Source of the DNA: a virus
Reading direction: 5' to 3' (one strand)
Length of the DNA stretch: 64,000 bases
IMG/VR virus record: IMGVR_UViG_3300021373_002801
Location: 1 to 64,000 of that record
Below the pieces are notes generated by a model that did not search any database, was not told the origin of the DNA, and saw only the letters and a program-made list of their open reading frames with translations. Of this stretch, positions 1 to 64,000 are shown piece after piece (positions within the stretch are counted from its first letter, which is position 1; every line of letters starts with the position of its first letter). The position numbers were made by a program, and so were the translations under genes.

Positions 1-455
1 AAGCATTTGCCGCTGAATACGGCAATAGCTATCTTAATGAAAAATCAGAGACTGCAAAGTTAATGAAAGTAATTAATATCAAAGACAAGCAGCTAACAGA
101 AGCTAAGAAAGCGGTTGAAGAAAAGAAAATGTTAGCAGAAGCTAAACAAGCTGAAATCAAACGCATGACTAACGCAGCTCAAAGAAAAGAAGTCATAAAT
201 GAATTAACTGCTCCTCTAAACAGGGATCAAAAAGAAATTATGATAGATTTACTGGAATCGGTTCAAACTGACAAACTAAAAACACAGTTTGACAAGTATC
301 TACCGGCGGTCATTGACGGTAAAACTCCAGAAAAGAAGGCGACACTGACAGAAGGCACATCACATACAGGCAATAGAGAAGAAATAAAAAGTCATGACAA
401 CGCAAGCATAGATAGCAACGTGGTTGATATCCGTAGACTTGCAGGATTAAAATAA
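1..455 (+). CDS. gp22: Prohead core scaffold protein gp22, C-terminal part (5' end outside window)
   Basis: The reading frame is already open at base 3 and runs without a stop to 455, so the internal ATG at 63 is probably not the true start. The visible part is a charged, helix-rich chain full of Lys, Glu and Ala, ending in a short stretch of the VDIRRLAGL type. T4-like gp22 proteins look like this: they form the internal core of the prohead and are destroyed by the gp21 protease during maturation. The gene lies 11 bases before the major capsid gene, as in T4-like genomes (20-21-22-23). Identification rests on composition, the LLESVQTDKLKTQFDKYLP-like stretch and gene order. Confidence 0.85.
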   Translation, partial: AFAAEYGNSYLNEKSETAKLMKVINIKDKQLTEAKKAVEEKKMLAEAKQAEIKRMTNAAQRKEVINELTAPLNRDQKEIMIDLLESVQTDKLKTQFDKYLPAVIDGKTPEKKATLTEGTSHTGNREEIKSHDNASIDSNVVDIRRLAGLK

Positions 456-466
456 GGAGAAACCAA

Positions 467-1639
467 ATGTCAGAACTATTAGAAAGTCGCTGGCAGGACA
501 CCAAAACTGCACTTCTTGAAGGCCTACAAGGCACAAAGAAACAGGTAATGGCAAGCACTCTTGAAAATACTCGCAAGTATCTTTCAGAGACAGCCACTGC
601 AGGTGCTACCTCAGCCGGTAATGTTGCAACTCTTAACAGAGTTATTTTACCAGTCATCAGACGTGTGATGCCAACTGTGATCGCAAACGAGATCGTTGGT
701 GTTCAGCCTATGACAGGTCCAGTGGGTCAAATCCACACACTAAGAGTACGCTACTCAGATACAGTAGGCACAGGCGCAAGCGGTGCTGTAGCTGGTGAGG
801 AAGCTCTTAGCCCATTCAAGATTGCTGAAGCATATTCAGGTAATGCTACATCAGGTAAAGCTGATGCAACTGCTGCACTTGAAGGTGCCGCTGGTAACAA
901 AATGTCAATTCAGATCTTGAAACAAACTGTAGAAGCAAAAACCAGAAAGCTATCAGCTCGCTGGACTTTTGAATCTGCACAGGACGCACAGTCACAGCAC
1001 GGTATCGACGTTGAAGCAGAAATTATGGCTGCTTTAGCACAAGAAATCACTGCTGAAATCGACCAAGAAATTCTTGGTTCACTTGCTACACTAGCAGGAA
1101 CTGGTACAGATACATTTGACCAGGCTGCTGTATCAGGTACAGCTACTTTTGTTGGCGACGAACATGCAGCACTTGCAGTTCTTGTTAACAGAGCAGCAAA
1201 CAGAATTGCACAGAGAACACGTAGAGGCGCAGGTAACTGGGCTGTTGTATCTCCAGCAATCCTAACAGTGCTACAAAGTGCAACTACTTCTGCGTTTGCA
1301 AGAACAACTGAAGGTTCATTTGAAGCTCCAACAAACACAAAATTCGTTGGCACATTAAATAACGCAATGAAAATTTACGTTAATACATATGCTGCAGACG
1401 ATGATGTACTTGTTGGTTACAAAGGCTCAAGCGAGTCAGATGCAGCGGCATTCTATTGCCCATACATCCCGCTAATGAGCTCAGGCGTTGTGCTTGACCC
1501 AACATCATTCGAGCCAGTCGTATCATTTATGACACGTTACGGATATGTTGAGTTATCAAACACAGCTTCATCGCTTGGTAACGCAGCTGACTACTTAGAA
1601 AAAGTAGAAGTAACAGCAGCAAACCTAAGCTTCAGCTAA
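467..1639 (+). CDS. gp23: Major capsid protein gp23
   Basis: A 390-aa protein preceded by a clear ribosome binding site (AAGGAGA, 8-9 bases upstream). It contains the gp23 signature around residues 80-95 (VQPMTGPVGQIHTLRVRY) and the conserved region near residues 150-185 (LKQTVEAKTRKLSARWTFE). gp23 builds the hexamers of the T4-like head; in T4 its N-terminus is cut by the prohead protease and its folding needs GroEL with the phage co-chaperone gp31. At 390 aa it is clearly shorter than T4 gp23 (521 aa), and it seems to lack some inserted material of the larger homologues. A strong terminator follows directly, as expected for a very highly expressed gene. Confidence 0.95.
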   Translation: MSELLESRWQDTKTALLEGLQGTKKQVMASTLENTRKYLSETATAGATSAGNVATLNRVILPVIRRVMPTVIANEIVGVQPMTGPVGQIHTLRVRYSDTVGTGASGAVAGEEALSPFKIAEAYSGNATSGKADATAALEGAAGNKMSIQILKQTVEAKTRKLSARWTFESAQDAQSQHGIDVEAEIMAALAQEITAEIDQEILGSLATLAGTGTDTFDQAAVSGTATFVGDEHAALAVLVNRAANRIAQRTRRGAGNWAVVSPAILTVLQSATTSAFARTTEGSFEAPTNTKFVGTLNNAMKIYVNTYAADDDVLVGYKGSSESDAAAFYCPYIPLMSSGVVLDPTSFEPVVSFMTRYGYVELSNTASSLGNAADYLEKVEVTAANLSFS

Positions 1640-1660
1640 GATTAGTAATTATAAACTTCA

Positions 1661-1688
1661 AAATAGGCCCTACGGGGCCTATTTTTTT
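1661..1688 (+). terminator. Intrinsic terminator after gp23
   Basis: A perfect 10-bp stem (AAATAGGCCC at 1661-1670 with GGGCCTATTT at 1675-1684) closes a TACG tetraloop and runs into seven T residues. It lies about 20 bases past the gp23 stop codon. This is the clearest factor-independent terminator in the window. Confidence 0.93.
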
Positions 1689-1719
1689 GACTCCTAAAAA
1701 CTTACCTTTTTCCTTTTCG

Positions 1720-1727
1720 GATAAATA
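1720..1727 (+). promoter_or_regulatory. T4-type late promoter box
   Basis: GATAAATA, followed by CTT, matches the T4-like late promoter consensus TATAAATA. It lies between the gp23 terminator and the next gene, about 90 bases before the start codon at 1819. Confidence 0.75.
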
Positions 1728-1733
1728 CTTGTG

Positions 1734-1818
1734 TCAATAATCGTGTCACATAGTGTGGACTTATGCGGAAATGACCCACCGCGTATCCCTTAGAAGGGGA
1801 CATTAAAGGAGAAAACAA
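1734..1818 (+). ncRNA. Structured 5' leader with two tandem hairpins
   Basis: Between the late promoter and the gene at 1819 lies an untranslated leader of about 85 bases. It holds a 7-bp stem (1762-1768 with 1779-1785, one T-G pair, 10-base loop) followed at once by a 6-bp stem (1786-1791 with 1795-1800, loop AGA). The ribosome binding site AAAGGAG at 1806-1812 follows just downstream. Long leaders are rare in this compact genome. A regulatory or mRNA-stabilising role is inferred from structure only. Confidence 0.5.
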
Positions 1819-2280
1819 ATGGGAAGACCTATTAACAAAGATAAAATTGGATTTGGTACAGGCCGAATCGCAGTAAGCAGACACTTTTTTACAGGTGGTG
1901 CAGAAGCAACGACAGGAGCACATATTTTGAGACAGATTGGTGATGCCAAATATGTTGTAAGATTAGATTCTAACAACGATGCAGGCGGACCATTTTCACC
2001 AAGAGATCATGCTAATGACGAAGTAATGACATTAGTTAACAAAGCAAATGGTGCAATGAGTGCAGGAGAGTTTAGAATTGACGCAACAGGAAGCGATTCA
2101 ACTGTATATCAAGTTACAAAGTTACGTAACAGAACTGTGCAGATTGAAGGATCAGGTGGAGGAGCCACTTCTTCAAGTGCGGACAATGCCATTTACGAAA
2201 TTGGTAATGCACCAGATTTAAGAGAAAATTCATCTGTGCCTAATGCCGTATTAAGTGTTTCTTTACCAAGGCAGTCTTAA
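1819..2280 (+). CDS. Hypothetical virion-associated protein downstream of gp23
   Basis: A 153-aa protein with no family I recognise. It starts MGRPINKDKIGFG, is rich in Gly, Ser, Ala and Asn, and has alternating hydrophobic stretches suggesting beta structure; a serine/glycine-rich segment (residues 114-122) looks like a flexible loop. It has its own late promoter and leader right after the capsid gene, and it heads the fibre gene region. A structural role (head decoration or tail component) is likely from position and promoter, but nothing shows a specific function. Confidence 0.6.
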   Translation: MGRPINKDKIGFGTGRIAVSRHFFTGGAEATTGAHILRQIGDAKYVVRLDSNNDAGGPFSPRDHANDEVMTLVNKANGAMSAGEFRIDATGSDSTVYQVTKLRNRTVQIEGSGGGATSSSADNAIYEIGNAPDLRENSSVPNAVLSVSLPRQS

Positions 2281-2290
2281 AAAAATATTA

Positions 2291-2313
2291 TGTAGGGGTG
2301 TAATGCCCCTACA
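2291..2313 (+). terminator. Intergenic hairpin without T tract
   Basis: A perfect 8-bp stem (TGTAGGGG at 2291-2298 with CCCCTACA at 2306-2313) with a 7-base loop fills the gap between two + strand genes. No T run follows, so it may be a weak or factor-assisted terminator, or an mRNA 3'-end protecting or processing structure. The ribosome binding site of the next gene begins just after it. Confidence 0.5.
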
Positions 2314-2329
2314 CTATTAAGGAATTTTA

Positions 2330-3358
2330 ATGTCAAAAGTTTTAAGTGTAAACAACGGTAACTATACTGTTAAGGTAGAAGCAGGAGGACAAATAGTCCT
2401 GGACACTGCAAGAGGTTCTTTTGTAAGCGGAAAACCTGCAGGCACTGTAGTAATACGAGGTAGTTTAGAAGTTGAAGGAACAACTACCACAGTAGAAAGT
2501 AACGATACATTAATTAATGATAATATACTTACACTTAACAACGGACAAGCTGGCGCAGGAATAAGTGCATCAAAGAATTATCAATCAGGTATTGAAATTG
2601 ATAGAGGTTCAGAAGAAAATGCTAGTTTCGTTTTTGATGATAGCGTTACCTGGAATATAGGCGGAGATAGTGGTACTGGCGGATTTAAATTTTTTACAGG
2701 TGCCGGAAATAAAACAACTCTTGTTATAGATGGTATAAAATCCAATGGTGCGTTGTTTATTGATACAGGTAATAATGCAATTAGTGTTACAAATGCAACT
2801 GACTACGAAACTCGTGTTTTTCCGTATGCCGGTGGAGTAATTACAGGCGGGGCAATAGATGATGATTTAATACCAAATGCAAAAGCGGTTGTTGATTATG
2901 TTTCATTTGCATCTGCAAACGTTTTGCAAGATAGAATTGAAGAAGGCACTACATCTAAAACTTTTGTTGAAACAAAAGATTTTGAAGTTACCGGATCAGC
3001 TAGCCAAGTAAAAATTGGTGTGAATAACGTAGATAAAATTAGTGTTTATCAAAATTCAATTGAGTTAGAAGATATTTTAATTCAAGGAAGTCAAATAATG
3101 ACTTCTAGTAGTAACGAAAATCTACGTTTAGAAGCTGCTGGTACAGGCAGTGTACAGATAAACGATAAACTACTCATTACAACAACTTTACAAGCTGATG
3201 ATGCAGCAGTAGATCCATTGGCACCTAGTGCTGGATCTATAATTTACACAAAAGCCGAAGGCAATGGTGGAAGTGGTATATATTTTGTAAATAGTAGTAA
3301 TACACAAAATGAATTGATAAGTAATAATAGATCGTTACTTTACAGTATGATTTTTTAA
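2330..3358 (+). CDS. Virion structural protein, fibre-repeat type
   Basis: A 342-aa protein rich in Gly, Asn, Thr and Ser with beta-strand-like repeats. Residues about 45-75 carry the motif VRGSLEVEGTTTTVESNDTL-like, common in marine T4-like virion proteins, and residues about 260-280 carry one copy of the (N)LRLEAAGTGSVQI unit that is repeated many times in the giant fibres downstream. The segment IPNAKAVVDYV (about 183-193) matches the IPTQKAIATF segment near the C-termini of the giant proteins at 12843 and 20446. It is most likely a fibre or baseplate-attached protein built from the same modules. Ribosome binding site AAGGA precedes the ATG. Confidence 0.7.
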   Translation: MSKVLSVNNGNYTVKVEAGGQIVLDTARGSFVSGKPAGTVVIRGSLEVEGTTTTVESNDTLINDNILTLNNGQAGAGISASKNYQSGIEIDRGSEENASFVFDDSVTWNIGGDSGTGGFKFFTGAGNKTTLVIDGIKSNGALFIDTGNNAISVTNATDYETRVFPYAGGVITGGAIDDDLIPNAKAVVDYVSFASANVLQDRIEEGTTSKTFVETKDFEVTGSASQVKIGVNNVDKISVYQNSIELEDILIQGSQIMTSSSNENLRLEAAGTGSVQINDKLLITTTLQADDAAVDPLAPSAGSIIYTKAEGNGGSGIYFVNSSNTQNELISNNRSLLYSMIF

Positions 3359-3367
3359 GGAAACAAA

Positions 3368-3694
3368 ATGGCAATAGTAAACGCAAGATTAACTGGATCA
3401 CAACTTAATGTACTTACAGTACCAGCTGGAAAAAGATATGCAATTACAAACATATTAGTTTGTAATAATGCAAGTAGCGGATCACAAGACTTTGATTTAC
3501 ATTTTATTGCTAATTCTGGAGGGTCTATAGGTACGCTTGATAATAATGTAACTAGAGTAATAGCAAATTTAAGTTTACCTTTTGGCGAAACATTTACATT
3601 TGACAGCGAAAAAGTAGTATTAGAACCAGGCGATACTGTATCCTTTGTTGGCCATGCAGATTTAGCAACTACAGTAAGTTATTTGGAAGTGTAA
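3368..3694 (+). CDS. Small beta-rich virion protein (108 aa)
   Basis: A 108-aa protein with a predicted beta-sandwich pattern: LNVLTVPAGKRYAITNILVCNN near the N-terminus and a final VSYLEV strand. It resembles in size and layout the proteins at 12065, 26641 and 60192 (VPAG/VPAD...I..I.V.N near the start, (V)xYxE/G strand at the end). These small proteins always lie beside giant fibre genes, suggesting a fibre-joint, cap or attachment role. AAGGAAAC precedes the ATG. The stop codon overlaps the next start as TAATG. Confidence 0.6.
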   Translation: MAIVNARLTGSQLNVLTVPAGKRYAITNILVCNNASSGSQDFDLHFIANSGGSIGTLDNNVTRVIANLSLPFGETFTFDSEKVVLEPGDTVSFVGHADLATTVSYLEV

Positions 3695-4497
3695 TGAGAT
3701 TAATTAAAGCTCAAAATACAAATTTGAGAAACATCTACGGTAAAGGTGTAAAGTATGACGTAAATGATCAAGTTATACTTGATAGCACCAACACTGTTTT
3801 AGTGCCATCAGGCACGACAGCACAAAGACCTACATCGCCAGTAAATGGACACATGAGGTATAATACAACTGACGCTAGATTTGAAATATACGAAAATAAT
3901 AAATGGGACGGCTTAAAAGTTGCTGCACCATCAACTGCGGCGCCTGTTTTACAACAAAATTTAGGTAGTGGAGATGCTGTAGAAACAATCTTTGGGCCTC
4001 TCAATAGCGGTGATCCTTTTTATCCTGTACCGGCTGCGGCACAAAATATTTTAGTTTTTGTTGAAAATGTTTTTCAAATTTCAGGAACAAACTATACACT
4101 AGTACAAAATCCAGGCGCACAAAATACTATTACAAATATTATAAGCACTGGAGTAACCACAATAATAGAAACAGCAACAGCACATGGTTTTACTACTGAC
4201 GATCTAATATATGTTAGTGGAGTTGAAAGCACAATTGATGATGCAGTTGAAAATCTAAACACAGACGATTCAAGTTCCCCGGGCAGTCATACTATTACAA
4301 GTATTCCTTCAACTACTAGAATAGAAATAGCTGTTAATACAGCAGGCGGTAACACTGCTAATTATATTGCAAGTAGCGGTATTATACTTAAGGCAGGCAC
4401 ATCAACAGGACCGTATCTTCCAGGATACTATCTATCATTTACATCAGCACCTGATTTAGATAAACCTATAACAGTCCTACACAACTTCGACAAGTAA
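3694..4497 (+). CDS. Virion structural protein with QRP-type fibre module
   Basis: A 267-aa protein translationally coupled to the gene before it (TAATG overlap). Residues about 35-75 carry the module PSGTTAQRP..PVNGHMRYNT..ARFEIYENNKW, which recurs in many fibre proteins of this window. The rest is Thr/Ser/Asn-rich beta-type sequence, including an ATAHGFTTDDLIYVSGV-like segment (about residues 163-180) of a type seen in phage tail proteins. Probably a fibre or tail component. No enzymatic motif is visible. Confidence 0.6.
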   Translation: MRLIKAQNTNLRNIYGKGVKYDVNDQVILDSTNTVLVPSGTTAQRPTSPVNGHMRYNTTDARFEIYENNKWDGLKVAAPSTAAPVLQQNLGSGDAVETIFGPLNSGDPFYPVPAAAQNILVFVENVFQISGTNYTLVQNPGAQNTITNIISTGVTTIIETATAHGFTTDDLIYVSGVESTIDDAVENLNTDDSSSPGSHTITSIPSTTRIEIAVNTAGGNTANYIASSGIILKAGTSTGPYLPGYYLSFTSAPDLDKPITVLHNFDK

Positions 4498-4500
4498 TCC

Positions 4501-4508
4501 AATAAATA
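4501..4508 (+). promoter_or_regulatory. T4-type late promoter box
   Basis: AATAAATA followed by CTG lies 20 bases ahead of the TTG start at 4528, giving a very short leader that just fits the ribosome binding site CAGGAG (4515-4520). Confidence 0.7.
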
Positions 4509-4527
4509 CTGTGTCAGGAGAATAAAT

Positions 4528-7500
4528 TTGGCACAAGTAGGTAGAATATCCGGTCCGCTATTACAGGACAATCTTTTAAGAAATGGTTTAGATCTTGCTT
4601 TTCGCAATGATTCTGGAACCACACAACTTCTTTATCTTGATGTCAATACTGGCAAAGTAGGCATTAATAAAAACGCTCCTATTGTAGAACTAAACATTGA
4701 AGGCGATGCACGTAGCACTAATTGGAATACTACTGCACTTACAAGTTTGACCGGCTACGAAATAAGTAACAACAACATTAATGTACGTTCTGGAAATATT
4801 AATTTAAATGCAGGCACAGCAATTAGATTAAGTAATCTAGAAACAGAAGCATTTCAAGCTACAGACAATACAATTAGCACACATATTTCTAATGCAAATA
4901 TTGATTTACGTCCTTGGCAAGAATATGAATTAGATACAAGCGACCCTTTCATTGCAGATCTAAATGATACACTTTTACAAGTTTCAAGGGGTCAAATAGG
5001 CCCTGGCAATGCAGACTACGAGTTTTGGACTACAGTTTTACCGAGTGGGTTTCAAAGAGGTGATTGGAACGAAAGCGGCTCAATTAGCATTGACGATGTT
5101 CTTGGATTTCTTAATTTCACAAGAGGAAATGTTAGCCCACCAAGTGCTGCATATGATCGTGGAATAGCAATAATAAATGCGAAATTACCTACTGTAGAAA
5201 GTTTAGCTAATACTAATGTCTCAGGAAATATACATGCAACTGGTAACATAACTACTGACGGAAATATAATATTTGGAGATCAAAATACTGATAGTATTAT
5301 CTTAAACGCAGAAGTTACATCTAGTATTATTCCTGCTGCTAACAACACGTATGCGTTAGGCGCACCAACAAAACGCTGGGACTATCTTTATAGCACACTT
5401 ATAAATGGAACTAATGTTGTTACTGGTAATTTTAATGTAAGCGGAATAGATCCATTAAGTCTTAGACAGGGGAACATATTTTGGGTTGCACAAAACGGTG
5501 ATGACAACAATGTAGGAGATCATCCTAACGGTCCTTTCAAAACACTTAAACATGCTCTTGATGTTGTTGATGCAAGCACACAAGGACCTGTTACAATACA
5601 TGTAATGCCTGGCGGATATGAAGAAGAACTTCCTTTGGTTGTGCCTAGTAATGTAACTATCAAAGGTGAAGATTTTAGAAATACAATTATACGTCCTACT
5701 AGTGCTGATCAATCAAAAGATGTTTTCCACCTAAACGGTGAAACTACAATAACGAATATTACTATAAAAGATTTTTATTATGACAGCGGCAATGACACAG
5801 GTTATGCATTTAGATTTGCGCCCGGCGCAGTAATAAGCACACGCTCTCCTTATATACAAAATGTAACAGTAATCACTCAAGGTACTACAACAAGTCCAAG
5901 TGATCCGAGAGGATTTGCAAGTGGTGATGCAGGCAAAGGCGCACTTATTGACGGAGCATCAGTGCCTAGTGCAAGTAATGAAGCAAGTATGCTTTTCCAT
6001 TCAGCAACATTTATTACACCAGGTGTTGATGCAATTACAATGACAAACGGTGTGCGTGTAGAGTGGCTGAATAGTTTTACCTACTTTGCAAACAGAGGAT
6101 TGTATGCAAAAAACGGAGCAACAGGACATCTAAGCACAGACGGATCAACTGTACAATATGGTGCTGAAATTCGTTCAATTGGTTCAGCTAGTGTCTACGG
6201 AAACAAAGGCGCAGAAGCAGACGGCAACGATTGTATCATGTATCTTATTGCACATAACTTTGCTTACATAGGTGCAGGTAAATTTGTAGATAATGATCCT
6301 AGTAGAGCCATACAAGCAAATGAAACAATAGAATTAAATAGCGGTAAAATTTATCATGTATCACAAGATCACGGCGGCGATTTCAGAATTGGTGATCAAT
6401 TCTTTGTTGATTTTGAAACTGGTACAACTAGTTTAAATCTTACAGCTGCACAAGTAGACAGTTTACAAACTTTGAATATTACTGACAGCAACGGCACAAC
6501 AATAGTAACACCAGCACTAATTGATATTGGTAATTTTAGAATATCAAACAATAACATTGATACACTATTTGGTGCAATGAATATAGATGCGGCTACAGAA
6601 ATTAAATTTAATAATGATGTAAACTTTAAAAAGAATTTAAGTCTAACTGGTAATATTAGTGTAGGTAGAGAACTTATAACATTTGGCGATACATTTGGAC
6701 AAGATACTATTGATATAAACGCTGATATTTCAAGTGATGTAGTGCCTGATATAAGCGGATATTATAATCTTGGAAGTAGTTCATATAAATGGAAACAAGG
6801 ATATTTTTCAGAAGCAAATATTGCTGACATAAAATTTAAAGACACAACAGTTACAACAACTATTTCAAATAGCAATCTAGAATTACAGGCCAACGGTGCT
6901 GGCGAAATATATCTACCAGATGCTGATTTAGAAATAACAAATGCCGCAACAGTAACAGGGTCAACAACTTTAAAAGATACAAATATTACAGGAAATGTTG
7001 TACTAGCAGGTAATTATAGTATTACAGATAATTTTAATCTAACGGGTAACTTGACTGTACAACAAAATTTTAGTGCAGTGCAAGCAACACTAGAAAAAGT
7101 CAATATCAAAAATAATGTTATAGAAACTTATTCAGGAAATGACAATTTAGATATCAGAGCAAGTGGCACAGGAAATATACTGTTTGACGAAAGTGTGATT
7201 ATAAACCAAAATCTTACAGTATCAGGAACAACTAGTGCTGTGGATTTATCTCTTGCAAGTGTGACAGCCGATCTCGCTACAGATGATATAGATATATTTG
7301 ATAATATAATTACCACTACAAATACAAATAGTAACTTAGATCTTAGAAGCACAGGATCAAGTACAGTGCAATTAGAGCAGATACTGTTAGACGGCACAAA
7401 CATAAGTTCTGCAAATAATATAACTTTCGATCCAACAGAAAATTTAATTATTAATACCGACAAGGCACTAAATTTACCTAAAGGAGATATCTCACAGCGT

Positions 7501-8109
7501 CCTCAAACACAAGGTGATGTACGATTTAACACAGAAAAAAATGTGTTTGAATTATATATAAATTCTGCTGTTGCACTTGGAGGTGTATATTCAGATAATT
7601 TGTTTACAAGTGTTTTAGCACATCCTACAAACAATACACTTCAACTAAACGTTGCCAATGTAAATGTAGGTAGTTTTGACAGTGACGGCATTAATATTCA
7701 CGCTATGCAAGTTGAGGATATTAATATCGATGCAAATACTATTGGTACAAACGTAAGTAACAGCGACTTAGAATTAGTACCAGACGGTTCTGGAGATGTT
7801 GTTATAGATAATATAACATTTGATGATAATGCTATTAGAAATACAGAAAATGATGCAGTAACACTATTAAGTAATACTGCTAAGGGTTACTGGAAATTTG
7901 GCGGAACTGGCACTATACGTATGCCCTTTGGCGATAACAGTACACGCCCTTCTACACCTGAAATAGGATTTACAAGAGTCAACACAGTATCTAACGAAAT
8001 GGAATCTTGGAACGGTACTTCTTGGGAAACATCAGCTGGTAGATTTGATAGTATTTCGGTAGAAGATATGGAAGACGAAGCTCTCATTCAGTCTCTAATC
8101 TACGGCTAA
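4528..8109 (+). CDS. Giant fibre protein with beta-helix and dockerin-like insert (1193 aa)
   Basis: It starts with TTG; the N-terminus (AQVGRISGPLLQDNLLRNGLDLAF) matches the starts of the two paralogues at 8257 and 54423, and CAGGAG lies 7 bases upstream, so the start is well supported. Residues 179-190 form an EF-hand loop of dockerin type (D-x-N-x-S-G-S-I-x-x-D-D), absent from the paralogues. Residues about 316-620 form a pectin-lyase-like beta-helix (FWVAQNGDDNNVGDHP.., then the DPRGF.SGDAGKGA block and HGGDFRIGDQF). After this come about four degenerate LELxANGTG repeats and a C-terminal RPQTQGDVRFNT / RPSTPEIGF module. Probably a trimeric tail fibre. It is the most divergent of the three paralogues. 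Confidence 0.75.
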   Translation: MAQVGRISGPLLQDNLLRNGLDLAFRNDSGTTQLLYLDVNTGKVGINKNAPIVELNIEGDARSTNWNTTALTSLTGYEISNNNINVRSGNINLNAGTAIRLSNLETEAFQATDNTISTHISNANIDLRPWQEYELDTSDPFIADLNDTLLQVSRGQIGPGNADYEFWTTVLPSGFQRGDWNESGSISIDDVLGFLNFTRGNVSPPSAAYDRGIAIINAKLPTVESLANTNVSGNIHATGNITTDGNIIFGDQNTDSIILNAEVTSSIIPAANNTYALGAPTKRWDYLYSTLINGTNVVTGNFNVSGIDPLSLRQGNIFWVAQNGDDNNVGDHPNGPFKTLKHALDVVDASTQGPVTIHVMPGGYEEELPLVVPSNVTIKGEDFRNTIIRPTSADQSKDVFHLNGETTITNITIKDFYYDSGNDTGYAFRFAPGAVISTRSPYIQNVTVITQGTTTSPSDPRGFASGDAGKGALIDGASVPSASNEASMLFHSATFITPGVDAITMTNGVRVEWLNSFTYFANRGLYAKNGATGHLSTDGSTVQYGAEIRSIGSASVYGNKGAEADGNDCIMYLIAHNFAYIGAGKFVDNDPSRAIQANETIELNSGKIYHVSQDHGGDFRIGDQFFVDFETGTTSLNLTAAQVDSLQTLNITDSNGTTIVTPALIDIGNFRISNNNIDTLFGAMNIDAATEIKFNNDVNFKKNLSLTGNISVGRELITFGDTFGQDTIDINADISSDVVPDISGYYNLGSSSYKWKQGYFSEANIADIKFKDTTVTTTISNSNLELQANGAGEIYLPDADLEITNAATVTGSTTLKDTNITGNVVLAGNYSITDNFNLTGNLTVQQNFSAVQATLEKVNIKNNVIETYSGNDNLDIRASGTGNILFDESVIINQNLTVSGTTSAVDLSLASVTADLATDDIDIFDNIITTTNTNSNLDLRSTGSSTVQLEQILLDGTNISSANNITFDPTENLIINTDKALNLPKGDISQRPQTQGDVRFNTEKNVFELYINSAVALGGVYSDNLFTSVLAHPTNNTLQLNVANVNVGSFDSDGINIHAMQVEDINIDANTIGTNVSNSDLELVPDGSGDVVIDNITFDDNAIRNTENDAVTLLSNTAKGYWKFGGTGTIRMPFGDNSTRPSTPEIGFTRVNTVSNEMESWNGTSWETSAGRFDSISVEDMEDEALIQSLIYG

Positions 8110-8130
8110 ACAGCTATTATTTACAAATCA

Positions 8131-8138
8131 TATAAATA
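8131..8138 (+). promoter_or_regulatory. T4-type late promoter box
   Basis: TATAAATA, a perfect consensus match, followed by CTATTAA. The same ATAAATACTATTAA string lies ahead of the paralogous gene at 54284. It drives the fibre operon starting at 8257 through a leader of more than 100 bases. Confidence 0.85.
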
Positions 8139-8143
8139 CTATT

Positions 8144-8256
8144 AACGCTGCAATGGATCGACCAAATCCGTAGCGGGACAAACTGTGGTTAGCCAGCAAA
8201 GAGCATTAGCTGAAAATTAGGCTTGTGGGACAGGATCCCCGTGTTAAGGAGTAGAG
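8144..8256 (+). ncRNA. Conserved structured 5' leader RNA, copy 1
   Basis: The last 81 bases (8176-8256) align without gaps to 54342-54422, ahead of the paralogous fibre gene, with about 13 differences. Shared helices are: AAC/GTT (8181-8183 with 8188-8190); AGCC/GGCT (8192-8195 with 8220-8223 region), where copy 2 has ATCC/GGGT; AGC/GCT closing a 4-base loop (8202-8204 with 8209-8211), where all changes fall in the loop; and GGGA/TCCC (8227-8230 with 8236-8239). The ribosome binding site AAGGAG (8246-8251) follows. Conserved pairing suggests a functional RNA. I do not recognise a known riboswitch or ribozyme. Confidence 0.65.
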
Positions 8257-11200
8257 ATGGCAGTTGGTCGCATATCCGGTCCGCTCTTAAAGGCAAATCT
8301 CATTAGAAATGGGATTGATTTAGCTTTTGAGACAGACCTATTATACTTAGATGTTAACAACCAGCGTGTTGGTATCAAAAATAGTTCTCCTCAGCACGAG
8401 TTAGATGTTACAGGAACATCTAGAGTAAATAATCTTACAGTTACAAATCAAGCAACATTAGGCGATGTAGTAGTGCAAGGAAATACTATTTCATCCAATC
8501 AAACCTATTTGAATTTAGGTACACTAGACAATGTTGTTTATCAAAATAAATTAATAATAGATTCTTTAGAGCTAGAAGGTAATGCAATTAGCACGAGAGA
8601 TTCTAACGCAAATTTAGAATTAAGACCAAACGGAACTGGTACTGTTGAAGTACTTGCAAATATGAATGTTGCTGGAAGCCTACACGCTACTGGTAATATT
8701 AGTGCAGACGGTGATATCACAATAGGTGATACTAGTTCAGATACAATTAATTTCAATGCAGAAGTTGCAAGCAATATTGTTCCAGATTCAACAAACACAT
8801 ATCAATTAGGGACAGATCCTGCAGGCGGCGGCAAACAATGGTCTGATATTTGGGTTAATAATTTTAATGCAACATCAGTTTCTGCAACTGCATTAACAGT
8901 TAACGGCATAGATTTAATATTAAAACAAGGCAATATAATTTATGTTGCAGAAAACGGCAACGACACAAACGACGGTGATCATCCTCAAGCACCTTATGCA
9001 ACTATACAAAAAGCATTAAGCGTAGCAACCGGCGGAGACACTGTGCATGTTTATCCTGGAGAATATACAGAAGTGTTTCCTTTGACTGTACCTGTAGGAG
9101 TTACTGTAAAAGGACACAGTATTAGAAGTGTAAATATTTCTCCAACAACTGCTACAAGATACAATGATGCTTTCTTATTGAACGGCGAAAGCACTGTTGA
9201 AGATTTAACTGTAAAAGATTTTTATAGTGGCGGTAACTATTTTACAACCACAAGCTCACTTCCTGGAGGCATAATAGTAAATGTAGGAACAACTGCTCAA
9301 GCACACACATATGTAAGCGGTGGAACAGTAACAGCAGGTGGTACTACTTATACTGTTACCGCACCTACCAACTATAATGAAGCTACAGGTGATTTAGCTA
9401 TTTTCTTTACGCCTGCTGTAGATTTAGGTATAGGCACAGAGGTATTTGTTTCTAACCTAACATTTAGTTGTAATGGAGACAATAGGATATTTCCAGACAA
9501 CGGATATGCATTCCGTTTTGCAACAGATTTTGCAGTTACTACTCGTTCACCTTACATAAGAAACATCACAGTAATCACAGCAGGTTCAACAACTACAGCA
9601 GATGATCCTAGAGGATTTTTATCAGGTGATGCTGGTAAAGGTGCTTATGTAGACGGAGCATATGCTACAGCTGCATCAAGAGAAGCAGCAATGTTGTTCC
9701 ACAGTGTAACTTTTATTACTCCGGGTGTTGATGGACTTGTCGCAACCAACGGTGCTAGAATTGAATGGTTAAACTGTTTTACGTATTTTGCAAACAGAGG
9801 CCTTCATGCGTTTGACAGCAATGCAGGATTAGCATACGACGGAAAAACAAGAATAAGACTTAGTGGAATAACAGGAACTTTTGTTTCTGGTAACACCGTT
9901 ACGTTTACTTCTACAGATGCATCCAGTGTTGTAAATGTTACAGTAGAAAGTGTCGACAATGATATACTTGTCCTAGATGGAAAAAATACTGATTTATTAA
10001 ATTTTGACACTACACCAGCTAGTATATCAAACGGTGGTGGAGCAACTGCAACAACAATTGAAAATGTAGATATTAGAGATTTTGGTGCAGAAGTAAGAAT
10101 GATTGGATCAGCTAATGTTTACGGTAACTATGGTTTGTATGGCGACGGCGAAGGGGTATTAGTTTATGCAATAGGACAAAACTTAGCATACATAGGTAAT
10201 GGTAAAGAAGTTACAAACGATACCGGTAGTGTTGTACAAGCAAACGAAGTTGTAGAACTTAATGGCGCACAAATTAGATACAGCTCAGTTGACCACAAAG
10301 GTGATTTTAGAGTTGGTGATTTATTTCATGTTAATCAAGAAAACGGTTCTGTAGACTTTGCTGTATCTTCATTAAACATAACACTTACTGACGGTGTTAC
10401 ATTTACTAACGGTGGTGATACAACATTTATTAATGGTTCTAGAATTGATACCGGAAACATTAGAATAAGCGGTAATACAATCGAAAGCACAGCAGGAGCA
10501 CTTAATTTTGTAAGTGCAACAGACCAAATTAATTTAGAAAATAATGTAAGTGTAACTGGTAATATTGATGTTACCGGCGATGTAACAATTGGTGGAAATA
10601 TTACACTCGGCGACAGCGGCGATGATAATTTACAAATTGTTGCAGGAATAGCAAGTGATCTACGTCCTAATGTTACAAGCACCCATAGCTTAGGTACAAG
10701 CACTAACACATGGGCAAACTTGCACGTAGATGAAATGTTTATTGATGATATAATTGTAAACACAAACTATATTACAACAACAAATTCAAATGCAAACTTA
10801 GAACTAAGAGCAAACGGTACCGGCAAAGTTCTAATACCTACAAATGATTTACAAATTGATAATAATATAAAAGTAGACGGCACAGCAACTTTAGCTAATA
10901 CAAGCATTACAGGCACAGTGACATTAGTAGGCGGTCATACACAAACTGGTAATACAGATATCAGCGGTGACGTAACAGTTACTCAAGATTTAACTGTAGG
11001 AGCAGCGGCACAATTTGAAGAAATTAAAATTGATGATAATATTATTACTACAACAAGTAGTAATGCTGATTTAGAACTACGTGCAAACGGTACAGGAAAT
11101 ATATTGATTCCTAATAATAATGTTACAATCAGTAATGACTTACAAATTTTAGGAACTACTAGTTTTGTAGATTTAACATCTACAGGGACTATAACTTCAT

Positions 11201-12060
11201 CACAATTTAGTACAGGTGATATTGTTATTAGAGAAAACTTTATTACTACTACAAATAGTAACAGTAATTTAGAACTAAGAGCCGCAGGTACAGGAAAAAT
11301 TGCAGTTGATGATTTGACATTTGACTCAAGTACTATTGCCAGTTCAGCTGATATTACTCTTACTCCTACTGATGGAGTTGTTACAATTAATGCAACTGGC
11401 GCTATAAATCTACCATCAGGTACAACAGCAGAACGTCCAACACCAGTAGCAGGACAATTTAGGTTCAACAGCGAACTTGCGAGATTTGAAGGATACGATG
11501 GATCAAATTGGATAAAACTAGATGGATTGCAAGATTTAGATGGCAATACAAAAATTACAGCTGAGCTAACTCCGGGAGCTAACGATAACAAAATTAGATT
11601 TTATATCAACGGAAGTATTGTAGCAGATATAGATGCAAGTAGATTTAACACAAATAGAGTAACCGTAGATGACATAGAGATAGACGGTAATCGGATAAGT
11701 AGTATTACTACTAACACAGATTTAAACTTCGTTGCTAATGGCACAGGACAGGTTAAATTTGAAAACTTGGGTGTTACTGATAGCACTATAAAAAATACCG
11801 TAGCTGATGCTGTAACAGTGTTCGAAAATACAGGCGACGGATATGTGAAGTTTGATGGATCTCAAGGTGTAGTGCTACCTGTAGGCGGAAACGCTACTCG
11901 TCCGACAGGAGAAACTGGAATGATAAGGTTTAATACTGATGATTCTAGAGTTGAACTATACGACGGAACAACTTGGGTAAGTGTTGCAGGTGCTAGTGGC
12001 GGTATTTCTTTTGCTCAAGCAGAAGAAATTGCAATAGAGAAAGTATTAATTTTTGGATAG
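8257..12060 (+). CDS. Giant fibre protein with beta-helix and ELRANGTG repeats (1267 aa)
   Basis: Paralogue of the proteins at 4528 and 54423. The N-terminus (GRISGPLLKANLIRNGIDLAF, then LLYLDVNNQRVGI) probably attaches the fibre. Residues about 225-690 form a pectin-lyase-like beta-helix beginning IIYVAENGNDTNDGDHP and ending with DHKGDFRVGDLFHV; this block is nearly identical to that of the 54423 protein. Residues about 770-1120 hold LELRANGTG-type repeats (five copies in the whole protein), which are trimeric-fibre-like beta repeats. The end carries a TAERPTPVAGQFRFNSELARFEGY module and a final helix. It leads a four-gene operon (8257, 12065, 12394, 12843) that is duplicated at 54423-64000. 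Probably a long tail fibre subunit. Confidence 0.8.
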   Translation: MAVGRISGPLLKANLIRNGIDLAFETDLLYLDVNNQRVGIKNSSPQHELDVTGTSRVNNLTVTNQATLGDVVVQGNTISSNQTYLNLGTLDNVVYQNKLIIDSLELEGNAISTRDSNANLELRPNGTGTVEVLANMNVAGSLHATGNISADGDITIGDTSSDTINFNAEVASNIVPDSTNTYQLGTDPAGGGKQWSDIWVNNFNATSVSATALTVNGIDLILKQGNIIYVAENGNDTNDGDHPQAPYATIQKALSVATGGDTVHVYPGEYTEVFPLTVPVGVTVKGHSIRSVNISPTTATRYNDAFLLNGESTVEDLTVKDFYSGGNYFTTTSSLPGGIIVNVGTTAQAHTYVSGGTVTAGGTTYTVTAPTNYNEATGDLAIFFTPAVDLGIGTEVFVSNLTFSCNGDNRIFPDNGYAFRFATDFAVTTRSPYIRNITVITAGSTTTADDPRGFLSGDAGKGAYVDGAYATAASREAAMLFHSVTFITPGVDGLVATNGARIEWLNCFTYFANRGLHAFDSNAGLAYDGKTRIRLSGITGTFVSGNTVTFTSTDASSVVNVTVESVDNDILVLDGKNTDLLNFDTTPASISNGGGATATTIENVDIRDFGAEVRMIGSANVYGNYGLYGDGEGVLVYAIGQNLAYIGNGKEVTNDTGSVVQANEVVELNGAQIRYSSVDHKGDFRVGDLFHVNQENGSVDFAVSSLNITLTDGVTFTNGGDTTFINGSRIDTGNIRISGNTIESTAGALNFVSATDQINLENNVSVTGNIDVTGDVTIGGNITLGDSGDDNLQIVAGIASDLRPNVTSTHSLGTSTNTWANLHVDEMFIDDIIVNTNYITTTNSNANLELRANGTGKVLIPTNDLQIDNNIKVDGTATLANTSITGTVTLVGGHTQTGNTDISGDVTVTQDLTVGAAAQFEEIKIDDNIITTTSSNADLELRANGTGNILIPNNNVTISNDLQILGTTSFVDLTSTGTITSSQFSTGDIVIRENFITTTNSNSNLELRAAGTGKIAVDDLTFDSSTIASSADITLTPTDGVVTINATGAINLPSGTTAERPTPVAGQFRFNSELARFEGYDGSNWIKLDGLQDLDGNTKITAELTPGANDNKIRFYINGSIVADIDASRFNTNRVTVDDIEIDGNRISSITTNTDLNFVANGTGQVKFENLGVTDSTIKNTVADAVTVFENTGDGYVKFDGSQGVVLPVGGNATRPTGETGMIRFNTDDSRVELYDGTTWVSVAGASGGISFAQAEEIAIEKVLIFG

Positions 12061-12064
12061 ATAA

Positions 12065-12394
12065 ATGGCAACAATATTAAAAAATACAGTAATAAAAAAT
12101 TGTGGGACAGTGCCTGTTTTAATTTATGAAACATTGCCTACTACAAGAGTAACAATTTTAGGTTTAAGTTTTACTAACCTAACAGATCAATTTATCTATT
12201 GCGATGTATTAATTAAAGACGACACAAGTGTAACAGGATATTATTTAAAAGACAGCATATTACCAGCAGGAACAAGTTTACGTGCAGTAAGTACAGGTGA
12301 AAAATTAGTTTTAGCACCTAGCAATCAATTACTTGTTAGATCAAGTGTAGATGATTCAGTTGATGTAATAGTTAGCTACGTGGAGATTACATAA
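12065..12394 (+). CDS. Small beta-rich virion protein, fibre operon gene 2 (109 aa)
   Basis: A 109-aa protein with a close paralogue at 60192 in the same position of the duplicated operon (ATxxKNxVxxNxGxVPVxxYET at the start, SSVDDSVDVIVSYVEI at the end). It probably forms a single compact beta domain. It lies between the giant fibre and the giant carbohydrate-binding-type protein, suggesting it joins or caps fibre parts. Its stop overlaps the start of the next gene (TAATG). No catalytic motif is seen. Confidence 0.65.
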   Translation: MATILKNTVIKNCGTVPVLIYETLPTTRVTILGLSFTNLTDQFIYCDVLIKDDTSVTGYYLKDSILPAGTSLRAVSTGEKLVLAPSNQLLVRSSVDDSVDVIVSYVEIT

Positions 12395-12840
12395 TGACAT
12401 ATTATATAGGAACAAGCCCAACTGATGTTATTGATAGTTTTATAAAACGTTATTTTTACGGAATACGTAGGAACGAAGACGGTGAATTATTTTTAATGAA
12501 ATCAGATCAGTTAGCAGGAGGCGATGAAAATATTGTAGTTGTTAATAATATTGGTATAGCTGAAGAAAACTATTTAGATTTTGAAGAAGGTATCGATTTT
12601 CTAAGCGGTATAGATGAAAATCATGACAAACTTTATGATAATGTACGATATCCTCAATTTAAATGGGACAGTAGATCATTAACATATTTTGTAGATCCTG
12701 TAGACGGACAGTTTATTCAAAGATTGTCACAGGCATATGTATATCCGGATGCAATAAGTAGTCCATCTTACAGCGACGGTGACGATAATTCAGTTTTAAC
12801 AGACCCAACAAGTTATAACCCAGACGGACAAGGATACTAA
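12394..12840 (+). CDS. Conserved fibre operon protein, gene 3 (148 aa)
   Basis: Paralogue of the 124-aa protein at 60521. Shared features are the start (YYIGTSPTDVIDSFIKRYFYGIRRNEDGELF), the acidic stretch ..DFEEGIDFLxGID, and KWDxRxLTYFVDPxDGQFI. This copy has an extra tail of about 24 residues rich in Ser, Asp and Asn; both end in Gly-Tyr. I recognise no family beyond these phages. Coupling to both neighbours and its place in the duplicated operon point to a structural role in the same fibre assembly. Confidence 0.6.
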   Translation: MTYYIGTSPTDVIDSFIKRYFYGIRRNEDGELFLMKSDQLAGGDENIVVVNNIGIAEENYLDFEEGIDFLSGIDENHDKLYDNVRYPQFKWDSRSLTYFVDPVDGQFIQRLSQAYVYPDAISSPSYSDGDDNSVLTDPTSYNPDGQGY

Positions 12841-12842
12841 TT

Positions 12843-15800
12843 ATGGCAGAGTTTTCAATTGATAGATTTAAGTATAACTGGAAGGGTGATTGGACAGCTG
12901 GTGCAGACTATATAAGAGACGATGTTGTTAGAGTAAACGGTAAGTCTTATGTATGTATAGTAACACATACTGCAAGTGCTGCTTTTAGAACAGATCAAGA
13001 AGCAACTGTTCCAGGATCAAGTCCACCAATTCCGCAACCTCGTTGGATTGTAATGACCAGCGGTAGATCTTTTGTAGGAAACTGGACTACTGCAACAGAT
13101 TATAACACAGGTGATATTGTATTATTCCAAGGCTCGTTATATGTGTGTCAAGTAGCACATGCTTCTACAGATTTTCATACTGATGCTGAAAATGTTGATC
13201 AAAGTGTAAGTTCTACTACTGATAAATGGGTAATAATTGCAGTAGGTACAAAATATTTAATAGATTGGAGCAGTGGCACAAGTTACGGATTGAACGCAAT
13301 AGTAAAATATGGCGGCATAGCATACAAGAGTATCAAGGCGCATCTAAGCACAGATAATTTTGGTGATGATACGAAAAATTGGGAGCAATTTTACAACGGG
13401 TACGAGTATAAAGGAGCTTGGGACACTACAACAGATTACAAAGTGAATGACCTTGTTAAGTACGGACCTTCTATTTTTACATGTAATGAAGCACATACTT
13501 CAGGAGATACAGAATTAGACGACACAAAATTTTCAATTACATTTCCTGGAAGCCAATATGATAATGATTGGAATTCAACAACACCTTATAACCAAGGGGA
13601 TATTGTAAGATATGGCGGTAATCTCTACTATGCTGTAAATAACAACTTAGATAGTAATCCTGGTAAAGTTTTAGTAAGTGATACTGAAGATAGCACGATT
13701 GATTGGATAGTATTAGCACACGGATATAATTTTAGAGGAACATGGGCCGGATATGACACAGGATATAAAACCGGTGATATAGTACAACGTGGAGGACAAC
13801 TGTTTATTGCTGTTAGAGATGTAAGTATAAGTGACGGTGATGGAAGTTCTTTAGATTACTTAGATGAAGAAGTTTGGACAAAACTTATGCCAGGCAAGAT
13901 ATTTGCTGGCCCTTGGAATCCTGGTATAATATATAGCGTAGGTGAAGTTGTAATTATTTACGGTGATAGCTATGTATGTAACCAAGAACACCTATCAGCT
14001 GATAATAACTTTCCGGGCGATAACGGTAGTGGGTATGTTTATTGGGATTTATTGGTGCAAGCTGGCCAGCCAGGCGGATTATTATATGCTGGAGACCTTT
14101 TAACATATGGAATAAGTAGGAATTTAGGTGTCGGTGCAGTGGGCGATGGATCAACTGTAGGTGATACTAGGTTAGCAATAGGTAAAACAGGCCAAGTTTT
14201 AAGTATAACAGACGAGTTGGAAGCCTATTGGAGGAATACAATAACTGATACAGACACTATATTTGTAGGAAGGCACGGAGTTGATACTACAGGATACGGA
14301 ATTTCAAAAGAAAAGCCTTTTAGAACTGTTAGATATGCTGCACAGTATATAGAAGATAATTTTACACCACTAAAACCTACAAAAATATCAGTGGCTACAG
14401 GTAGATTTGAAGAAGTAGGTCCTATAACTGTTCCTGCAGGTTGTGCCGTAGTAGGTGACGAACTCAGAGCTACTACTATTATTGCATCTGGACCTAAAAC
14501 AGCGTATTCAGGAACTTATATTACTGAACATTTTGCTGCAATCGACCATCTTACAACAATTATTTTTAATGTATTATCTGGAATTGCTGTAACACCGTTT
14601 GAAGGTAACACTGTGCAACAAAATTTAAAAACACCTCCAACAGATCTTGAGGCTGTAAACCTTTATGTTAATTTAATAGATGATTATAAAAATTATATAA
14701 ATTTTAGAATTGCATCTGGTGAAACTGATCCTGAAATTACAGGCAGTAACACACTTAACAGTGTAGAAAGAGTGAATGCTGGTACTGCAATTGAATTAAA
14801 CAAAGATTTTTTAGCGGCAGAAGCGTATGCATTTTTGGTTGGTACTTATCCAGAAAATACATACGACGAAGTACAAGTAAAACAAGATATACTTTACTAC
14901 TTACGTGGTACAAAAAGAGATGTACAATACGATGGCAATTACGCAATATGTTTTGCTGCTAGATATATAGCTAATAGTTTTACAGGATCACAAAATGACG
15001 ATTTATTTTGGATGCGTGATACTACAGGATTAAGAAATTGTACAACTGATGGATTAACCGGAACGCTTAATCCTCCAGGAGTTTTTGCACAATATCAAAG
15101 ACCAACAGGTGGTTCATTAGTTGCTCTAGATCCAGGATGGGGACCAGCAGACAATAGAACATGGATTGTAAACAGATCACCATACTTACAAGGAGTTACA
15201 AATCTAGGAACAGCATGTGTAGGACAAAAAATTGACGGCGCATTGCACAATGGTGGCAATCGCTCAATGGTATCAAACGATTTTACACAAGTGTTAAGTG
15301 ATGGAATTGGTGCTTGGGTGTTAAATAACGCAAGAGCAGAGCTAGTTTCGGTATTTACATACTATTGTCAAGTAGGATACTTAGCCGAAACAGGCGGAAT
15401 TATACGTGCTACTAACGGAAATAATTCATATGGAACATTCGGCGCTGTGGCAGAAGGCAATAATCCAAATGAAGTACCACAGTCTACAACAGTTAACAAT
15501 CAACAAAACGAAGCTCAAGTAAAAAGTGCTATTGCTGGCGGAACTACAGATCAAATTTTAATATATGAATATACACACTGTGGCGAAGAATATAATACAG
15601 CTAGTTCAGACATTGTTGGTGCAGGCGCAGATGCTAAAGTTGAATTTTCAGACTTTAGAGATGGTGGACTATACGAAGCCAGGTTAATTAATACCACTGG
15701 ATCTGGTAGTGAAGGCGGCTCTAATTATCTTATTAGACAAAATTCAGCACAGGTTACTATTCCAGCAACGGATAGTATAATACTTAACACTAACGAAGAA

Positions 15801-18428
15801 ACACAATTTGATACAGAAATCTTAGGAATGAGACTTCTTATTATTCAAGGCACAGGGGTTGGACAGTACGGGTATGTAGCAGCGTACGATACTAATACAA
15901 AAATTTGTACAGTCAGGAAAGAAAGCACAAACGAATTAGGATGGGATCATGTTATTCCTGGTTGGCCTATAGAAGCAAACTTAGATAGTACAACTACTTA
16001 CAGGATTGAACCAAGAGTAGCAACGACACACCCAGGTTTTTCAGCAACTTATGCAAATCTACCTCAATCAAGAGAAATTTTTGATAGTCAATTTGGCGAT
16101 TTAACAGCATTTTATTTTGATATTGCCATACCAGACGGAAGTGCAGGAGTTCAAGATACTGTTGCAGTGCCGGCGGTATTTAATGTTACAAGAAACGGTG
16201 AAACATATGTTGCCAACATAACAAATCCTGGTGCAGGTTATGCTGTTGGTGATGTATTAACAGTAGCAGGTACAACCTTTGGCGGCACAACACCAGCAAA
16301 CGATCTAATAATAACTGTTACAGAAACAACTCAAGATAGTTCGAATACAATAACAGATTTTACAGTAAGCGGTACAGCAAGATCGGGCAGATATGTTGCT
16401 ATAGCCTCACCAAACTTTGCTATTTACAGTGATGACGGTGTAAGTTGGAACGAAAGTAATTTGTCTAGTGTTAAAACTTATAGTAGACTAGTAGCTGGTA
16501 ACAATAGATTTTTAGCATTAGCTAAAGGCGGAACAGGCTATAGCTTTAGTTATGATGGCCAAAACTGGGTTGACAGAACATTACCAGCAAGTGCAGACTG
16601 GATAGCAGGAGTATACGGCACACCTCCAGGTGTTTCAGGTAGATTTGTTGTTATTGCAGAAAATAGTCAAACAGCAGCGTACAGCACAGATGGTCTGAAT
16701 TGGCAATCAACAACATTACCAGTAGGCGATGACAGTTCGGGAGATCAGTGGCAGGGTATTGCTTACGGACAAGATAGATATGTGGTTATTACAGGTTCTC
16801 AAACAAAAGATGTTGCATACTCACAAGACGGTATAACTTGGTTTAGGTACGACAATGTCTTACCAGCAGGAGATTATACTTGGTTAAATTTAGTCTACGG
16901 TAATAATAGATTTTTAGCATTTGCTTCAAATGGAGAAGTGGCATATAGTGTAGATAGGGGAGCTACTTGGTACTTAGGTACTCCAGCGCCATCATTAGAT
17001 GGATCAACAACGATGGCCTGGCGTGATATAAAATATGGCCAAGGTGTATTCTTAGCAGTGTGCGACACTGGAGGTAAAGAATTTGGAGACCCTACCGGAG
17101 CAACAGTAGGACCTACTACTTATTTGGCAACATCAGAAGATGGTATCAAATGGTATGAAAGAGAAGTACTTTGGCCGCACTATTGGAAAACAGTTATGTT
17201 TAGCAGATTAGGAGATGAGCCTCATTTCTTAATGTTAGCCGATAATAACACAACAAACGCTGTTGCTAAAATAAAAACAGGAGCTCAAGCTAAAGTTAGA
17301 GCAGATATAACAGCAAGATCATTTACTGCTTTCAAGATATGGGATCCAGGCAGCGGATATACAGATAGCAATTTACCAGTGCTTACAATAACCGACACTG
17401 CATTTGTGACAGAAGTAGAGTATGAAAGTCGAATAGGTAATAAAGTTTTAGCACAACCTGACTTTGTTAATAGAGGTTCGGGATATAGAACTAGTACAAG
17501 TACAATTACTATTACAGGTGATGGTTATGCAGACATCGTTGAACAAGGAGCGTTCCTTGTACTAAAGGGTGTTGATCCTACTCTACCTGGACCAGGAGTA
17601 CAAATTAGAATTACAGGTATTTTAGACGAAACAACAGCAGATCCTGAAGACTTAAAGTTATTTGTAGGAGTTTCCGCAACTGATTTAGGCGATGATGGTA
17701 CAGGAAATAATACACGCAATGTAAGATTTCAAATAACACCAACATTAAAAAATGAATACAATCTTGCACACGGCACAACTGCTACATTGTCGCAAGAATA
17801 TAGTCAGTGTAGAATTTCAGGACACGATTTCTTAGACATAGGTACAGGAAATTTCCTACAAACAAACTATCCTGAATTATATGCAGGTGGAGCATACTTT
17901 ACAAGTGCTCCGGAAAATGAAGTTTTAGAAGTTTCAGGAGGTAGAGTGTTCTATGTATCAACTGACCAAGATGGTAACTTTAGAGCAGGTGAATTATTTG
18001 GAGTAAACCAAGCAACAGGTGTTGTAACTATCAGTGCTGAATTTTTTGATTTAGACGGTCTTAGTGAATTATCATTAGGTGGAGTTAGACTTGGTGGTAC
18101 TGGTGCAGTAGTAAACGAATTTAGTACCGATCCAACTTTTAGTGCAGACAGTAATAATATTATTCCTACACAAAAAGCCATTGCTACATTCTTAGCTGCA
18201 CAGTTATCAGTTGGCGGTTCAGATTTAGAAACTAACAATATTGTTGCTGGTCAAGTTTCAGTAGGATCATCAGAAAATATTATTACAATGACAGGCGGCA
18301 GTTATTTAAACATAAACAGGCCTGTGGTGTTAGCTGGTGCTGACAGCAATGGCAATGCATCAGCATTGCAAGGAACTATATTAAGTCAAATGTTATTTTT
18401 AAGGAATTTCAATGACACAGTACAATAA
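12843..18428 (+). CDS. Giant multidomain adhesin: carbohydrate-binding-like repeats, beta-helix, Asp-box repeats (1861 aa)
   Basis: Residues 1-420 hold seven repeats of about 55 aa of the CBM5/12 kind (W..W....Y..GDIV.YGG..Y.C...H), usual in chitin- or cellulose-binding domains. Residues about 470-1000 form a beta-helix (IFVGRHGVDTTGYG start, FEEVGPITVPAGCAVVGDEL, and the HNGGNRSMVSNDFTQVLSDG block near 800). Residues about 1195-1440 hold some six Asp-box repeats (YSDDGVSW, YSTDGLNW, YSQDGITW and similar), the mark of sialidase-like beta-propellers. The C-terminal part carries GHDFLDIGTGNF and DQDGNFRAGELF blocks and a final TQKAIATFL segment. Probably a receptor-binding tail component contacting surface glycans. 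No sialidase active-site set is evident. Confidence 0.75.
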   Translation: MAEFSIDRFKYNWKGDWTAGADYIRDDVVRVNGKSYVCIVTHTASAAFRTDQEATVPGSSPPIPQPRWIVMTSGRSFVGNWTTATDYNTGDIVLFQGSLYVCQVAHASTDFHTDAENVDQSVSSTTDKWVIIAVGTKYLIDWSSGTSYGLNAIVKYGGIAYKSIKAHLSTDNFGDDTKNWEQFYNGYEYKGAWDTTTDYKVNDLVKYGPSIFTCNEAHTSGDTELDDTKFSITFPGSQYDNDWNSTTPYNQGDIVRYGGNLYYAVNNNLDSNPGKVLVSDTEDSTIDWIVLAHGYNFRGTWAGYDTGYKTGDIVQRGGQLFIAVRDVSISDGDGSSLDYLDEEVWTKLMPGKIFAGPWNPGIIYSVGEVVIIYGDSYVCNQEHLSADNNFPGDNGSGYVYWDLLVQAGQPGGLLYAGDLLTYGISRNLGVGAVGDGSTVGDTRLAIGKTGQVLSITDELEAYWRNTITDTDTIFVGRHGVDTTGYGISKEKPFRTVRYAAQYIEDNFTPLKPTKISVATGRFEEVGPITVPAGCAVVGDELRATTIIASGPKTAYSGTYITEHFAAIDHLTTIIFNVLSGIAVTPFEGNTVQQNLKTPPTDLEAVNLYVNLIDDYKNYINFRIASGETDPEITGSNTLNSVERVNAGTAIELNKDFLAAEAYAFLVGTYPENTYDEVQVKQDILYYLRGTKRDVQYDGNYAICFAARYIANSFTGSQNDDLFWMRDTTGLRNCTTDGLTGTLNPPGVFAQYQRPTGGSLVALDPGWGPADNRTWIVNRSPYLQGVTNLGTACVGQKIDGALHNGGNRSMVSNDFTQVLSDGIGAWVLNNARAELVSVFTYYCQVGYLAETGGIIRATNGNNSYGTFGAVAEGNNPNEVPQSTTVNNQQNEAQVKSAIAGGTTDQILIYEYTHCGEEYNTASSDIVGAGADAKVEFSDFRDGGLYEARLINTTGSGSEGGSNYLIRQNSAQVTIPATDSIILNTNEETQFDTEILGMRLLIIQGTGVGQYGYVAAYDTNTKICTVRKESTNELGWDHVIPGWPIEANLDSTTTYRIEPRVATTHPGFSATYANLPQSREIFDSQFGDLTAFYFDIAIPDGSAGVQDTVAVPAVFNVTRNGETYVANITNPGAGYAVGDVLTVAGTTFGGTTPANDLIITVTETTQDSSNTITDFTVSGTARSGRYVAIASPNFAIYSDDGVSWNESNLSSVKTYSRLVAGNNRFLALAKGGTGYSFSYDGQNWVDRTLPASADWIAGVYGTPPGVSGRFVVIAENSQTAAYSTDGLNWQSTTLPVGDDSSGDQWQGIAYGQDRYVVITGSQTKDVAYSQDGITWFRYDNVLPAGDYTWLNLVYGNNRFLAFASNGEVAYSVDRGATWYLGTPAPSLDGSTTMAWRDIKYGQGVFLAVCDTGGKEFGDPTGATVGPTTYLATSEDGIKWYEREVLWPHYWKTVMFSRLGDEPHFLMLADNNTTNAVAKIKTGAQAKVRADITARSFTAFKIWDPGSGYTDSNLPVLTITDTAFVTEVEYESRIGNKVLAQPDFVNRGSGYRTSTSTITITGDGYADIVEQGAFLVLKGVDPTLPGPGVQIRITGILDETTADPEDLKLFVGVSATDLGDDGTGNNTRNVRFQITPTLKNEYNLAHGTTATLSQEYSQCRISGHDFLDIGTGNFLQTNYPELYAGGAYFTSAPENEVLEVSGGRVFYVSTDQDGNFRAGELFGVNQATGVVTISAEFFDLDGLSELSLGGVRLGGTGAVVNEFSTDPTFSADSNNIIPTQKAIATFLAAQLSVGGSDLETNNIVAGQVSVGSSENIITMTGGSYLNINRPVVLAGADSNGNASALQGTILSQMLFLRNFNDTVQ

Positions 18429-18436
18429 GATAAATA
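18429..18436 (+). promoter_or_regulatory. T4-type late promoter box
   Basis: GATAAATA begins right after the stop codon of the gene ending at 18428 and lies 19 bases before the ATG at 18455, giving a short leader with the ribosome binding site GCGGAG. The flanking AACAT differs from the common ACT. Confidence 0.65.
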
Positions 18437-18454
18437 ACATAGCGGAGCAGATTA

Positions 18455-20446
18455 ATGGCAGAATTTAAACTAGGTAGAATTAGATTTGTATGGAAAAATA
18501 CTTGGACTACAACTACTCAATATTTTCAAGATGACGTAGTTGCCTACGGCGGAAAAATATATATTTGTGTTATAGGACATATTGCTTCTGCTGATTTCTT
18601 TACAGATTTTGATATTAGTCCTCCCAAATGGAATTTAGTAAGTGACGGCCAGGCTTGGAAAGGTGAATGGCAACCTCAAGTAGATTATATTGTTGATAAT
18701 ATTGTAAGGTACGGTGGAAGATTATACATTTGCCAAACTAAGCATACATCAGCAGCAGATTCAACAACCGGATTAGAAGCAGACATTGCTAATTGGCAAA
18801 TTTATGCAGAAAGTGTTGACTGGAAAGGTGATTGGTCAACAAGTTTTGACTATAAAGCCAACGACTTAGTAAAATACGGAGGCACAACTTATGTTTGTAA
18901 TCAAAATCATATTTCTTCATCTACAGTATCAGCAGGATTAGAAGCAGATCTAAGTAAATGGGATATTTTTAATCAAGGATTTGATTATAAAGGAACATGG
19001 ACTGCATCTGTAAGATATAAAGTTAATGACGTTGTAAAATTTGGTGCAAACACTTGGATTGCAACAGCATATCACACATCTTCAGCAGCATTTGCAACAG
19101 ATAGTAGCAATTGGACAAAATTTGTAGAAGGTTTCCAATACGAAGCACGATGGAGCGGACCAGCTTCATATCAACCTGGCGATATTGTATCATACGGCGG
19201 TAACCAATATATTGCAAAAACAGAAAATAGTGGACAGCGACCACCTACAAACAGCAGTGACTGGGATTTATTTTCTGAAGGTATTAGATTTATTGGACAG
19301 TGGGGAGATGACAGTACAAACTTTGAATATGAAATTGGAGATGTAGTTAGACACGGTGGATACACATATAAGGCAGTACAAGATCATACAGGACAACAAC
19401 CACCTAATACAACATACTGGCAACTTTTTAACACTGGTATAGATTGGCGAGGCGCCTGGCTAGACGACCAGGAATATTTCTTAGGTGATGTTGTACGATA
19501 CGGTGATAACTCATATATTTGTGTTTTAGGACATATATCAGAAGGTGACGACTTTTCAACAGTTGGTGATGCACCAGGCGGGTTTGACGGCGGTAATGAA
19601 AATTCAAGACCAGATCTAGATGCAACAGGTACATATTGGAACTTATTCAGTATTGGTAGCGAACAAAGTGTTCTTACAACAGCAGGTGATTTATTATACT
19701 ACGGTGGAGCAGGACCAACTAGATTACCTATCGGAACCGACGGACAAATATTACAAGTAGGTGATACTGGATATCCGGAATGGGCAACAATAAGTGATGC
19801 TGATGACGTCTATTACGTAGCAGAACATGGTTCAGACAAGCCAGCACCTGTGTATGGCAAAACAGTTGATCGTCCTTGGAGATCAATTAGATACGCCGCA
19901 CAGCAAGTAGAAAGAGGAACAAAAGCTTCTTCGGCTTGTAGGTTATTAGAATTAAATAGAAGATTTATTCAAAGAGAAATAGTTGAATGGACTGACTATC
20001 AAATTGCAAATGGCACATCACCGTTTACTACATCGTTTGTATACGATAGTGCAAAATGCGAAAGAGATATGGGATTAATTATCGATGCATTTATTTGGGA
20101 CTTGGCACACGGTGGTAATGTGAGATCTAGAGAAGCTGCATTGAAATATGTCAACGAACCAGGAAGTTTTTACGTATTAGGGCAAAAGGAAGAAACTGTG
20201 GCGGCAATAAATTACGGACTAACATTGATTGAAAAAGTGCTTGCACAAACAGCACCAGCAGTTAATTATCAAACTACAAACGGAGACAATTCTACAGCAA
20301 TAGTTGCACAGTATTTTGAATCTGCATTAGGAAGTGAAGATAATGTAGAATATGAAAGTACAGTGACTGGGGGCAGTTCGATTGTCGCAGTAAGCTCCGG
20401 CGGCGGCGGTGGATCCGGCGGTGGTGGTGGCGGAGGAGGCTACTAA
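18455..20446 (+). CDS. N-terminal half of a split giant adhesin: seven carbohydrate-binding-like repeats, polyglycine end (663 aa)
   Basis: Residues 1-400 hold seven CBM5/12-like repeats as in the 12843 protein. Next comes the entry to a beta-helix (VYYVAEHGSDKPAP..RPWRSIRYAAQQVE, about 450-485). The helix is then interrupted by a segment with the motif AKCERDMGLIIDAFIWDL (about residues 530-550), which recurs in the next protein. The chain ends in a glycine run and Tyr, and the stop overlaps the next start as TAATG. Together with the 20446 product it covers the layout of the single-chain paralogue at 12843. So the two chains probably form one fibre. A recent frameshift is less likely, because the glycine-rich end and coupled restart look designed. 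Confidence 0.7.
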   Translation: MAEFKLGRIRFVWKNTWTTTTQYFQDDVVAYGGKIYICVIGHIASADFFTDFDISPPKWNLVSDGQAWKGEWQPQVDYIVDNIVRYGGRLYICQTKHTSAADSTTGLEADIANWQIYAESVDWKGDWSTSFDYKANDLVKYGGTTYVCNQNHISSSTVSAGLEADLSKWDIFNQGFDYKGTWTASVRYKVNDVVKFGANTWIATAYHTSSAAFATDSSNWTKFVEGFQYEARWSGPASYQPGDIVSYGGNQYIAKTENSGQRPPTNSSDWDLFSEGIRFIGQWGDDSTNFEYEIGDVVRHGGYTYKAVQDHTGQQPPNTTYWQLFNTGIDWRGAWLDDQEYFLGDVVRYGDNSYICVLGHISEGDDFSTVGDAPGGFDGGNENSRPDLDATGTYWNLFSIGSEQSVLTTAGDLLYYGGAGPTRLPIGTDGQILQVGDTGYPEWATISDADDVYYVAEHGSDKPAPVYGKTVDRPWRSIRYAAQQVERGTKASSACRLLELNRRFIQREIVEWTDYQIANGTSPFTTSFVYDSAKCERDMGLIIDAFIWDLAHGGNVRSREAALKYVNEPGSFYVLGQKEETVAAINYGLTLIEKVLAQTAPAVNYQTTNGDNSTAIVAQYFESALGSEDNVEYESTVTGGSSIVAVSSGGGGGSGGGGGGGGY

Positions 20447-23400
20447 TGGCAACAATATTTGAAACAATTACAAGTTTAAACAAAATTATCACAGACGCTG
20501 TTACAGCTGGTGTAGCAACCGATATTCCATCAAGGATAATAAGAAATACATTAATAAAAGTAAGTACAGGAAAATACTACGAAGTACTTCCTATAATTGT
20601 GCCTGCAGAATGTTGTATCATTGGTGACGAATTACGTTCAACAAATGTACAACCTCGTAAAGCAAGTAATTCTAGTTTGACACCTACAACAGATTTTAAT
20701 TATACCTATCATAGTCTTTCTCGCATAGAAGCTGTTATAGGCGATATTGTAAGCGGTGTATCAGTGACTCCGACAACTGGTAACACTCGAACACAAGTCA
20801 GAAGCTGGCCGTATGCAGAAACAGAAGGACCTAAAAAAGCTGCAAAGCAACTTGCAAGAACAATTAGAAGAAGAGTAGATATTGGTTTAGCAGATAAGTT
20901 TGAAGCAAATTTAACACCTTCTTATGATATGGATGATCCTAATTACGGTTATGCAAGAGAAGCATTAAAATTAAATAAAAAGTTTTTACAAGAAGAAGTA
21001 ATTGCATACATTAAAGCTAACTATCCAAATTTAAATTATAGCAGAACCAAATGTAAACAAGATACAGGTTTTGTAATTGATGCGATAGGATATGATTTAA
21101 CTTATGGTGGAAATTGGCAAACTGTTAGAGCCGGCGAAGCATATTACGAAGGAACTAATTTACAAATTAATTCAAGTGAAAAAACTGCAACTGTTGCAGC
21201 CTACGGATATCTAAAAAGTATAGCACAAAGTGTGAGTAGAAATACTCCAGTGACTCCTGTATTAAATACTGTGACAACACAACTAACTCCTCCAAAAGTA
21301 GGATCTGTAGCAGCCGCAACTACTATTGCTGGGTTGTTTGATGACTTTATTAATATTGTTAATACTGGATCAGGAGCTGAAACTATTGTTTATCCTCCAT
21401 TAACTAATGTAAGTCAATCATTACAAGATGCAAGTTTAACATTAGTTAACGCCAAAGCATCTGTACAAAAAACAACAATAGATTTTATTAACGGACATTT
21501 TGGAAATTTCCAATATAATAGTGCAAAGTGTCGTAGAGATTTAGATAATATTATCACAGATACATCTTATGATGTTGCATTAGGCACAAATTATAATGCA
21601 GTATTTAATGGCAGAGCATACAATAGACCTAATAATAATTATAATTTACAAACACAAAGAATAGAAACAGTTGGTGCAATTAGAAATGCAAGAGATGAGT
21701 TGAAAATTAGTGTTACTACTGACGGTTCATCAGCAGTAGGTTCAAGCAATGCAAGTACAAGAATACAAACAGCTTATGATGAAATTGTTGACATGATAAA
21801 CAATGGCCTTGATGCAGAAAATGCATTAAGTTTTCCAAGCCCTACTGGCGTAGATCAAAATAGAGTTGATGCAAAAGATAATCTTATTGCAAACAGAACT
21901 TTTATACAAGAAGATACAGTAGCATATGTTAATAATACCTACGGATCATTAGTATACAATGAAGGCAAGTGTAAACGTGATGTTGGTTACATTGTTGATG
22001 CTTTGTGTTATGATATATTATATGGCGGAACACAAGCCACTACAAGAATTGCAGAAAGTTATTTTGTTGACGGTAATACTCAAGTTTACGGTCAAGAAAC
22101 AGAAACTGTTGCTGCATACAACCATGCAAAAAGTATTATCGGAGACATTGTAAAAGAAGTAAGTGTAACAGCTCAAAGCGGACATACAGAGCTTCAAACA
22201 ACACCCGGTACTCCTGCAACTGCAACAGAAGAAACAGAACTGGATGCAAAAATTGATATTATTACTGCGGCAATCACTGCTGGTAATTTAAACAGTTTGC
22301 CTGCTCCTGTCTATCCTAGTATTACATGGGCAGATGCAGAATACGAAGTGGCACATTCAAATATTTTAAGCGATAAACAAGATGTAATTACAAGTACAAT
22401 ACAGTTTATTAATACAACTTATAATACAACATTTAATTATAATCAAGCTAAGTGTTCAAGAGATATCGGTTTGCTTATAGATGCAGCACGATATGATTTT
22501 ATGCTAGGAACAAATTTTGCTAGTATTAATGCTGGTTTAAGTTATTTGAGAGCTCCTAGCAAAAAAGTATTAGGATTACAAAAAGATGCGACACTAGCGG
22601 CTAACGAATATGTTCGTACACAATTAGTCGCAGCAGTAGCAGGAAATGCAACAGCAGTAGCCGGAATAAACGATGGATGGGATTGGATACAAGACATTAT
22701 CTTTAGTGGTAGTAACGAAGGAAGCATAAACCAGACAACTGACATAGAGGCTTATAATGCCATAAGGCAATTAGAGCTAAACAAAGAATTTATAGTAGAT
22801 GAAGCACTAGCATTTGTAGATAACAAGTTTAAAGATACTGTACTAGGTATGGTAATGACCGAAGAGCTTGGACCTCCGGTTGTAGACGGACAATTTATTA
22901 TCAGCGACACAAGTTGGATGTTTGAAGGCATGCCAATTAAATTTACAGCAGGAGATGACAGTTCTGATTCTGTAGAAAATGCTAATTTAGTTGAAGATCA
23001 AACATACTACGTAAAGCATATTTATAGTTCTACAAACTTTAGTATAAGCGAAACACAGTACGGCACACTATACTCAACTACAAATTGGGGTCAAGGATTC
23101 CAGGTTGAGAAAGTTTATAATTATAATCGTGCTTTATGTCAACGTGATGTAAGAGAACATATTGATGCAATCAAATGGGATATGACTTGGCCACAAGAAC
23201 AATTTAGGACTTATAATAAATTTGGCTTTGACGTATCACTTTACTTACCAGGCATGTATAGAACAAATCTTGGAGCAAGGTATTATGTTAATAGTGTAAT
23301 CGGATCACAAGAAGAAGATTTCTATTACCTACGTAACGGAACTGGTTTGAGATTGCAAACATTGGAAGGCCTACAGGGAGATCTTGGACCTGCAAATACT

Positions 23401-26400
23401 TATGGCACAAGCCGACCAACAGCGGGTGCTTATGCATCGTTGGATCCAGGTTGGGGACCAGACGATACAAGAGTCTGGATTACAGCACGTTCACCGTATG
23501 TACAAAACTGTACAACATTTGGTTATGCAGCAGTTGGTCAAAAAATTGATGGCGCATTACATAACGGCGGCAACGATTCGATTGTTAGCAACGACTTTAC
23601 ACAAGTTATATCAGATGGTATAGGTGCATGGATTACAAACAACGGTAGAGGCGAACTTGTTTCGGTGTTTACATATTACTCACATGTAGGTTATTTGTGT
23701 GAGGCAGGCGGACGTATGAGAGCTACAAACGGAAACAACTCATATGGTAAATTTGGATCAGTTGCAGAAGGAGTAGATGCTGAAGAAACTCCAGTTACAG
23801 CAATAGTTGACAACGAGAAACAATATAGAGCAGTCATTGCTAATGTGTTTACAGATGCTGCAAATGAAATACTACAATTAGAATATTCACATGCAGGAAA
23901 TGATTATACCGAAGCACAAATAGATATATTTGGTGTAGGTGACAGTGAAACTCTAGTACAAGATGAATTTAGAGATCAAGGTGTCAATCAAGTAAGAATT
24001 ATTGAAGTAGATGATTCTACAGGAAATCCAGATGCAACAGCAGGTGGTAGTGGGTATTTACAAGTTACAAACACTGCACAGACTGGTGATTCAACTAGCT
24101 TAACAATAGCAGCTACTGACGGTAGTGCAAGTAGTGCATACATAGGCATGAAACTTTATATTACTTCAGGTGCAGGAGTTGGATTGTTTGGTATTGTAGA
24201 TACATACAATTCAGGATCTAAAGTTGCAACTGTTGTAAAAGAATCAGATGGTACAGCAGGTTGGGATCACGTTGTTCCAGGAACAACATTTGTATCTCCT
24301 AATAGTTCATCAATTTACTTGATTGAACCTAGATTGTCATTTACTGGGCCATCTAGAACAGACACTACACACACTATTACTAGTGATGTTTGGAACGATG
24401 TAAAATTTGTTGAAACATCTGCACAATATAATAATCAAAGTGTTACAACACAAAGTGACGGGGTAAATGCTACATTTGATGTTGTTAGAAATGGTTCAAA
24501 ATATTACGTATCATTAAATTCAGGCGGAACAGGCTACACTAGATTAGATACTGTTACAATACCTGGAACTAGTGTAGGCGGAGCAACTACAACTAACGAT
24601 ATAACAATAACAATTACAACAGTGAATAGTTCGACCGGTGCTATTGAAGAATTTGACATTGATGGAACAGGACAAAAAGGTGTATATGTTGCACTACCAG
24701 ATGGCGGAACAGGAGCACAAACATCAATAGACGGTGCTACTTGGACAAGTTCAACATTGGCAACTAGTGCAGATTATAAACGTGTAAGCAACGGTTTGAT
24801 AGATGATGGTTCAACTACATTCAAACAAAGTTATGCAATAGCAGTTGGGATTACAGGCGGAGCAACAGTTGTAAACTATAGTTTAAATGGTACAAGTTGG
24901 ACTGCACCTGGATCACAACCTTCGCTTACAGCGGCAACATATGCTGATACAGCATTTGGACAGATTAATTCAAATACTGGTAGATTCATAATTATTGGTG
25001 ATGGCGACAGAGATGTTTCATACTCAGATGATGGTGGCGCTTCCTGGACAACAACTTCAAACGCTTTACCTAGCACAGGATTTAGTTCCGTAGCTTACGG
25101 GCAAGGAAAGTTCGTTGCTGTAAAACGTGCAGCACAAAATGTTGCATACTCAACAGACGGTGTTACTTGGACTGAAGTTGCATCAGGTCTCCCTGCAGCA
25201 GATGATTGGGAAGATATAACATACGGTAAAGGTAGATTCTTTGCTATTGCAACTGACACAAGAAATGGTGCATTTAGTTTAGATGCAGGAGCAACTTGGA
25301 CACAACAAGCCATTACAACAGGCGGCTCTAACACAGCAACACCAAAACGTATTGCTTACGGACAAGGTGTATTTGTTGTTACAACAACTGACACTAACGA
25401 GCTATCATATAGCGAAGATGGTGTATACTGGCCTACTCCTTATGCAATTACAGGTGCAACATATACAGGTGGACTAAATGCAGTTGGATTTGGAAATAAT
25501 AATAGTGATCCAAAATTTGTAGCTATACAAACAGGAACAACTACAGCAGTTGGTAACTTTAACATAGGCTGTACTACAAAAGCTAGAGCTAGTGTTGCAA
25601 ACCAAAAAATATTCGCAGCAAGAATTACAGAGCCAGGATCAGGTTATGGAAGCACTGCACCTACAATGACTATAACTGATCCAAACAATATTAACGAGGC
25701 ATTATTTACTGTTAGATTAAACAACGGTATATTAGGACAGCCAACATTTATTGCTAGAGGTAATGGTTTCATATCAGCTAGTGGTGAAATAAACACAGAC
25801 AACAGCAATGGTTTTGCTGATTTCCTACAAGACGGACAATTTGTTGCAGTTAGACAACTATCAGCTGTTCCTGTAAATGGTTCAAACGTTGTGTTTGATA
25901 GCTTACCGGGGACTGTATTTAAACTTGTTAACGTAGTTAGTAGAGTTGGTACAAAAGACGGTTCTTATACTGCATTCTTACAATTATCACCTAATATGGA
26001 AATTGAAGATGCTGTACCTAACGGTGACGGTGTTACTATGCGTATTAGATTTAGTCAGGTACGTCTAACAGGACACGACTTCTTAGATATTGGTACAGGA
26101 AACTTTGACGATACAAATTATCCGAATAATGTTTACGGAGATCCAGTTAATACTCCATCGCAGTTAAATGAAACAGTAGCATCGAACGGTGGTAGGGTAT
26201 TCTTTACAAGTACTGACCAAGATGGTAACTTTAGAGTGGGCGATTTGTTTAGTATTGAACAGGCAACAGGTGTTGCGACATTGAATGCAGATGCATTTAA
26301 CATTGCAGGACTTCAAGAATTATCACTAGGTGAAGTTACACTAGGCGGAAACTCTGCAAGTGTTACAGAATTTAGTACAGATCCTTTCTTTACTGCAAAC

Positions 26401-26628
26401 AGTGATAATATTGTACCTACGCAACGTGCAATTAAATCATATATTGAGGCACAAATTGGTGGTGGTGGTGCATCACTAGTAGTTAACAGTGTAACAGCTG
26501 GCGACATCTTTATTAATAGTACACAAATTACTACGGTAAGTGGCGCAACGATAAATATAAAAGCAAATGTAAACTTTACAAAAAGTGTATTAGGTTTACC
26601 ACTGGCTTATAATTACTTTTTAAGATAG
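20446..26628 (+). CDS. C-terminal half of a split giant adhesin: Cys-Arg-Asp repeats, beta-helix, Asp-box repeats (2060 aa)
   Basis: The start at the TAATG overlap is coupled to the previous gene. Early residues continue the beta-helix missing from the 663-aa chain (IKVSTGKYYEVLPIIVPAECCIIGDEL, about 38-65). Five repeats with the motif KC.RD.G..IDA..YD lie near residues 200, 360, 506, 667 and 895, each followed by Gly- and Tyr-rich sequence. The HNGGNDSIVSNDFTQVISDG block is near 1038. Asp-box repeats (SIDGATW, YSDDGGASW, YSTDGVTW, YSEDGVYW) fill about 1425-1660. The C-terminus has GHDFLDIGTGNF, DQDGNFRVGDLF and TQRAIKSYI. Probably a receptor-binding virion protein; glycan binding is an inference from the repeats. 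Confidence 0.7.
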   Translation: MATIFETITSLNKIITDAVTAGVATDIPSRIIRNTLIKVSTGKYYEVLPIIVPAECCIIGDELRSTNVQPRKASNSSLTPTTDFNYTYHSLSRIEAVIGDIVSGVSVTPTTGNTRTQVRSWPYAETEGPKKAAKQLARTIRRRVDIGLADKFEANLTPSYDMDDPNYGYAREALKLNKKFLQEEVIAYIKANYPNLNYSRTKCKQDTGFVIDAIGYDLTYGGNWQTVRAGEAYYEGTNLQINSSEKTATVAAYGYLKSIAQSVSRNTPVTPVLNTVTTQLTPPKVGSVAAATTIAGLFDDFINIVNTGSGAETIVYPPLTNVSQSLQDASLTLVNAKASVQKTTIDFINGHFGNFQYNSAKCRRDLDNIITDTSYDVALGTNYNAVFNGRAYNRPNNNYNLQTQRIETVGAIRNARDELKISVTTDGSSAVGSSNASTRIQTAYDEIVDMINNGLDAENALSFPSPTGVDQNRVDAKDNLIANRTFIQEDTVAYVNNTYGSLVYNEGKCKRDVGYIVDALCYDILYGGTQATTRIAESYFVDGNTQVYGQETETVAAYNHAKSIIGDIVKEVSVTAQSGHTELQTTPGTPATATEETELDAKIDIITAAITAGNLNSLPAPVYPSITWADAEYEVAHSNILSDKQDVITSTIQFINTTYNTTFNYNQAKCSRDIGLLIDAARYDFMLGTNFASINAGLSYLRAPSKKVLGLQKDATLAANEYVRTQLVAAVAGNATAVAGINDGWDWIQDIIFSGSNEGSINQTTDIEAYNAIRQLELNKEFIVDEALAFVDNKFKDTVLGMVMTEELGPPVVDGQFIISDTSWMFEGMPIKFTAGDDSSDSVENANLVEDQTYYVKHIYSSTNFSISETQYGTLYSTTNWGQGFQVEKVYNYNRALCQRDVREHIDAIKWDMTWPQEQFRTYNKFGFDVSLYLPGMYRTNLGARYYVNSVIGSQEEDFYYLRNGTGLRLQTLEGLQGDLGPANTYGTSRPTAGAYASLDPGWGPDDTRVWITARSPYVQNCTTFGYAAVGQKIDGALHNGGNDSIVSNDFTQVISDGIGAWITNNGRGELVSVFTYYSHVGYLCEAGGRMRATNGNNSYGKFGSVAEGVDAEETPVTAIVDNEKQYRAVIANVFTDAANEILQLEYSHAGNDYTEAQIDIFGVGDSETLVQDEFRDQGVNQVRIIEVDDSTGNPDATAGGSGYLQVTNTAQTGDSTSLTIAATDGSASSAYIGMKLYITSGAGVGLFGIVDTYNSGSKVATVVKESDGTAGWDHVVPGTTFVSPNSSSIYLIEPRLSFTGPSRTDTTHTITSDVWNDVKFVETSAQYNNQSVTTQSDGVNATFDVVRNGSKYYVSLNSGGTGYTRLDTVTIPGTSVGGATTTNDITITITTVNSSTGAIEEFDIDGTGQKGVYVALPDGGTGAQTSIDGATWTSSTLATSADYKRVSNGLIDDGSTTFKQSYAIAVGITGGATVVNYSLNGTSWTAPGSQPSLTAATYADTAFGQINSNTGRFIIIGDGDRDVSYSDDGGASWTTTSNALPSTGFSSVAYGQGKFVAVKRAAQNVAYSTDGVTWTEVASGLPAADDWEDITYGKGRFFAIATDTRNGAFSLDAGATWTQQAITTGGSNTATPKRIAYGQGVFVVTTTDTNELSYSEDGVYWPTPYAITGATYTGGLNAVGFGNNNSDPKFVAIQTGTTTAVGNFNIGCTTKARASVANQKIFAARITEPGSGYGSTAPTMTITDPNNINEALFTVRLNNGILGQPTFIARGNGFISASGEINTDNSNGFADFLQDGQFVAVRQLSAVPVNGSNVVFDSLPGTVFKLVNVVSRVGTKDGSYTAFLQLSPNMEIEDAVPNGDGVTMRIRFSQVRLTGHDFLDIGTGNFDDTNYPNNVYGDPVNTPSQLNETVASNGGRVFFTSTDQDGNFRVGDLFSIEQATGVATLNADAFNIAGLQELSLGEVTLGGNSASVTEFSTDPFFTANSDNIVPTQRAIKSYIEAQIGGGGASLVVNSVTAGDIFINSTQITTVSGATINIKANVNFTKSVLGLPLAYNYFLR

Positions 26629-26640
26629 GAGAAAAAAGAA

Positions 26641-26964
26641 ATGGCAACAGGAATATTAGGTACACCGGCAGATATGCCGGCAACCACAAACACCACAATC
26701 TATACTGTACCAGCTGACAATTTTGCTATTGTATCTATTAATGTTACAAATAGAGCAGGAAGTACACGTGATGTACGTATTGCACTAGCAGCAAGTGATA
26801 CACCAACTGATGCTGAATGGATAGAATACGATACAGAAATAGTTGCAAACGGTACACTTGAGCGTAGCGGTATTGTTTTAGATGCAACAAAAAAAGTTGT
26901 AGCATACGTAAACAGTACAGATGTAACTGTCATGGTGTATGGTATAGAAACAGCGACAGCGTAA
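26641..26964 (+). CDS. Small beta-rich virion protein (107 aa)
   Basis: A 107-aa protein with the layout of the other small fibre-associated proteins (TTIYTVPADNFAIVSINVTNRAGSTRDVRIAL at the start, a VMVYGIE strand at the end). AGGAGAAAA precedes the ATG. It sits between the split giant adhesin and the S74 fibre protein. The fold is probably a single beta-sandwich; the function is probably a structural joint. Similarity to the 3368 protein is by pattern, not by strong identity. Confidence 0.6.
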   Translation: MATGILGTPADMPATTNTTIYTVPADNFAIVSINVTNRAGSTRDVRIALAASDTPTDAEWIEYDTEIVANGTLERSGIVLDATKKVVAYVNSTDVTVMVYGIETATA

Positions 26965-26974
26965 GGAGCAAATA

Positions 26975-27781
26975 ATGCGTAGAATAACAACAGGTATAGT
27001 AGGCGGACCAATATTAGGACAGTTATCAGCTTTCCAAAATAACGTTTCTGGTGTTGTTACTAACCAAGATATTACTTTGTCTCCAAGCGGAACTGGTATA
27101 GTAAAAGTGAATTCACATTTACAGTTGCAAGGCCAAGCGGATTTAAGACTAGGTGATGCAGATAGTACACATTATGTAGGCTTTCAGGCAGAATCATCTA
27201 TATCTACAAGTGTAGTTTATACAATGCCAGCAACAGGCCAATCAGCTGGTTACGTACTACAAACTGACGGTAGTGGTGTACTAAGTTGGACAAGCCCGGC
27301 TCTAGACATTACTGATCAAGTAGCTGCTACAGCAACATACTATCCTGCTATACTAAGTGCTACTAGCGGCGAAACAACTGTTTTAAACACATCAAGTTCT
27401 AAGCTAACATTCCAACCAAGTACAGGTAATTTTACAGTTTCAGGACAGGTAAGTGGCGGCAGTGCATCGTTTACAAACAATATGAGTGCAGGATCAATTA
27501 CTGAAACATCAAGTATTGTGTTAAAAGAAAATATAACTCCTATCGAAGACGCACTTGATGCAATATTAAAACTTACTGGAAAAGTATACGATCGTAAAGA
27601 CGGAAGTTCATACAACGAAGTTGGGTTAATTGCAGAAGAAGTTAACGAAGTAATACCAAATGTTGTAAAGAAAGACGCAAAAGGAAACACAGAATCTATA
27701 TACTATTCTAGGTTAAGTGCATATTTAATTGAAGCAGTGAAGGCACTAAAGACTGAAGTAGATAGCTTAAAAGGAAAATAA
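26975..27781 (+). CDS. Fibre protein with C-terminal peptidase S74 intramolecular chaperone domain
   Basis: A 268-aa protein. The first part holds one fibre repeat (DITLSPSGTGIVKV) and phage-fibre beta sequence with LQTDGSGVLSWTSP. From about residue 180 the sequence becomes a peptidase S74 domain: SSIVLKENITPIEDALDAILKL, then VGLIAEEVNEVIPNVV and a C-terminal helix. S74 domains trimerise tail spikes and fibres, then cut themselves off using a Ser-Lys pair spaced five apart; the first Ser of SSIVLK and its Lys fit that spacing. The usual Asp and Arg of the S-D-x-R-x-K motif are replaced. A start AAGGAG ribosome site is clear. The three adhesin genes follow without gaps. Confidence 0.82.
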   Translation: MRRITTGIVGGPILGQLSAFQNNVSGVVTNQDITLSPSGTGIVKVNSHLQLQGQADLRLGDADSTHYVGFQAESSISTSVVYTMPATGQSAGYVLQTDGSGVLSWTSPALDITDQVAATATYYPAILSATSGETTVLNTSSSKLTFQPSTGNFTVSGQVSGGSASFTNNMSAGSITETSSIVLKENITPIEDALDAILKLTGKVYDRKDGSSYNEVGLIAEEVNEVIPNVVKKDAKGNTESIYYSRLSAYLIEAVKALKTEVDSLKGK

Positions 27782-28846
27782 ATGGCACAGTTTAATCTCC
27801 AAACATCGTTTGATGAACTTACACTAGCAACAGGAACAACTGCCCAAAGACCAGGCGCTCCAGTAAATGGTATGATAAGATACAATACCACTATAAGTTT
27901 GTTAGAGTTTTATGATGGATCAAATTGGAGACCTGTAACAGGATTTTCACAAGGTAATATTGGCTCAGGTGGACAAAGTATACTAAAAAAAGGAAATAGT
28001 ATTGTTCATATGTTTACCACCACAGGCAACCACACATTTACTCCTGCTCACTCAGGATACGTACAAGTATTAGTAGTAGGTGGCGGTGGCGGAACTGGCG
28101 GCGGCTGGACTGGTGGCGGCGGCGGTGGCGGAATGATTTTTAACAGATCATTCCCTGTAAGCGCAGGTTCAGGATATGGCATAACTGTAGGCGGCGGCGC
28201 AGGCCGTGGTTCACGTAGTAATGGTGGCAATAGTGTATTTTCAACCATCACAGCAAATGGTGGCGGCTACGGCGGCTGGTGGTCCGGCGGTGATGCTGCT
28301 CCCGGCGGATCCGGCGGAGGTGGAGGAAACTCTAGTGCAGACGGAAGTAGACGCAGAGAGCCAGGCGGCTTAGGAGTTACAGGACAAGGCTTTCCAGGAG
28401 GAAGCGGTGTAAGATTCCATGATGACGGAACAAATACTCACAATGGCGGAGGTGGTGGAGGTGCTGGCGGACCAGGACTAGACAGCCAAGACGAAGCACA
28501 AGGTCAACCGACACACGGGGGTCCAGGTGCAGCATCAGACATATTAGGCGATACCCTTTATTGGGGTGGCGGTGGCGCAAGCGGACCACACATCTGTGAT
28601 GGTGGCGGTGGCAACGGCGGCGTTGGCGGCGGAGGAGGAGGAGCTGCACACTATGTTCCTAGATATCCAACTGTTGGTAACGGACGTGGTGGCGGACAAA
28701 GTTTAAACAAAGGGCAAAATGCAACTAACAATGACGGTCATGCAAGATATGGAGGCGATGGAGCAGCTAATACTGGCGGTGGTGGCGCACATGGCGGATC
28801 AGGTCATGGCGGTGGTGGCTCTGGTATAGTTGTAGTGAGGTACTAA
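27782..28846 (+). CDS. Glycine-rich tail adhesin, copy 1
   Basis: A 354-aa protein. The N-terminus carries the QRP module (TTAQRPGAPVNGMIRYNTTISLLEFYDGSNWRPVTG). Next is the beta strand HMFTTTGNHTFTPAHSGYVQVLVVGGGG, typical of glycine-rich phage tail adhesins. The remaining 240 residues are dominated by Gly runs with scattered Asn, Ser, His and Trp, ending GIVVVRY. Such domains form polyglycine-II sandwiches in phage adhesins and decide host range. The start codon directly follows the stop of the previous gene. First of three tandem paralogues. Confidence 0.8.
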   Translation: MAQFNLQTSFDELTLATGTTAQRPGAPVNGMIRYNTTISLLEFYDGSNWRPVTGFSQGNIGSGGQSILKKGNSIVHMFTTTGNHTFTPAHSGYVQVLVVGGGGGTGGGWTGGGGGGGMIFNRSFPVSAGSGYGITVGGGAGRGSRSNGGNSVFSTITANGGGYGGWWSGGDAAPGGSGGGGGNSSADGSRRREPGGLGVTGQGFPGGSGVRFHDDGTNTHNGGGGGGAGGPGLDSQDEAQGQPTHGGPGAASDILGDTLYWGGGGASGPHICDGGGGNGGVGGGGGGAAHYVPRYPTVGNGRGGGQSLNKGQNATNNDGHARYGGDGAANTGGGGAHGGSGHGGGGSGIVVVRY

Positions 28847-28847
28847 T

Positions 28848-29984
28848 ATGGCAGATTTAAAAAATACAATAATTAATGACACAGGATTTTTAACACTTCC
28901 AGTGGGTAATACAGCTCAAAGACCGTCGCCTGCATCTGGAATGATACGTTTAAACAATTCTAATAACTTAATGGAATTTTACGATAGCGGTGGCTGGCGA
29001 CCAATCACTGGAGTTTCAAAAGGAAGTATTGGCTCAGGTGGACAAAGTATACTATACAACGCAAGTCATTCCGGAAAACACGGTGGCGTTTTACACATAT
29101 TTACAACCACAGGAAACCATACATTTACACCTGCATTTAGTGGAACAGTAGAAGTTCTAGTAGTAGGTGGAGGCGCATCTGGCGGCGGACACTTAGGTGG
29201 TGGCGGAGGTGCTGGCGGAATGATTTTCAACAGAGCATATCCGGTATCAAACGGAAGCGGAATAAACGTCACTGTTGGTACTGGAGGACCTGCTAATAAC
29301 TACGGAAGATCACCTCCAGGTTTCCAAGGTGGAAACAGTGTATTTGGATCACTTACTGCTGATGGCGGTGGAGGAGGAGGATCATGGGACGGCAACGCAG
29401 CTCGAGCAGGTGGCTCAGGAGGCGGAGGTTGTACTGGTTCTAACGGAAACGGATCAAACGGACACACTGGACCAAACAATAGTCGTAACACCAACATGGG
29501 CGGTCGTGGAGTAACTGGCGAAGGCTTTCCTGGAGGCTCAGGCATAAGATTTAACAGACAAGGTGAAGATTCACACAAAGCCGGCGGCGGAGGTGGCGCT
29601 GGTGGACCTGGATGGAGTTCAGAAGATGATTGTCACGAAGGACGTAATGGATCAGGTGGCCCAGGCGCAGCAAATGATATACTAGGATACACGCTTTATT
29701 GGGCAGGTGGTGGTGGCGGAGCATGCCATGTAGGAAATGAAACACACGGTTCGTCGGGTGGTATTGGTGGAGGCGGAGGTGGTACTATGAACCACGGACA
29801 GCCAAGAAGACCTCCAGGAGGTAAAAGCAGTACTGGCGGCGGCTATGCTTACAACAACGGTGGTGGAGTTAATTCAAGCGGTTATGAAGGTGGCACAGCA
29901 GGTGCAAACACAGGTAGCGGATCAGGCGGAGCATATGGCTCAGCTAAAATTGGAGGCACTGGAATAGTGATAGTAAGGTACTAA
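28848..29984 (+). CDS. Glycine-rich tail adhesin, copy 2
   Basis: A 378-aa paralogue of the preceding protein, with the same order: fibre entry with TAQRPSPASGMIRLNNS and a WRPITG segment, the FTTTGNHTFTPAFSGTVEVLVVGGGA strand, a long glycine-rich body, and a GIVIVRY end. The glycine-rich loops differ strongly from copies 1 and 3 while the frame (MIFNRAYPVS, VFGSLTADGGGGG, GEGFPGGSG, DILGYTLYWAGGGG) is kept, as expected if the loops contact a changing receptor. One base separates it from the gene before. Confidence 0.8.
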   Translation: MADLKNTIINDTGFLTLPVGNTAQRPSPASGMIRLNNSNNLMEFYDSGGWRPITGVSKGSIGSGGQSILYNASHSGKHGGVLHIFTTTGNHTFTPAFSGTVEVLVVGGGASGGGHLGGGGGAGGMIFNRAYPVSNGSGINVTVGTGGPANNYGRSPPGFQGGNSVFGSLTADGGGGGGSWDGNAARAGGSGGGGCTGSNGNGSNGHTGPNNSRNTNMGGRGVTGEGFPGGSGIRFNRQGEDSHKAGGGGGAGGPGWSSEDDCHEGRNGSGGPGAANDILGYTLYWAGGGGGACHVGNETHGSSGGIGGGGGGTMNHGQPRRPPGGKSSTGGGYAYNNGGGVNSSGYEGGTAGANTGSGSGGAYGSAKIGGTGIVIVRY

Positions 29985-29985
29985 T

Positions 29986-31122
29986 ATGGCAGATTTAAAA
30001 AATACAACAATAGGTACAACAAATGCAGTTGAACTTCCGGATCAAAATTTATCAGCTACAACAGGTTCTGCAAAACTTAGATTTAACACTACTGGTAGTT
30101 TAAATGCATTAGAGTTTTATGATGGATCAAATTGGAGACCTGTGACAGGATACAGTCAAGGTATTGTAGGTACAGGCGGACAAACTATTAACTATACTGA
30201 TCACGGTATTGTGCATATATTTACTACCACAGGAAACCATACATTTACACCATCTTTTACAGGTAATGTACAAGTAATGGTAGTAGGTGGCGGTGGTGCT
30301 AGTGGTTATGATTGGTCCGGCGGTGGCGGCGGTGGTGGAGTTATCTTTAACAGATCATTTCCAGTAAGCGCAGGCAGTGGTTATAATGTTACAGTAGGTG
30401 CAGAAGGCCGTGGAGGAAACGGCGCAGGAGGATCACCTACGATTGCAGGCCAAAACGGAGGTAATAGTGTATTTTCAACTATAACTGCTCAAGGCGGTGG
30501 CGGAGGTGGCTCTTGGCGTAACGGTTCGCCACAGGGTTATGATAATGGACACTCGTCTGGACGTACAGGTGGATCAGGCGGTGGCGGCAGTAATTCTAGA
30601 GACGATGGAAGTAGGCGTAGACACTTAGGTGGCAGGGATACAGACGGTCAAGGTTATCCAGGTGGATCTGGTGTTAGATTTAATGCTAATAGTGAAAACG
30701 CTCACTTAGGTGGCGGTGGTGGTGGAGCCGGCGGCGGCGGCGCAAGTGCACCTGACGGTCGTCAAAACTATAGAGGAAGTTTTCGTGGAAATCAAATTTC
30801 GGGCGGAGCAGGCCGTGCTACAGACTTGCTTGGTGGAACATTATATTTTGGTGCTGGCGGAGCAGGTGGTGGACACCTAGGTTGGAATGTTAATGGCAAT
30901 GCTGGAGGCATTGGCGGTGGAGGTGGAGGTAGTTTCCATCACAGCGGACCTTATGGTGGACCAAGAAAGATTGGCCAAGGTGGCGGACAAAGTCTTAATA
31001 ACGGCCAAGATGGATTTCCAACAGCACGTGGCGGCTCAGGCGGATCACACACCGGCAGCGGTGGCGGTGGCGGACAATGGGGATATCCAGGCGGTAACGG
31101 TGTTGTTATAGTTAGATATTAA
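29986..31122 (+). CDS. Glycine-rich tail adhesin, copy 3
   Basis: A 378-aa paralogue of the two preceding adhesins, with FYDGSNWRPVTG, FTTTGNHTFTPSFTGNVQVMVVGGGG and a GVVIVRY end. The QRP module of the N-terminus is eroded here (SATTGSAKLRFNT). The start MADLKNT is the same as copy 2. It is the last + strand structural gene before the oxidative enzyme island, and its stop codon overlaps by 4 bases the stop of the halogenase coming the other way. Confidence 0.8.
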   Translation: MADLKNTTIGTTNAVELPDQNLSATTGSAKLRFNTTGSLNALEFYDGSNWRPVTGYSQGIVGTGGQTINYTDHGIVHIFTTTGNHTFTPSFTGNVQVMVVGGGGASGYDWSGGGGGGGVIFNRSFPVSAGSGYNVTVGAEGRGGNGAGGSPTIAGQNGGNSVFSTITAQGGGGGGSWRNGSPQGYDNGHSSGRTGGSGGGGSNSRDDGSRRRHLGGRDTDGQGYPGGSGVRFNANSENAHLGGGGGGAGGGGASAPDGRQNYRGSFRGNQISGGAGRATDLLGGTLYFGAGGAGGGHLGWNVNGNAGGIGGGGGGSFHHSGPYGGPRKIGQGGGQSLNNGQDGFPTARGGSGGSHTGSGGGGGQWGYPGGNGVVIVRY

Positions 31123-32687
31123 TCGTTATAAAAGTTTTCTTTTAAGAACGCATACAAAGATGGAACATGTTTAATTGCATTGTTCCATTTTTCTTTGCGT
31201 TGATCTAAGTTGTCTATCATATCTTTAAACTCGGATTTTTTATCTATGTGTTTAGGGAATATTTTGTTCAACACAGTAACATCGTTTGCATTCCAATTCA
31301 TACCTGCCGCCAAACAGTTTACTCCGTCATCGTCTTGTAGGAAATCAACAAAGTTTTTTTGGTAAATGCTTTGATAATATAGTCCTTGTGTTTGTAAATT
31401 ATTTAACGCTGGCATAAGATTGGTATAGCTCTTTTGTGTAATATCTTTCCAATATTTACTGTCATTTCTATGACTTAATGCATAGTGCATACTTACGAAA
31501 TTTGCCCAATAGTTAAATGTATCGTCGCATACAAGATTAAATTCGTCTCTATCCCATTGACTAATGCTGTTAGATCTTACTAACATTCTTACTAAATTTG
31601 TTGCAAAATCGTGGGTAGTAAGTAAGCCTGTACTTTCTAAAGGCTCAATAAATCCTGCACTTAATCCTATAGCTACAACATTCTTAACCCAAAGTTTTTC
31701 ATGTATGCCTACTCTCATCTCAATATCTTTAAAAGTGCAATTAGATGTATCATATCCTTTACTGTTAAGATGTGTTATAAAATCAATTTTTGCTTGTTTG
31801 GGATTTATATAATTATCGCTATAAACATACCCAGTACCAATCCTTGACCATAAAGGAATATTCCAGACCCAACCATTTTCTAATGCACTACAGTCTGTTA
31901 CACTATCTAGTTGTTTTTCCTTATCAGTGTAATCTACTCTTGTTGCCCATGCTCTATTATTTGGTAAAATATGTTCATAACTTTTAAAAGGAACTTTCAT
32001 CGCTTTACCTAGTAATAAACTATTGAAGCCTGTACAGTCTATAAATAAATCTCCAAATATTTTATCGCCATTGTCTAATACTATGCTATCAATGCCTATA
32101 TCTGATTTATTACAAGTAACAACTTCCCCATTTACATATTTTACTCCTAAGTTTTTACAAAATTTATCTCTAAGCCATATACCTAATTTAGCAGCATCAA
32201 AATGAAAAGCAGTATCATTATAAAAATCAAATCCTTTTAAATCAGGATGATCAACAAGCATTTTATTTTCTTTTACTAATGACATTTGAGGATAGTAACA
32301 ATCTACGTAATCATCTGAAGGCGTTTCTGGATATAAAGTTTTTTTAATAAACCAATCATCTCTTTGGTGCATACAATTATCAAATAACGGCTGTCCAAAG
32401 GGATAATACCAAGACCCGCTGTCATGTTTATGAAAGTTATTAAATTTTATAGCAAGTTTGTAACTTGCATCTGTTTCTTTTACAAAATCTTTATCGTGTA
32501 TTCCTACCATCCTTAACCAAGCACGTATTCCTCCTACTGTACTTTCGCCAACTCCCACTGTAGGTATATTAGGACTTTCTACTACAGTAATATTAACATT
32601 GTTAATCTGAGATGCTATTGTAGCGGCAGTCATCCATCCGGCACTACCTCCTCCCACTATAATAATATCTTGTATATCACTGCTCAT
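31119..32687 (-). CDS. Flavin-dependent halogenase, tryptophan-halogenase type, FDH-1
   Basis: A 522-aa protein, the usual length of the family. It has the FAD-binding GGGSAGW motif (residues 12-18), GVGEST (45-50), Lys77 in DASYKLAIKF at the place of the catalytic Lys79 of PrnA/RebH, WVWNIP (the WxWxIP signature), and GLSAGFIEPLESTG, whose Glu-Ser matches the active-site pair of PrnA. Such enzymes use FADH2, O2 and halide to halogenate electron-rich substrates; a cyanophage member (VirX1) is known to act on varied substrates. No flavin reductase is visible nearby, so reduced flavin would come from the host. Last gene of a three-gene, overlapping minus-strand operon. The substrate cannot be read from sequence. 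Confidence 0.85.
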   Translation of the reverse strand: MSSDIQDIIIVGGGSAGWMTAATIASQINNVNITVVESPNIPTVGVGESTVGGIRAWLRMVGIHDKDFVKETDASYKLAIKFNNFHKHDSGSWYYPFGQPLFDNCMHQRDDWFIKKTLYPETPSDDYVDCYYPQMSLVKENKMLVDHPDLKGFDFYNDTAFHFDAAKLGIWLRDKFCKNLGVKYVNGEVVTCNKSDIGIDSIVLDNGDKIFGDLFIDCTGFNSLLLGKAMKVPFKSYEHILPNNRAWATRVDYTDKEKQLDSVTDCSALENGWVWNIPLWSRIGTGYVYSDNYINPKQAKIDFITHLNSKGYDTSNCTFKDIEMRVGIHEKLWVKNVVAIGLSAGFIEPLESTGLLTTHDFATNLVRMLVRSNSISQWDRDEFNLVCDDTFNYWANFVSMHYALSHRNDSKYWKDITQKSYTNLMPALNNLQTQGLYYQSIYQKNFVDFLQDDDGVNCLAAGMNWNANDVTVLNKIFPKHIDKKSEFKDMIDNLDQRKEKWNNAIKHVPSLYAFLKENFYND

Positions 32688-33405
32688 AGGGACATCCTTT
32701 TAATTTTGCTAGACTTTTATATCTTTCGTTTAATGGTCTAAATGTATGTTCGTTACGTATATTATTGCATAATTTTATATCTTCCCATGGACACTTTTGT
32801 TGTTGTAGTTTTACAATATTATCACTGTAAAATTTAAAATATGCAATAGCATCGCCTTTTTTGATTTTAATTTTATCTTTTATTTTTTTACATTCAAATA
32901 CAATTTCAGCAGGTCTTGTCCATTTTGCAATGTCAAACTCGCCAGGATATAATGTTGTTTTGTCTGTAAAATCGTTGTAGTGCAAAAATGCAGGTAGCAT
33001 TTGCATTTGCATACTGTCTGATGTTTGGAAAATATTTAACCAATCAATACCTATCATAGGATATACATTCTTTCCACGTTGACTATCAAACAAAAATCTG
33101 GTGTCAATTAAACAATTAAATTGTTCTTGATTAAGATTAGGACATGTAATTTTTACATCACCAGTTTTTTCATTTACATCTATTTCAATAGTAAGATCGT
33201 ATGGAGCATGAAACACAAACATATTCTTTATGAAGTCTGTATGTGCTGGACACTTTAAAACAATATTTCCTTTACGTTCGCTAATATAAGTTTTTTGTAG
33301 AGGAACTAAAACATCTTGCGAATTATCTAACAAATCAATTAAACACGCAGGATGGTCTATATCCCATTCACTGCTGGTTATAAACGACCAATTAATTAAT
33401 GCCAT
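32677..33405 (-). CDS. Unknown protein between two halogenases (242 aa)
   Basis: A 242-aa protein overlapping both neighbours (14 bases with the halogenase upstream, 11 with the one downstream), so it is almost certainly translated with them. Visible features are an N-terminal INWSFITSSEWDIDHPACLIDLL segment, a central MQMLPAFLHYNDFTDKTTLYPGEFDIAKWTRPAEIVFECK segment, and a KGDAIAYFKFY segment near residue 190. It has no HxD motif and no flavin motif, so it is not an obvious oxygenase. It may be a partner, substrate carrier or fold-cupin-like accessory protein; this is speculation. I do not recognise a named family. Confidence 0.6.
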   Translation of the reverse strand: MALINWSFITSSEWDIDHPACLIDLLDNSQDVLVPLQKTYISERKGNIVLKCPAHTDFIKNMFVFHAPYDLTIEIDVNEKTGDVKITCPNLNQEQFNCLIDTRFLFDSQRGKNVYPMIGIDWLNIFQTSDSMQMQMLPAFLHYNDFTDKTTLYPGEFDIAKWTRPAEIVFECKKIKDKIKIKKGDAIAYFKFYSDNIVKLQQQKCPWEDIKLCNNIRNEHTFRPLNERYKSLAKLKGCPYEQ

Positions 33406-34867
33406 GTTTTTTTATTTCTCTTAATCTATCTAATTCTGTGCTATGATGATGTCCGTCTAAATATCTAAATTTTTCAAATTCAACATAATTCTTTATTATT
33501 ATGTTTTTTGCTGTTTCCTTATCTATACCAATATTTTTTTCTGTTAACTTATATCCTAGTTGAATAAGGAATATTGTCCAATTAGGGCCACCAAACATTG
33601 TGTTATATTTAACTGTAGTAGGTAGTTGTATATTGGGATTTTTAAAGTCTTCGATATAACTTAACATCTCATCACTGGGGACAAAAAGGTCGTTTACATA
33701 ATTCCAAAAAGGTGTAGTCCTAATATTATCTGCATAATGCATTGCAACGAAGTTAACACAATTTTCAAATACAATTTTCATTTGTATGTTAAAATAATCA
33801 ACTTCGTTTTTTGTATAGTGATTTTCGTTTAATATTCCGTTTAACTGACCAACTGCATAGGTCATTAGTGCTACACCTGAACTTTCTAAAGGTTCAATAA
33901 ACCCTGCGCTAAGTCCTATACTTACAATGTTATCGTGCCACTGATCTTCGTTATAATAAGGATCCCAATTTATTACTTTTAAATTATCTTTATCTATTCT
34001 ATTATCCCAATAATCTACAAAATAATTTTTAGCATCATCTATATCAGTTATGTTCCTGTTGAATAGCATACCAGTACCAATTCTATCTTGTACAGGTATT
34101 TTCCAAACCCATCCATGATCTACAGCATCGCATTTGACATACGGGGTTAGTTCATTTTCCCTATCATTGTACGGAACATGCCCTGCAATAGCAGTGTTAA
34201 CAAATAAACGTTTGTCCAAATTTACACGTTTACAATTTTTTCGTAAAACTTGTTTAAACCCAGTGCAGTCGATATACAAATCGCTTTTAATTATGTCGCT
34301 GTTTTGTAAATGTAAACAGTCTATACCTTCATTTTGATTATAATCAATATCGATTACATCACTGTTTATAATAGTAACTTTGTTTTCTAATTTTTTCCTT
34401 ACATAAGACACAAGTTTACCACAATCAATGTGTACAGCATAGCGTTCTAATTCTGTCATGTCTACACTATTTTTCATGCTATTTTCATAAAACGCTGTAC
34501 AATATTTTTTAAAATCTAAATCCTGCACATTTGTATATAGATCATAAAGATTCCAGTTTTTTAAAATTCTATCATTGCCTTTATAAAAAGGGTGCCAAAT
34601 ATCTTCACCAGGTTTTTGCCAATTCGTAAAAAGTATACCTGACTTATAAGCACTTTTTATTTCTAAAAACCAATCTTCTATAGGAAATCCTGCTTCCTCA
34701 AGAAACGGTCTAAAAGTTAAAAGCGTAGCCTCTCCAACACCAATAGGTTCTGGTACTTCTTTGTCAACTACAGTAATGTTAATATGTGGTTGTCTATGGC
34801 TAAGATATGCAGCTGTAAGCCATCCAGCAGTACCGCCGCCTACAATAGTAAGTGTGTTGACTTTCAT
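33392..34867 (-). CDS. Flavin-dependent halogenase, FDH-2
   Basis: A 491-aa protein with GGGTAGW (residues 10-16), GVGEAT (43-48), catalytic-type Lys75 in SAYKSGILFTNW, the DCTGF strand, WVWKIP and GLSAGFIEPLESSG. All core features of tryptophan-type halogenases are kept. The C-terminal region has FVAMHYADNIRTTPFW, also typical. First gene of the operon 34867 to 31119, with an AAAGGA ribosome site before the ATG. A 2OG oxygenase gene diverges only 39 bases away, so the two operons probably share one control region. Confidence 0.87.
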   Translation of the reverse strand: MKVNTLTIVGGGTAGWLTAAYLSHRQPHINITVVDKEVPEPIGVGEATLLTFRPFLEEAGFPIEDWFLEIKSAYKSGILFTNWQKPGEDIWHPFYKGNDRILKNWNLYDLYTNVQDLDFKKYCTAFYENSMKNSVDMTELERYAVHIDCGKLVSYVRKKLENKVTIINSDVIDIDYNQNEGIDCLHLQNSDIIKSDLYIDCTGFKQVLRKNCKRVNLDKRLFVNTAIAGHVPYNDRENELTPYVKCDAVDHGWVWKIPVQDRIGTGMLFNRNITDIDDAKNYFVDYWDNRIDKDNLKVINWDPYYNEDQWHDNIVSIGLSAGFIEPLESSGVALMTYAVGQLNGILNENHYTKNEVDYFNIQMKIVFENCVNFVAMHYADNIRTTPFWNYVNDLFVPSDEMLSYIEDFKNPNIQLPTTVKYNTMFGGPNWTIFLIQLGYKLTEKNIGIDKETAKNIIIKNYVEFEKFRYLDGHHHSTELDRLREIKKHGIN

Positions 34868-34893
34868 ATATTGTATCCTTTGTTTAATGTACT

Positions 34894-34901
34894 TATAAAT
34901 A
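34894..34901 (+). promoter_or_regulatory. T4-type late promoter box placed for a leaderless mRNA
   Basis: TATAAATA, a perfect consensus match, is followed by only five bases (TTGCT) and then the ATG at 34907. T4 late transcripts begin about six bases past the box, so the predicted first base would be the A of the start codon. No ribosome binding site is visible. Confidence 0.6.
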
Positions 34902-34906
34902 TTGCT

Positions 34907-35482
34907 ATGCTTATAGTTGACGATCTGATATCAAAACCGTATCAAGAAGAAATAAAAGAAAATTTCTTAGATATTGAAAATAAAAATTCTTATAAGTTTC
35001 CTTGGTCTTTTGTGCCGGATGTAACATCGGCAGATGTTGGCATTGTTGCTCCAGCAATGATGCATAATTTTTGTTGGGAGCGGGGAAATTATTCTCAATA
35101 TTTTGATTTAGTTGAGCCAATTGCAATAGCAGGAGCAAATGCAGTAAACTATCCTGCAACCACAGTAATACAAGCTAGAAGTTTTTTACAATATCCTCTA
35201 AGCAAAACATTTCACGATAAACAAGTTGATCGCTTGCATATAGATTTAGATTATAAACATTTGGTTGTGCTATATTATGTTTTAGATTCTGATGGCGATA
35301 CTATTATAACAAATAAAACATATGACGAACATAATGAACATTATTTAGATAAAATTGATGATGTTGTAATGCGAGTCACACCAAAACAAGGTAGAGCTGT
35401 AATTTTTGATGGTAAGTACTATCATACAGCAGAACAGCCTAAAGATAATTTGAGATGCATTATAAATTTTAATGTAGAGTAA
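34907..35482 (+). CDS. 2OG-Fe(II) oxygenase, first gene of a five-gene operon
   Basis: A 191-aa protein. The start at 34907 is chosen because the next ATG-like starts upstream lie inside the opposite halogenase gene, and because MLIVDDLISKPYQEE is a typical oxygenase N-terminus. The metal and co-substrate residues are visible: His111 and Asp113 (RLHIDLDY), distal His173 (KYYHTAEQP) and Arg183 (RCIINF). This is the HxD...H...R set of double-stranded beta-helix dioxygenases. Substrate unknown. It is preceded by a late promoter placed five bases before the ATG. Confidence 0.82.
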   Translation: MLIVDDLISKPYQEEIKENFLDIENKNSYKFPWSFVPDVTSADVGIVAPAMMHNFCWERGNYSQYFDLVEPIAIAGANAVNYPATTVIQARSFLQYPLSKTFHDKQVDRLHIDLDYKHLVVLYYVLDSDGDTIITNKTYDEHNEHYLDKIDDVVMRVTPKQGRAVIFDGKYYHTAEQPKDNLRCIINFNVE

Positions 35483-35485
35483 AAA

Positions 35486-36097
35486 ATGATAGAATTTGAA
35501 GTTATAGATAATTTTTTACCTAATGATCAGTTTACGAAACTGTCTAGCTATCTACTGTCTCAAGATTTTCCTTGGTTTTACACAGAGCATGTTTCATTAG
35601 ATCCTATAGATAACAATATTAAAAATCCTGAAGCAATAGAAACAGACGGATATGCACATTTGTTTTATGATAGAGATAACGGATTAGAAGCTGTTACGCA
35701 CAAAGTAATGGAAGACTTTAATAAACAAATACAAATTAAATTTGGTGTAACCTACAATGATATAATCCGATCAAGAGCTAGTATAAAGCATCCAAAAATA
35801 GGATACACTGAAGAAAATTATAACTTACCCCATGTTGATTATTTTATACCTCATCTTAGTTTAATTTATTATCTTAATGATTGTGACGGCGATACAAGAA
35901 TATTTGAAGAAAAATTTACTCCAGTACCCTCTGGCCCTAATTTAGGGATAAGTTATGATACGTTTACGGTTAAAGATAGAGTATCACCAAAAGCAAATCG
36001 ACTTCTTGTTATTAACGGACTGCGATATCATACAGCAAGTAACCCTATAAAAAGTAAAAGACGTGTAATTATTAATATTAATACGGAGGCAAAATGA
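35486..36097 (+). CDS. 2OG-Fe(II) oxygenase
   Basis: A 203-aa protein, related in layout to the gene before it (FEVIDNFLPNDQFTKLSSYLL at the start, PHVDYFIPHLSLIYYLN in the core). Metal ligands His116, Asp118 and His182 (RYHTAS) and a 2OG-binding Arg around 192-193 are present. It starts 3 bases after the previous stop without a clear ribosome site, so translation is probably coupled. Probably a hydroxylase of peptide or amino-acid substrate; which one is unknown. Confidence 0.82.
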   Translation: MIEFEVIDNFLPNDQFTKLSSYLLSQDFPWFYTEHVSLDPIDNNIKNPEAIETDGYAHLFYDRDNGLEAVTHKVMEDFNKQIQIKFGVTYNDIIRSRASIKHPKIGYTEENYNLPHVDYFIPHLSLIYYLNDCDGDTRIFEEKFTPVPSGPNLGISYDTFTVKDRVSPKANRLLVINGLRYHTASNPIKSKRRVIININTEAK

Positions 36098-36744
36098 GAA
36101 TAGATCATGCATTTCCAATTCCTATAGTTACACTAGATTTAGATAAATCTGCATTAGATGATGCACACAAAAAAGTATGTACTTACATTAAAGAAAAAAT
36201 GCCAGAAAGCACACAAGAAAAAAATAAATTGCTTACTACATACTACCATGATAATAAAAACTTTTTAGGCACAATAAATGCTATTCCTATATTAGAGGAA
36301 ATTAATAAACATGTGAGGGGATTTTTAGAATTAAGGGGATTTAGACCTGATTGTTATGTTGAAATTACTAGTTGGTTACAAATAAACCAGCCTGGTTCTT
36401 TGTTTAACAGACACGATCATTATGGAGCAATAGTTAGCGGAGTGTTTTATTTAGAAGTTCCTGAAAATTCTGGAAACTTAAAATTTCATAATCCTTTAGA
36501 ACCAAGACGTGCATCTGATGTCTTTTTTGATAGGATAAGAAAAGAAGAAAATCAGTATAATTATGATTATATTGAATATGTCCCCAAAGTAGGCGAAATG
36601 ATAATGTTTGAATCTTGGCTACAACATAGCGTAGAGATTAATAAAGCAGATAAAGATAGGTTATCTGTTTCGTATAATGTTTGGGCAGACGTAGACGATA
36701 CAGTAAAAAAATTACGTAATGAAAGAGGCGATAATGGATCCTAG
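36094..36744 (+). CDS. 2OG-Fe(II) oxygenase-like protein, HxH type
   Basis: A 216-aa protein of the type often called putative 2OG-Fe(II) oxygenase in phages (TIGR02466-like). It has His107-x-His109 (NRHDHYGAIVSGVFYLEVP), distal His178 (ESWLQHSVEIN) and Arg189 (DRLSVSYN). In this group the second ligand position is commonly His or Asn rather than Asp; metal use is therefore less certain than for the HxD members. It has a strong ribosome site (GGAGG) and a 4-base overlap with the gene before it. Confidence 0.78.
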   Translation: MRIDHAFPIPIVTLDLDKSALDDAHKKVCTYIKEKMPESTQEKNKLLTTYYHDNKNFLGTINAIPILEEINKHVRGFLELRGFRPDCYVEITSWLQINQPGSLFNRHDHYGAIVSGVFYLEVPENSGNLKFHNPLEPRRASDVFFDRIRKEENQYNYDYIEYVPKVGEMIMFESWLQHSVEINKADKDRLSVSYNVWADVDDTVKKLRNERGDNGS

Positions 36745-37318
36745 TGTTGAAATGTGGTTTCCAGTAGCAATATACAAAGACACTGGAATTATATCTATAC
36801 AAGAAAATACAAAAATTTACAATCGTGGTTTAGAACTACAAAAGACTGTTGCTAATGGAGGTAAAGAGTGGTACGGTGACACATACAATACTCATGACAC
36901 TTTCGATTTAACCAACGATGAAATATTTCATCCATTATTAGATCAAATCACAGCCCATGCACACAATTTTGCTGAAATGCACGGATCAAGCTCTGAACTA
37001 AAACTGTCGGGCGCCTGGCTTAATATTAATTCTGAAGGCACATTTCAAGAGTTTCATACTCATAATAATGCAATTTTTAGTTGTGTGTATTGGGTAGCAG
37101 CACCACCAGGATCAGGTAAATTAATTTTCGAAGACCCTAAAGAACCAGATATGTTACAAATTAGAGACATAAAATCTAGAAATAGTTTAAGTTTTACACG
37201 AATAGGATACGAAGCAGAGGAACGCAAATTACTAATTTTTAGATCTTATCTTCGTCATATGGTAGAACCTTGTAAAAATAAAACTCCAAGAATGAGTATT
37301 GCTGTAAACTATAGTTAA
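36734..37318 (+). CDS. 2OG-Fe(II) oxygenase-like protein, HxH type
   Basis: A 194-aa protein. The start at 36734 is preferred over an in-frame ATG at 36719 because AGAGG lies seven bases before it and MDPSVEMWFPVAIY matches the family N-terminus (motif ..FP..I). It carries His108-x-His110 (FHTHNNAIFSCVYWVAAPPGSGKL), His175 (SYLRHMVEP) and Arg186 (RMSIAVNY). Overlaps the previous gene by 11 bases. Same subgroup as the proteins at 36094, 39444 and 43085. Confidence 0.78.
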   Translation: MDPSVEMWFPVAIYKDTGIISIQENTKIYNRGLELQKTVANGGKEWYGDTYNTHDTFDLTNDEIFHPLLDQITAHAHNFAEMHGSSSELKLSGAWLNINSEGTFQEFHTHNNAIFSCVYWVAAPPGSGKLIFEDPKEPDMLQIRDIKSRNSLSFTRIGYEAEERKLLIFRSYLRHMVEPCKNKTPRMSIAVNYS

Positions 37319-37322
37319 ATGA

Positions 37323-37961
37323 ATGCTTAATAAATTAGAAATAAACCCCAATTTTAAAGTTACCGAAGAAGTTTTTAAAGATAGTAAGATTTACTATGTT
37401 GATGAAATTTATAAAAATCCTGACGAGCTAGTTTCTTATTTGCTGACTATAGAAAAACCAGATCTACACAAAGCAAACGATATTCCTAGTTACAACGGTG
37501 TACATTTTTTAGATTACAGACACAATTTTATTGATTATGATGTAGAAAAGGTCGCAGATGAATTAGCAAAAGTTTGTGGACAAAGGTGTCTACCTCCACA
37601 TAGGAGTGTTGTAGCAACAAATTGTACAAAATTTATTGACAAAAACTTTAATAATTACAAAGAAAATTATTGGTGTCCTCATGTTGACTTTGAAGGATAT
37701 ATTGGAATAATTTATCTAAATCCTACTACAAGTCAAGGAACTAATTTGTACGAACAACTAGAAGACGATGTTTATGATGGACCTGAACATTATCAACCAT
37801 GGCGTCCTGCAGGCAAATACAAAATAATTAAAACACTTGAGGGTAAGTTTAACAGAGCAATTCTTTTTGATGCTGAATATTTTTTACACGGAATGAGTGT
37901 TACTAATGATGATTTTTTTAAAATATTTAGACTAAATCAAGTACTATTCTTTAGCCCGTAG
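37323..37961 (+). CDS. 2OG-Fe(II) oxygenase-like protein (DUF6445-like)
   Basis: A 212-aa protein with His120-Val-Asp122 (CPHVDFEGYIGIIYLN), distal His189 (YFLHGMSV) and Arg203 (FRLNQVLFF), which fit the dioxygenase pattern. The layout (GTNLYE strand, then NRAILFDAEYFLHG) is like the DUF6445 group, which is often found beside tryptophan halogenases in bacteria. Last of five genes in this + strand run. Its 3' end overlaps by 18 bases the convergent halogenase gene ending at 37944. Confidence 0.75.
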   Translation: MLNKLEINPNFKVTEEVFKDSKIYYVDEIYKNPDELVSYLLTIEKPDLHKANDIPSYNGVHFLDYRHNFIDYDVEKVADELAKVCGQRCLPPHRSVVATNCTKFIDKNFNNYKENYWCPHVDFEGYIGIIYLNPTTSQGTNLYEQLEDDVYDGPEHYQPWRPAGKYKIIKTLEGKFNRAILFDAEYFLHGMSVTNDDFFKIFRLNQVLFFSP

Positions 37962-39404
37962 TCTTTGTAAAAAGTCTTTATGTCCTATCATTACTTTATT
38001 CATACCTAATACATTACGTTCTTCACGAATGCCGTCAGCAAGTTTTCTATTTGCATCACTCAACATATTGTATTCAGAGAGAAGACCGTCTCGATTAAAT
38101 AATTCTAATCCTGCTAAAATTTGTATGAAATGAGGATCTTTAAATAATGCATAGCTACCAGTATGTATAAAATCTTCTAGTATAGGCAAATTGTTTTTCC
38201 AATGAGCTAACCAATCAGATAAATCTCCCGGTAATGGTACATTTTTTATATCTTTCCAAAATTCATTATGACCTTTATTTGTAACATAATGCAACGCAAC
38301 AAAATCTCTTATATTATGCAACACAATTTCTATTTGTTTGTTGTATTCGTCTATTGACTTTTTGGTATAGTTGGGAAGTCGGTGCATAAGCAAAAATGTT
38401 TGATTAATACTAGTGCCAATACTAGTCGCCTCTAAAGGTTCTACAAAACTTGCACTTAGCCCTATTGCACAACAGTTGTTTATCCATACACGATCTAATG
38501 CACCCGGATCAAACTTCAAATGTTTACCAACATTTATTTTCTTACCAAGCAATTCTTCTACTTCTTGCTGTGCTTGATCAGCAGTTATATAATCACTGTC
38601 GAAAATATATCCATTGCCGCAACGATCCCAAACCGGAATAGTAAACATCCATCCATAATCCATTGCTCGCGCTGTAGTCCAAAGATCAATTTCTTGCTTT
38701 TGTTCTGTAGGAAATACAATAGCAGATTTCATTTTTAAATATTTGCTGTAACTATTCCACTTTGCTCCTAATTTATTAATTAACAACCGTTTAAATCCAG
38801 TGCAATCAATAAAAAAATCACTAGCATAGTTTGTTTTTTCACCTACAATATAACTGATATCGCCTTGATCAGATAAAACAACATCTTTTATTTCGTCATC
38901 TAATATGTTTATACCTTTTTGTTCTGCAATTATATGCAAATAATCATTAAGTTTTTGTGTATTAAAATGAAACTGATTGTAGGGACTGTCGTTATCTAAA
39001 TGCCATTCGTCGACTGTATTTTCCCAAGTTCCTAAAGGATTTAGTTCTTTGTTTGACCAATCATGTGAAATTACTTTACCGTAGTATGTTCTATACTGGC
39101 CGTTTATAATTTCATGTTCAGGACCTATGCTGTGTAAATAATCTTTGTCGTGCCAATTTTTGAACATGATGCCGCTTTTAAATGTTGCATCACAGTTTTT
39201 TATTATGTCTTGAAAAGTCAATCCTATATAATTCATAAATTCGTTCCAGTGTTCGGTGCTACCCTCACCCACACCAATAATTCCTATTTTTTCAGAACGA
39301 ATTATTTGTATTTTTTTACTAGGAAAACGAGTTTTTAAAATTAAGGCGGCAACAAGTCCTGCTGTACCGCCCCCTACAACTGAAATTTTCTCTAACTTAT
39401 TCAA
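37944..39404 (-). CDS. Flavin-dependent halogenase with variant signature, FDH-3
   Basis: A 486-aa protein starting with TTG at 39404; AAGGAAAA lies about 10 bases upstream and no ATG start keeps the flavin motif. It has GGGTAGL (residues 11-17), GVGEGST, Lys76 in DATFKSGIMFKNW at the catalytic position, DCTGF, and GLSASFVEPLEATS. The WxWxIP signature reads WMFTIP, so the second Trp is Phe. That Trp region is thought to keep monooxygenase activity low, so this copy may behave differently. It is a single-gene minus-strand unit between two oxygenase genes on the + strand. Confidence 0.83.
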   Translation of the reverse strand: MNKLEKISVVGGGTAGLVAALILKTRFPSKKIQIIRSEKIGIIGVGEGSTEHWNEFMNYIGLTFQDIIKNCDATFKSGIMFKNWHDKDYLHSIGPEHEIINGQYRTYYGKVISHDWSNKELNPLGTWENTVDEWHLDNDSPYNQFHFNTQKLNDYLHIIAEQKGINILDDEIKDVVLSDQGDISYIVGEKTNYASDFFIDCTGFKRLLINKLGAKWNSYSKYLKMKSAIVFPTEQKQEIDLWTTARAMDYGWMFTIPVWDRCGNGYIFDSDYITADQAQQEVEELLGKKINVGKHLKFDPGALDRVWINNCCAIGLSASFVEPLEATSIGTSINQTFLLMHRLPNYTKKSIDEYNKQIEIVLHNIRDFVALHYVTNKGHNEFWKDIKNVPLPGDLSDWLAHWKNNLPILEDFIHTGSYALFKDPHFIQILAGLELFNRDGLLSEYNMLSDANRKLADGIREERNVLGMNKVMIGHKDFLQRLRAKE

Positions 39405-39430
39405 TTTAGTATTTTCCTTTTAATGTTAAC

Positions 39431-39438
39431 AATAAATA
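39431..39438 (+). promoter_or_regulatory. T4-type late promoter box placed for a leaderless mRNA
   Basis: AATAAATA is followed by TCTGT and the ATG at 39444, the same five-base spacing as at 34894-34907. No ribosome binding site lies between. If the start at 39423 were used instead, the box would be inside the gene. Confidence 0.5.
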
Positions 39439-39443
39439 TCTGT

Positions 39444-40070
39444 ATGAACAATATACATCTAGAACACCATCCAATGTTTGTTACATCTGCTTATGTTACT
39501 TATGTCGAAGATATAGACAACACCAAGATAAGTGAACATGTATATCACTTAGATAAAAATGTTCCTAATGTTAGACGACAGCGTAGCAATGCCGGAGGCT
39601 TTCAAACTAATGATATTTACCCAATGCCCTATGATTTTGACGAAACAGGTAAATTATTTGATAATTTTATTAAACCGTCGGTTGGTACTATATTAAATGG
39701 TTGGCAAGTTCCGCATGATATTGATAGTTTTAGTTATTGGTATAATTTAAATCCAAAATACACATACAACAGAGAACATATACATGCAAATGCTCTTGTT
39801 AGCGGAGTGTATTATGTTAAAGTTCCTAAAGATAGTGGTAGGATAGTTTTTAATCGTAGTACCAACGAATACGATCGTATGCATAATATTCAAACTATTT
39901 ACGCATCTAACGATTCTATAGTAGATAATCCACAAACAAATAATTCACATTGGTTTATTCCAGTAGAAGGAATGCTTGTGCTTTTTCCTAGTCATGTCAG
40001 TCATTATGTAGAACAGAATGTTACAGATGACGAAAGTGATGGTCGAATATCACTAAGTTTTAATTTTTAA
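39444..40070 (+). CDS. 2OG-Fe(II) oxygenase-like protein, HxH type
   Basis: A 208-aa protein from the ATG at 39444; an in-frame ATG at 39423 would add seven residues, and Met11 is also possible. It has His112-x-His114 (REHIHANALVSGVYYVKVP), His187 (FPSHVSHYVE) and Arg201 (GRISLSFNF), the full pattern of the TIGR02466-like subgroup. Its 3' end overlaps by 11 bases the halogenase gene coming the other way. It stands alone, divergent from FDH-3. Confidence 0.78.
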   Translation: MNNIHLEHHPMFVTSAYVTYVEDIDNTKISEHVYHLDKNVPNVRRQRSNAGGFQTNDIYPMPYDFDETGKLFDNFIKPSVGTILNGWQVPHDIDSFSYWYNLNPKYTYNREHIHANALVSGVYYVKVPKDSGRIVFNRSTNEYDRMHNIQTIYASNDSIVDNPQTNNSHWFIPVEGMLVLFPSHVSHYVEQNVTDDESDGRISLSFNF

Positions 40071-41559
40071 ATCTATACTGGTGAAACTCTTCGCTAGTCA
40101 TACAATAAGACATAGTATTATACCATTCATCTTGCATGTCTAACAATGCATGTTCAATATCATCTTGGGTGTGTATTCTACTTAAATCATTTACTGCAAT
40201 TTCTGGATTAATTAAGCCTATTTGATACATAACATGACTATATAACGGACCGCCTCCACTGCCGTAATATGTAGGGAAATCGTATCTACTTGGAATTCTT
40301 GACTTAGAACTTTCAATTAGTGTTTTATTATATTCTGTTGCCGAATTATTAGTAACATATTTCCAAAATTCAGTATCTGTTCTTCCCCCCATATAATGCA
40401 TGTTTAAAAAATGCATATAATCATCTACAGATTTAGCATTTGTTTCATTATATATTTTTTGAGAAGATTCATTACATGTATCTTCAATTGTATTTTTTAA
40501 AAACTGTTTACTAAAGATCTGTGTTTGCACTACAGTATGATGTATTGCTGTAGCTTCCATGGGTTCTAAAAATTGCGAACTTAATCCGTTAGCAAAACAA
40601 TTTTTGATCCAAGATTGTTTTAGCCTTCCTGCATCAAACTTTACAACTTTTATAGGATCAATACTATGTCCGTATACTGTTTCTACTTCTTTTATAGCAT
40701 CGTCTATACTTATAAAATTGTCACTGAATACATATCCGTTGCCTCTTCGGTGTGCAAGAGGACCGCGCCACACCCATCCGTTGTTTTGTGCCCAGGCAGT
40801 TGTATATAATTCGGGATATTCATGTTCGTTATATTGTGTAAAAAACGGTATTGCAGTGTTAACTGGTAAATGATCTTTATAACTTATCCAATTATTTTCT
40901 TTTAACTCATTTATTAAGATTTTTTTAAATCCACTACAATCTATAAAAAAATCTGCGCCAATATCTGTTTGATTAGACAAATTTAGAGATTTTATAAAAC
41001 CTTTATCGTCAAAATTAACATTAATAACTTCTGTATCTATTAATTTTACATTTTTTAATTGTAAACAGTGATTTTTTAAATATTCACTAGTTTTCATACC
41101 GTCTATATGTAATGCAAAATTGTAATCTATAAAATCTTGATCTGTTTTATGAAATAATGTAAACTTTTTATCAATAAAATTACCAAGTCGACTAATTTTT
41201 CCAAGATCTTTTCGAGGCAAGTTGTTCATACCCCAATAGAAAAACAGATCTTGGTCTAATCCGCTAGTATAACTACCGTCAATGGGCGCAGTATAGTAAT
41301 CTGTAACATCAGGAGCCCAATTTATGTGCCGAATGGCATATTTTGGAGTAGCATTTGTCTTTAACATGAAATCTTTTAAAGACAGTCCGTACCTTCCGTC
41401 TAATAAGTTTGTAAAATACCCTGTAGTACTTTCACCTACACCTATAATACCAAATTTTGATGATTCAATTACTGTAAATGTGTGGTTAGGGTGTTCGTGT
41501 GCTAAAATTAGTGCAGTCGTCCAGCCACTTGTACCCCCACCAACAATGACTATGTTCAT
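40060..41559 (-). CDS. Flavin-dependent halogenase with variant signature, FDH-4
   Basis: A 499-aa protein with GGGTSGW (residues 7-13), GVGEST, Lys73 in NATPKYAIRH at the catalytic position, DCSGF and GLSSQFLEPMEATA. The WxWxIP signature reads WVWRGP. It is closest in the window to FDH-5 just upstream (shared WAPDV/TNDV..DYY..PIDG, TTAWAQ..GW, MGGR.D.EFWKY), so the two look like a tandem duplication that has diverged. The start overlaps the FDH-5 stop by 4 bases. Confidence 0.84.
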   Translation of the reverse strand: MNIVIVGGGTSGWTTALILAHEHPNHTFTVIESSKFGIIGVGESTTGYFTNLLDGRYGLSLKDFMLKTNATPKYAIRHINWAPDVTDYYTAPIDGSYTSGLDQDLFFYWGMNNLPRKDLGKISRLGNFIDKKFTLFHKTDQDFIDYNFALHIDGMKTSEYLKNHCLQLKNVKLIDTEVINVNFDDKGFIKSLNLSNQTDIGADFFIDCSGFKKILINELKENNWISYKDHLPVNTAIPFFTQYNEHEYPELYTTAWAQNNGWVWRGPLAHRRGNGYVFSDNFISIDDAIKEVETVYGHSIDPIKVVKFDAGRLKQSWIKNCFANGLSSQFLEPMEATAIHHTVVQTQIFSKQFLKNTIEDTCNESSQKIYNETNAKSVDDYMHFLNMHYMGGRTDTEFWKYVTNNSATEYNKTLIESSKSRIPSRYDFPTYYGSGGGPLYSHVMYQIGLINPEIAVNDLSRIHTQDDIEHALLDMQDEWYNTMSYCMTSEEFHQYRFKN

Positions 41560-43085
41560 AAATTTCGTAATCCTCTAAAATATTCAATAAACTCTTTATA
41601 AGAGTAACAATATTGTGTCTCATTTGCCCAATGATTTTTAAGTTCATAATGACTATGTTGTGTTAGCTCATATAAATTACCTTCTGGCAAGCTAAAATCT
41701 ATTTCTGAACTAGCAATATCTTTGTTAAGAACATTTATACCTTCCATAACATAACTGTACAACGGCCAACCAGCACTACCTTGGTAATGAGGGAAATCGT
41801 TAAATGTCGGTGTCCTATATTTTGCCATTTCTAATAATTCTTTTACAAACTCAGTTTGAGTTACTCCGGTTTTAATATATTTCCAAAATTCGCTGTCGTC
41901 TCGGCCACCCATGTAGTGCAATACTAGAAAATCTTTAATGTCATCGTATAATTTTCTTGTTCGTTTGTTATATATTGCCATACTTCCTTCATTTATAGTT
42001 TGTTCGATAGTAGGTTTTACATATTCAAAGAATAAATTATTAGCTTGTACAATAGTTGAATGAATACTAGTTGCTTCCAACGGTTCTAAAAAGGCACTAC
42101 TAAGTCCGATAGTAACACAATTTTTAATCCAAGCACTTTCTTGCCGCCCTGAATCAAATTTTATTACTCTGATAGGATCTATTTCTTGTCCTAGTATTGT
42201 TTCTATTTCTTCTTGGGCTTTGTCAGGAGTTGTATAAGCATCGCAATAAACATATCCGCATCCTTTTCGATCCATTAGAGGTATCTGCCACATCCAACCT
42301 GCTTTTTGTGCCCAGGCAGTTGTATATGGTTCTGGAACTTCGCCTTCTTTGTATTTTAAATGAAACGGCAACCCTGTGTTTAGAGGCAAGTTGTCTTGGA
42401 AACTTACCCATTTACTAGGAAGATGTTTCATTACCACACGATTAAATCCTGAACAATCAATAAAAAAATCACCGTCTAATATTTGTTGGTTAGATAACAC
42501 CAAACTTTTCACAAATCCCTTATCATTGAGTTTTACATCTAGTACTTCGGTATCAATGTGTTTAGTGTTAAGTCGACGAAGTGCAACTTTTTTAAAATAT
42601 TGCCCTGCAAGGTGTGCGTCTATGTGATATGCATGATGATTGTCTATAAATTCTTTTTTAAATTTATTAAAATTACTTAATTCGTTGTAAATCCAATAAC
42701 CACAACGAGAAAGATTTAACATTTCTTTTCTTTGTAGTTTGTCTAAACCATAATTAAACATACAATCGGGTACAGCACTAGCAGTAGTGGTACCATCAAT
42801 AGGGCCTATATAATAATCATCAACGTCATTAGTCCACCCCTTGTGTTTAATAGCGTATTTTAAAGTTGCACCAGTTTCTTTAATAAATTCGTTTTGATCA
42901 CATCCGTAATTTGTAGCCCAGTTAACTAGTACATCGGTAAAGTGTCCAGTAGTGCTTTCACCAACACCAACTACCCCTATTTTACTACTTTCAATAACAG
43001 TAATTTCGTGATCAGGATGCCTTGCACTAGCAATCAATGCCGTGATCCATCCTGCTGTGCCGCCTCCTACAATTACAATCTTCAT
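41556..43085 (-). CDS. Flavin-dependent halogenase, FDH-5
   Basis: A 509-aa protein with GGGTAGW (residues 7-13), GVGEST, Lys76 in GATLKYAIKHKGW at the catalytic position, DCSGF, WMWQIP (intact signature) and GLSSAFLEPLEATS. FLVLHYMGGRDDSEFW near residue 395 is typical of the family. Its ATG overlaps the stop of the oxygenase gene upstream (TAATG), and it overlaps FDH-4 downstream. The unit 2OG, 2OG, FDH, FDH (44342 to 40060) is therefore one coupled operon. Confidence 0.86.
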   Translation of the reverse strand: MKIVIVGGGTAGWITALIASARHPDHEITVIESSKIGVVGVGESTTGHFTDVLVNWATNYGCDQNEFIKETGATLKYAIKHKGWTNDVDDYYIGPIDGTTTASAVPDCMFNYGLDKLQRKEMLNLSRCGYWIYNELSNFNKFKKEFIDNHHAYHIDAHLAGQYFKKVALRRLNTKHIDTEVLDVKLNDKGFVKSLVLSNQQILDGDFFIDCSGFNRVVMKHLPSKWVSFQDNLPLNTGLPFHLKYKEGEVPEPYTTAWAQKAGWMWQIPLMDRKGCGYVYCDAYTTPDKAQEEIETILGQEIDPIRVIKFDSGRQESAWIKNCVTIGLSSAFLEPLEATSIHSTIVQANNLFFEYVKPTIEQTINEGSMAIYNKRTRKLYDDIKDFLVLHYMGGRDDSEFWKYIKTGVTQTEFVKELLEMAKYRTPTFNDFPHYQGSAGWPLYSYVMEGINVLNKDIASSEIDFSLPEGNLYELTQHSHYELKNHWANETQYCYSYKEFIEYFRGLRNL

Positions 43086-43717
43086 TAAAAATCCTCTGTC
43101 GCTAATCCGGAGTTAAAAGCCATGTTAATCCTTTTCCGATCAATAGGGTTATTATGTACTTTGTGTATTAAATAACTTGGAAATAATAGTATATCTCCAT
43201 CCTTAGGTTCATAATATGAAGTTCCATGATAAGGCCAAGAAACATGTGTTGTTCTATGCATATAATGTTGTGGTATAAATTCAATCGCTCCAGTTCCTGT
43301 GCCTTGAAAGTAAAAAACTCCACTTACTAAGTTTGCACTAGATGTGTGAGCATGTTCTCGATTTTCTGCACCCTTTTCATTCATATTGAACCAAGCATCT
43401 ACATTCCACTGAGTTGATATTTCTACATCTTGTATATTTAAGTTATTAGGTTTAGGTAAAGCAGACATGTATTGGTTTGAAACTTCTAAAATTTTATTTA
43501 CAAGGTACTGTTGTGTTTGCTCATCAAATCCATTGTGTAAATGCGGCTTCCCCCTCCAGCATCCAAAATGACTATTTTTTAACATTTTTATATCTGCATT
43601 CAGTGTTTGATCTTTATATATTTTAATTTGATTACTAATTTTGTCACACATTGCTTGTGGAATTTCATTTTCCATGTGTAATATAATTGTTTGATCAATA
43701 ATATTTAAATTATGCAT
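43085..43717 (-). CDS. 2OG-Fe(II) oxygenase-like protein, HxH type, in halogenase operon
   Basis: A 210-aa protein with His122-x-His124 (NREHAHTSSANLVSGVFYF), His185 (FPSYLIHKVHNN) and Arg196 (KRINMAFN). The start at 43717 overlaps the previous gene by 8 bases and the stop overlaps FDH-5, so it is tightly tied to the halogenases. It belongs to the same subgroup as 36094, 36734 and 39444. Its substrate is unknown; sharing an operon with halogenases suggests consecutive steps on the same substrate. Confidence 0.78.
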   Translation of the reverse strand: MHNLNIIDQTIILHMENEIPQAMCDKISNQIKIYKDQTLNADIKMLKNSHFGCWRGKPHLHNGFDEQTQQYLVNKILEVSNQYMSALPKPNNLNIQDVEISTQWNVDAWFNMNEKGAENREHAHTSSANLVSGVFYFQGTGTGAIEFIPQHYMHRTTHVSWPYHGTSYYEPKDGDILLFPSYLIHKVHNNPIDRKRINMAFNSGLATEDF

Positions 43718-44342
43718 ATGTAAATACTACTACTACTCGTCTTTCGTGTAATGACGGATATTTATGGGCATGATAACAACCTTTAAATTGTGATACTTGC
43801 CATTTTTGTGCAGGTAATTCGTTCCAATCATTTATTTCCTCGTTCCATACTAGCGTAGGAGCTGTTGGATTATCTGTTAGATATAGTAACCAATTATAGT
43901 GATGCCAAGTATGATCTTCATGCGGCACGGTTATAGCATTTTCGCCATTATACCAATTACAATTTACATTTGCTCTAAAAATATTATGATAAGATTTGTT
44001 ATTTTGGCTCATCCAATTATGAAAAATTTCAAAAAAGAATTCTGCATACCCTTCACTAAAATGATCAGTTGGTCTATCAGTGTGTTTAACATGTTCTTCT
44101 TCAGTTCTGCGTAGAAGTGCATGACTTAAGAAAGGACCATTTACATATGATCCCTGTTTTATTTTTTCGGGAGTATTTTCAGGTGGAATATAAGTTGTTT
44201 GTTTAGATACATAGTACCAAGGAAAATGATAACCTAAAACATCATTTTCAATAATTGCTTTGTGCTGGTCCGACAGTAGTCCATCTGAATATGTTGTATC
44301 TTTTGGTAAAATCATATACATATTTAACGATAAATGACACAT
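43710..44342 (-). CDS. 2OG-Fe(II) oxygenase-like protein, first gene of minus-strand halogenase operon
   Basis: A 210-aa protein if it starts at 44342. A start at Met10 (44315) is also attractive, since TTAAATATGTAT lies directly before it with the same box-to-ATG spacing as the two leaderless candidates on the + strand. Visible ligands are His141-Glu-Asp143 (VPHEDHTWHHYNWLLYL), distal His191 or His193 (GCYHAHKYP) and Arg201. It heads the coupled operon 2OG, 2OG, FDH-5, FDH-4. Neither start has a good ribosome binding site. Confidence 0.75.
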   Translation of the reverse strand: MCHLSLNMYMILPKDTTYSDGLLSDQHKAIIENDVLGYHFPWYYVSKQTTYIPPENTPEKIKQGSYVNGPFLSHALLRRTEEEHVKHTDRPTDHFSEGYAEFFFEIFHNWMSQNNKSYHNIFRANVNCNWYNGENAITVPHEDHTWHHYNWLLYLTDNPTAPTLVWNEEINDWNELPAQKWQVSQFKGCYHAHKYPSLHERRVVVVFTYA

Positions 44343-44424
44343 AGCTTATGAAATACGAATCAAAAAAATATTAAATAATAATGTGCGTAGATAAGTAAAT
44401 GTGTATGCTACCTGGAGGAAAGAA

Positions 44425-45042
44425 ATGAACACAGAAAATTCAAGCGGATTTACACAGCCAGCTATGGAACGCACCGAATCGGATAAGCCAGACCAAGAAG
44501 CAAGTTTACAGATTACTTCAATAAACTTTAATCCACTGTTTGACAACGAGGAAGTCAAAACCATATGTGAAAATACTATTGACGAACTTTGGATGCCTAT
44601 CAAAGTTATGGGTAACGAAGATTTACATAAAGGGTTTAGGCAAAAGCTAAGAGGAGATGTTGCAGATTTTCCTTTTACTAAGATTAGAGATATAACAAAA
44701 TCTGCAAACGATCAAATCTACAATTTTGATCTATTAGGGATTATTGATCAAGATTTCCCCCAAGTCTATAAATATACTGAAGAATGTTATTATAAAACCC
44801 ATATAGATTTGAATGTTCTTGCACCTACAAGAAAAATTACTTGGATAATAAATTTATCAGATGAAGACGAATACGAAGGTGGAAATATTTCTTTTTTAAA
44901 TATTGACACTACCGAAGTAAATACTAACACAAAGGGATCAATTTTAATTTTTCCTTCTTTTATACCTTATAGTATTGATAAAATTACTAAAGGAGAAAAG
45001 AAATTTATTGTTGGTCATGTGCATGGAGCTGTTTTCCGTTGA
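44425..45042 (+). CDS. 2OG-Fe(II) oxygenase-like protein lacking the distal metal His
   Basis: A 205-aa protein. The ATG at 44425 is chosen for its strong GGAGG six bases upstream; an in-frame GTG at 44401 is less likely. The core reads THIDLNVLAPTRKITWIINLSDEDEYEGGNISF, giving His126 and Asp128. Aligned with the neighbour at 45039, the segment FPSFIPYSIDKITKG has Tyr182 where the third metal ligand His should be, and Lys193 where Arg binds 2OG (Lys is used in prolyl 4-hydroxylases). The fold is kept, but activity may be lost or altered. The first 30 residues are polar and probably unstructured. Confidence 0.75.
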   Translation: MNTENSSGFTQPAMERTESDKPDQEASLQITSINFNPLFDNEEVKTICENTIDELWMPIKVMGNEDLHKGFRQKLRGDVADFPFTKIRDITKSANDQIYNFDLLGIIDQDFPQVYKYTEECYYKTHIDLNVLAPTRKITWIINLSDEDEYEGGNISFLNIDTTEVNTNTKGSILIFPSFIPYSIDKITKGEKKFIVGHVHGAVFR

Positions 45043-45827
45043 TTTTAGATTATGATTATTGGTATTTTGAAAAAGCAATAGATCCATCCCTCTGTGATCA
45101 TATAATTCAACAGGGTCTTGCAAAAATGAAAGCACAAGAAGATCAATTTGGTAAAGAAGTATCTATTGCCACTACAGGTGGTTGGCAACACAAAGGGTCT
45201 GAAGGCTACAAAAAAGCAGTAAATGATAAATCTATAGAAGAATTAAAACAAGAAGGATTAGATCCTTCTGAAGCATATGTAAGAGACTCAAACATTACAT
45301 GGCTAAACGACGAACCTTTGTTTGAAATGGTTCAGGCTTTTGTTAAAGAAGCTAACATACAAGCAGGTTGGAATTTTGATTGGGATTATACCGAAGAATT
45401 TCAATTTACAAAATATGGACCAGGCCAATTTTACGGATGGCATGTTGATATGGGCTCAAAACCCTATCGTGAATTTAAACCTGAAGAAGATAATTGGAAA
45501 CTTAATCCTAACGGAACTCCCATGTTAGATACATTTGGTAATCCTTTGACTGAAGATAATTTAGCAACTTCAAATCCTAATTTAATTGGTAAGATAAGAA
45601 AACTAAGTGTGACAATTAGTTTAAATAAACCTGAAGAATACGAAGGAGGAAATTTAAAATTTGACTTTGGACCGCATGCCGATGAAAGATTCCATGAATG
45701 TACAGAAATTAGACCACAAGGCAGTGTTATAGTATTTCCATCACATGTCTACCACCAAGTAACACCAGTCACAAAAGGTACAAGATATAGTTTAGTGGGT
45801 TGGAATTTAGGATATCCATTTAGATGA
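45039..45827 (+). CDS. 2OG-Fe(II) oxygenase, prolyl-hydroxylase-like (PKHD/P4Hc type)
   Basis: A 262-aa protein starting with TTG at 45039, overlapping the previous stop (TTGA); GGAG lies 11 bases upstream. The full set is present: His135 and Asp137 (FYGWHVDMGSKP), His239 (FPSHVYHQVTPVTKG) and Arg249 (TRYSLVGW). LSVTISLN..EEYEGGNLKF is typical of P4H-type enzymes. Such genes are common beside structural genes in marine T4-like phages, where their substrate is not established. It would hydroxylate a protein or peptide residue. Confidence 0.87.
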   Translation: MILDYDYWYFEKAIDPSLCDHIIQQGLAKMKAQEDQFGKEVSIATTGGWQHKGSEGYKKAVNDKSIEELKQEGLDPSEAYVRDSNITWLNDEPLFEMVQAFVKEANIQAGWNFDWDYTEEFQFTKYGPGQFYGWHVDMGSKPYREFKPEEDNWKLNPNGTPMLDTFGNPLTEDNLATSNPNLIGKIRKLSVTISLNKPEEYEGGNLKFDFGPHADERFHECTEIRPQGSVIVFPSHVYHQVTPVTKGTRYSLVGWNLGYPFR

Positions 45828-46468
45828 CAAATCCAGAGCTTTTTAAACAAAATTTATATGTTGACTGTAAATCAATCGTACCAAAAGATATATGCAATCT
45901 AGTATCTAAATACTGTTTGATGAGAGAAGAAAATAAATTAGATGCACCTGAAGAAGCAGACGGCCAAGTACCATTTTCTCATAGCGTGTACGGTGATACA
46001 CTAATGGAAACATTAGAATTTTTCTTGCTACCCTATATGGAATCAAATACTGGACTGAGACTAGCTCCTACTTACAGTTATTATAGAGTATATAGGCCCG
46101 GAATGGAACTTGAAAGGCATAAAGATAGAGAAAGTTGCGAAATAAGCACATCGGTGTGTTTTGATTTTAAATATAACGATACATCAGAAGATTATCATTG
46201 GAGTATGTATGTAGATAAAGAATCTGTAAATACACCTGTACTGGGAGATTTTGTAAGTGCGGGTAATCCAGGAATTCCAGTACAACAGTCACCAGGTGAT
46301 ATTTTAATATATAGAGGTGTTGATATCGAACATTGGAGAGATCCTTTTGTAGCAGGAATAAATAGTTATCATATACAAGGATTTTTCCATTATATAGACA
46401 AAGACGGACCTTTTTATCCTGAATGGGTATATGACAAGCGTCCTAGATTAGGCTATAAAGAATTTTAG
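45824..46468 (+). CDS. 2OG-Fe(II) oxygenase
   Basis: A 214-aa protein overlapping the previous gene by 4 bases (ATGA). It has His99-Lys-Asp101 (ELERHKDRESCEIS) and distal His170 (YRGVDIEHWRDPF), with Arg172 nearby. The YSYYRVYRPGMELERHKD segment is characteristic of a dioxygenase group found in many phages and bacteria. It is the last enzyme gene of the island; the fibre-chaperone gene with its own late promoter follows. Confidence 0.82.
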   Translation: MTNPELFKQNLYVDCKSIVPKDICNLVSKYCLMREENKLDAPEEADGQVPFSHSVYGDTLMETLEFFLLPYMESNTGLRLAPTYSYYRVYRPGMELERHKDRESCEISTSVCFDFKYNDTSEDYHWSMYVDKESVNTPVLGDFVSAGNPGIPVQQSPGDILIYRGVDIEHWRDPFVAGINSYHIQGFFHYIDKDGPFYPEWVYDKRPRLGYKEF

Positions 46469-46474
46469 ATTTTG

Positions 46475-46482
46475 TATAAATA
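46475..46482 (+). promoter_or_regulatory. T4-type late promoter box
   Basis: TATAAATA followed by CTATTG, 23 bases ahead of the ATG at 46506, with the ribosome site AAGGAG between. Confidence 0.85.
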
Positions 46483-46505
46483 CTATTGTAATTTAAGGAG
46501 TTGGA

Positions 46506-46946
46506 ATGGCTATTAAAAATGTCCCCGCAAGCGATGTAGTTGCTGTTCAAGATGCATGTTATGTGATGGGTGTAGAAGAAGTTTGGTGCAGAATCAAATT
46601 TAAAGACTGTGAAAACTTTTGTGAATACCTTGCAATGCCTGATTCAGATGAACCACTTTCAAGAGAGCTTTACACAAAATTAAATAATGGTGACTACGGT
46701 GAATTATCACACGGAACTGATAGCTATCGTACACAGCCAAAAACTCAAGCTGAGCTAGAAGCAGACGTAAAAGCAACTAGAAACCAGCTACTACTAGAAT
46801 CAGATTTTTCTGGGTTACCTGATGTATCTGCTTCAATGACTGCTAGTAAAAGAGCAGAATGGTCTGCATATAGAACAGCGTTACGTGATCTTACTACACA
46901 AACTAGATTTCCTTGGGATCCAGATTGGCCAACTAAGCCGTCATAA
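46506..46946 (+). CDS. Tail-fibre-assembly-chaperone-like protein
   Basis: A 146-aa protein. The C-terminal half (about residues 85-146) reads ATRNQLLLESDFSGLPDVSASM..KRAEWSAYRTALRDL..QTRFPWDPDWPTKPS. This is the phage tail assembly chaperone pattern (PF16778-like), whose members end in a WP..P motif. Such proteins help fold or attach fibres. The N-terminal half is a small Cys-containing domain I do not recognise. Its place next to groES-groEL and the fibre genes fits a folding role. Confidence 0.8.
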   Translation: MAIKNVPASDVVAVQDACYVMGVEEVWCRIKFKDCENFCEYLAMPDSDEPLSRELYTKLNNGDYGELSHGTDSYRTQPKTQAELEADVKATRNQLLLESDFSGLPDVSASMTASKRAEWSAYRTALRDLTTQTRFPWDPDWPTKPS

Positions 46947-46978
46947 GCCACAATTTAGCATTCGTAAAAAACTACTAC

Positions 46979-46986
46979 TATAAATA
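46979..46986 (+). promoter_or_regulatory. T4-type late promoter box
   Basis: TATAAATA followed by CCATG, 27 bases ahead of the groES start at 47014. This places the chaperonin operon under late control, when capsid and tail proteins are made. Confidence 0.85.
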
Positions 46987-47013
46987 CCATGCAATGTCGT
47001 TACTAAGGAGAAG

Positions 47014-47322
47014 ATGATGCAGGTATTTGAACCTATACGAGATAGACTTCTTGTAAAAAAAGTCGAAGACGAAAATAAAACAAAGTCAGGTCTTGTTCTT
47101 TCTGATGACACTAAAGAACGCCCCACTAAAGGCGAAGTTATTAGTGTAGGACCAGGTAAGATCAATGATGATGGTAAGTTATTAGATATGGTTGTACAAG
47201 CAGGAGACATGATTGTTTACCCGCGCTACGCAGGACACCAAATTAAAATTAACAAAGAAGAATTTTTAATTTTAGAAGAACACGAAGTTCTTGGAAAATT
47301 AAAAGGAGAAGATAATGTCTAA
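47014..47322 (+). CDS. groES: Co-chaperonin GroES
   Basis: A 102-aa protein with the GroES layout: FEPIRDRLLVKKVEDENKTKSGLVLSDD near the start, the mobile loop (about residues 18-34) with the hydrophobic Leu-Val-Leu that binds GroEL, KGEVISVGPG, and a C-terminal YAGHQIKINKEEFLILEEHEVLG. It is a standard group I GroES and not the T4 gp31 type. ATGs at 47014 and 47017 are both possible; AAGGAG lies close before them. Its end overlaps groEL by 8 bases. Confidence 0.95.
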   Translation: MMQVFEPIRDRLLVKKVEDENKTKSGLVLSDDTKERPTKGEVISVGPGKINDDGKLLDMVVQAGDMIVYPRYAGHQIKINKEEFLILEEHEVLGKLKGEDNV

Positions 47323-49009
47323 AATTATTCATAGAGTAGTTGTTCAGGGTGCACCAGGACGTAAAAAGATAATCGACGGTGTTAACATACTTGCAAATGC
47401 AGTTAAGGTAACACTTGGACCTAAAGGTAGAAACGTAATTTGTCAAAGAACGTTTGGTCCGCCTCATGTAACAAAGGATGGAGTTACTGTTGCGAAAGAA
47501 ATTTGGTTAAAAGACAAACTTGAAGATACTGGTGTTCGTATGATTAAGCAGGCGGCTACACAAACATTCCAAGATATTGGTGATGGAACAACTACAGCAA
47601 CACTGTTAGCCCAAAAAATGATCAACGAGGGCAATAAATTTTTAACAGCAGGTATCAGTGGCATTAATTTAAAAAGAGGTATGGATATAGCTGTAGAAGC
47701 AGTGATGAAAGAACTTAAAGCTGATGCAAAAGTTTGTAAAGATAGAGCATCAACTGAAGCTGTTGCAACCATTGCAACCAACAATGATCCTAAGTTAGGT
47801 AAACTAATTACAGATGCTCTTGGCGGCGACAACGCAACACACGAAGCACTGGTATCAGTTGAGCCAGGTATGAATTATTATGATGAGCTTGTTAATGTTA
47901 ACGGATTTCAATACGAACACGGATACCTATCTCCACAATTTGTTAATGCAGATAAACAAAAATGTATTTTAGAAAATCCGCTAATTTTAATTTGTGACAG
48001 ACCAATTTTAAATATGAATGATGTTTTACCTATACTAGAAAAACTAGTAGAAACTAAACGTCCATTTTTAATTATGGCCGAAGAAGTAGAGCAAGACGTG
48101 CTTGCTACATTGGTAATAAACAACTTAAACGGATCTATACAATGTTGTGCGGTTAAACCACCAGATTGGAAAGGCAAGATGCGTACAAAATACTGCGAAG
48201 ATATTGCTGTACTGACAGGCGGAACTGTAATTTCTGATCAAACAGGTAGAAAAGTAGAAAGTGCCGAATTAGAAGATTGCGGAGTAGCAAATAGAATAGA
48301 GATTACCGATAGTCAGGTAACTATTATTGGCGGCCACGGCGACAAAGACACTATTGCAAAATATATAGATGAAAAAATTAAACACTATATTGGTGCTCCT
48401 AGAGGAGATGACGTTTTTACTGACAAAGGCCAAGAAAAACGTATTAGTAACCTAACCGGTGCTGTGAGTATTATTAGAGTTGGATCAGCAACAAAAATTG
48501 AACTGCGCGAAAAAGAAGACAGAATTGATGATGCTCTTCATGCTACAAAAGCGGCTCTAAAAGATGGTATTGTACCAGGTGGCGGAGTTGCATTAATACG
48601 TGCGATGAACAAAGTGAAAGATCTTAAAGGTGCAAATTCAGAACAGGATGCAGGTATACAAGTTGTTCTCAAAGCGTTACAAGAGCCGTTAAGGCAAATT
48701 GTTATAAATGCAGGTGATAGTCCCGATGTTGTTGCAAATGAAGTAAACAAAGGTGATGCTGAATTTGGTTACGATGCATCTACAGGCGAATACGGAAATA
48801 TGTTTAATATCGGTATTATTGATCCTATTACTGTTGTACAAAAAGCTCTTATGAATGCTGCAAGTATTGCAGGATTACTGCTAATGACAGATTGCGCTAT
48901 ATACGAAGACAACGATGAAGATGATATAACTGTCCTTGGCCCTTCGCCTAGTGCAGGTGAAAAAGTATTGCCGCCCCAATACGACCAAGGTAACGGTGAT
49001 ACATACTAA
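47315..49009 (+). CDS. groEL: Chaperonin GroEL
   Basis: A 564-aa protein with the features of group I chaperonin: VKVTLGPKGRNV (31-42), Asp55 in TKDG, the ATP motif GDGTTTA with Asp90, and VPGGGVALIRA near residue 420. Asp55 and Asp90 correspond to Asp52 and Asp87 of E. coli GroEL. The RIDDALHATKAA segment holds the equatorial catalytic Asp region. The apical KAPGFGDRR segment reads KPPDWKGKMR. The usual Gly-Gly-Met tail is missing; the protein ends in a polar QYDQGNGDTY stretch. It probably assembles a chaperonin folding phage capsid or fibre proteins. Full-length phage GroEL with GroES is uncommon but known in some large and marine phages. Confidence 0.96.
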   Translation: MSKIIHRVVVQGAPGRKKIIDGVNILANAVKVTLGPKGRNVICQRTFGPPHVTKDGVTVAKEIWLKDKLEDTGVRMIKQAATQTFQDIGDGTTTATLLAQKMINEGNKFLTAGISGINLKRGMDIAVEAVMKELKADAKVCKDRASTEAVATIATNNDPKLGKLITDALGGDNATHEALVSVEPGMNYYDELVNVNGFQYEHGYLSPQFVNADKQKCILENPLILICDRPILNMNDVLPILEKLVETKRPFLIMAEEVEQDVLATLVINNLNGSIQCCAVKPPDWKGKMRTKYCEDIAVLTGGTVISDQTGRKVESAELEDCGVANRIEITDSQVTIIGGHGDKDTIAKYIDEKIKHYIGAPRGDDVFTDKGQEKRISNLTGAVSIIRVGSATKIELREKEDRIDDALHATKAALKDGIVPGGGVALIRAMNKVKDLKGANSEQDAGIQVVLKALQEPLRQIVINAGDSPDVVANEVNKGDAEFGYDASTGEYGNMFNIGIIDPITVVQKALMNAASIAGLLLMTDCAIYEDNDEDDITVLGPSPSAGEKVLPPQYDQGNGDTY

Positions 49010-49017
49010 AGAACTTT

Positions 49018-49054
49018 GTCCTTCACAATATCGATAAATAGTATTGTGAAGGAC
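49018..49054 (+). promoter_or_regulatory. Perfect hairpin enclosing a late promoter and covering a ribosome site
   Basis: GTCCTTCACAATA (49018-49030) pairs perfectly over 13 bp with TATTGTGAAGGAC (49042-49054). The 11-base loop holds the late promoter box GATAAATA. The right arm contains the AAGGA ribosome site of the gene at 49062. Readthrough RNA from groEL would hide the ribosome site, but RNA starting at the loop promoter would lack the left arm and be free for translation. T4 gene e uses the same kind of arrangement. Confidence 0.75.
49033..49040 (+). promoter_or_regulatory. T4-type late promoter box inside a hairpin loop
   Basis: GATAAATA followed by GTATT, 21 bases before the ATG at 49062. 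The predicted start near 49046 lies in the right arm of the hairpin. Confidence 0.75.
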
Positions 49055-49061
49055 TTATAAT

Positions 49062-50348
49062 ATGGCATCAAACCAAGCACCAATAGTAGACAGAATTAGA
49101 ATTATACCACGTCCCGACGACTTTCTTGATAGAAACGTTGGAAATAGTGGCGAAGTATTTTTTGATAAACAGTCTAATACATTAAGATTATATTCTGGTA
49201 ATTTAGCAGGTGGATATAGTGTACTAACTGATAAAAATATTAGTGAACACATACTTTCTTCTGGTGTAGGTGTAGTTGAATATGTTGTTACTGTTCAATC
49301 AGGTGATCACGGAGAAGGCGATCACGGAAATGTTTATAACATTGATGGCCAATATAAACCCCAACTAAATTTAGTCACAGGTTTTACATATGTCTTTAAT
49401 CAAAACGATCAAACAAACGAATTTTGGCCTAATGCACAAGGTGGTGTTGCAAATCCGCATCCTTTAAGTTTTTCAGCAGATGATGTAAACGGAGAACTGG
49501 GAGTTGGTACAACTTATCTAACAAATGTAATTTACAAATTAGAAAATGATATTGTTACAAAAGCACAATATGTAGCAGGATTTGCAAAAAGTACCCAACG
49601 CAGCGTACAAATAACAATTACAAGTGCTACACCTGCCACTTTACATTATTATTGTACGAACCATGCGGGTATGGGTAACACTTTAAATAGTGCTGATCCA
49701 GGCGCAGGTGGTTCAGCTGCAAGTATTAGTGTAAGTGATACATCACCTGATAATCCTGCTAGTGGTGCAATTTGGTATAATAGTACAAATGGTATACTTT
49801 ATGTCTATGTAGCAGATGGCGATAGCAATCAATGGGTACAACCCACAGCACCTTTCCAAAATATTACTGCAATAACAGATTTAGGAATTGCAGATGGAAC
49901 TAATGGTCAAGTATTGACTACAGACGGAAGCGGAGCATTTACATTTCAGGATCCTGCTACAGGTGATTCTAACGGCAATTTTACAATAGGTAATAGTATT
50001 ATTGATACAGACGATAGTAGTGGAATAACAATAACTCCTCCAGTAACTACATCATCAGACTTAACTGTAGAGAATGATTTAAGTGTACGTAACACTGCAT
50101 ATGCAAATAATTTTGTATCTACATCAAATGGTACGCCTACAATAGATAGTGCTACTGTAATAAATTTATCTAGTCAAGATGGAACTGTTGTTAGTGGAGG
50201 TCCATTTAGGTTACCTAGTTATACAAACTCTCAGAGAGATGCGTTATCGGCTGTCAACGGCGATATGATATACAACACCCAAGACAATAAAATCCAAGCA
50301 TATATAAATGGAACATGGCGTAGATTAGACGATTCAGGAATAGTCTAA
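49062..50348 (+). CDS. Virion structural protein with cupredoxin-like domain
   Basis: A 428-aa protein. The N-terminus starts MASNQAPIVDRIRIIPRPDDFLDRN. Residues about 110-215 resemble a cupredoxin fold: an NPHPLSFS segment gives a His near 132, and HYYCTNHAGMGN (about 195-206) gives Cys, His and Met spaced as in type-1 copper sites (C-x2-H-x3-M). Two short GDHGEGDHG repeats lie before it. The C-terminal region has SQRDAL..NGDMIYNTQDNKIQAYINGTWRRL, the QRP-type fibre module. Probably a fibre or baseplate protein; metal binding is inferred. Confidence 0.72.
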   Translation: MASNQAPIVDRIRIIPRPDDFLDRNVGNSGEVFFDKQSNTLRLYSGNLAGGYSVLTDKNISEHILSSGVGVVEYVVTVQSGDHGEGDHGNVYNIDGQYKPQLNLVTGFTYVFNQNDQTNEFWPNAQGGVANPHPLSFSADDVNGELGVGTTYLTNVIYKLENDIVTKAQYVAGFAKSTQRSVQITITSATPATLHYYCTNHAGMGNTLNSADPGAGGSAASISVSDTSPDNPASGAIWYNSTNGILYVYVADGDSNQWVQPTAPFQNITAITDLGIADGTNGQVLTTDGSGAFTFQDPATGDSNGNFTIGNSIIDTDDSSGITITPPVTTSSDLTVENDLSVRNTAYANNFVSTSNGTPTIDSATVINLSSQDGTVVSGGPFRLPSYTNSQRDALSAVNGDMIYNTQDNKIQAYINGTWRRLDDSGIV

Positions 50349-50349
50349 C

Positions 50350-53300
50350 ATGGAAAAAGAATACACAGTAGTTGTACATAAAGGTGTAAATTTAGTAGAA
50401 TTAGAATCTGAAATTACAGCAAGTTCAGGTGCCGGACCTATTCCAAATAGGAGTGTCGATATAGCTAATCCAAGACCTGGATCAAAAAGACAAACACATT
50501 TTATGCTTACAGACGAAGAAGCAACTGCTCTTGAAGCGGATAGTAGGGTGCTTGCTGTTGAAATTCCTCCCGACCAACGAACAGATATCCAAATAGGATT
50601 AAATTCAACACAATTAGGTAATTTTACAAAACCTGTAACATTTGATAATAACACTTATATTAATTGGGGGTTGCGTAGAAGTATAATGGAACTTAATAGT
50701 TACGGAAGCGGAATAACAGCAGATAATACATTTCCTTATGCACTCACAGGTAAGGGCGTAGACATAGTTATTCAAGATAGCGGTATACAACCAGACCATC
50801 CTGATTTTATAGATAGCAATGGCATTAGCAGAGTCAAACCAATAGACTGGTATACAGCACAATCAGTTGTAAGTGGGACACAGAGTTCAAATTATAATAG
50901 AGATTTTGACGGACACGGAACTTTGTGTGCAAGTATTACAGCAGGAAATATATACGGATTTGCTAAAGATGCACATCTATACTCTATGAAAATTGCAGGT
51001 TTAGAAGGTCCTGGAGATGCAGGATCAGGAACTCCTGTAGCCGATTGTTTTGATGTTATAAAAGAATGGCATAATGCTAAAACAAATGGCCGTCCAACTG
51101 TTGTTAATATGAGTTGGGGATATTCTAGCTCAGTAACTGGTGACCCAACAAGCGGAACATACCAAGGATCACCTTGGGTATGGGGAGTTGACTACACAAC
51201 TGATCTTTCTTTATGGCAAAATACTGGTATTGTTATTCCTGTAGCAGGAGATACTCGTAGAATACCTGTAAGAATAGCATCAGTAGATGCAGATGTCGAC
51301 GAATTGATTGCAGCCGGAGTACATGTTGCGATTGCTGCCGGAAATGATTATTACAAAGGCGATGTATCGGGCGGTGATGATTATGATAACACTGTAATAT
51401 TTGGTGCTAGTACTTTATTTTATGCTAGAGGTTCTAGTCCACACAGTGATGATTGTTTTATGGTTGGAAATATAGATACTACTGTGTTTGATGAAAACGG
51501 AGTATACAAAGACAGAACTAGAGGTAGTAGTTCTAAAGGTCCTAGAGTAAATATTTGGGCACCTGGAACCAACATTGTAGGAGCAACAAGCACTACAAAT
51601 ATTTACACAACCCTAGATAGTCCAATAGATGATACATTTAAAATTGTTAGCAATTCAGGTACAAGTTTTGCTGCACCACAAGTAGCAGGAGTAGCTGCAC
51701 TTCATTTACAAGTAAATGCAAACAGCACACCAGCACAACTAAAAACAAAATTATTAGCCGAAGCTAAACCAGTAATGTACGATACTGCATCAGACACAGA
51801 TTATGCTGCTTTTACTACAAGTTTATTAGGGGCATCAAACAAAGTGTTATTCGACAAGTACGGTAGACAGCCTGTAGAAGTAAACGGAGCAAATCTTAAA
51901 TTAGAGGGAATTTTTCCTAACTATACTTCAGCTGCACCTGCAATAGATCCAGAATATAACAACGGTGCAATTATTGATCTTACTGGCGATGGTAGCGATT
52001 TCTTTAGTAGAGAAGTTACAGTTAATGGTGTAAGAATTGTGGCGGCAGGAACTGTCGGCGGCCAAACAGCAGTGCCTGATGCCTTTGTTGAAAAGGTAGC
52101 ACGTATGTTTGAATTGTTTACAGATCCAAATGGTGCAGGCATTAACGAAACATCACAGCGTACATTTATTAAAACGCTAAGTGGTGACGCAGGAACTTAT
52201 CACGCAGCAGTTGGCCCAACGTTACAACGAGTAGCAAGAGGTGCTGGTGCTGATTACACACCAAACTTCTTAACTGATGCAGGTATTGCTTCTTATAACT
52301 TGTCACCACTATTTGATAGTCACGTTGCCAACGATATGGTTTGGTATCTAAACTCAACTGGTGATGCCCCTGGAGACGGCGACAATGATGCACAAGAAGT
52401 AATTGAACACGTATTTCATACATTACATATGCACGGTCTTGACGCAGTATCATTAAAGATGTATCCATATATTAGTGCAGACTGGGCAAGTGGTCCATTA
52501 TATGCGGCTATGGAAGAAGCATACGATGCAGGCAAATGGGATTCATCAGGATATGGCGGAAACGCTTGGAAGACTGATGGAGATGCATTTGAAGTAGCAG
52601 CTAAAGAATATTTGTTTTTGTTAAACTTTGGTATGTTTGAATACTCAAGTCTATGGGATGGTGGAAGTCTTAGTCCTGAATGGACAGACGATATGCGTAC
52701 ACAATCCGGCATACAAGCAAATAACCCATTAGGCTATGCATTACACAATACATATATTGCTCCTGTTATTAGTAAGCCTTCGTTGACAACAATTAGAACT
52801 ATATTCCAAGACGGTGACGTAGGCGATCCTACACTAGCAGGTGCATCAGGATATGTAGTAGACACAGGTGCAAGTAATGTTGTTGTTCAAGAAAATACAA
52901 CATTAGAACAAAATCTAACAGTAAACGGTAATACTAATTTACAAGGTACTACAATTAATGGTACACTAACGCACAGTGGCAATCGTGTACAAACAGGCAA
53001 TGTTGCACTAACAGGTTCACTAACAGCAGGACTACTAACGCTTTCAAGACCTCTACAGGTTGGTGATATTAAAATTAGTGGAAATGTAGTTGAAACTGTG
53101 GTTTCTAATTCTAATTTAGATTTACGTGCAAGCGGCACTGGATTAGTTAAATTACAAGAAGCAGTAGATATACAAAATGATCTAAGTGTGCGTAATTTTA
53201 ATGTTGACAGTATATCTGTTGCCAACAGTGTTGACTTAGAAATAATTGAACTTAGTACTGATGTACAATTTGAAGATAACACTATTACTACTACAAATTC

Positions 53301-54261
53301 TAACAGTAATCTAGAACTTAGGGCTGCTGGTACTGGAAGCGTTTACTTACAAAATATAGAAATAACACAAGACAGTATTAGCACTAGGACACCAATTGAC
53401 AGTACAGCATCTAGTATTACACTAGCACCAACAGAAAATTTAATAGTTAATTCAACTGCGTCACTACAAGTTCCAAGAGGCACTACACTACAACGAGTTG
53501 TTTCTCAAGATACATTCTTAGATGGCGGGGCAGCAATAAACAGCGCAAGTATACTAGACGGTGGTAATGCTTCTACAGTATTTGGTGCAAGTGATACCAT
53601 TTACAATTCAGGTGGCGCAGTACTAACTACATCTGGAAACATAGGCGATATTAGATTTAATACCAGCGATAGCGTATTTGAAGCTACTGGAGCAACTAGT
53701 ACAATCTCACTAGGCGGAGTTTACTCAGCAGATAGACAAACTAGTATTACTGCTGATCCTACATCAAATACTATTAGATTTATTGTTAACGGTTCGTCAA
53801 ATCCACTAGATAGTTCAAGTTTAGTAGGGGAAGTTACAGGCGAAGGTCTTACAATACACGGGTTACAAACTGATGATATACTATTAGATAACAATGTTAT
53901 TAGCACAACAGTTTCTAATTCAAATTTAGATTTAGCAGCAAACGGTACTGGAAAATTAGTATTAGACGATTTGTCATTTAACAGTAACTTTATACAAGAT
54001 AATGGCAATAATCTTATAGTTAAACATACTAATTTTGGTCACGCAAAAATATCAGGAACTTATGGTGTTGTAGTTCCAAACGGAACTACTGTAGTGCCGT
54101 CACCTGCGCCACAGCTCGGTGATACTAGATGGAACACTACTTCTAACTTGTTAGAGACTTGGGACGGTGCAACTTATGTAACTTCCGCAGGTGTTGCCGC
54201 AGCAATTACGGCTGAAGAATTTGATGATCTCCTCTTAGAATTCACTCTAATATTTGGGTAA
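50350..54261 (+). CDS. Subtilisin-like serine protease fused to fibre repeats (1303 aa)
   Basis: Residues about 135-470 form a peptidase S8 domain: Asp143 (VIQDSGIQPDHPDF), His189 (FDGHGTLCAS), Asn332 of the oxyanion hole (AIAAGNDYY) and Ser439 (SGTSFAAPQVAG). The first 130 residues may be a propeptide or attachment part. Residues about 530-860 form a second domain with D-P-N-G-A-G-I-N near 595 and the His-rich stretch EHVFHTLHMHG at 686-696, which could bind metal. From about 870 come fibre repeats (LDLRASGTG, LELRAAGTG, LDLAANGTG) and a final PAPQLGDTRWNT module. Probably a virion-mounted protease that may cut host surface proteins or mature fibres. All four catalytic positions look intact. 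Confidence 0.88.
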   Translation: MEKEYTVVVHKGVNLVELESEITASSGAGPIPNRSVDIANPRPGSKRQTHFMLTDEEATALEADSRVLAVEIPPDQRTDIQIGLNSTQLGNFTKPVTFDNNTYINWGLRRSIMELNSYGSGITADNTFPYALTGKGVDIVIQDSGIQPDHPDFIDSNGISRVKPIDWYTAQSVVSGTQSSNYNRDFDGHGTLCASITAGNIYGFAKDAHLYSMKIAGLEGPGDAGSGTPVADCFDVIKEWHNAKTNGRPTVVNMSWGYSSSVTGDPTSGTYQGSPWVWGVDYTTDLSLWQNTGIVIPVAGDTRRIPVRIASVDADVDELIAAGVHVAIAAGNDYYKGDVSGGDDYDNTVIFGASTLFYARGSSPHSDDCFMVGNIDTTVFDENGVYKDRTRGSSSKGPRVNIWAPGTNIVGATSTTNIYTTLDSPIDDTFKIVSNSGTSFAAPQVAGVAALHLQVNANSTPAQLKTKLLAEAKPVMYDTASDTDYAAFTTSLLGASNKVLFDKYGRQPVEVNGANLKLEGIFPNYTSAAPAIDPEYNNGAIIDLTGDGSDFFSREVTVNGVRIVAAGTVGGQTAVPDAFVEKVARMFELFTDPNGAGINETSQRTFIKTLSGDAGTYHAAVGPTLQRVARGAGADYTPNFLTDAGIASYNLSPLFDSHVANDMVWYLNSTGDAPGDGDNDAQEVIEHVFHTLHMHGLDAVSLKMYPYISADWASGPLYAAMEEAYDAGKWDSSGYGGNAWKTDGDAFEVAAKEYLFLLNFGMFEYSSLWDGGSLSPEWTDDMRTQSGIQANNPLGYALHNTYIAPVISKPSLTTIRTIFQDGDVGDPTLAGASGYVVDTGASNVVVQENTTLEQNLTVNGNTNLQGTTINGTLTHSGNRVQTGNVALTGSLTAGLLTLSRPLQVGDIKISGNVVETVVSNSNLDLRASGTGLVKLQEAVDIQNDLSVRNFNVDSISVANSVDLEIIELSTDVQFEDNTITTTNSNSNLELRAAGTGSVYLQNIEITQDSISTRTPIDSTASSITLAPTENLIVNSTASLQVPRGTTLQRVVSQDTFLDGGAAINSASILDGGNASTVFGASDTIYNSGGAVLTTSGNIGDIRFNTSDSVFEATGATSTISLGGVYSADRQTSITADPTSNTIRFIVNGSSNPLDSSSLVGEVTGEGLTIHGLQTDDILLDNNVISTTVSNSNLDLAANGTGKLVLDDLSFNSNFIQDNGNNLIVKHTNFGHAKISGTYGVVVPNGTTVVPSPAPQLGDTRWNTTSNLLETWDGATYVTSAGVAAAITAEEFDDLLLEFTLIFG

Positions 54262-54274
54262 TATACCCCTTTTT
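54256..54274 (+). terminator. Weak intrinsic terminator
   Basis: GGGTA (54256-54260) pairs with TACCC (54264-54268) around a 3-base loop, followed by CTTTTT. The stem overlaps the stop codon of the protease-fibre gene. Only five base pairs, so efficiency is uncertain. Confidence 0.45.
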
Positions 54275-54283
54275 CACATAATC

Positions 54284-54291
54284 GATAAATA
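54284..54291 (+). promoter_or_regulatory. T4-type late promoter box
   Basis: GATAAATA followed by CTATTAATGC, almost the same string as at 8131. It drives the duplicated fibre operon through a leader of about 125 bases. Confidence 0.8.
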
Positions 54292-54296
54292 CTATT

Positions 54297-54422
54297 AATG
54301 CAACGCAGACCAGTATCATTCTATGTTTGATATGCTGAGCAGGACGAACTGTGGTTATCCGGCAAAGAGCGCAAGCTGAAAATTTGGGTAGAGGGACAGG
54401 ATCCCCGTATTGAGGAGTACAG
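54297..54422 (+). ncRNA. Conserved structured 5' leader RNA, copy 2
   Basis: Bases 54342-54422 align without gaps to 8176-8256. In this copy the outer helix reads ATCC (54357-54360) with GGGT (54386-54389), where copy 1 has AGCC/GGCT: both sides changed and pairing is kept as T-G. The inner helix AGC/GCT (54368-54370 with 54375-54377) closes a GCAA tetraloop, where copy 1 has ATTA. GGGA/TCCC (54393-54396 with 54402-54405) is unchanged. The first 45 bases differ between copies. Confidence 0.65.
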
Positions 54423-57400
54423 ATGAGCGCACTTGGTCGTATTAGCGGTCCGCTCTTAAAGTCAAATCTTATCCGTAATGGAATAGATCTGGCGTTTGAG
54501 ACAGATCTGCTGTATTTAGATGTAAACAACCAGCGAATTGGTGTTAAAACCACGAATCCTCAATACGAGTTAGATGTCACAGGTACAACACGTACAACAA
54601 ATTTAATAGTAACTAATAGAGCAGATATTGGAGATGTAAATATCCAAAATAACACCATCTGGAGTGATGGTCAATATCTTAACTTAGGTACTTTGGATAA
54701 CGTTATATACCAAAATAAATTACGTGTAGATGATATTGATATTGAAGGCAATGTTATCAGCACAAACACTTCTAATAGCAATTTAGAACTTCGTCCTAAC
54801 GGCACTGGTACTGTAGAAGTACTATCAGATATGAATGTGTCCGGAAACATCCACGCAACTGGAAATATAAGTGCGGACGGCAATATTACACTAGGTGATG
54901 CCGATACTGATAACGTAACTTTTAATGCTGAAATTGCTAGTAATATTATTCCAGATCAAGATAGAACATATTCACTTGGTACAGCTGGAACAGAATATGC
55001 ATCAGGAACCGATTATACAATTGGCGATGCTACAATAGTAATATCAAGTGGAACTGGAACACTAAGTGTTCCGGCTGCTGGCGTTGCTTGGATTGACGAT
55101 GTTACGTCTGAAACAACAGGATATTATTATCTAATAACAATAGAAGCACAAATTGGTACTAGGTATGCTGCAACTACTACAGCAAATTGGACAGGGTCAA
55201 ACCCGCAAACAGTTACAGTTAATATTCCCGGCGCACCAGACGGAACATACAATGTAGTACAAATAAACAAAGATGCTAAACGTTGGGATGATATTTGGGT
55301 TAAGAACATTAGAACTGACGGTATTAATACTGGAACTATTGTTGTTGACGGAATCAACTTAACACTGCGTCAAGGAAATATTTATTACGTTAGTGAAAAT
55401 GGTGACGACACTAACTACGGTGATCACCCCCAAGACCCATTTGCATCATTATCATATGCACTAAGTGTTGCAGCAATAGATATAGGAAACGGAGAACTTC
55501 CTCCTACTATTCATATTACTCCGGGTGTGTACACAGAAACATTTCCATTAACAGTTCCAGCAGGAGTTACAGTTAAAGGTGAAAATTTAAGAAGTGTAAA
55601 AATTGTACCTACAACTGAAACACGATACAACGATGCATTTTTGTTAAATGGTGAAACTACTGTAGAAGATGTCACAGTTGCAGATTTTTATAGTGGCGGA
55701 GTATTTACTAACGCACTTAGCGGCGGAATAGGCGACACACTAGTTAATGTTGGAACAGCACCATTTGCTCACACATATGTAAGCGGTGGAACAATTGAAA
55801 TTGCCGGCACAGAATATAATATTTCTAATGCAATATACATACACCAAAACGGAATACTAGAAATATTCCACTCAGGACCTGGTGCAACTATTGGCGATCC
55901 AGTTTTTATTAAAGGTCTCGTATTTAGTTGCAACGGCGGCACAAGAACATTCCCTGACAACGGATATGCTTTCCGCTTTGCAACAGATTTTCAAGTAACA
56001 AGTCGTAGTCCATACATTAAAAATGTATCTGTAATTACAAAAGGTAGTACTGTTACAGCAGATGATCCTAGAGGATTTTTATCAGGAGACGCTGGTAAAG
56101 GGGCATATGTTGATGGAGCATATGCAACAGCAGCATCACGAGAAGCAGCAATGCTATTCCATAGTGCAACATTTATTACACCAGGTGTCGATGCATTAAC
56201 AGCAACCAACGGTGCTAGAATAGAATGGTTAAACTCGTTTACATATTTTGCTAATAGAGGACTATATGCATTTGATAGTAACGATGGGTTAAAAGGCGCT
56301 GGTAAGACACGTATTAGATTAAGTGGACTTTCAGGAACTGCACCAGCAGCAAGTCAAACAGTAACATTTACATCAACCGACAGTTCAACTGTAGTTGGAC
56401 CTTTAACAATTGAAAGTGTTGAAGGTGGTGACATTCTTATAGTTGATGGTAAAGATACAGACCTAATAGGCTTTGATACAACGCCGGCTAGTATTACATT
56501 TAGTGGCGGCGGAACTGCTACAAAAATCGAAAATGTTGACGTAAAAGACTTCGGTGCTGAAATACGTATGATCGGTAGTGCCAGTGTTTACGGTAACTTT
56601 GGACTAGTAGGCGACGGAGAAGGTGTACTAGTATATGCTATTGGACATAACCTAGCATACATTGGTAATGGTAAAGAAGTTACTAACGAACCTAGTTCAG
56701 TTATACAAGCAAATGAAGTTGTAGAAACAAATGGAGCTCAAATACGTTTTAACTCAGTTGACCACAAAGGCGATTTTAGAGTTGGTGACTTATTTTATGT
56801 TAACCAAGAAACTGGTAGTGCAGCATTTAGTGTAAGTGACTTTATTATTAATACTAGTAACGGAGTCTCATTTAATACCGGAAGCGATACTACATTTGTT
56901 GACGGTACAAAAGTCGAAACAGGCGATTGGAGATTCAGTGGCAACACTGTTGAAACACTAACACAAGATGCTAATTTTGCAGCGGCAAGCGGTACAATTA
57001 ATTTACAAGATAATACAAATATTACAGGTGACTTAGATGTTACAGGTAATGTAACTATCGGCGGCAACATTACTATAGGTGATGAAGCAACTGATACTAT
57101 ACAATTTGTAGCAGGAATAGATAGTGACATTGTTCCAAGATTAGATAGCACATACAGTTTGGGTACTGCATCAAAAACTTGGAGTAACTTATATGCTAAT
57201 CAAGTTAACGTAGATGACATACAAATTCGTGACAACTATATCACAACTACTGTTTCAAACAGTGATTTAGAATTACGTGCAAGCGGAACTGGCGAAGTAC
57301 GTGTACCCAGCAACGATGTACAAATTGACAACGATCTAACTGTTGACGGAACTGTAACCCTTGCTAATACAAGTATCACAGGTACACTAACACTAACTGG

Positions 57401-60188
57401 TGATTTTAATCAAACAGGAAATTACACACTTACAGAAGATTTAACAGTTGGACAAAATCTAACTGTTGGTGCAGCAGCGCAATTTGAAGAAATATTAATC
57501 GATGATAACTTTATTACTACAACTACCTCAAACACAGACTTAGAGTTACGTGCTAATGGAACAGGTGAAATACTTGTACCAAACAACGATGTAAACATTA
57601 CCAACGACTTAGCAGTCACAGGCGATATTAGTGCTAACAACCTAACAGTCACAGCAAACATAACCAGCACAGATGCAAACATCGGCGATGTGCAAATTAG
57701 CGGAACAACCGTTGAAGCAACTGCTACAAACGCAGACCTAGAACTACGTGCAAACGGTACAGGTATTATTAGCATACCGTCAAATGATGTTACTCTAGGA
57801 CAAGCACTTACAGTAAGTGGTGCTACAGACTTACAAGATCTAACTGTTACTGGTACACTAACACACACCGGTGATACAACACAGACTGGTAATTATACAA
57901 TTACTGGACAGTTTAGTAATGGCGATATCCAAATAGATGCTAATACAATTGAAACTACACTTTCAAATAGTAACCTAGAACTACGTGCAAATGGCAGCGG
58001 CGTTATCAGCGTACCAACCAACAATGTTACAATTACAAACAACTTAGATGTAGATGGTATTACTAACCTAGACGATACAAATATCGACGGCACACTAACA
58101 CACGTTGGTGACACTACACAAACTGGCAACTACACAATTACTGGACAGTTTAGCAATGGCGATATTCAAATAGATGCCAACACAATTGAAACTACTGTTT
58201 CGGATAGTGATTTAGAGTTACGTGCTAATGGCAGTGGTACAATAAATGTACCTAGCAACGATGTTACATTCAGCCAAGCACTTACAGTAAGTGGTGCTAC
58301 AGATTTACAGGATACAAATATTACTGGTACAGTTACACACGTTGGTGATACTGTTCAGACTGGTAACTTTACTATTGGCGGCGAAATATCAAATGGTAAT
58401 ATACTGATTGAAGATAATTTTATTGCTACCACTGCTTCAAACGCAGACCTAGAACTACGTGCAGCAGGAACAGGTGAAGTATTAATACCAAACAATGATG
58501 TTAGAATTACTAATAACTTGTTTGTTAACGGTGATGCTACACTAGGTGATACAACACTTACAGGTAATGTTAATATCACAGGTGATATCACACAAACTGG
58601 TGATTACTCAATCACTAGCGATTTATCAGTAGGCGGCAACTTAACTGTAACACGTTCTGCACAGTTTGAAGAAATACTAATTGATGATAATTTTATCACA
58701 ACAACTACGTCAAACACAGATTTAGAATTACGTGCTAATGGAACTGGCGATGTTCTTATTCCAAATAATGATTTACATATTACTAATGATTTAGCAGTAG
58801 ACGGAACAATTACTGTAGGTGATATTAATAGTGCAGGTACTATTACTGCTAATAGATTTAGTACCGGCGATATACTAATTGATGATAATTTTATTACAAC
58901 AACCACAAGCAACAGTGACTTAGAACTACGTGCTAATGGCACAGGTGATGTTGTAGTTCCAAGTAACGATGTTACACTAGAACAGGATCTAACAGTTAAC
59001 GGAGATACTGATTTAGAAGATACTTCTGTTACTGGAACAATCACACACGTTGGCGACACTACACAAACTGGTGATTATGATCTAACTGGAAATCTAACTG
59101 TTTCAGGAGATGTAAACAGCAATGGCGTACAACTTGAAAATATACAACTTGTTGGAAATGTACTAACTACTACACTTTCAAACTCGGATTTAGAACTACG
59201 TGCTAACGGAACTGGCAGTATTGTTATTCCAAACAATAATGTTGAAATCACAGGCGATCTAACAGTTAATGGCACACTAACTGTAACAGACATTGACAGC
59301 ATTGGACAAATTGCTGCTAATACTTTTCATACCGGCGATATACTTGTAGATGACAATTTTATTACTACAACAAACTCAAACAGTGACTTAGAGTTACGTA
59401 CATCTGGTACCGGAAGCATTGTAATCGATGACTTTACTTTCCAAAGCAGCACAATTAGTTCAACTGGTGATATAACACTTAGCCCAAGTAGCGAAGCAGT
59501 TATTATTGATGCTACAGGATCACTCAAATTACCGTCCGGTAACACAAGCCAACGTCCAACAGGAGTAGCGGGTCAAATTAGATATAACTCAGAGCTTGCT
59601 AGATTTGAAGGATATAACAGTTCTAATTGGATTAATCTAAAAGGTGTAGAAGACTTAGACGGTGATACTAAGGTTACAGCTGAATTAACTGAAGGTGCAA
59701 ATGACGATAAAATTAGATTTTATAATGCAGGAGTACTAACTGTAGACATTGATGCAAATAGATTAAATGCACCAAAAGTAGTCGTAGATGACATTACCAT
59801 TGACGGTAATTTGATAAGTACAACTACAAATAATACTGATTTAGAATTAACTGCAAATGGTAGTGGTTCTGTTAAGTTTGATAACTTTGCATTTAAAGAT
59901 AACACTATTACTAACACTGTTTCTGATAGTGTAACAACTTTTGAAGCAACTGACAATGGTTATGTAAAGTTTGATGGAACATATGGTTTAGTTATACCAG
60001 CAGGTGGAAACGCACAACGTCCACCGTTAGCAAATACTGAATTAGGACAGCTACGTTGGAATACAGATGCAGCAAGAACAGAAATATATGATGGAACAAA
60101 CTGGGTAAGTGTAGCAGGTTCAAGTGCAGGTATATCAAGAGCAGACGCAGAAAACATTGCATTTGAGATTGTATTGAGTTTAGGATAA
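54423..60188 (+). CDS. Giant fibre protein with beta-helix and twelve ELRANGTG repeats (1921 aa)
   Basis: Largest of the three fibre paralogues (with 4528 and 8257). The N-terminus SALGRISGPLLKSNLIRNGIDLAF is shared. Compared with 8257 it has an extra domain of about 95 residues (near 190-285, ending PGAPDGTYNVVQINKD). A beta-helix fills about 317-780 (IYYVSENGDDTNYGDHP start, DHKGDFRVGDLFYV end). Residues about 925-1675 are a long run of LELRANGTG repeats, twelve in the whole chain, some with a period of 79 aa. The end has TSQRPTGVAGQIRYNSELARFEGY and a second RPPLANTELGQLRWNT module. Probably a long trimeric tail fibre whose length depends on the repeat number. Confidence 0.8.
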   Translation: MSALGRISGPLLKSNLIRNGIDLAFETDLLYLDVNNQRIGVKTTNPQYELDVTGTTRTTNLIVTNRADIGDVNIQNNTIWSDGQYLNLGTLDNVIYQNKLRVDDIDIEGNVISTNTSNSNLELRPNGTGTVEVLSDMNVSGNIHATGNISADGNITLGDADTDNVTFNAEIASNIIPDQDRTYSLGTAGTEYASGTDYTIGDATIVISSGTGTLSVPAAGVAWIDDVTSETTGYYYLITIEAQIGTRYAATTTANWTGSNPQTVTVNIPGAPDGTYNVVQINKDAKRWDDIWVKNIRTDGINTGTIVVDGINLTLRQGNIYYVSENGDDTNYGDHPQDPFASLSYALSVAAIDIGNGELPPTIHITPGVYTETFPLTVPAGVTVKGENLRSVKIVPTTETRYNDAFLLNGETTVEDVTVADFYSGGVFTNALSGGIGDTLVNVGTAPFAHTYVSGGTIEIAGTEYNISNAIYIHQNGILEIFHSGPGATIGDPVFIKGLVFSCNGGTRTFPDNGYAFRFATDFQVTSRSPYIKNVSVITKGSTVTADDPRGFLSGDAGKGAYVDGAYATAASREAAMLFHSATFITPGVDALTATNGARIEWLNSFTYFANRGLYAFDSNDGLKGAGKTRIRLSGLSGTAPAASQTVTFTSTDSSTVVGPLTIESVEGGDILIVDGKDTDLIGFDTTPASITFSGGGTATKIENVDVKDFGAEIRMIGSASVYGNFGLVGDGEGVLVYAIGHNLAYIGNGKEVTNEPSSVIQANEVVETNGAQIRFNSVDHKGDFRVGDLFYVNQETGSAAFSVSDFIINTSNGVSFNTGSDTTFVDGTKVETGDWRFSGNTVETLTQDANFAAASGTINLQDNTNITGDLDVTGNVTIGGNITIGDEATDTIQFVAGIDSDIVPRLDSTYSLGTASKTWSNLYANQVNVDDIQIRDNYITTTVSNSDLELRASGTGEVRVPSNDVQIDNDLTVDGTVTLANTSITGTLTLTGDFNQTGNYTLTEDLTVGQNLTVGAAAQFEEILIDDNFITTTTSNTDLELRANGTGEILVPNNDVNITNDLAVTGDISANNLTVTANITSTDANIGDVQISGTTVEATATNADLELRANGTGIISIPSNDVTLGQALTVSGATDLQDLTVTGTLTHTGDTTQTGNYTITGQFSNGDIQIDANTIETTLSNSNLELRANGSGVISVPTNNVTITNNLDVDGITNLDDTNIDGTLTHVGDTTQTGNYTITGQFSNGDIQIDANTIETTVSDSDLELRANGSGTINVPSNDVTFSQALTVSGATDLQDTNITGTVTHVGDTVQTGNFTIGGEISNGNILIEDNFIATTASNADLELRAAGTGEVLIPNNDVRITNNLFVNGDATLGDTTLTGNVNITGDITQTGDYSITSDLSVGGNLTVTRSAQFEEILIDDNFITTTTSNTDLELRANGTGDVLIPNNDLHITNDLAVDGTITVGDINSAGTITANRFSTGDILIDDNFITTTTSNSDLELRANGTGDVVVPSNDVTLEQDLTVNGDTDLEDTSVTGTITHVGDTTQTGDYDLTGNLTVSGDVNSNGVQLENIQLVGNVLTTTLSNSDLELRANGTGSIVIPNNNVEITGDLTVNGTLTVTDIDSIGQIAANTFHTGDILVDDNFITTTNSNSDLELRTSGTGSIVIDDFTFQSSTISSTGDITLSPSSEAVIIDATGSLKLPSGNTSQRPTGVAGQIRYNSELARFEGYNSSNWINLKGVEDLDGDTKVTAELTEGANDDKIRFYNAGVLTVDIDANRLNAPKVVVDDITIDGNLISTTTNNTDLELTANGSGSVKFDNFAFKDNTITNTVSDSVTTFEATDNGYVKFDGTYGLVIPAGGNAQRPPLANTELGQLRWNTDAARTEIYDGTNWVSVAGSSAGISRADAENIAFEIVLSLG
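57904..58377 (+). repeat. Tandem DNA repeat in the fibre gene, 237-base period
   Basis: The string CTGGACAGTTTAG starts at 57904 and again at 58141, 237 bases (79 codons) apart, and flanking sequence is highly similar over most of the unit (ATTGAAACTAC, CTACGTGC/TTACGTGC, ACTTACAGTAAGTGGTGCTACAGA). It is the best preserved part of a larger array of fibre repeats at about 57200-59450. Recent unequal crossing-over could change the number of units. Confidence 0.7.
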
Positions 60189-60191
60189 GAT

Positions 60192-60521
60192 ATGGCAACA
60201 TTATTTAAAAATAAAGTAGTAAACAACATAGGAGTAGTACCTGTTGATGTATACGAAACTGATGCGAGCACTCGTGCAACAGTAATTGGTATGAGTTTAA
60301 CAAATCTAACACAAAGTTTTGTATACGTAGATGTACTAATGCAAGACGATACTAGTGTAACAGGGTATTACTTAAAAGAAACATTGCTTCCGGCAAATAC
60401 TAGTTTGCGAGTTGTAGCTACAGGTGAAAAATTAATTATAGCACCAAGTAATAAATTACAAGTGCGTTCGAGCATTGACGACAGTGTTGATGTTGTGTTA
60501 AGTTTTGTGGAGATTGTATAA
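60192..60521 (+). CDS. Small beta-rich virion protein, second fibre operon gene 2 (109 aa)
   Basis: A 109-aa paralogue of the 12065 protein, in the same position and with the same length: TLFKNKVVNNIGVVPVDVYETDASTRATVIGMSLTNLTQSF at the start and DDSVDVVLSFVEIV at the end. The VTGYYLKETLLPANTSLRVVATGEKLIIAPSNKLQVRSS core is nearly the same as in the paralogue. The stop overlaps the next start (TAATG). Probably a structural connector of the fibre. Confidence 0.65.
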   Translation: MATLFKNKVVNNIGVVPVDVYETDASTRATVIGMSLTNLTQSFVYVDVLMQDDTSVTGYYLKETLLPANTSLRVVATGEKLIIAPSNKLQVRSSIDDSVDVVLSFVEIV

Positions 60522-60895
60522 TGAGTCATTATATAGGTAATAGTCCAGAATCAATTGTTCAAGGATTTATTAAACAATATTTTTATGGTATGCGTAGAAA
60601 CGACGATGGTGAATTGTTCTTAGTTAGACAAGATCAGTTAAGCGGTCAAGGTACTGTAACTGTAAATGATATCGGAATTGGCGCAAACAACTATCCTGAC
60701 TTTGAAGAAGGCATTGACTTTCTTGAAGGTATAGATGCAGATCATAACATAGTCTATGAAAATTTACGTTACCAACAAATTAAATGGGATGGTAGATTGT
60801 TAACATATTACATCGATCCAACTGACGGACAATTTATTGTAAGAATATCAGAAGATTATCAATACCCTGAGAATATCTCAGGACCGGGGTACTAA
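60521..60895 (+). CDS. Conserved fibre operon protein, second copy of gene 3 (124 aa)
   Basis: Paralogue of the 12394 protein: SHYIGNSPESIVQGFIKQYFYGMRRNDDGELFLVRQDQL at the start, YPDFEEGIDFLEGIDADHN in the middle, KWDGRLLTYYIDPTDGQFI near the end. It lacks the Ser/Asp-rich tail of the other copy but keeps the Gly-Tyr end. No known family is recognised; it is probably a structural protein of the same assembly. Confidence 0.6.
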   Translation: MSHYIGNSPESIVQGFIKQYFYGMRRNDDGELFLVRQDQLSGQGTVTVNDIGIGANNYPDFEEGIDFLEGIDADHNIVYENLRYQQIKWDGRLLTYYIDPTDGQFIVRISEDYQYPENISGPGY

Positions 60896-60905
60896 GGAAT
60901 AGAAA

Positions 60906-63900
60906 ATGGCAGAATTTAAACTAGAAAGATTTAAGTACAATTGGAGAGGTGACTGGGTAACAGGAACAGCATACAAACGTGACGACATAGTAAGAGTCAG
61001 CGGCAAGAGTTATGTTTGTATAATTACTCACGCAGCAAGTGCAAACTTTAGAGATGACTTAGATGCTATCCTTCCAGGTTCAGTGCCTCCCCAAGCATTA
61101 CCTCGATGGACAGTAATGACAAACGGTTTTAGTTTTGTCGGAGATTGGCAGGAAAATACAGTATATGATTTAGGCGATATAGTAAAGTTTCAAGGTTCTC
61201 TATGGAGATGTACTATAAATCATACAGGATCGTCATTTGCAGGTGATATAGCTAATTGGACAGCATTTAGTCAAACAACGAGTTTTGTTGGTCCTTGGGC
61301 TTCGTCTACCTCGTACGCAGCAGGCGCAGTTGTAAGTTATAACGGAAATGCTTATAAATGTCTAACTGCTCACGCATCGTCGTCAACACTAGAAGATAAT
61401 ATAGACGATTGGGAATTATATCGAGCAGGCACAGCTTGGGTTGGCGAGTTTGCCCCAAGCACAGTATATAGAATAAATGATCTTGTTAAATATGGCGGGA
61501 CTATATTTCGTTGTATAGAAACACATACATCAGATACAACACTAGACGATACTAAATTTACTGTAGAAATATTTGGTAGTGAATATAACGGAGTTTGGAA
61601 TAGTACTACAGTTTATAACATAGGAGATATTGTAAGACACGAAGGATTCTCATATTACGCAGTTAATAATAACACAGACTCTAAACCATATATTAGTTCC
61701 GACGGCGGAAGCACTGATTGGATAGTACTATCTAAGAATATAAATTTTGTAGGCTCCTGGACAGTTGACGGTGTTTATAAAACAGGTGATGTAGTATTGA
61801 GAGGCGGCAACTTGTATCTTGCATTGAGAGATATCGGTGGAGTATACGAAGAATCAGGTGGCGGTGATGGCATTGAAATTAATAGAACACTAATATCAGG
61901 AGAATTGCTAGACGGTAGTACACTTGATTATTTAGAAGCCGATACGTGGGAACTCTTAATACCAGGCAAAAGTTTTAAAAATTATTGGAGTAGTGGAACA
62001 ACATACAGTGTTGGCGATGTAGTATTATTTAAAGGAACAGCATATACTTGTAATACAGAACACGCAGCTAGTTTTGTAAATTTTCCAGGTGATAACGGCA
62101 GCGGATATGAATATTGGACTATTTTAATCCAAGCTGGCCAACCTGCTGCACTCGAAGTTAAAGGTGACTTATTAACCTTTGGTCCTAATAGACAAATTGA
62201 CAGTGCTGGTGACAGATTACAAGATGGAAGTACTGTTTTTGACGACAGTAGTTTAGGTGATACTAGATTAGGTATCGGAAATAATGGACAACTATTATCA
62301 GTGTCGTCTGATCTAGAAGCGTTTTGGAGAAATATACAAGAAGATGCCGATTCAATATGGGTTGCAACTAACGGTATAGATGACGAAGATAGAGGAACGT
62401 TTCAAAAACCATTCCGTACAATTAGATACGCAGCAGAATATGTAGAAGATACCTTTGCTGCAGGCACACCAGTAATTATTAGAGTAAGTACAGGGAAATT
62501 TGAAGAAGTATCGCCAATCGTTGTTCCGGCAGGCTGTGCAATTAACGGAGACGAACTACGTTCTACTACAGTATTAGCAAATAGCCCTATCACAAAATAT
62601 TTAGATAACTATCAGTATGCAACTGCATATTTTACACATTTTACATCTATAATAGCTGATATTGTAACAGCACAAGAGATAGTCCCTCAAACCGGAAATG
62701 AAGAACCTCAAGTGCGACAAATATTAACACCTATCATAGATGAATCTACAGGAGAACAAGCAGTAGATCAGATTACCGGTGAACTTCGATTTAATGATTC
62801 ATTTCCGGCATCAAATATAGCAGGAGCTAACTTAGTACTTGATTTAATAACTGATTGGAAAAACTATGTAGAATTTAATACAGCCGACGGCGAAGTATCG
62901 CCTACTTTAGTAGGTTCTAATACTTTAAATAGTGACTTTACAATTAGTAATGCTGGTGAAGCATTACATCTTAATAAGAAATTTATAGCGCAGGAACTAT
63001 TGTCATATTTACAAAATACTTACCCTGCTGTTACATTTGATGAATTACAAATTAAAAACGATGTAAAACATTTTTTACGTGCAGCTAGAAGAGATACAAA
63101 GTATTCAGGAAATTATGCTACACTACTTTCAGCACAACGATATGCTAACTCAATTAAAGGCAGCCAAACAACAAACTTATTTTATATGCGAGACACTACT
63201 GGCTTAAGAGATATAACCACTGGCGGCTTACAAGGCGTATTAAATCCACCGGGTGTATTTGAATTGTATCAAAAGCCAACAGGCGGAGCACTTGTAAGTC
63301 TTGATCCAGGTTGGGGGCCAACGGACGAACGAACTTGGATTACTACACGTTCGCCATACATACAAGGTGTTACAAACACCGGGTTTGGATGTGTAGGGAT
63401 GAAAGTAGACGGTGCGCTACACAATGGCGGTAATCGTTCAATGACAGCTAATGACTTTACACAAGTATTAAGTGACGGCATTGGTGCGTGGATTACAAAT
63501 AATGCTAGAGCAGAACTTGTATCTGTATTTACTTACTACTGTCAAATTGGTTATTTTGCAGAAGACGGCGGAATTATTCGAGCAGCAAACGGCAACAACT
63601 CGTACGGACGTTATGGGTCAATTGCAGATGGCATTGATGATACTGAAGTACCACAGATTACAGAAGCATTTAACAGGAATAATCAAGCAACAGTATCAGA
63701 AGCGTTTGCAGGTGGCGCAACTGACGAAATTAAAATATTTGAATACTCAAATGCAGGCGAAGAATATACAACTGCTAGTGCAACTATAACAGGTGCAGGT
63801 GCAAATGCTAGTGTAGAATATACTGATTTTAGAGATGGCGGCCTATTTGAAGAAAGATTAATTAGTGCAGACGGATCTAGTAAAGCTGGCGGCGCAGGAT

Positions 63901-64000
63901 ATCTAAGACGTCAAGGAAATGCACAAGAAACTGCTGATGCAAGTAGTAGTATCATACTTGCTGCTACAGACGCAACACAATTTTTATCAGAAATTGACGG
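60906..64000 (+). CDS. Giant adhesin, second copy of operon gene 4 (3' end outside window)
   Basis: The frame is open from the ATG at 60906 to the window edge (1031 codons). AAGGAA lies before the start. It is a paralogue of the 12843 protein: MAEFKLERFKYNWRGDW at the start and seven CBM5/12-like repeats (W....Y..GDIV...G..Y.C...H) over about residues 1-420. A beta-helix follows with FEEVSPIVVPAGCAINGDEL near 540 and HNGGNRSMTANDFTQVLSDG near 840. The sequence stops at the equivalent of residue 1000 of the other copy, before any Asp-box repeats. Compared with 12843 it has an extra stretch near residues 595-640 (ATAHIVTAQEIVPQTGNEEPQV-like region). Confidence 0.75.
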   Translation, partial: MAEFKLERFKYNWRGDWVTGTAYKRDDIVRVSGKSYVCIITHAASANFRDDLDAILPGSVPPQALPRWTVMTNGFSFVGDWQENTVYDLGDIVKFQGSLWRCTINHTGSSFAGDIANWTAFSQTTSFVGPWASSTSYAAGAVVSYNGNAYKCLTAHASSSTLEDNIDDWELYRAGTAWVGEFAPSTVYRINDLVKYGGTIFRCIETHTSDTTLDDTKFTVEIFGSEYNGVWNSTTVYNIGDIVRHEGFSYYAVNNNTDSKPYISSDGGSTDWIVLSKNINFVGSWTVDGVYKTGDVVLRGGNLYLALRDIGGVYEESGGGDGIEINRTLISGELLDGSTLDYLEADTWELLIPGKSFKNYWSSGTTYSVGDVVLFKGTAYTCNTEHAASFVNFPGDNGSGYEYWTILIQAGQPAALEVKGDLLTFGPNRQIDSAGDRLQDGSTVFDDSSLGDTRLGIGNNGQLLSVSSDLEAFWRNIQEDADSIWVATNGIDDEDRGTFQKPFRTIRYAAEYVEDTFAAGTPVIIRVSTGKFEEVSPIVVPAGCAINGDELRSTTVLANSPITKYLDNYQYATAYFTHFTSIIADIVTAQEIVPQTGNEEPQVRQILTPIIDESTGEQAVDQITGELRFNDSFPASNIAGANLVLDLITDWKNYVEFNTADGEVSPTLVGSNTLNSDFTISNAGEALHLNKKFIAQELLSYLQNTYPAVTFDELQIKNDVKHFLRAARRDTKYSGNYATLLSAQRYANSIKGSQTTNLFYMRDTTGLRDITTGGLQGVLNPPGVFELYQKPTGGALVSLDPGWGPTDERTWITTRSPYIQGVTNTGFGCVGMKVDGALHNGGNRSMTANDFTQVLSDGIGAWITNNARAELVSVFTYYCQIGYFAEDGGIIRAANGNNSYGRYGSIADGIDDTEVPQITEAFNRNNQATVSEAFAGGATDEIKIFEYSNAGEEYTTASATITGAGANASVEYTDFRDGGLFEERLISADGSSKAGGAGYLRRQGNAQETADASSSIILAATDATQFLSEID

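Follow-up and report, generated by a model that had tools for sequence, protein, structure and literature searches.

Clustered halogenase and 2OG/Fe(II) oxygenase-type genes behind the fibre-tip genes of a jumbo-type phage: a possible system for decorating receptor-binding tips

In the window, the whole 64,000-nucleotide stretch analyzed here (part of a 76,580-bp linear record, IMG/VR IMGVR_UViG_3300021373_002801), positions 31119-46468 hold five flavin-dependent halogenases, eleven 2OG/Fe(II) oxygenase-type genes and one further gene (phrog_17480). This island would be a block of tailoring enzymes belonging to the host-recognition region of the marine phage, and post-translational decoration of the fibre-tip proteins by its enzymes is the best explanation and, on balance, a probable one. 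The major capsid protein is closest to those of jumbo myophages (Vibrio phage 2.275.O, 71%; PA5oct and CBB, 64-65%).

Gene content of the island

An earlier note on this DNA had read 17 ORFs in the island, and all are present; the single correction is to the ORF listed from 34784, for which the probable start is the ATG at 34904. Its division into five halogenases, eleven oxygenase-like proteins and one unknown is borne out by PF04820 hits and by an iron triad in 10/11 oxygenase genes, the product of 44401-45042 being a member of the fold that lacks it. The genes are as follows:

31119..32687, minus: halogenase 1, VirX1 homolog; PF04820 1e-101; VirX1/6QGM over full length, E=6e-103; K77, E351, WVWNIP
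32677..33405, minus: 242-aa protein, phrog_17480; conserved in relatives
33392..34867, minus: halogenase 2; PF04820 1e-79; K75, E328
34904..35482, plus: 2OG/Fe(II) oxygenase-type; phrog_274, weak PF13640; H152, D154, H214, R224 invariant (numbering from 34784)
35486..36097, plus: 2OG/Fe(II) oxygenase-type; phrog_274; H116, D118, H182, R193 invariant
36094..36744, plus: 2OG/Fe(II) oxygenase, PF13759/TIGR02466; PF13759 E=1.6e-23; H107xH109, H178 invariant, R189 0.95
36719..37318, plus: 2OG/Fe(II) oxygenase, PF13759; E=2e-19; H113xH115, H180 invariant, R191 0.98
37323..37961, plus: 2OG/Fe(II) oxygenase-type; phrog_1644 ("minor coat protein"); H120xD122, H189, R203 invariant
37944..39404, minus: halogenase 3, TTG start; PF04820 1e-92; K76, E325
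39423..40070, plus: 2OG/Fe(II) oxygenase, PF13759; E=1e-19; H119xH121, H194, R208 invariant
40060..41559, minus: halogenase 4, sister of halogenase 5 in the tree; PF04820 2e-87; K73, E335
41556..43085, minus: halogenase 5; PF04820 3e-96; K76, E337
43085..43717, minus: 2OG/Fe(II) oxygenase, PF13759; E=4e-15; H122xH124, H185 invariant, R196 0.98
43710..44342, minus: 2OG/Fe(II) oxygenase-type; phrog_274; H141xD143, H191, R202 invariant among 7 sequences
44401..45042, plus: 2OG-fold protein, probable pseudo-oxygenase; PF13640 5e-8; distal His->Tyr, Arg->Lys
45039..45827, plus: 2OG/Fe(II) oxygenase, PKHD-type relative; PF13640 2e-14; H135xD137, distal His, Arg; PDB 3dkq/PiuC E=1e-5 to 4e-4
45824..46468, plus: 2OG/Fe(II) oxygenase-type; phrog_2954 ("ferrochelatase"); H99xD101, H170, R172 invariant

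All five halogenases cover the PF04820 profile nearly end to end (E = 1e-79 to 1e-101), and the GxGxxG flavin site and the catalytic Lys and Glu are kept in 5/5; across the halogenase alignment the Lys is found in 152/152 sequences and the Glu in 150/152. The WxWxIP motif is exact in halogenases 1, 2 and 5 and reads WMFTIP in halogenase 3 and WVWRGP in halogenase 4. The five fall into separate lineages of the tree, and the closest isolate relative of halogenase 2 is the S-SSM6a/S-SSM7 halogenase (39%; AGH07741.1 in S-SSM6a). Six of the eleven oxygenase-like genes pass the curated Pfam cut-off (PF13759 in four, PF13640 in two), while the other five have a weak Pfam label or none but show an invariant H-x-D...H...R in alignments. 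The iron triad (H-x-D/H...H) and the Arg are kept in ten; the exception, 44401-45042, has lost the triad, with Tyr for the distal His and Lys for the Arg in its nearest orthologs as well, and is probably a member of the 2OG fold and not an active enzyme of the 2OG/Fe(II) type. Judged by these residues, nearly all of the island enzymes look catalytically competent. Because they keep the 2OG triad, the genes of the island that PHROG labels "DNA endonuclease V", "minor coat protein" or "ferrochelatase" were not taken to have those functions. Some members of such blocks fall in families that include protein hydroxylases, namely JmjC_2 (in P-TIM40) and the PKHD-type relatives, a point in favor of the decoration of tip proteins. 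For the 242-aa protein, the AF2 model (pLDDT 71) returned no confident fold match, only weak dUTPase-like beta matches (E of at least 0.025), and a link to the phrog_7084-type protein that follows VirX1 in cyanophages is no more than suggestive (hhalign E=0.006, probability 6%).

The many 2OG oxygenases of marine T4-like phages have been interpreted as metabolic or DNA-repair genes. A metabolic or stress role for the island, in which the oxygenases tune 2-oxoglutarate/nitrogen signalling or repair DNA and a halogenase protects against antibiotics, would agree with proposals made for cyanophages (PMC3037559, PMC2984593), but it does not account for the position beside fibre tips, for five lineages of halogenases or for eleven oxygenases that diverge from one another and are each conserved, and we regard it as highly improbable.

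Island strands alternate and the remaining major genes of the window all lie on the plus strand, as had been described. Intergenic gaps range from -26 to +58 bp, and about half of the genes run opposite to the fibre genes, so the block is not simply co-transcribed with them. The T4-type late promoter TATAAATA was found 7 times against 10.9 expected, which is not above chance, and sigma-70-like sites and terminators likewise occur at chance frequency. Exact TATAAATAC sites number three (8131, 46475 and 46979), all in plus-strand intergenic gaps and none inside the island.

Every identified island gene is a tailoring enzyme. Family profiles revealed no scaffold-building enzyme, transporter or precursor peptide among the 17 genes, and gaps of at most 58 bp leave no space in the island for a gene of these kinds; Pfam and PHROG searches of the same genes found no carbamoyltransferase, amino-acid methylase or sugar enzyme. 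These absences bear on an alternative in which the block converts an amino acid, peptide or sugar of the host into a small molecule with halogen and hydroxyl groups, or in which it decorates the capsule of the host. This alternative is favored by the fact that small molecules are the substrates of most halogenases that have been characterised. A ten-gene halogenase/2OG/carbamoyltransferase cluster in S-SSM6a was published in 2021 with just such a proposal, the product being either a halogenated secondary metabolite or a decorated capsule (Iyer et al. 2021, PMC7824862). The halogenase named there is the relative of halogenase 2, and carbamoyltransferases and sugar enzymes are also encoded in the S-SSM7/S-SSM6a blocks. 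The island itself, however, has neither, nor a scaffold-building gene or transporter, and the S-SSM6a/S-SSM7 cluster likewise begins directly behind a long fibre and three tandem paralogs, a place that a free metabolite does not predict. We therefore consider a small-molecule product or capsule decoration possible but unlikely.

The fibre and tip array upstream of the island

The island is preceded by fibre and tip genes:

20446..26628, plus: long tail fibre gene, 2060 aa; in relatives, its homologs lie ahead of the enzyme block
26641..26964, plus: ~106-aa protein that follows the long fibre and serves as independent anchor; phrog_11338 tail fibre; 80 viral loci
26975..27781, plus: fibre tip / distal long-tail-fibre-like protein; PHROG tail fibre, "long tail fiber protein distal subunit"
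27782..28846, plus: Gly-rich tip paralog 1; orthologous group across relatives in the alignment
28848..29984, plus: Gly-rich tip paralog 2, proposed substrate; PF21722 E=5e-11; phrog_863 "tail fiber assembly" E=2e-13
29986..31122, plus: Gly-rich tip paralog 3; PF21722 E=2.5e-10

The ends of tip paralog 3 and halogenase 1 overlap by 4 bp. Glycine makes up 31% of the window's tip paralog triplet, and the AF2 model of paralog 2, of low confidence (mean pLDDT 61), has the Pam3 fibre 7ypx as its best PDB match (Foldseek, E=4e-5). From sequence and model, the Gly-rich paralogs resemble phage receptor-binding tips of the gp38/Pam3 gp24 type and are putative tips; the Gly-rich domain of Pam3 gp24 has been assigned to receptor recognition (PMC9608196). 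Glycine richness of the paralogs was rejected as a predictor of the enzymes (Fisher p = 0.39), and the common feature of the loci is the paralog array, not glycine. Among isolate phages, tblastn with a Gly-rich paralog gave no match, probably owing to the low-complexity filter, and a pattern scan with the Gly-rich alignment yielded few relatives.

Recurrence of the block beside tip arrays

The island is not unique, and clusters of its kind are known in related viruses. The earlier note knew of no phage cluster of this size and called for a search of viral contigs for at least three halogenases; 17 IMG/VR records (some near-duplicates) have 4-5 halogenases each, and several of these records share order and strands. 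Two of them, G012 and G058, have 5 halogenase genes each, one gene per record appearing as two PF04820 places. Six other contigs repeat a large part of the gene content, with its order and strands, at protein identities of mostly 45-68%, and all island genes are under purifying selection (dN/dS mostly 0.1-0.3); recurrence at this divergence and under this selection means that the island is not there by chance. Megablast of the island against isolate phages gave no match. A smaller version, with 2 halogenases and about 4-10 2OG genes, occurs in the isolates Syn9/Syn10, S-RIM44 and P-TIM40.

The array begins with the long fibre and continues through the ~106-aa protein and the tip to the tandem paralogs, usually three in number, with halogenase/2OG genes directly downstream. 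This arrangement is found in the window and in L009/G050, L010, L036/G012, L059, L061, G026, G028, G031, G033, G044, G048 and G058, and long-fibre homologs immediately precede the anchor in L010, L036, L059, L065, L072, L083, G044, G048 and others. The cyanophages S-RIM44, P-TIM40, Syn9/Syn10 and S-SSM7/S-SSM6a have a long fibre and 2-3 tandem paralogs in the equivalent place. With the ~106-aa protein as query and its best 80 matches as the sample, phylogenetically uncorrected counts over the 41 loci whose downstream sequence extends for 7 kb or more place a 2OG gene within 10 kb downstream in 35/41 and a halogenase in 27/41; exactly three tandem paralogs are present in 30/41. Across the 12 long anchor records (1.63 Mb), 25/26 counted halogenase genes lie at most 20 kb downstream of the anchor, or 8/9 when counted by record (P about 5e-5 for random placement). 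Among jumbo records that were selected by capsid and include a fibre, G039, G040, G044 and G048 have both Gly-rich tips and 2OG genes, and G036, G038, G041 and G042 have neither; G045 is truncated at the tip.

Some halogenases are distant from fibres: those of S-B64 (among replication genes), HTVC008M (between terminase genes) and G066 (105 kb from the anchor), and the third halogenase of S-RIM44. Block content also differs between phages, and many jumbo relatives are without a block. Host-recognition regions are hypervariable and gather cargo genes, so adjacency by itself is no proof of a shared role, and the variable content and frequent absence of the block are what would be expected if its genes had merely piled up there with no common function. 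Passive accumulation is nevertheless very unlikely, given that order and strands are kept at the identities and dN/dS values above, that catalytic residues are invariant, and that in the capsid-selected set halogenases are either present as a cluster or absent.

Another alternative is that the enzymes remodel the host surface, modifying its proteins or glycans, for example to block superinfection or to help with release. The host recognition cluster (HRC) of pelagi- and cyanomyophages, where glycosyltransferases are proposed to change the host surface (PMC7029224), lends itself to this reading, as do some halogenase pairs whose neighbors are a sugar epimerase and an RfaE-like kinase/cytidylyltransferase (L023). 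Like the island, the HRC is hypervariable and combines tail fibres with accessory enzymes within the structural region, but it highlights glycosyltransferases, whereas the island has halogenases and oxygenases and belongs to a different phage lineage. Since the window's island is without sugar enzymes, and oxygen- and FADH2-dependent enzymes would need to reach from the cell interior to targets at the surface, surface remodelling seems rather improbable.

Proposed decoration of fibre tips

Virion fibres or adhesins, one of the targets put forward in the earlier note, fit best among its options on account of the conserved position in the fibre region. We infer the substrate, reaction order and benefit of tip decoration as follows. 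After translation and before virion release, the enzymes would act on the adjacent fibre-tip proteins, chiefly the Gly-rich paralog triplet at 27782-31122. The five halogenases would each have a specificity of their own and, with FADH2 from the host, would halogenate electron-rich side chains (Trp, Tyr, possibly His); hydroxylation of side chains would fall to as many as ten oxygenases that use 2-oxoglutarate, iron and O2. The outcome would be a chemically tailored receptor-binding tip, which could be stiffer, stickier or protected from proteases, or could offer new host-binding chemistry. Tip composition did not support Trp and Tyr as the targets: triplets beside halogenases have no Trp or Tyr enrichment relative to triplets without them, and Trp is lower (1.3% versus 2.6%).

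More tentatively, and with somewhat less confidence than for the window itself, many marine myophages may carry three paralogous tips (possibly a heterotrimer) that receive halogens and hydroxyl groups at many sites from an exchangeable enzyme block and bind hosts via residues beyond the standard 20, the natural substrate of VirX1 being such a tip. The conserved place behind the fibre-tip array offers one testable answer for the natural substrates of both phage halogenases, VirX1 included, and 2OG oxygenases. Should this answer be true, phages would control their host range at a new level, by halogenating and hydroxylating their adhesins, and the enzymes could serve to modify proteins at chosen sites. 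Syn9, Syn10, S-RIM44 and P-TIM40, which have the smaller version, are isolated phages with public genomes, and direct experiment should be feasible.

Comparison with the closest known systems

VirX1, a characterised halogenase (iodinase), has an open active site that takes large substrates (PMC8407142) and that would suit a protein substrate. Halogenase 1 matches it over its full length at 35% identity and shares the catalytic Lys and Glu. VirX1 had been cited as a lone phage halogenase; it is CPUG_00131 of Syn10 (residues 2-530 identical), and the Syn10 block contains a second halogenase and about ten 2OG-type genes. The Syn10/Syn9 block, like the island, lies behind fibre and Gly-rich genes, the putative Gly-rich tip proteins of Syn10 being CPUG_00134 and CPUG_00135, whereas the island has five halogenases to its two, alternating strands and a jumbo-type phage as its carrier. 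In the S-SSM6a/S-SSM7 cluster, as in the island, a long fibre and three tandem paralogs are followed by halogenase and 2OG/cupin enzymes. There, however, a single halogenase is accompanied by carbamoyltransferases and sugar enzymes, and the paralogs are rich in Cys (11%) as well as in Gly. The Gly-rich adhesins Pam3 gp24 and S16 gp38 are like paralog 2 in their Gly-rich distal domain and, as the modelled match to the Pam3 fibre suggests, possibly in fold; each is one protein, whereas the window has three tandem paralogs.

Content and catalytic residues of the island

Comparison across viruses converts the enzyme list of this island into a specific, testable proposal: that the enzyme block modifies fibre-tip proteins, a reading to which we give slightly better than even chances. 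The island comprises 17 closely packed genes at 31119-46468 (intergenic distances -26 to +58 bp), and the gene set claimed for it in the earlier note, five halogenases, eleven 2OG/Fe(II) oxygenase-type genes and one unknown (phrog_17480), was borne out. In a Pfam profile search, five island proteins match Trp_halogenase (PF04820, E <= 1e-79). Four oxygenase-type genes pass PF13759 and two pass PF13640; the remaining five of the eleven are labelled weakly or not at all by Pfam, and PHROG assigns them names such as 'DNA endonuclease V'. Three such labels, repeated in cyanophage annotations, are probably wrong, judging by the 2OG iron triad present in each gene:

35486-36097, 2OG-type gene labelled 'DNA endonuclease V'
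37323-37961, 2OG-type gene labelled 'minor coat protein'
45824-46468, 2OG-type gene labelled 'ferrochelatase'

The source record is a linear IMG/VR fragment of 76,580 bp whose capsid protein has its nearest relatives in jumbo myophages. GC content is about 30-34% in the island versus 34-42% in most of the remaining window, and reaches 51% at 28001-30000, the site of Gly-rich genes.

In an alignment of the five halogenases with VirX1, a characterised cyanophage iodinase, and a further 146 viral halogenases, the Rossmann GGGxxG motif and the catalytic Lys and Glu are intact in all five:

31119-32687 (-), halogenase 1, K77 and E351
33392-34867 (-), halogenase 2, K75 and E328
37944-39404 (-), halogenase 3, K76 and E325
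40060-41559 (-), halogenase 4, K73 and E335
41556-43085 (-), halogenase 5, K76 and E337

At the catalytic Glu, EATS/EATA replaces ESTG in halogenases 3-5, which may alter their halide handling. Alignments of the oxygenases place H-x-D or H-x-H, the distal His and the Arg in 10 of the 11. In 44401-45042, Tyr and Lys replace the distal His and Arg, and since its nearest orthologs have the same loss, this gene is probably a conserved 2OG-fold pseudo-enzyme, perhaps the partner of the intact gene that it adjoins (45039-45827).

Conservation and cluster size in other viruses

The halogenase alignment, used to scan viral contigs, recovered 80 loci. In five of them (L009, L010, L036, L059, L061) and, as found later, in record G058, a large part of the island persists with its gene order and alternating strands. 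Where a clear ortholog exists, the halogenases and most of the oxygenases share 45-68% identity with the window proteins, and dN/dS between orthologs in related contigs is mostly 0.1-0.3, with synonymous sites close to saturation. Each of halogenases 1, 2 and 3 clusters in the tree with its counterparts from the other contigs, as does the 4/5 pair; 4 and 5 are sister lineages, and their split is older than L010. Such maintenance of distinct lineages side by side suggests non-redundant specificities.

This kind of cluster is already known in outline, and the window example falls in the largest size class. The statement that no phage cluster of this size was known did not hold, and the proposed search for clusters of at least three halogenases recovered such clusters; the island is not unique. 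Counting genes with split hits merged, five full-length halogenases occur in G002, G026 and G064, and four plus a short divergent copy in G012 and G058, so the window's five are joint largest. Twelve records have four (G001, G022, G024, G025, G028, G031, G032, G044, G048, G050, G063, G065); some of these 4-5-halogenase records are near-duplicates, e.g. G001/G050. Smaller versions occur in isolates: two halogenases each in Syn9 and Syn10, two in the block of P-TIM40, two in that of S-RIM44 with one more elsewhere, and one in that of Sf-CH11. VirX1, previously cited as a single phage halogenase, is a crystallised iodinase identical from residue 2 on to CPUG_00131 of Syn10, and thus belongs to such a two-halogenase block. 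Another recurring type (loci L023, L021, L027, L041) has two halogenases without 2OG genes; the L023 pair neighbours a tail sheath stabiliser, NUDIX, an RfaE-like kinase/cytidylyltransferase, a sugar epimerase and a long fibre-like gene.

Association with the fibre-tip array

Upstream of the island lie, in order:

20446-26628 (+), 2060-aa fibre
26641-26964 (+), ~106-aa protein
26975-27781 (+), tip protein
27782-31122 (+), three Gly-rich paralogs (the triplet)

The three paralogs average 31% Gly, with matches to PF21722 and to phrog_863 'tail fiber assembly'. One was modelled with AF2; the model, to be read with caution at a low pLDDT of 61, has as its best PDB match the fibre of cyanophage Pam3 (E=4e-5), in which receptor recognition is assigned to the Gly-rich domain (PMC9608196). 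Each paralog has a separate ortholog in L010, L059 and L061, as would be expected if three different subunits were required.

The ~106-aa protein served as an anchor so that loci were not picked by their enzymes; the set is the best 80 matches, related and not fully unbiased because the query alignment included loci originally found via halogenases. Of the anchor loci, 41 extend 7 kb or more downstream; within 10 kb downstream, a 2OG gene occurs in 35 and a halogenase in 27, and 30 of the 41 carry exactly three tandem paralogs. Of the 26 halogenase genes counted across 12 long records, 25 are located no more than 20 kb downstream of the anchor (8/9 by record; P about 5e-5 for random placement, phylogeny ignored). 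In capsid-selected jumbo records with the fibre region in view, Gly-rich tips and 2OG genes are co-present or co-absent, G045 ending at the tip.

Iyer et al. 2021 (PMC7824862) interpreted the S-SSM6a cyanophage cluster as a pathway either for making a halogenated secondary metabolite or for decorating the capsule. That cluster begins immediately downstream of a long fibre followed by three tandem paralogs, a context that the published passage on it does not discuss, and Pfam and PHROG identify no carbamoyltransferase, methylase, sugar enzyme, transporter or precursor gene among the 17 island genes, so every identified island gene is a tailoring enzyme. Older proposals of 2-oxoglutarate signalling, DNA repair or antibiotic protection (PMC3037559, PMC2984593) account for neither enzyme number nor position. 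In the open-access journal papers searched, we found no text that connects the halogenases or 2OG enzymes of phages with modification of fibres.

Several results give tip modification no support. Among anchor loci, enzymes are no likelier beside Gly-rich proteins than beside others, and many loci that are not Gly-rich also have tandem paralogs. Trp is lower in triplets adjoining halogenases than in those without (1.3% vs 2.6%) and Tyr is not higher; His, Asn, Asp and Ser are slightly raised. Cys averages 10.7% in anchor-set triplets without halogenases versus 1.0% with them, although S-SSM7 and L034, which combine Cys-rich triplets with halogenases, are exceptions to this pattern. In S-B64, HTVC008M and G066, a single halogenase is located away from fibres.

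Other features of the window and of related contigs

Tandem tip paralogs of a second class, both Cys-rich (8-13% Cys) and Gly-rich, occur in S-SSM7 (L007:5754-8147), L285, L309, L342, L351, L352 and G040, often accompanied by ~600-aa proteins, which in the two cases tested, S-SSM7 and L034, are carbamoyltransferases (PF16861). Virion-type proteins of 1921-2366 aa, very long and in tandem, occur at 54423-60188 in the window and at L006:907-6819 and 6876-13976; both L006 proteins have 'Y..GD.V..GG..Y.C'-like repeat units close to their N-termini, and behind them lies another small protein similar to the anchor (L006:13998-14333). Phage GroES and GroEL genes (47014-49009) stand immediately behind a tail assembly chaperone in the window's fibre region, and those of L009/G050 and G012 lie on the strand opposite to the fibre genes. 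Exact TATAAATAC sites number only three in the window (8131, 46475, 46979), all in + strand intergenic gaps preceding genes, and are possible T4-type late promoters.
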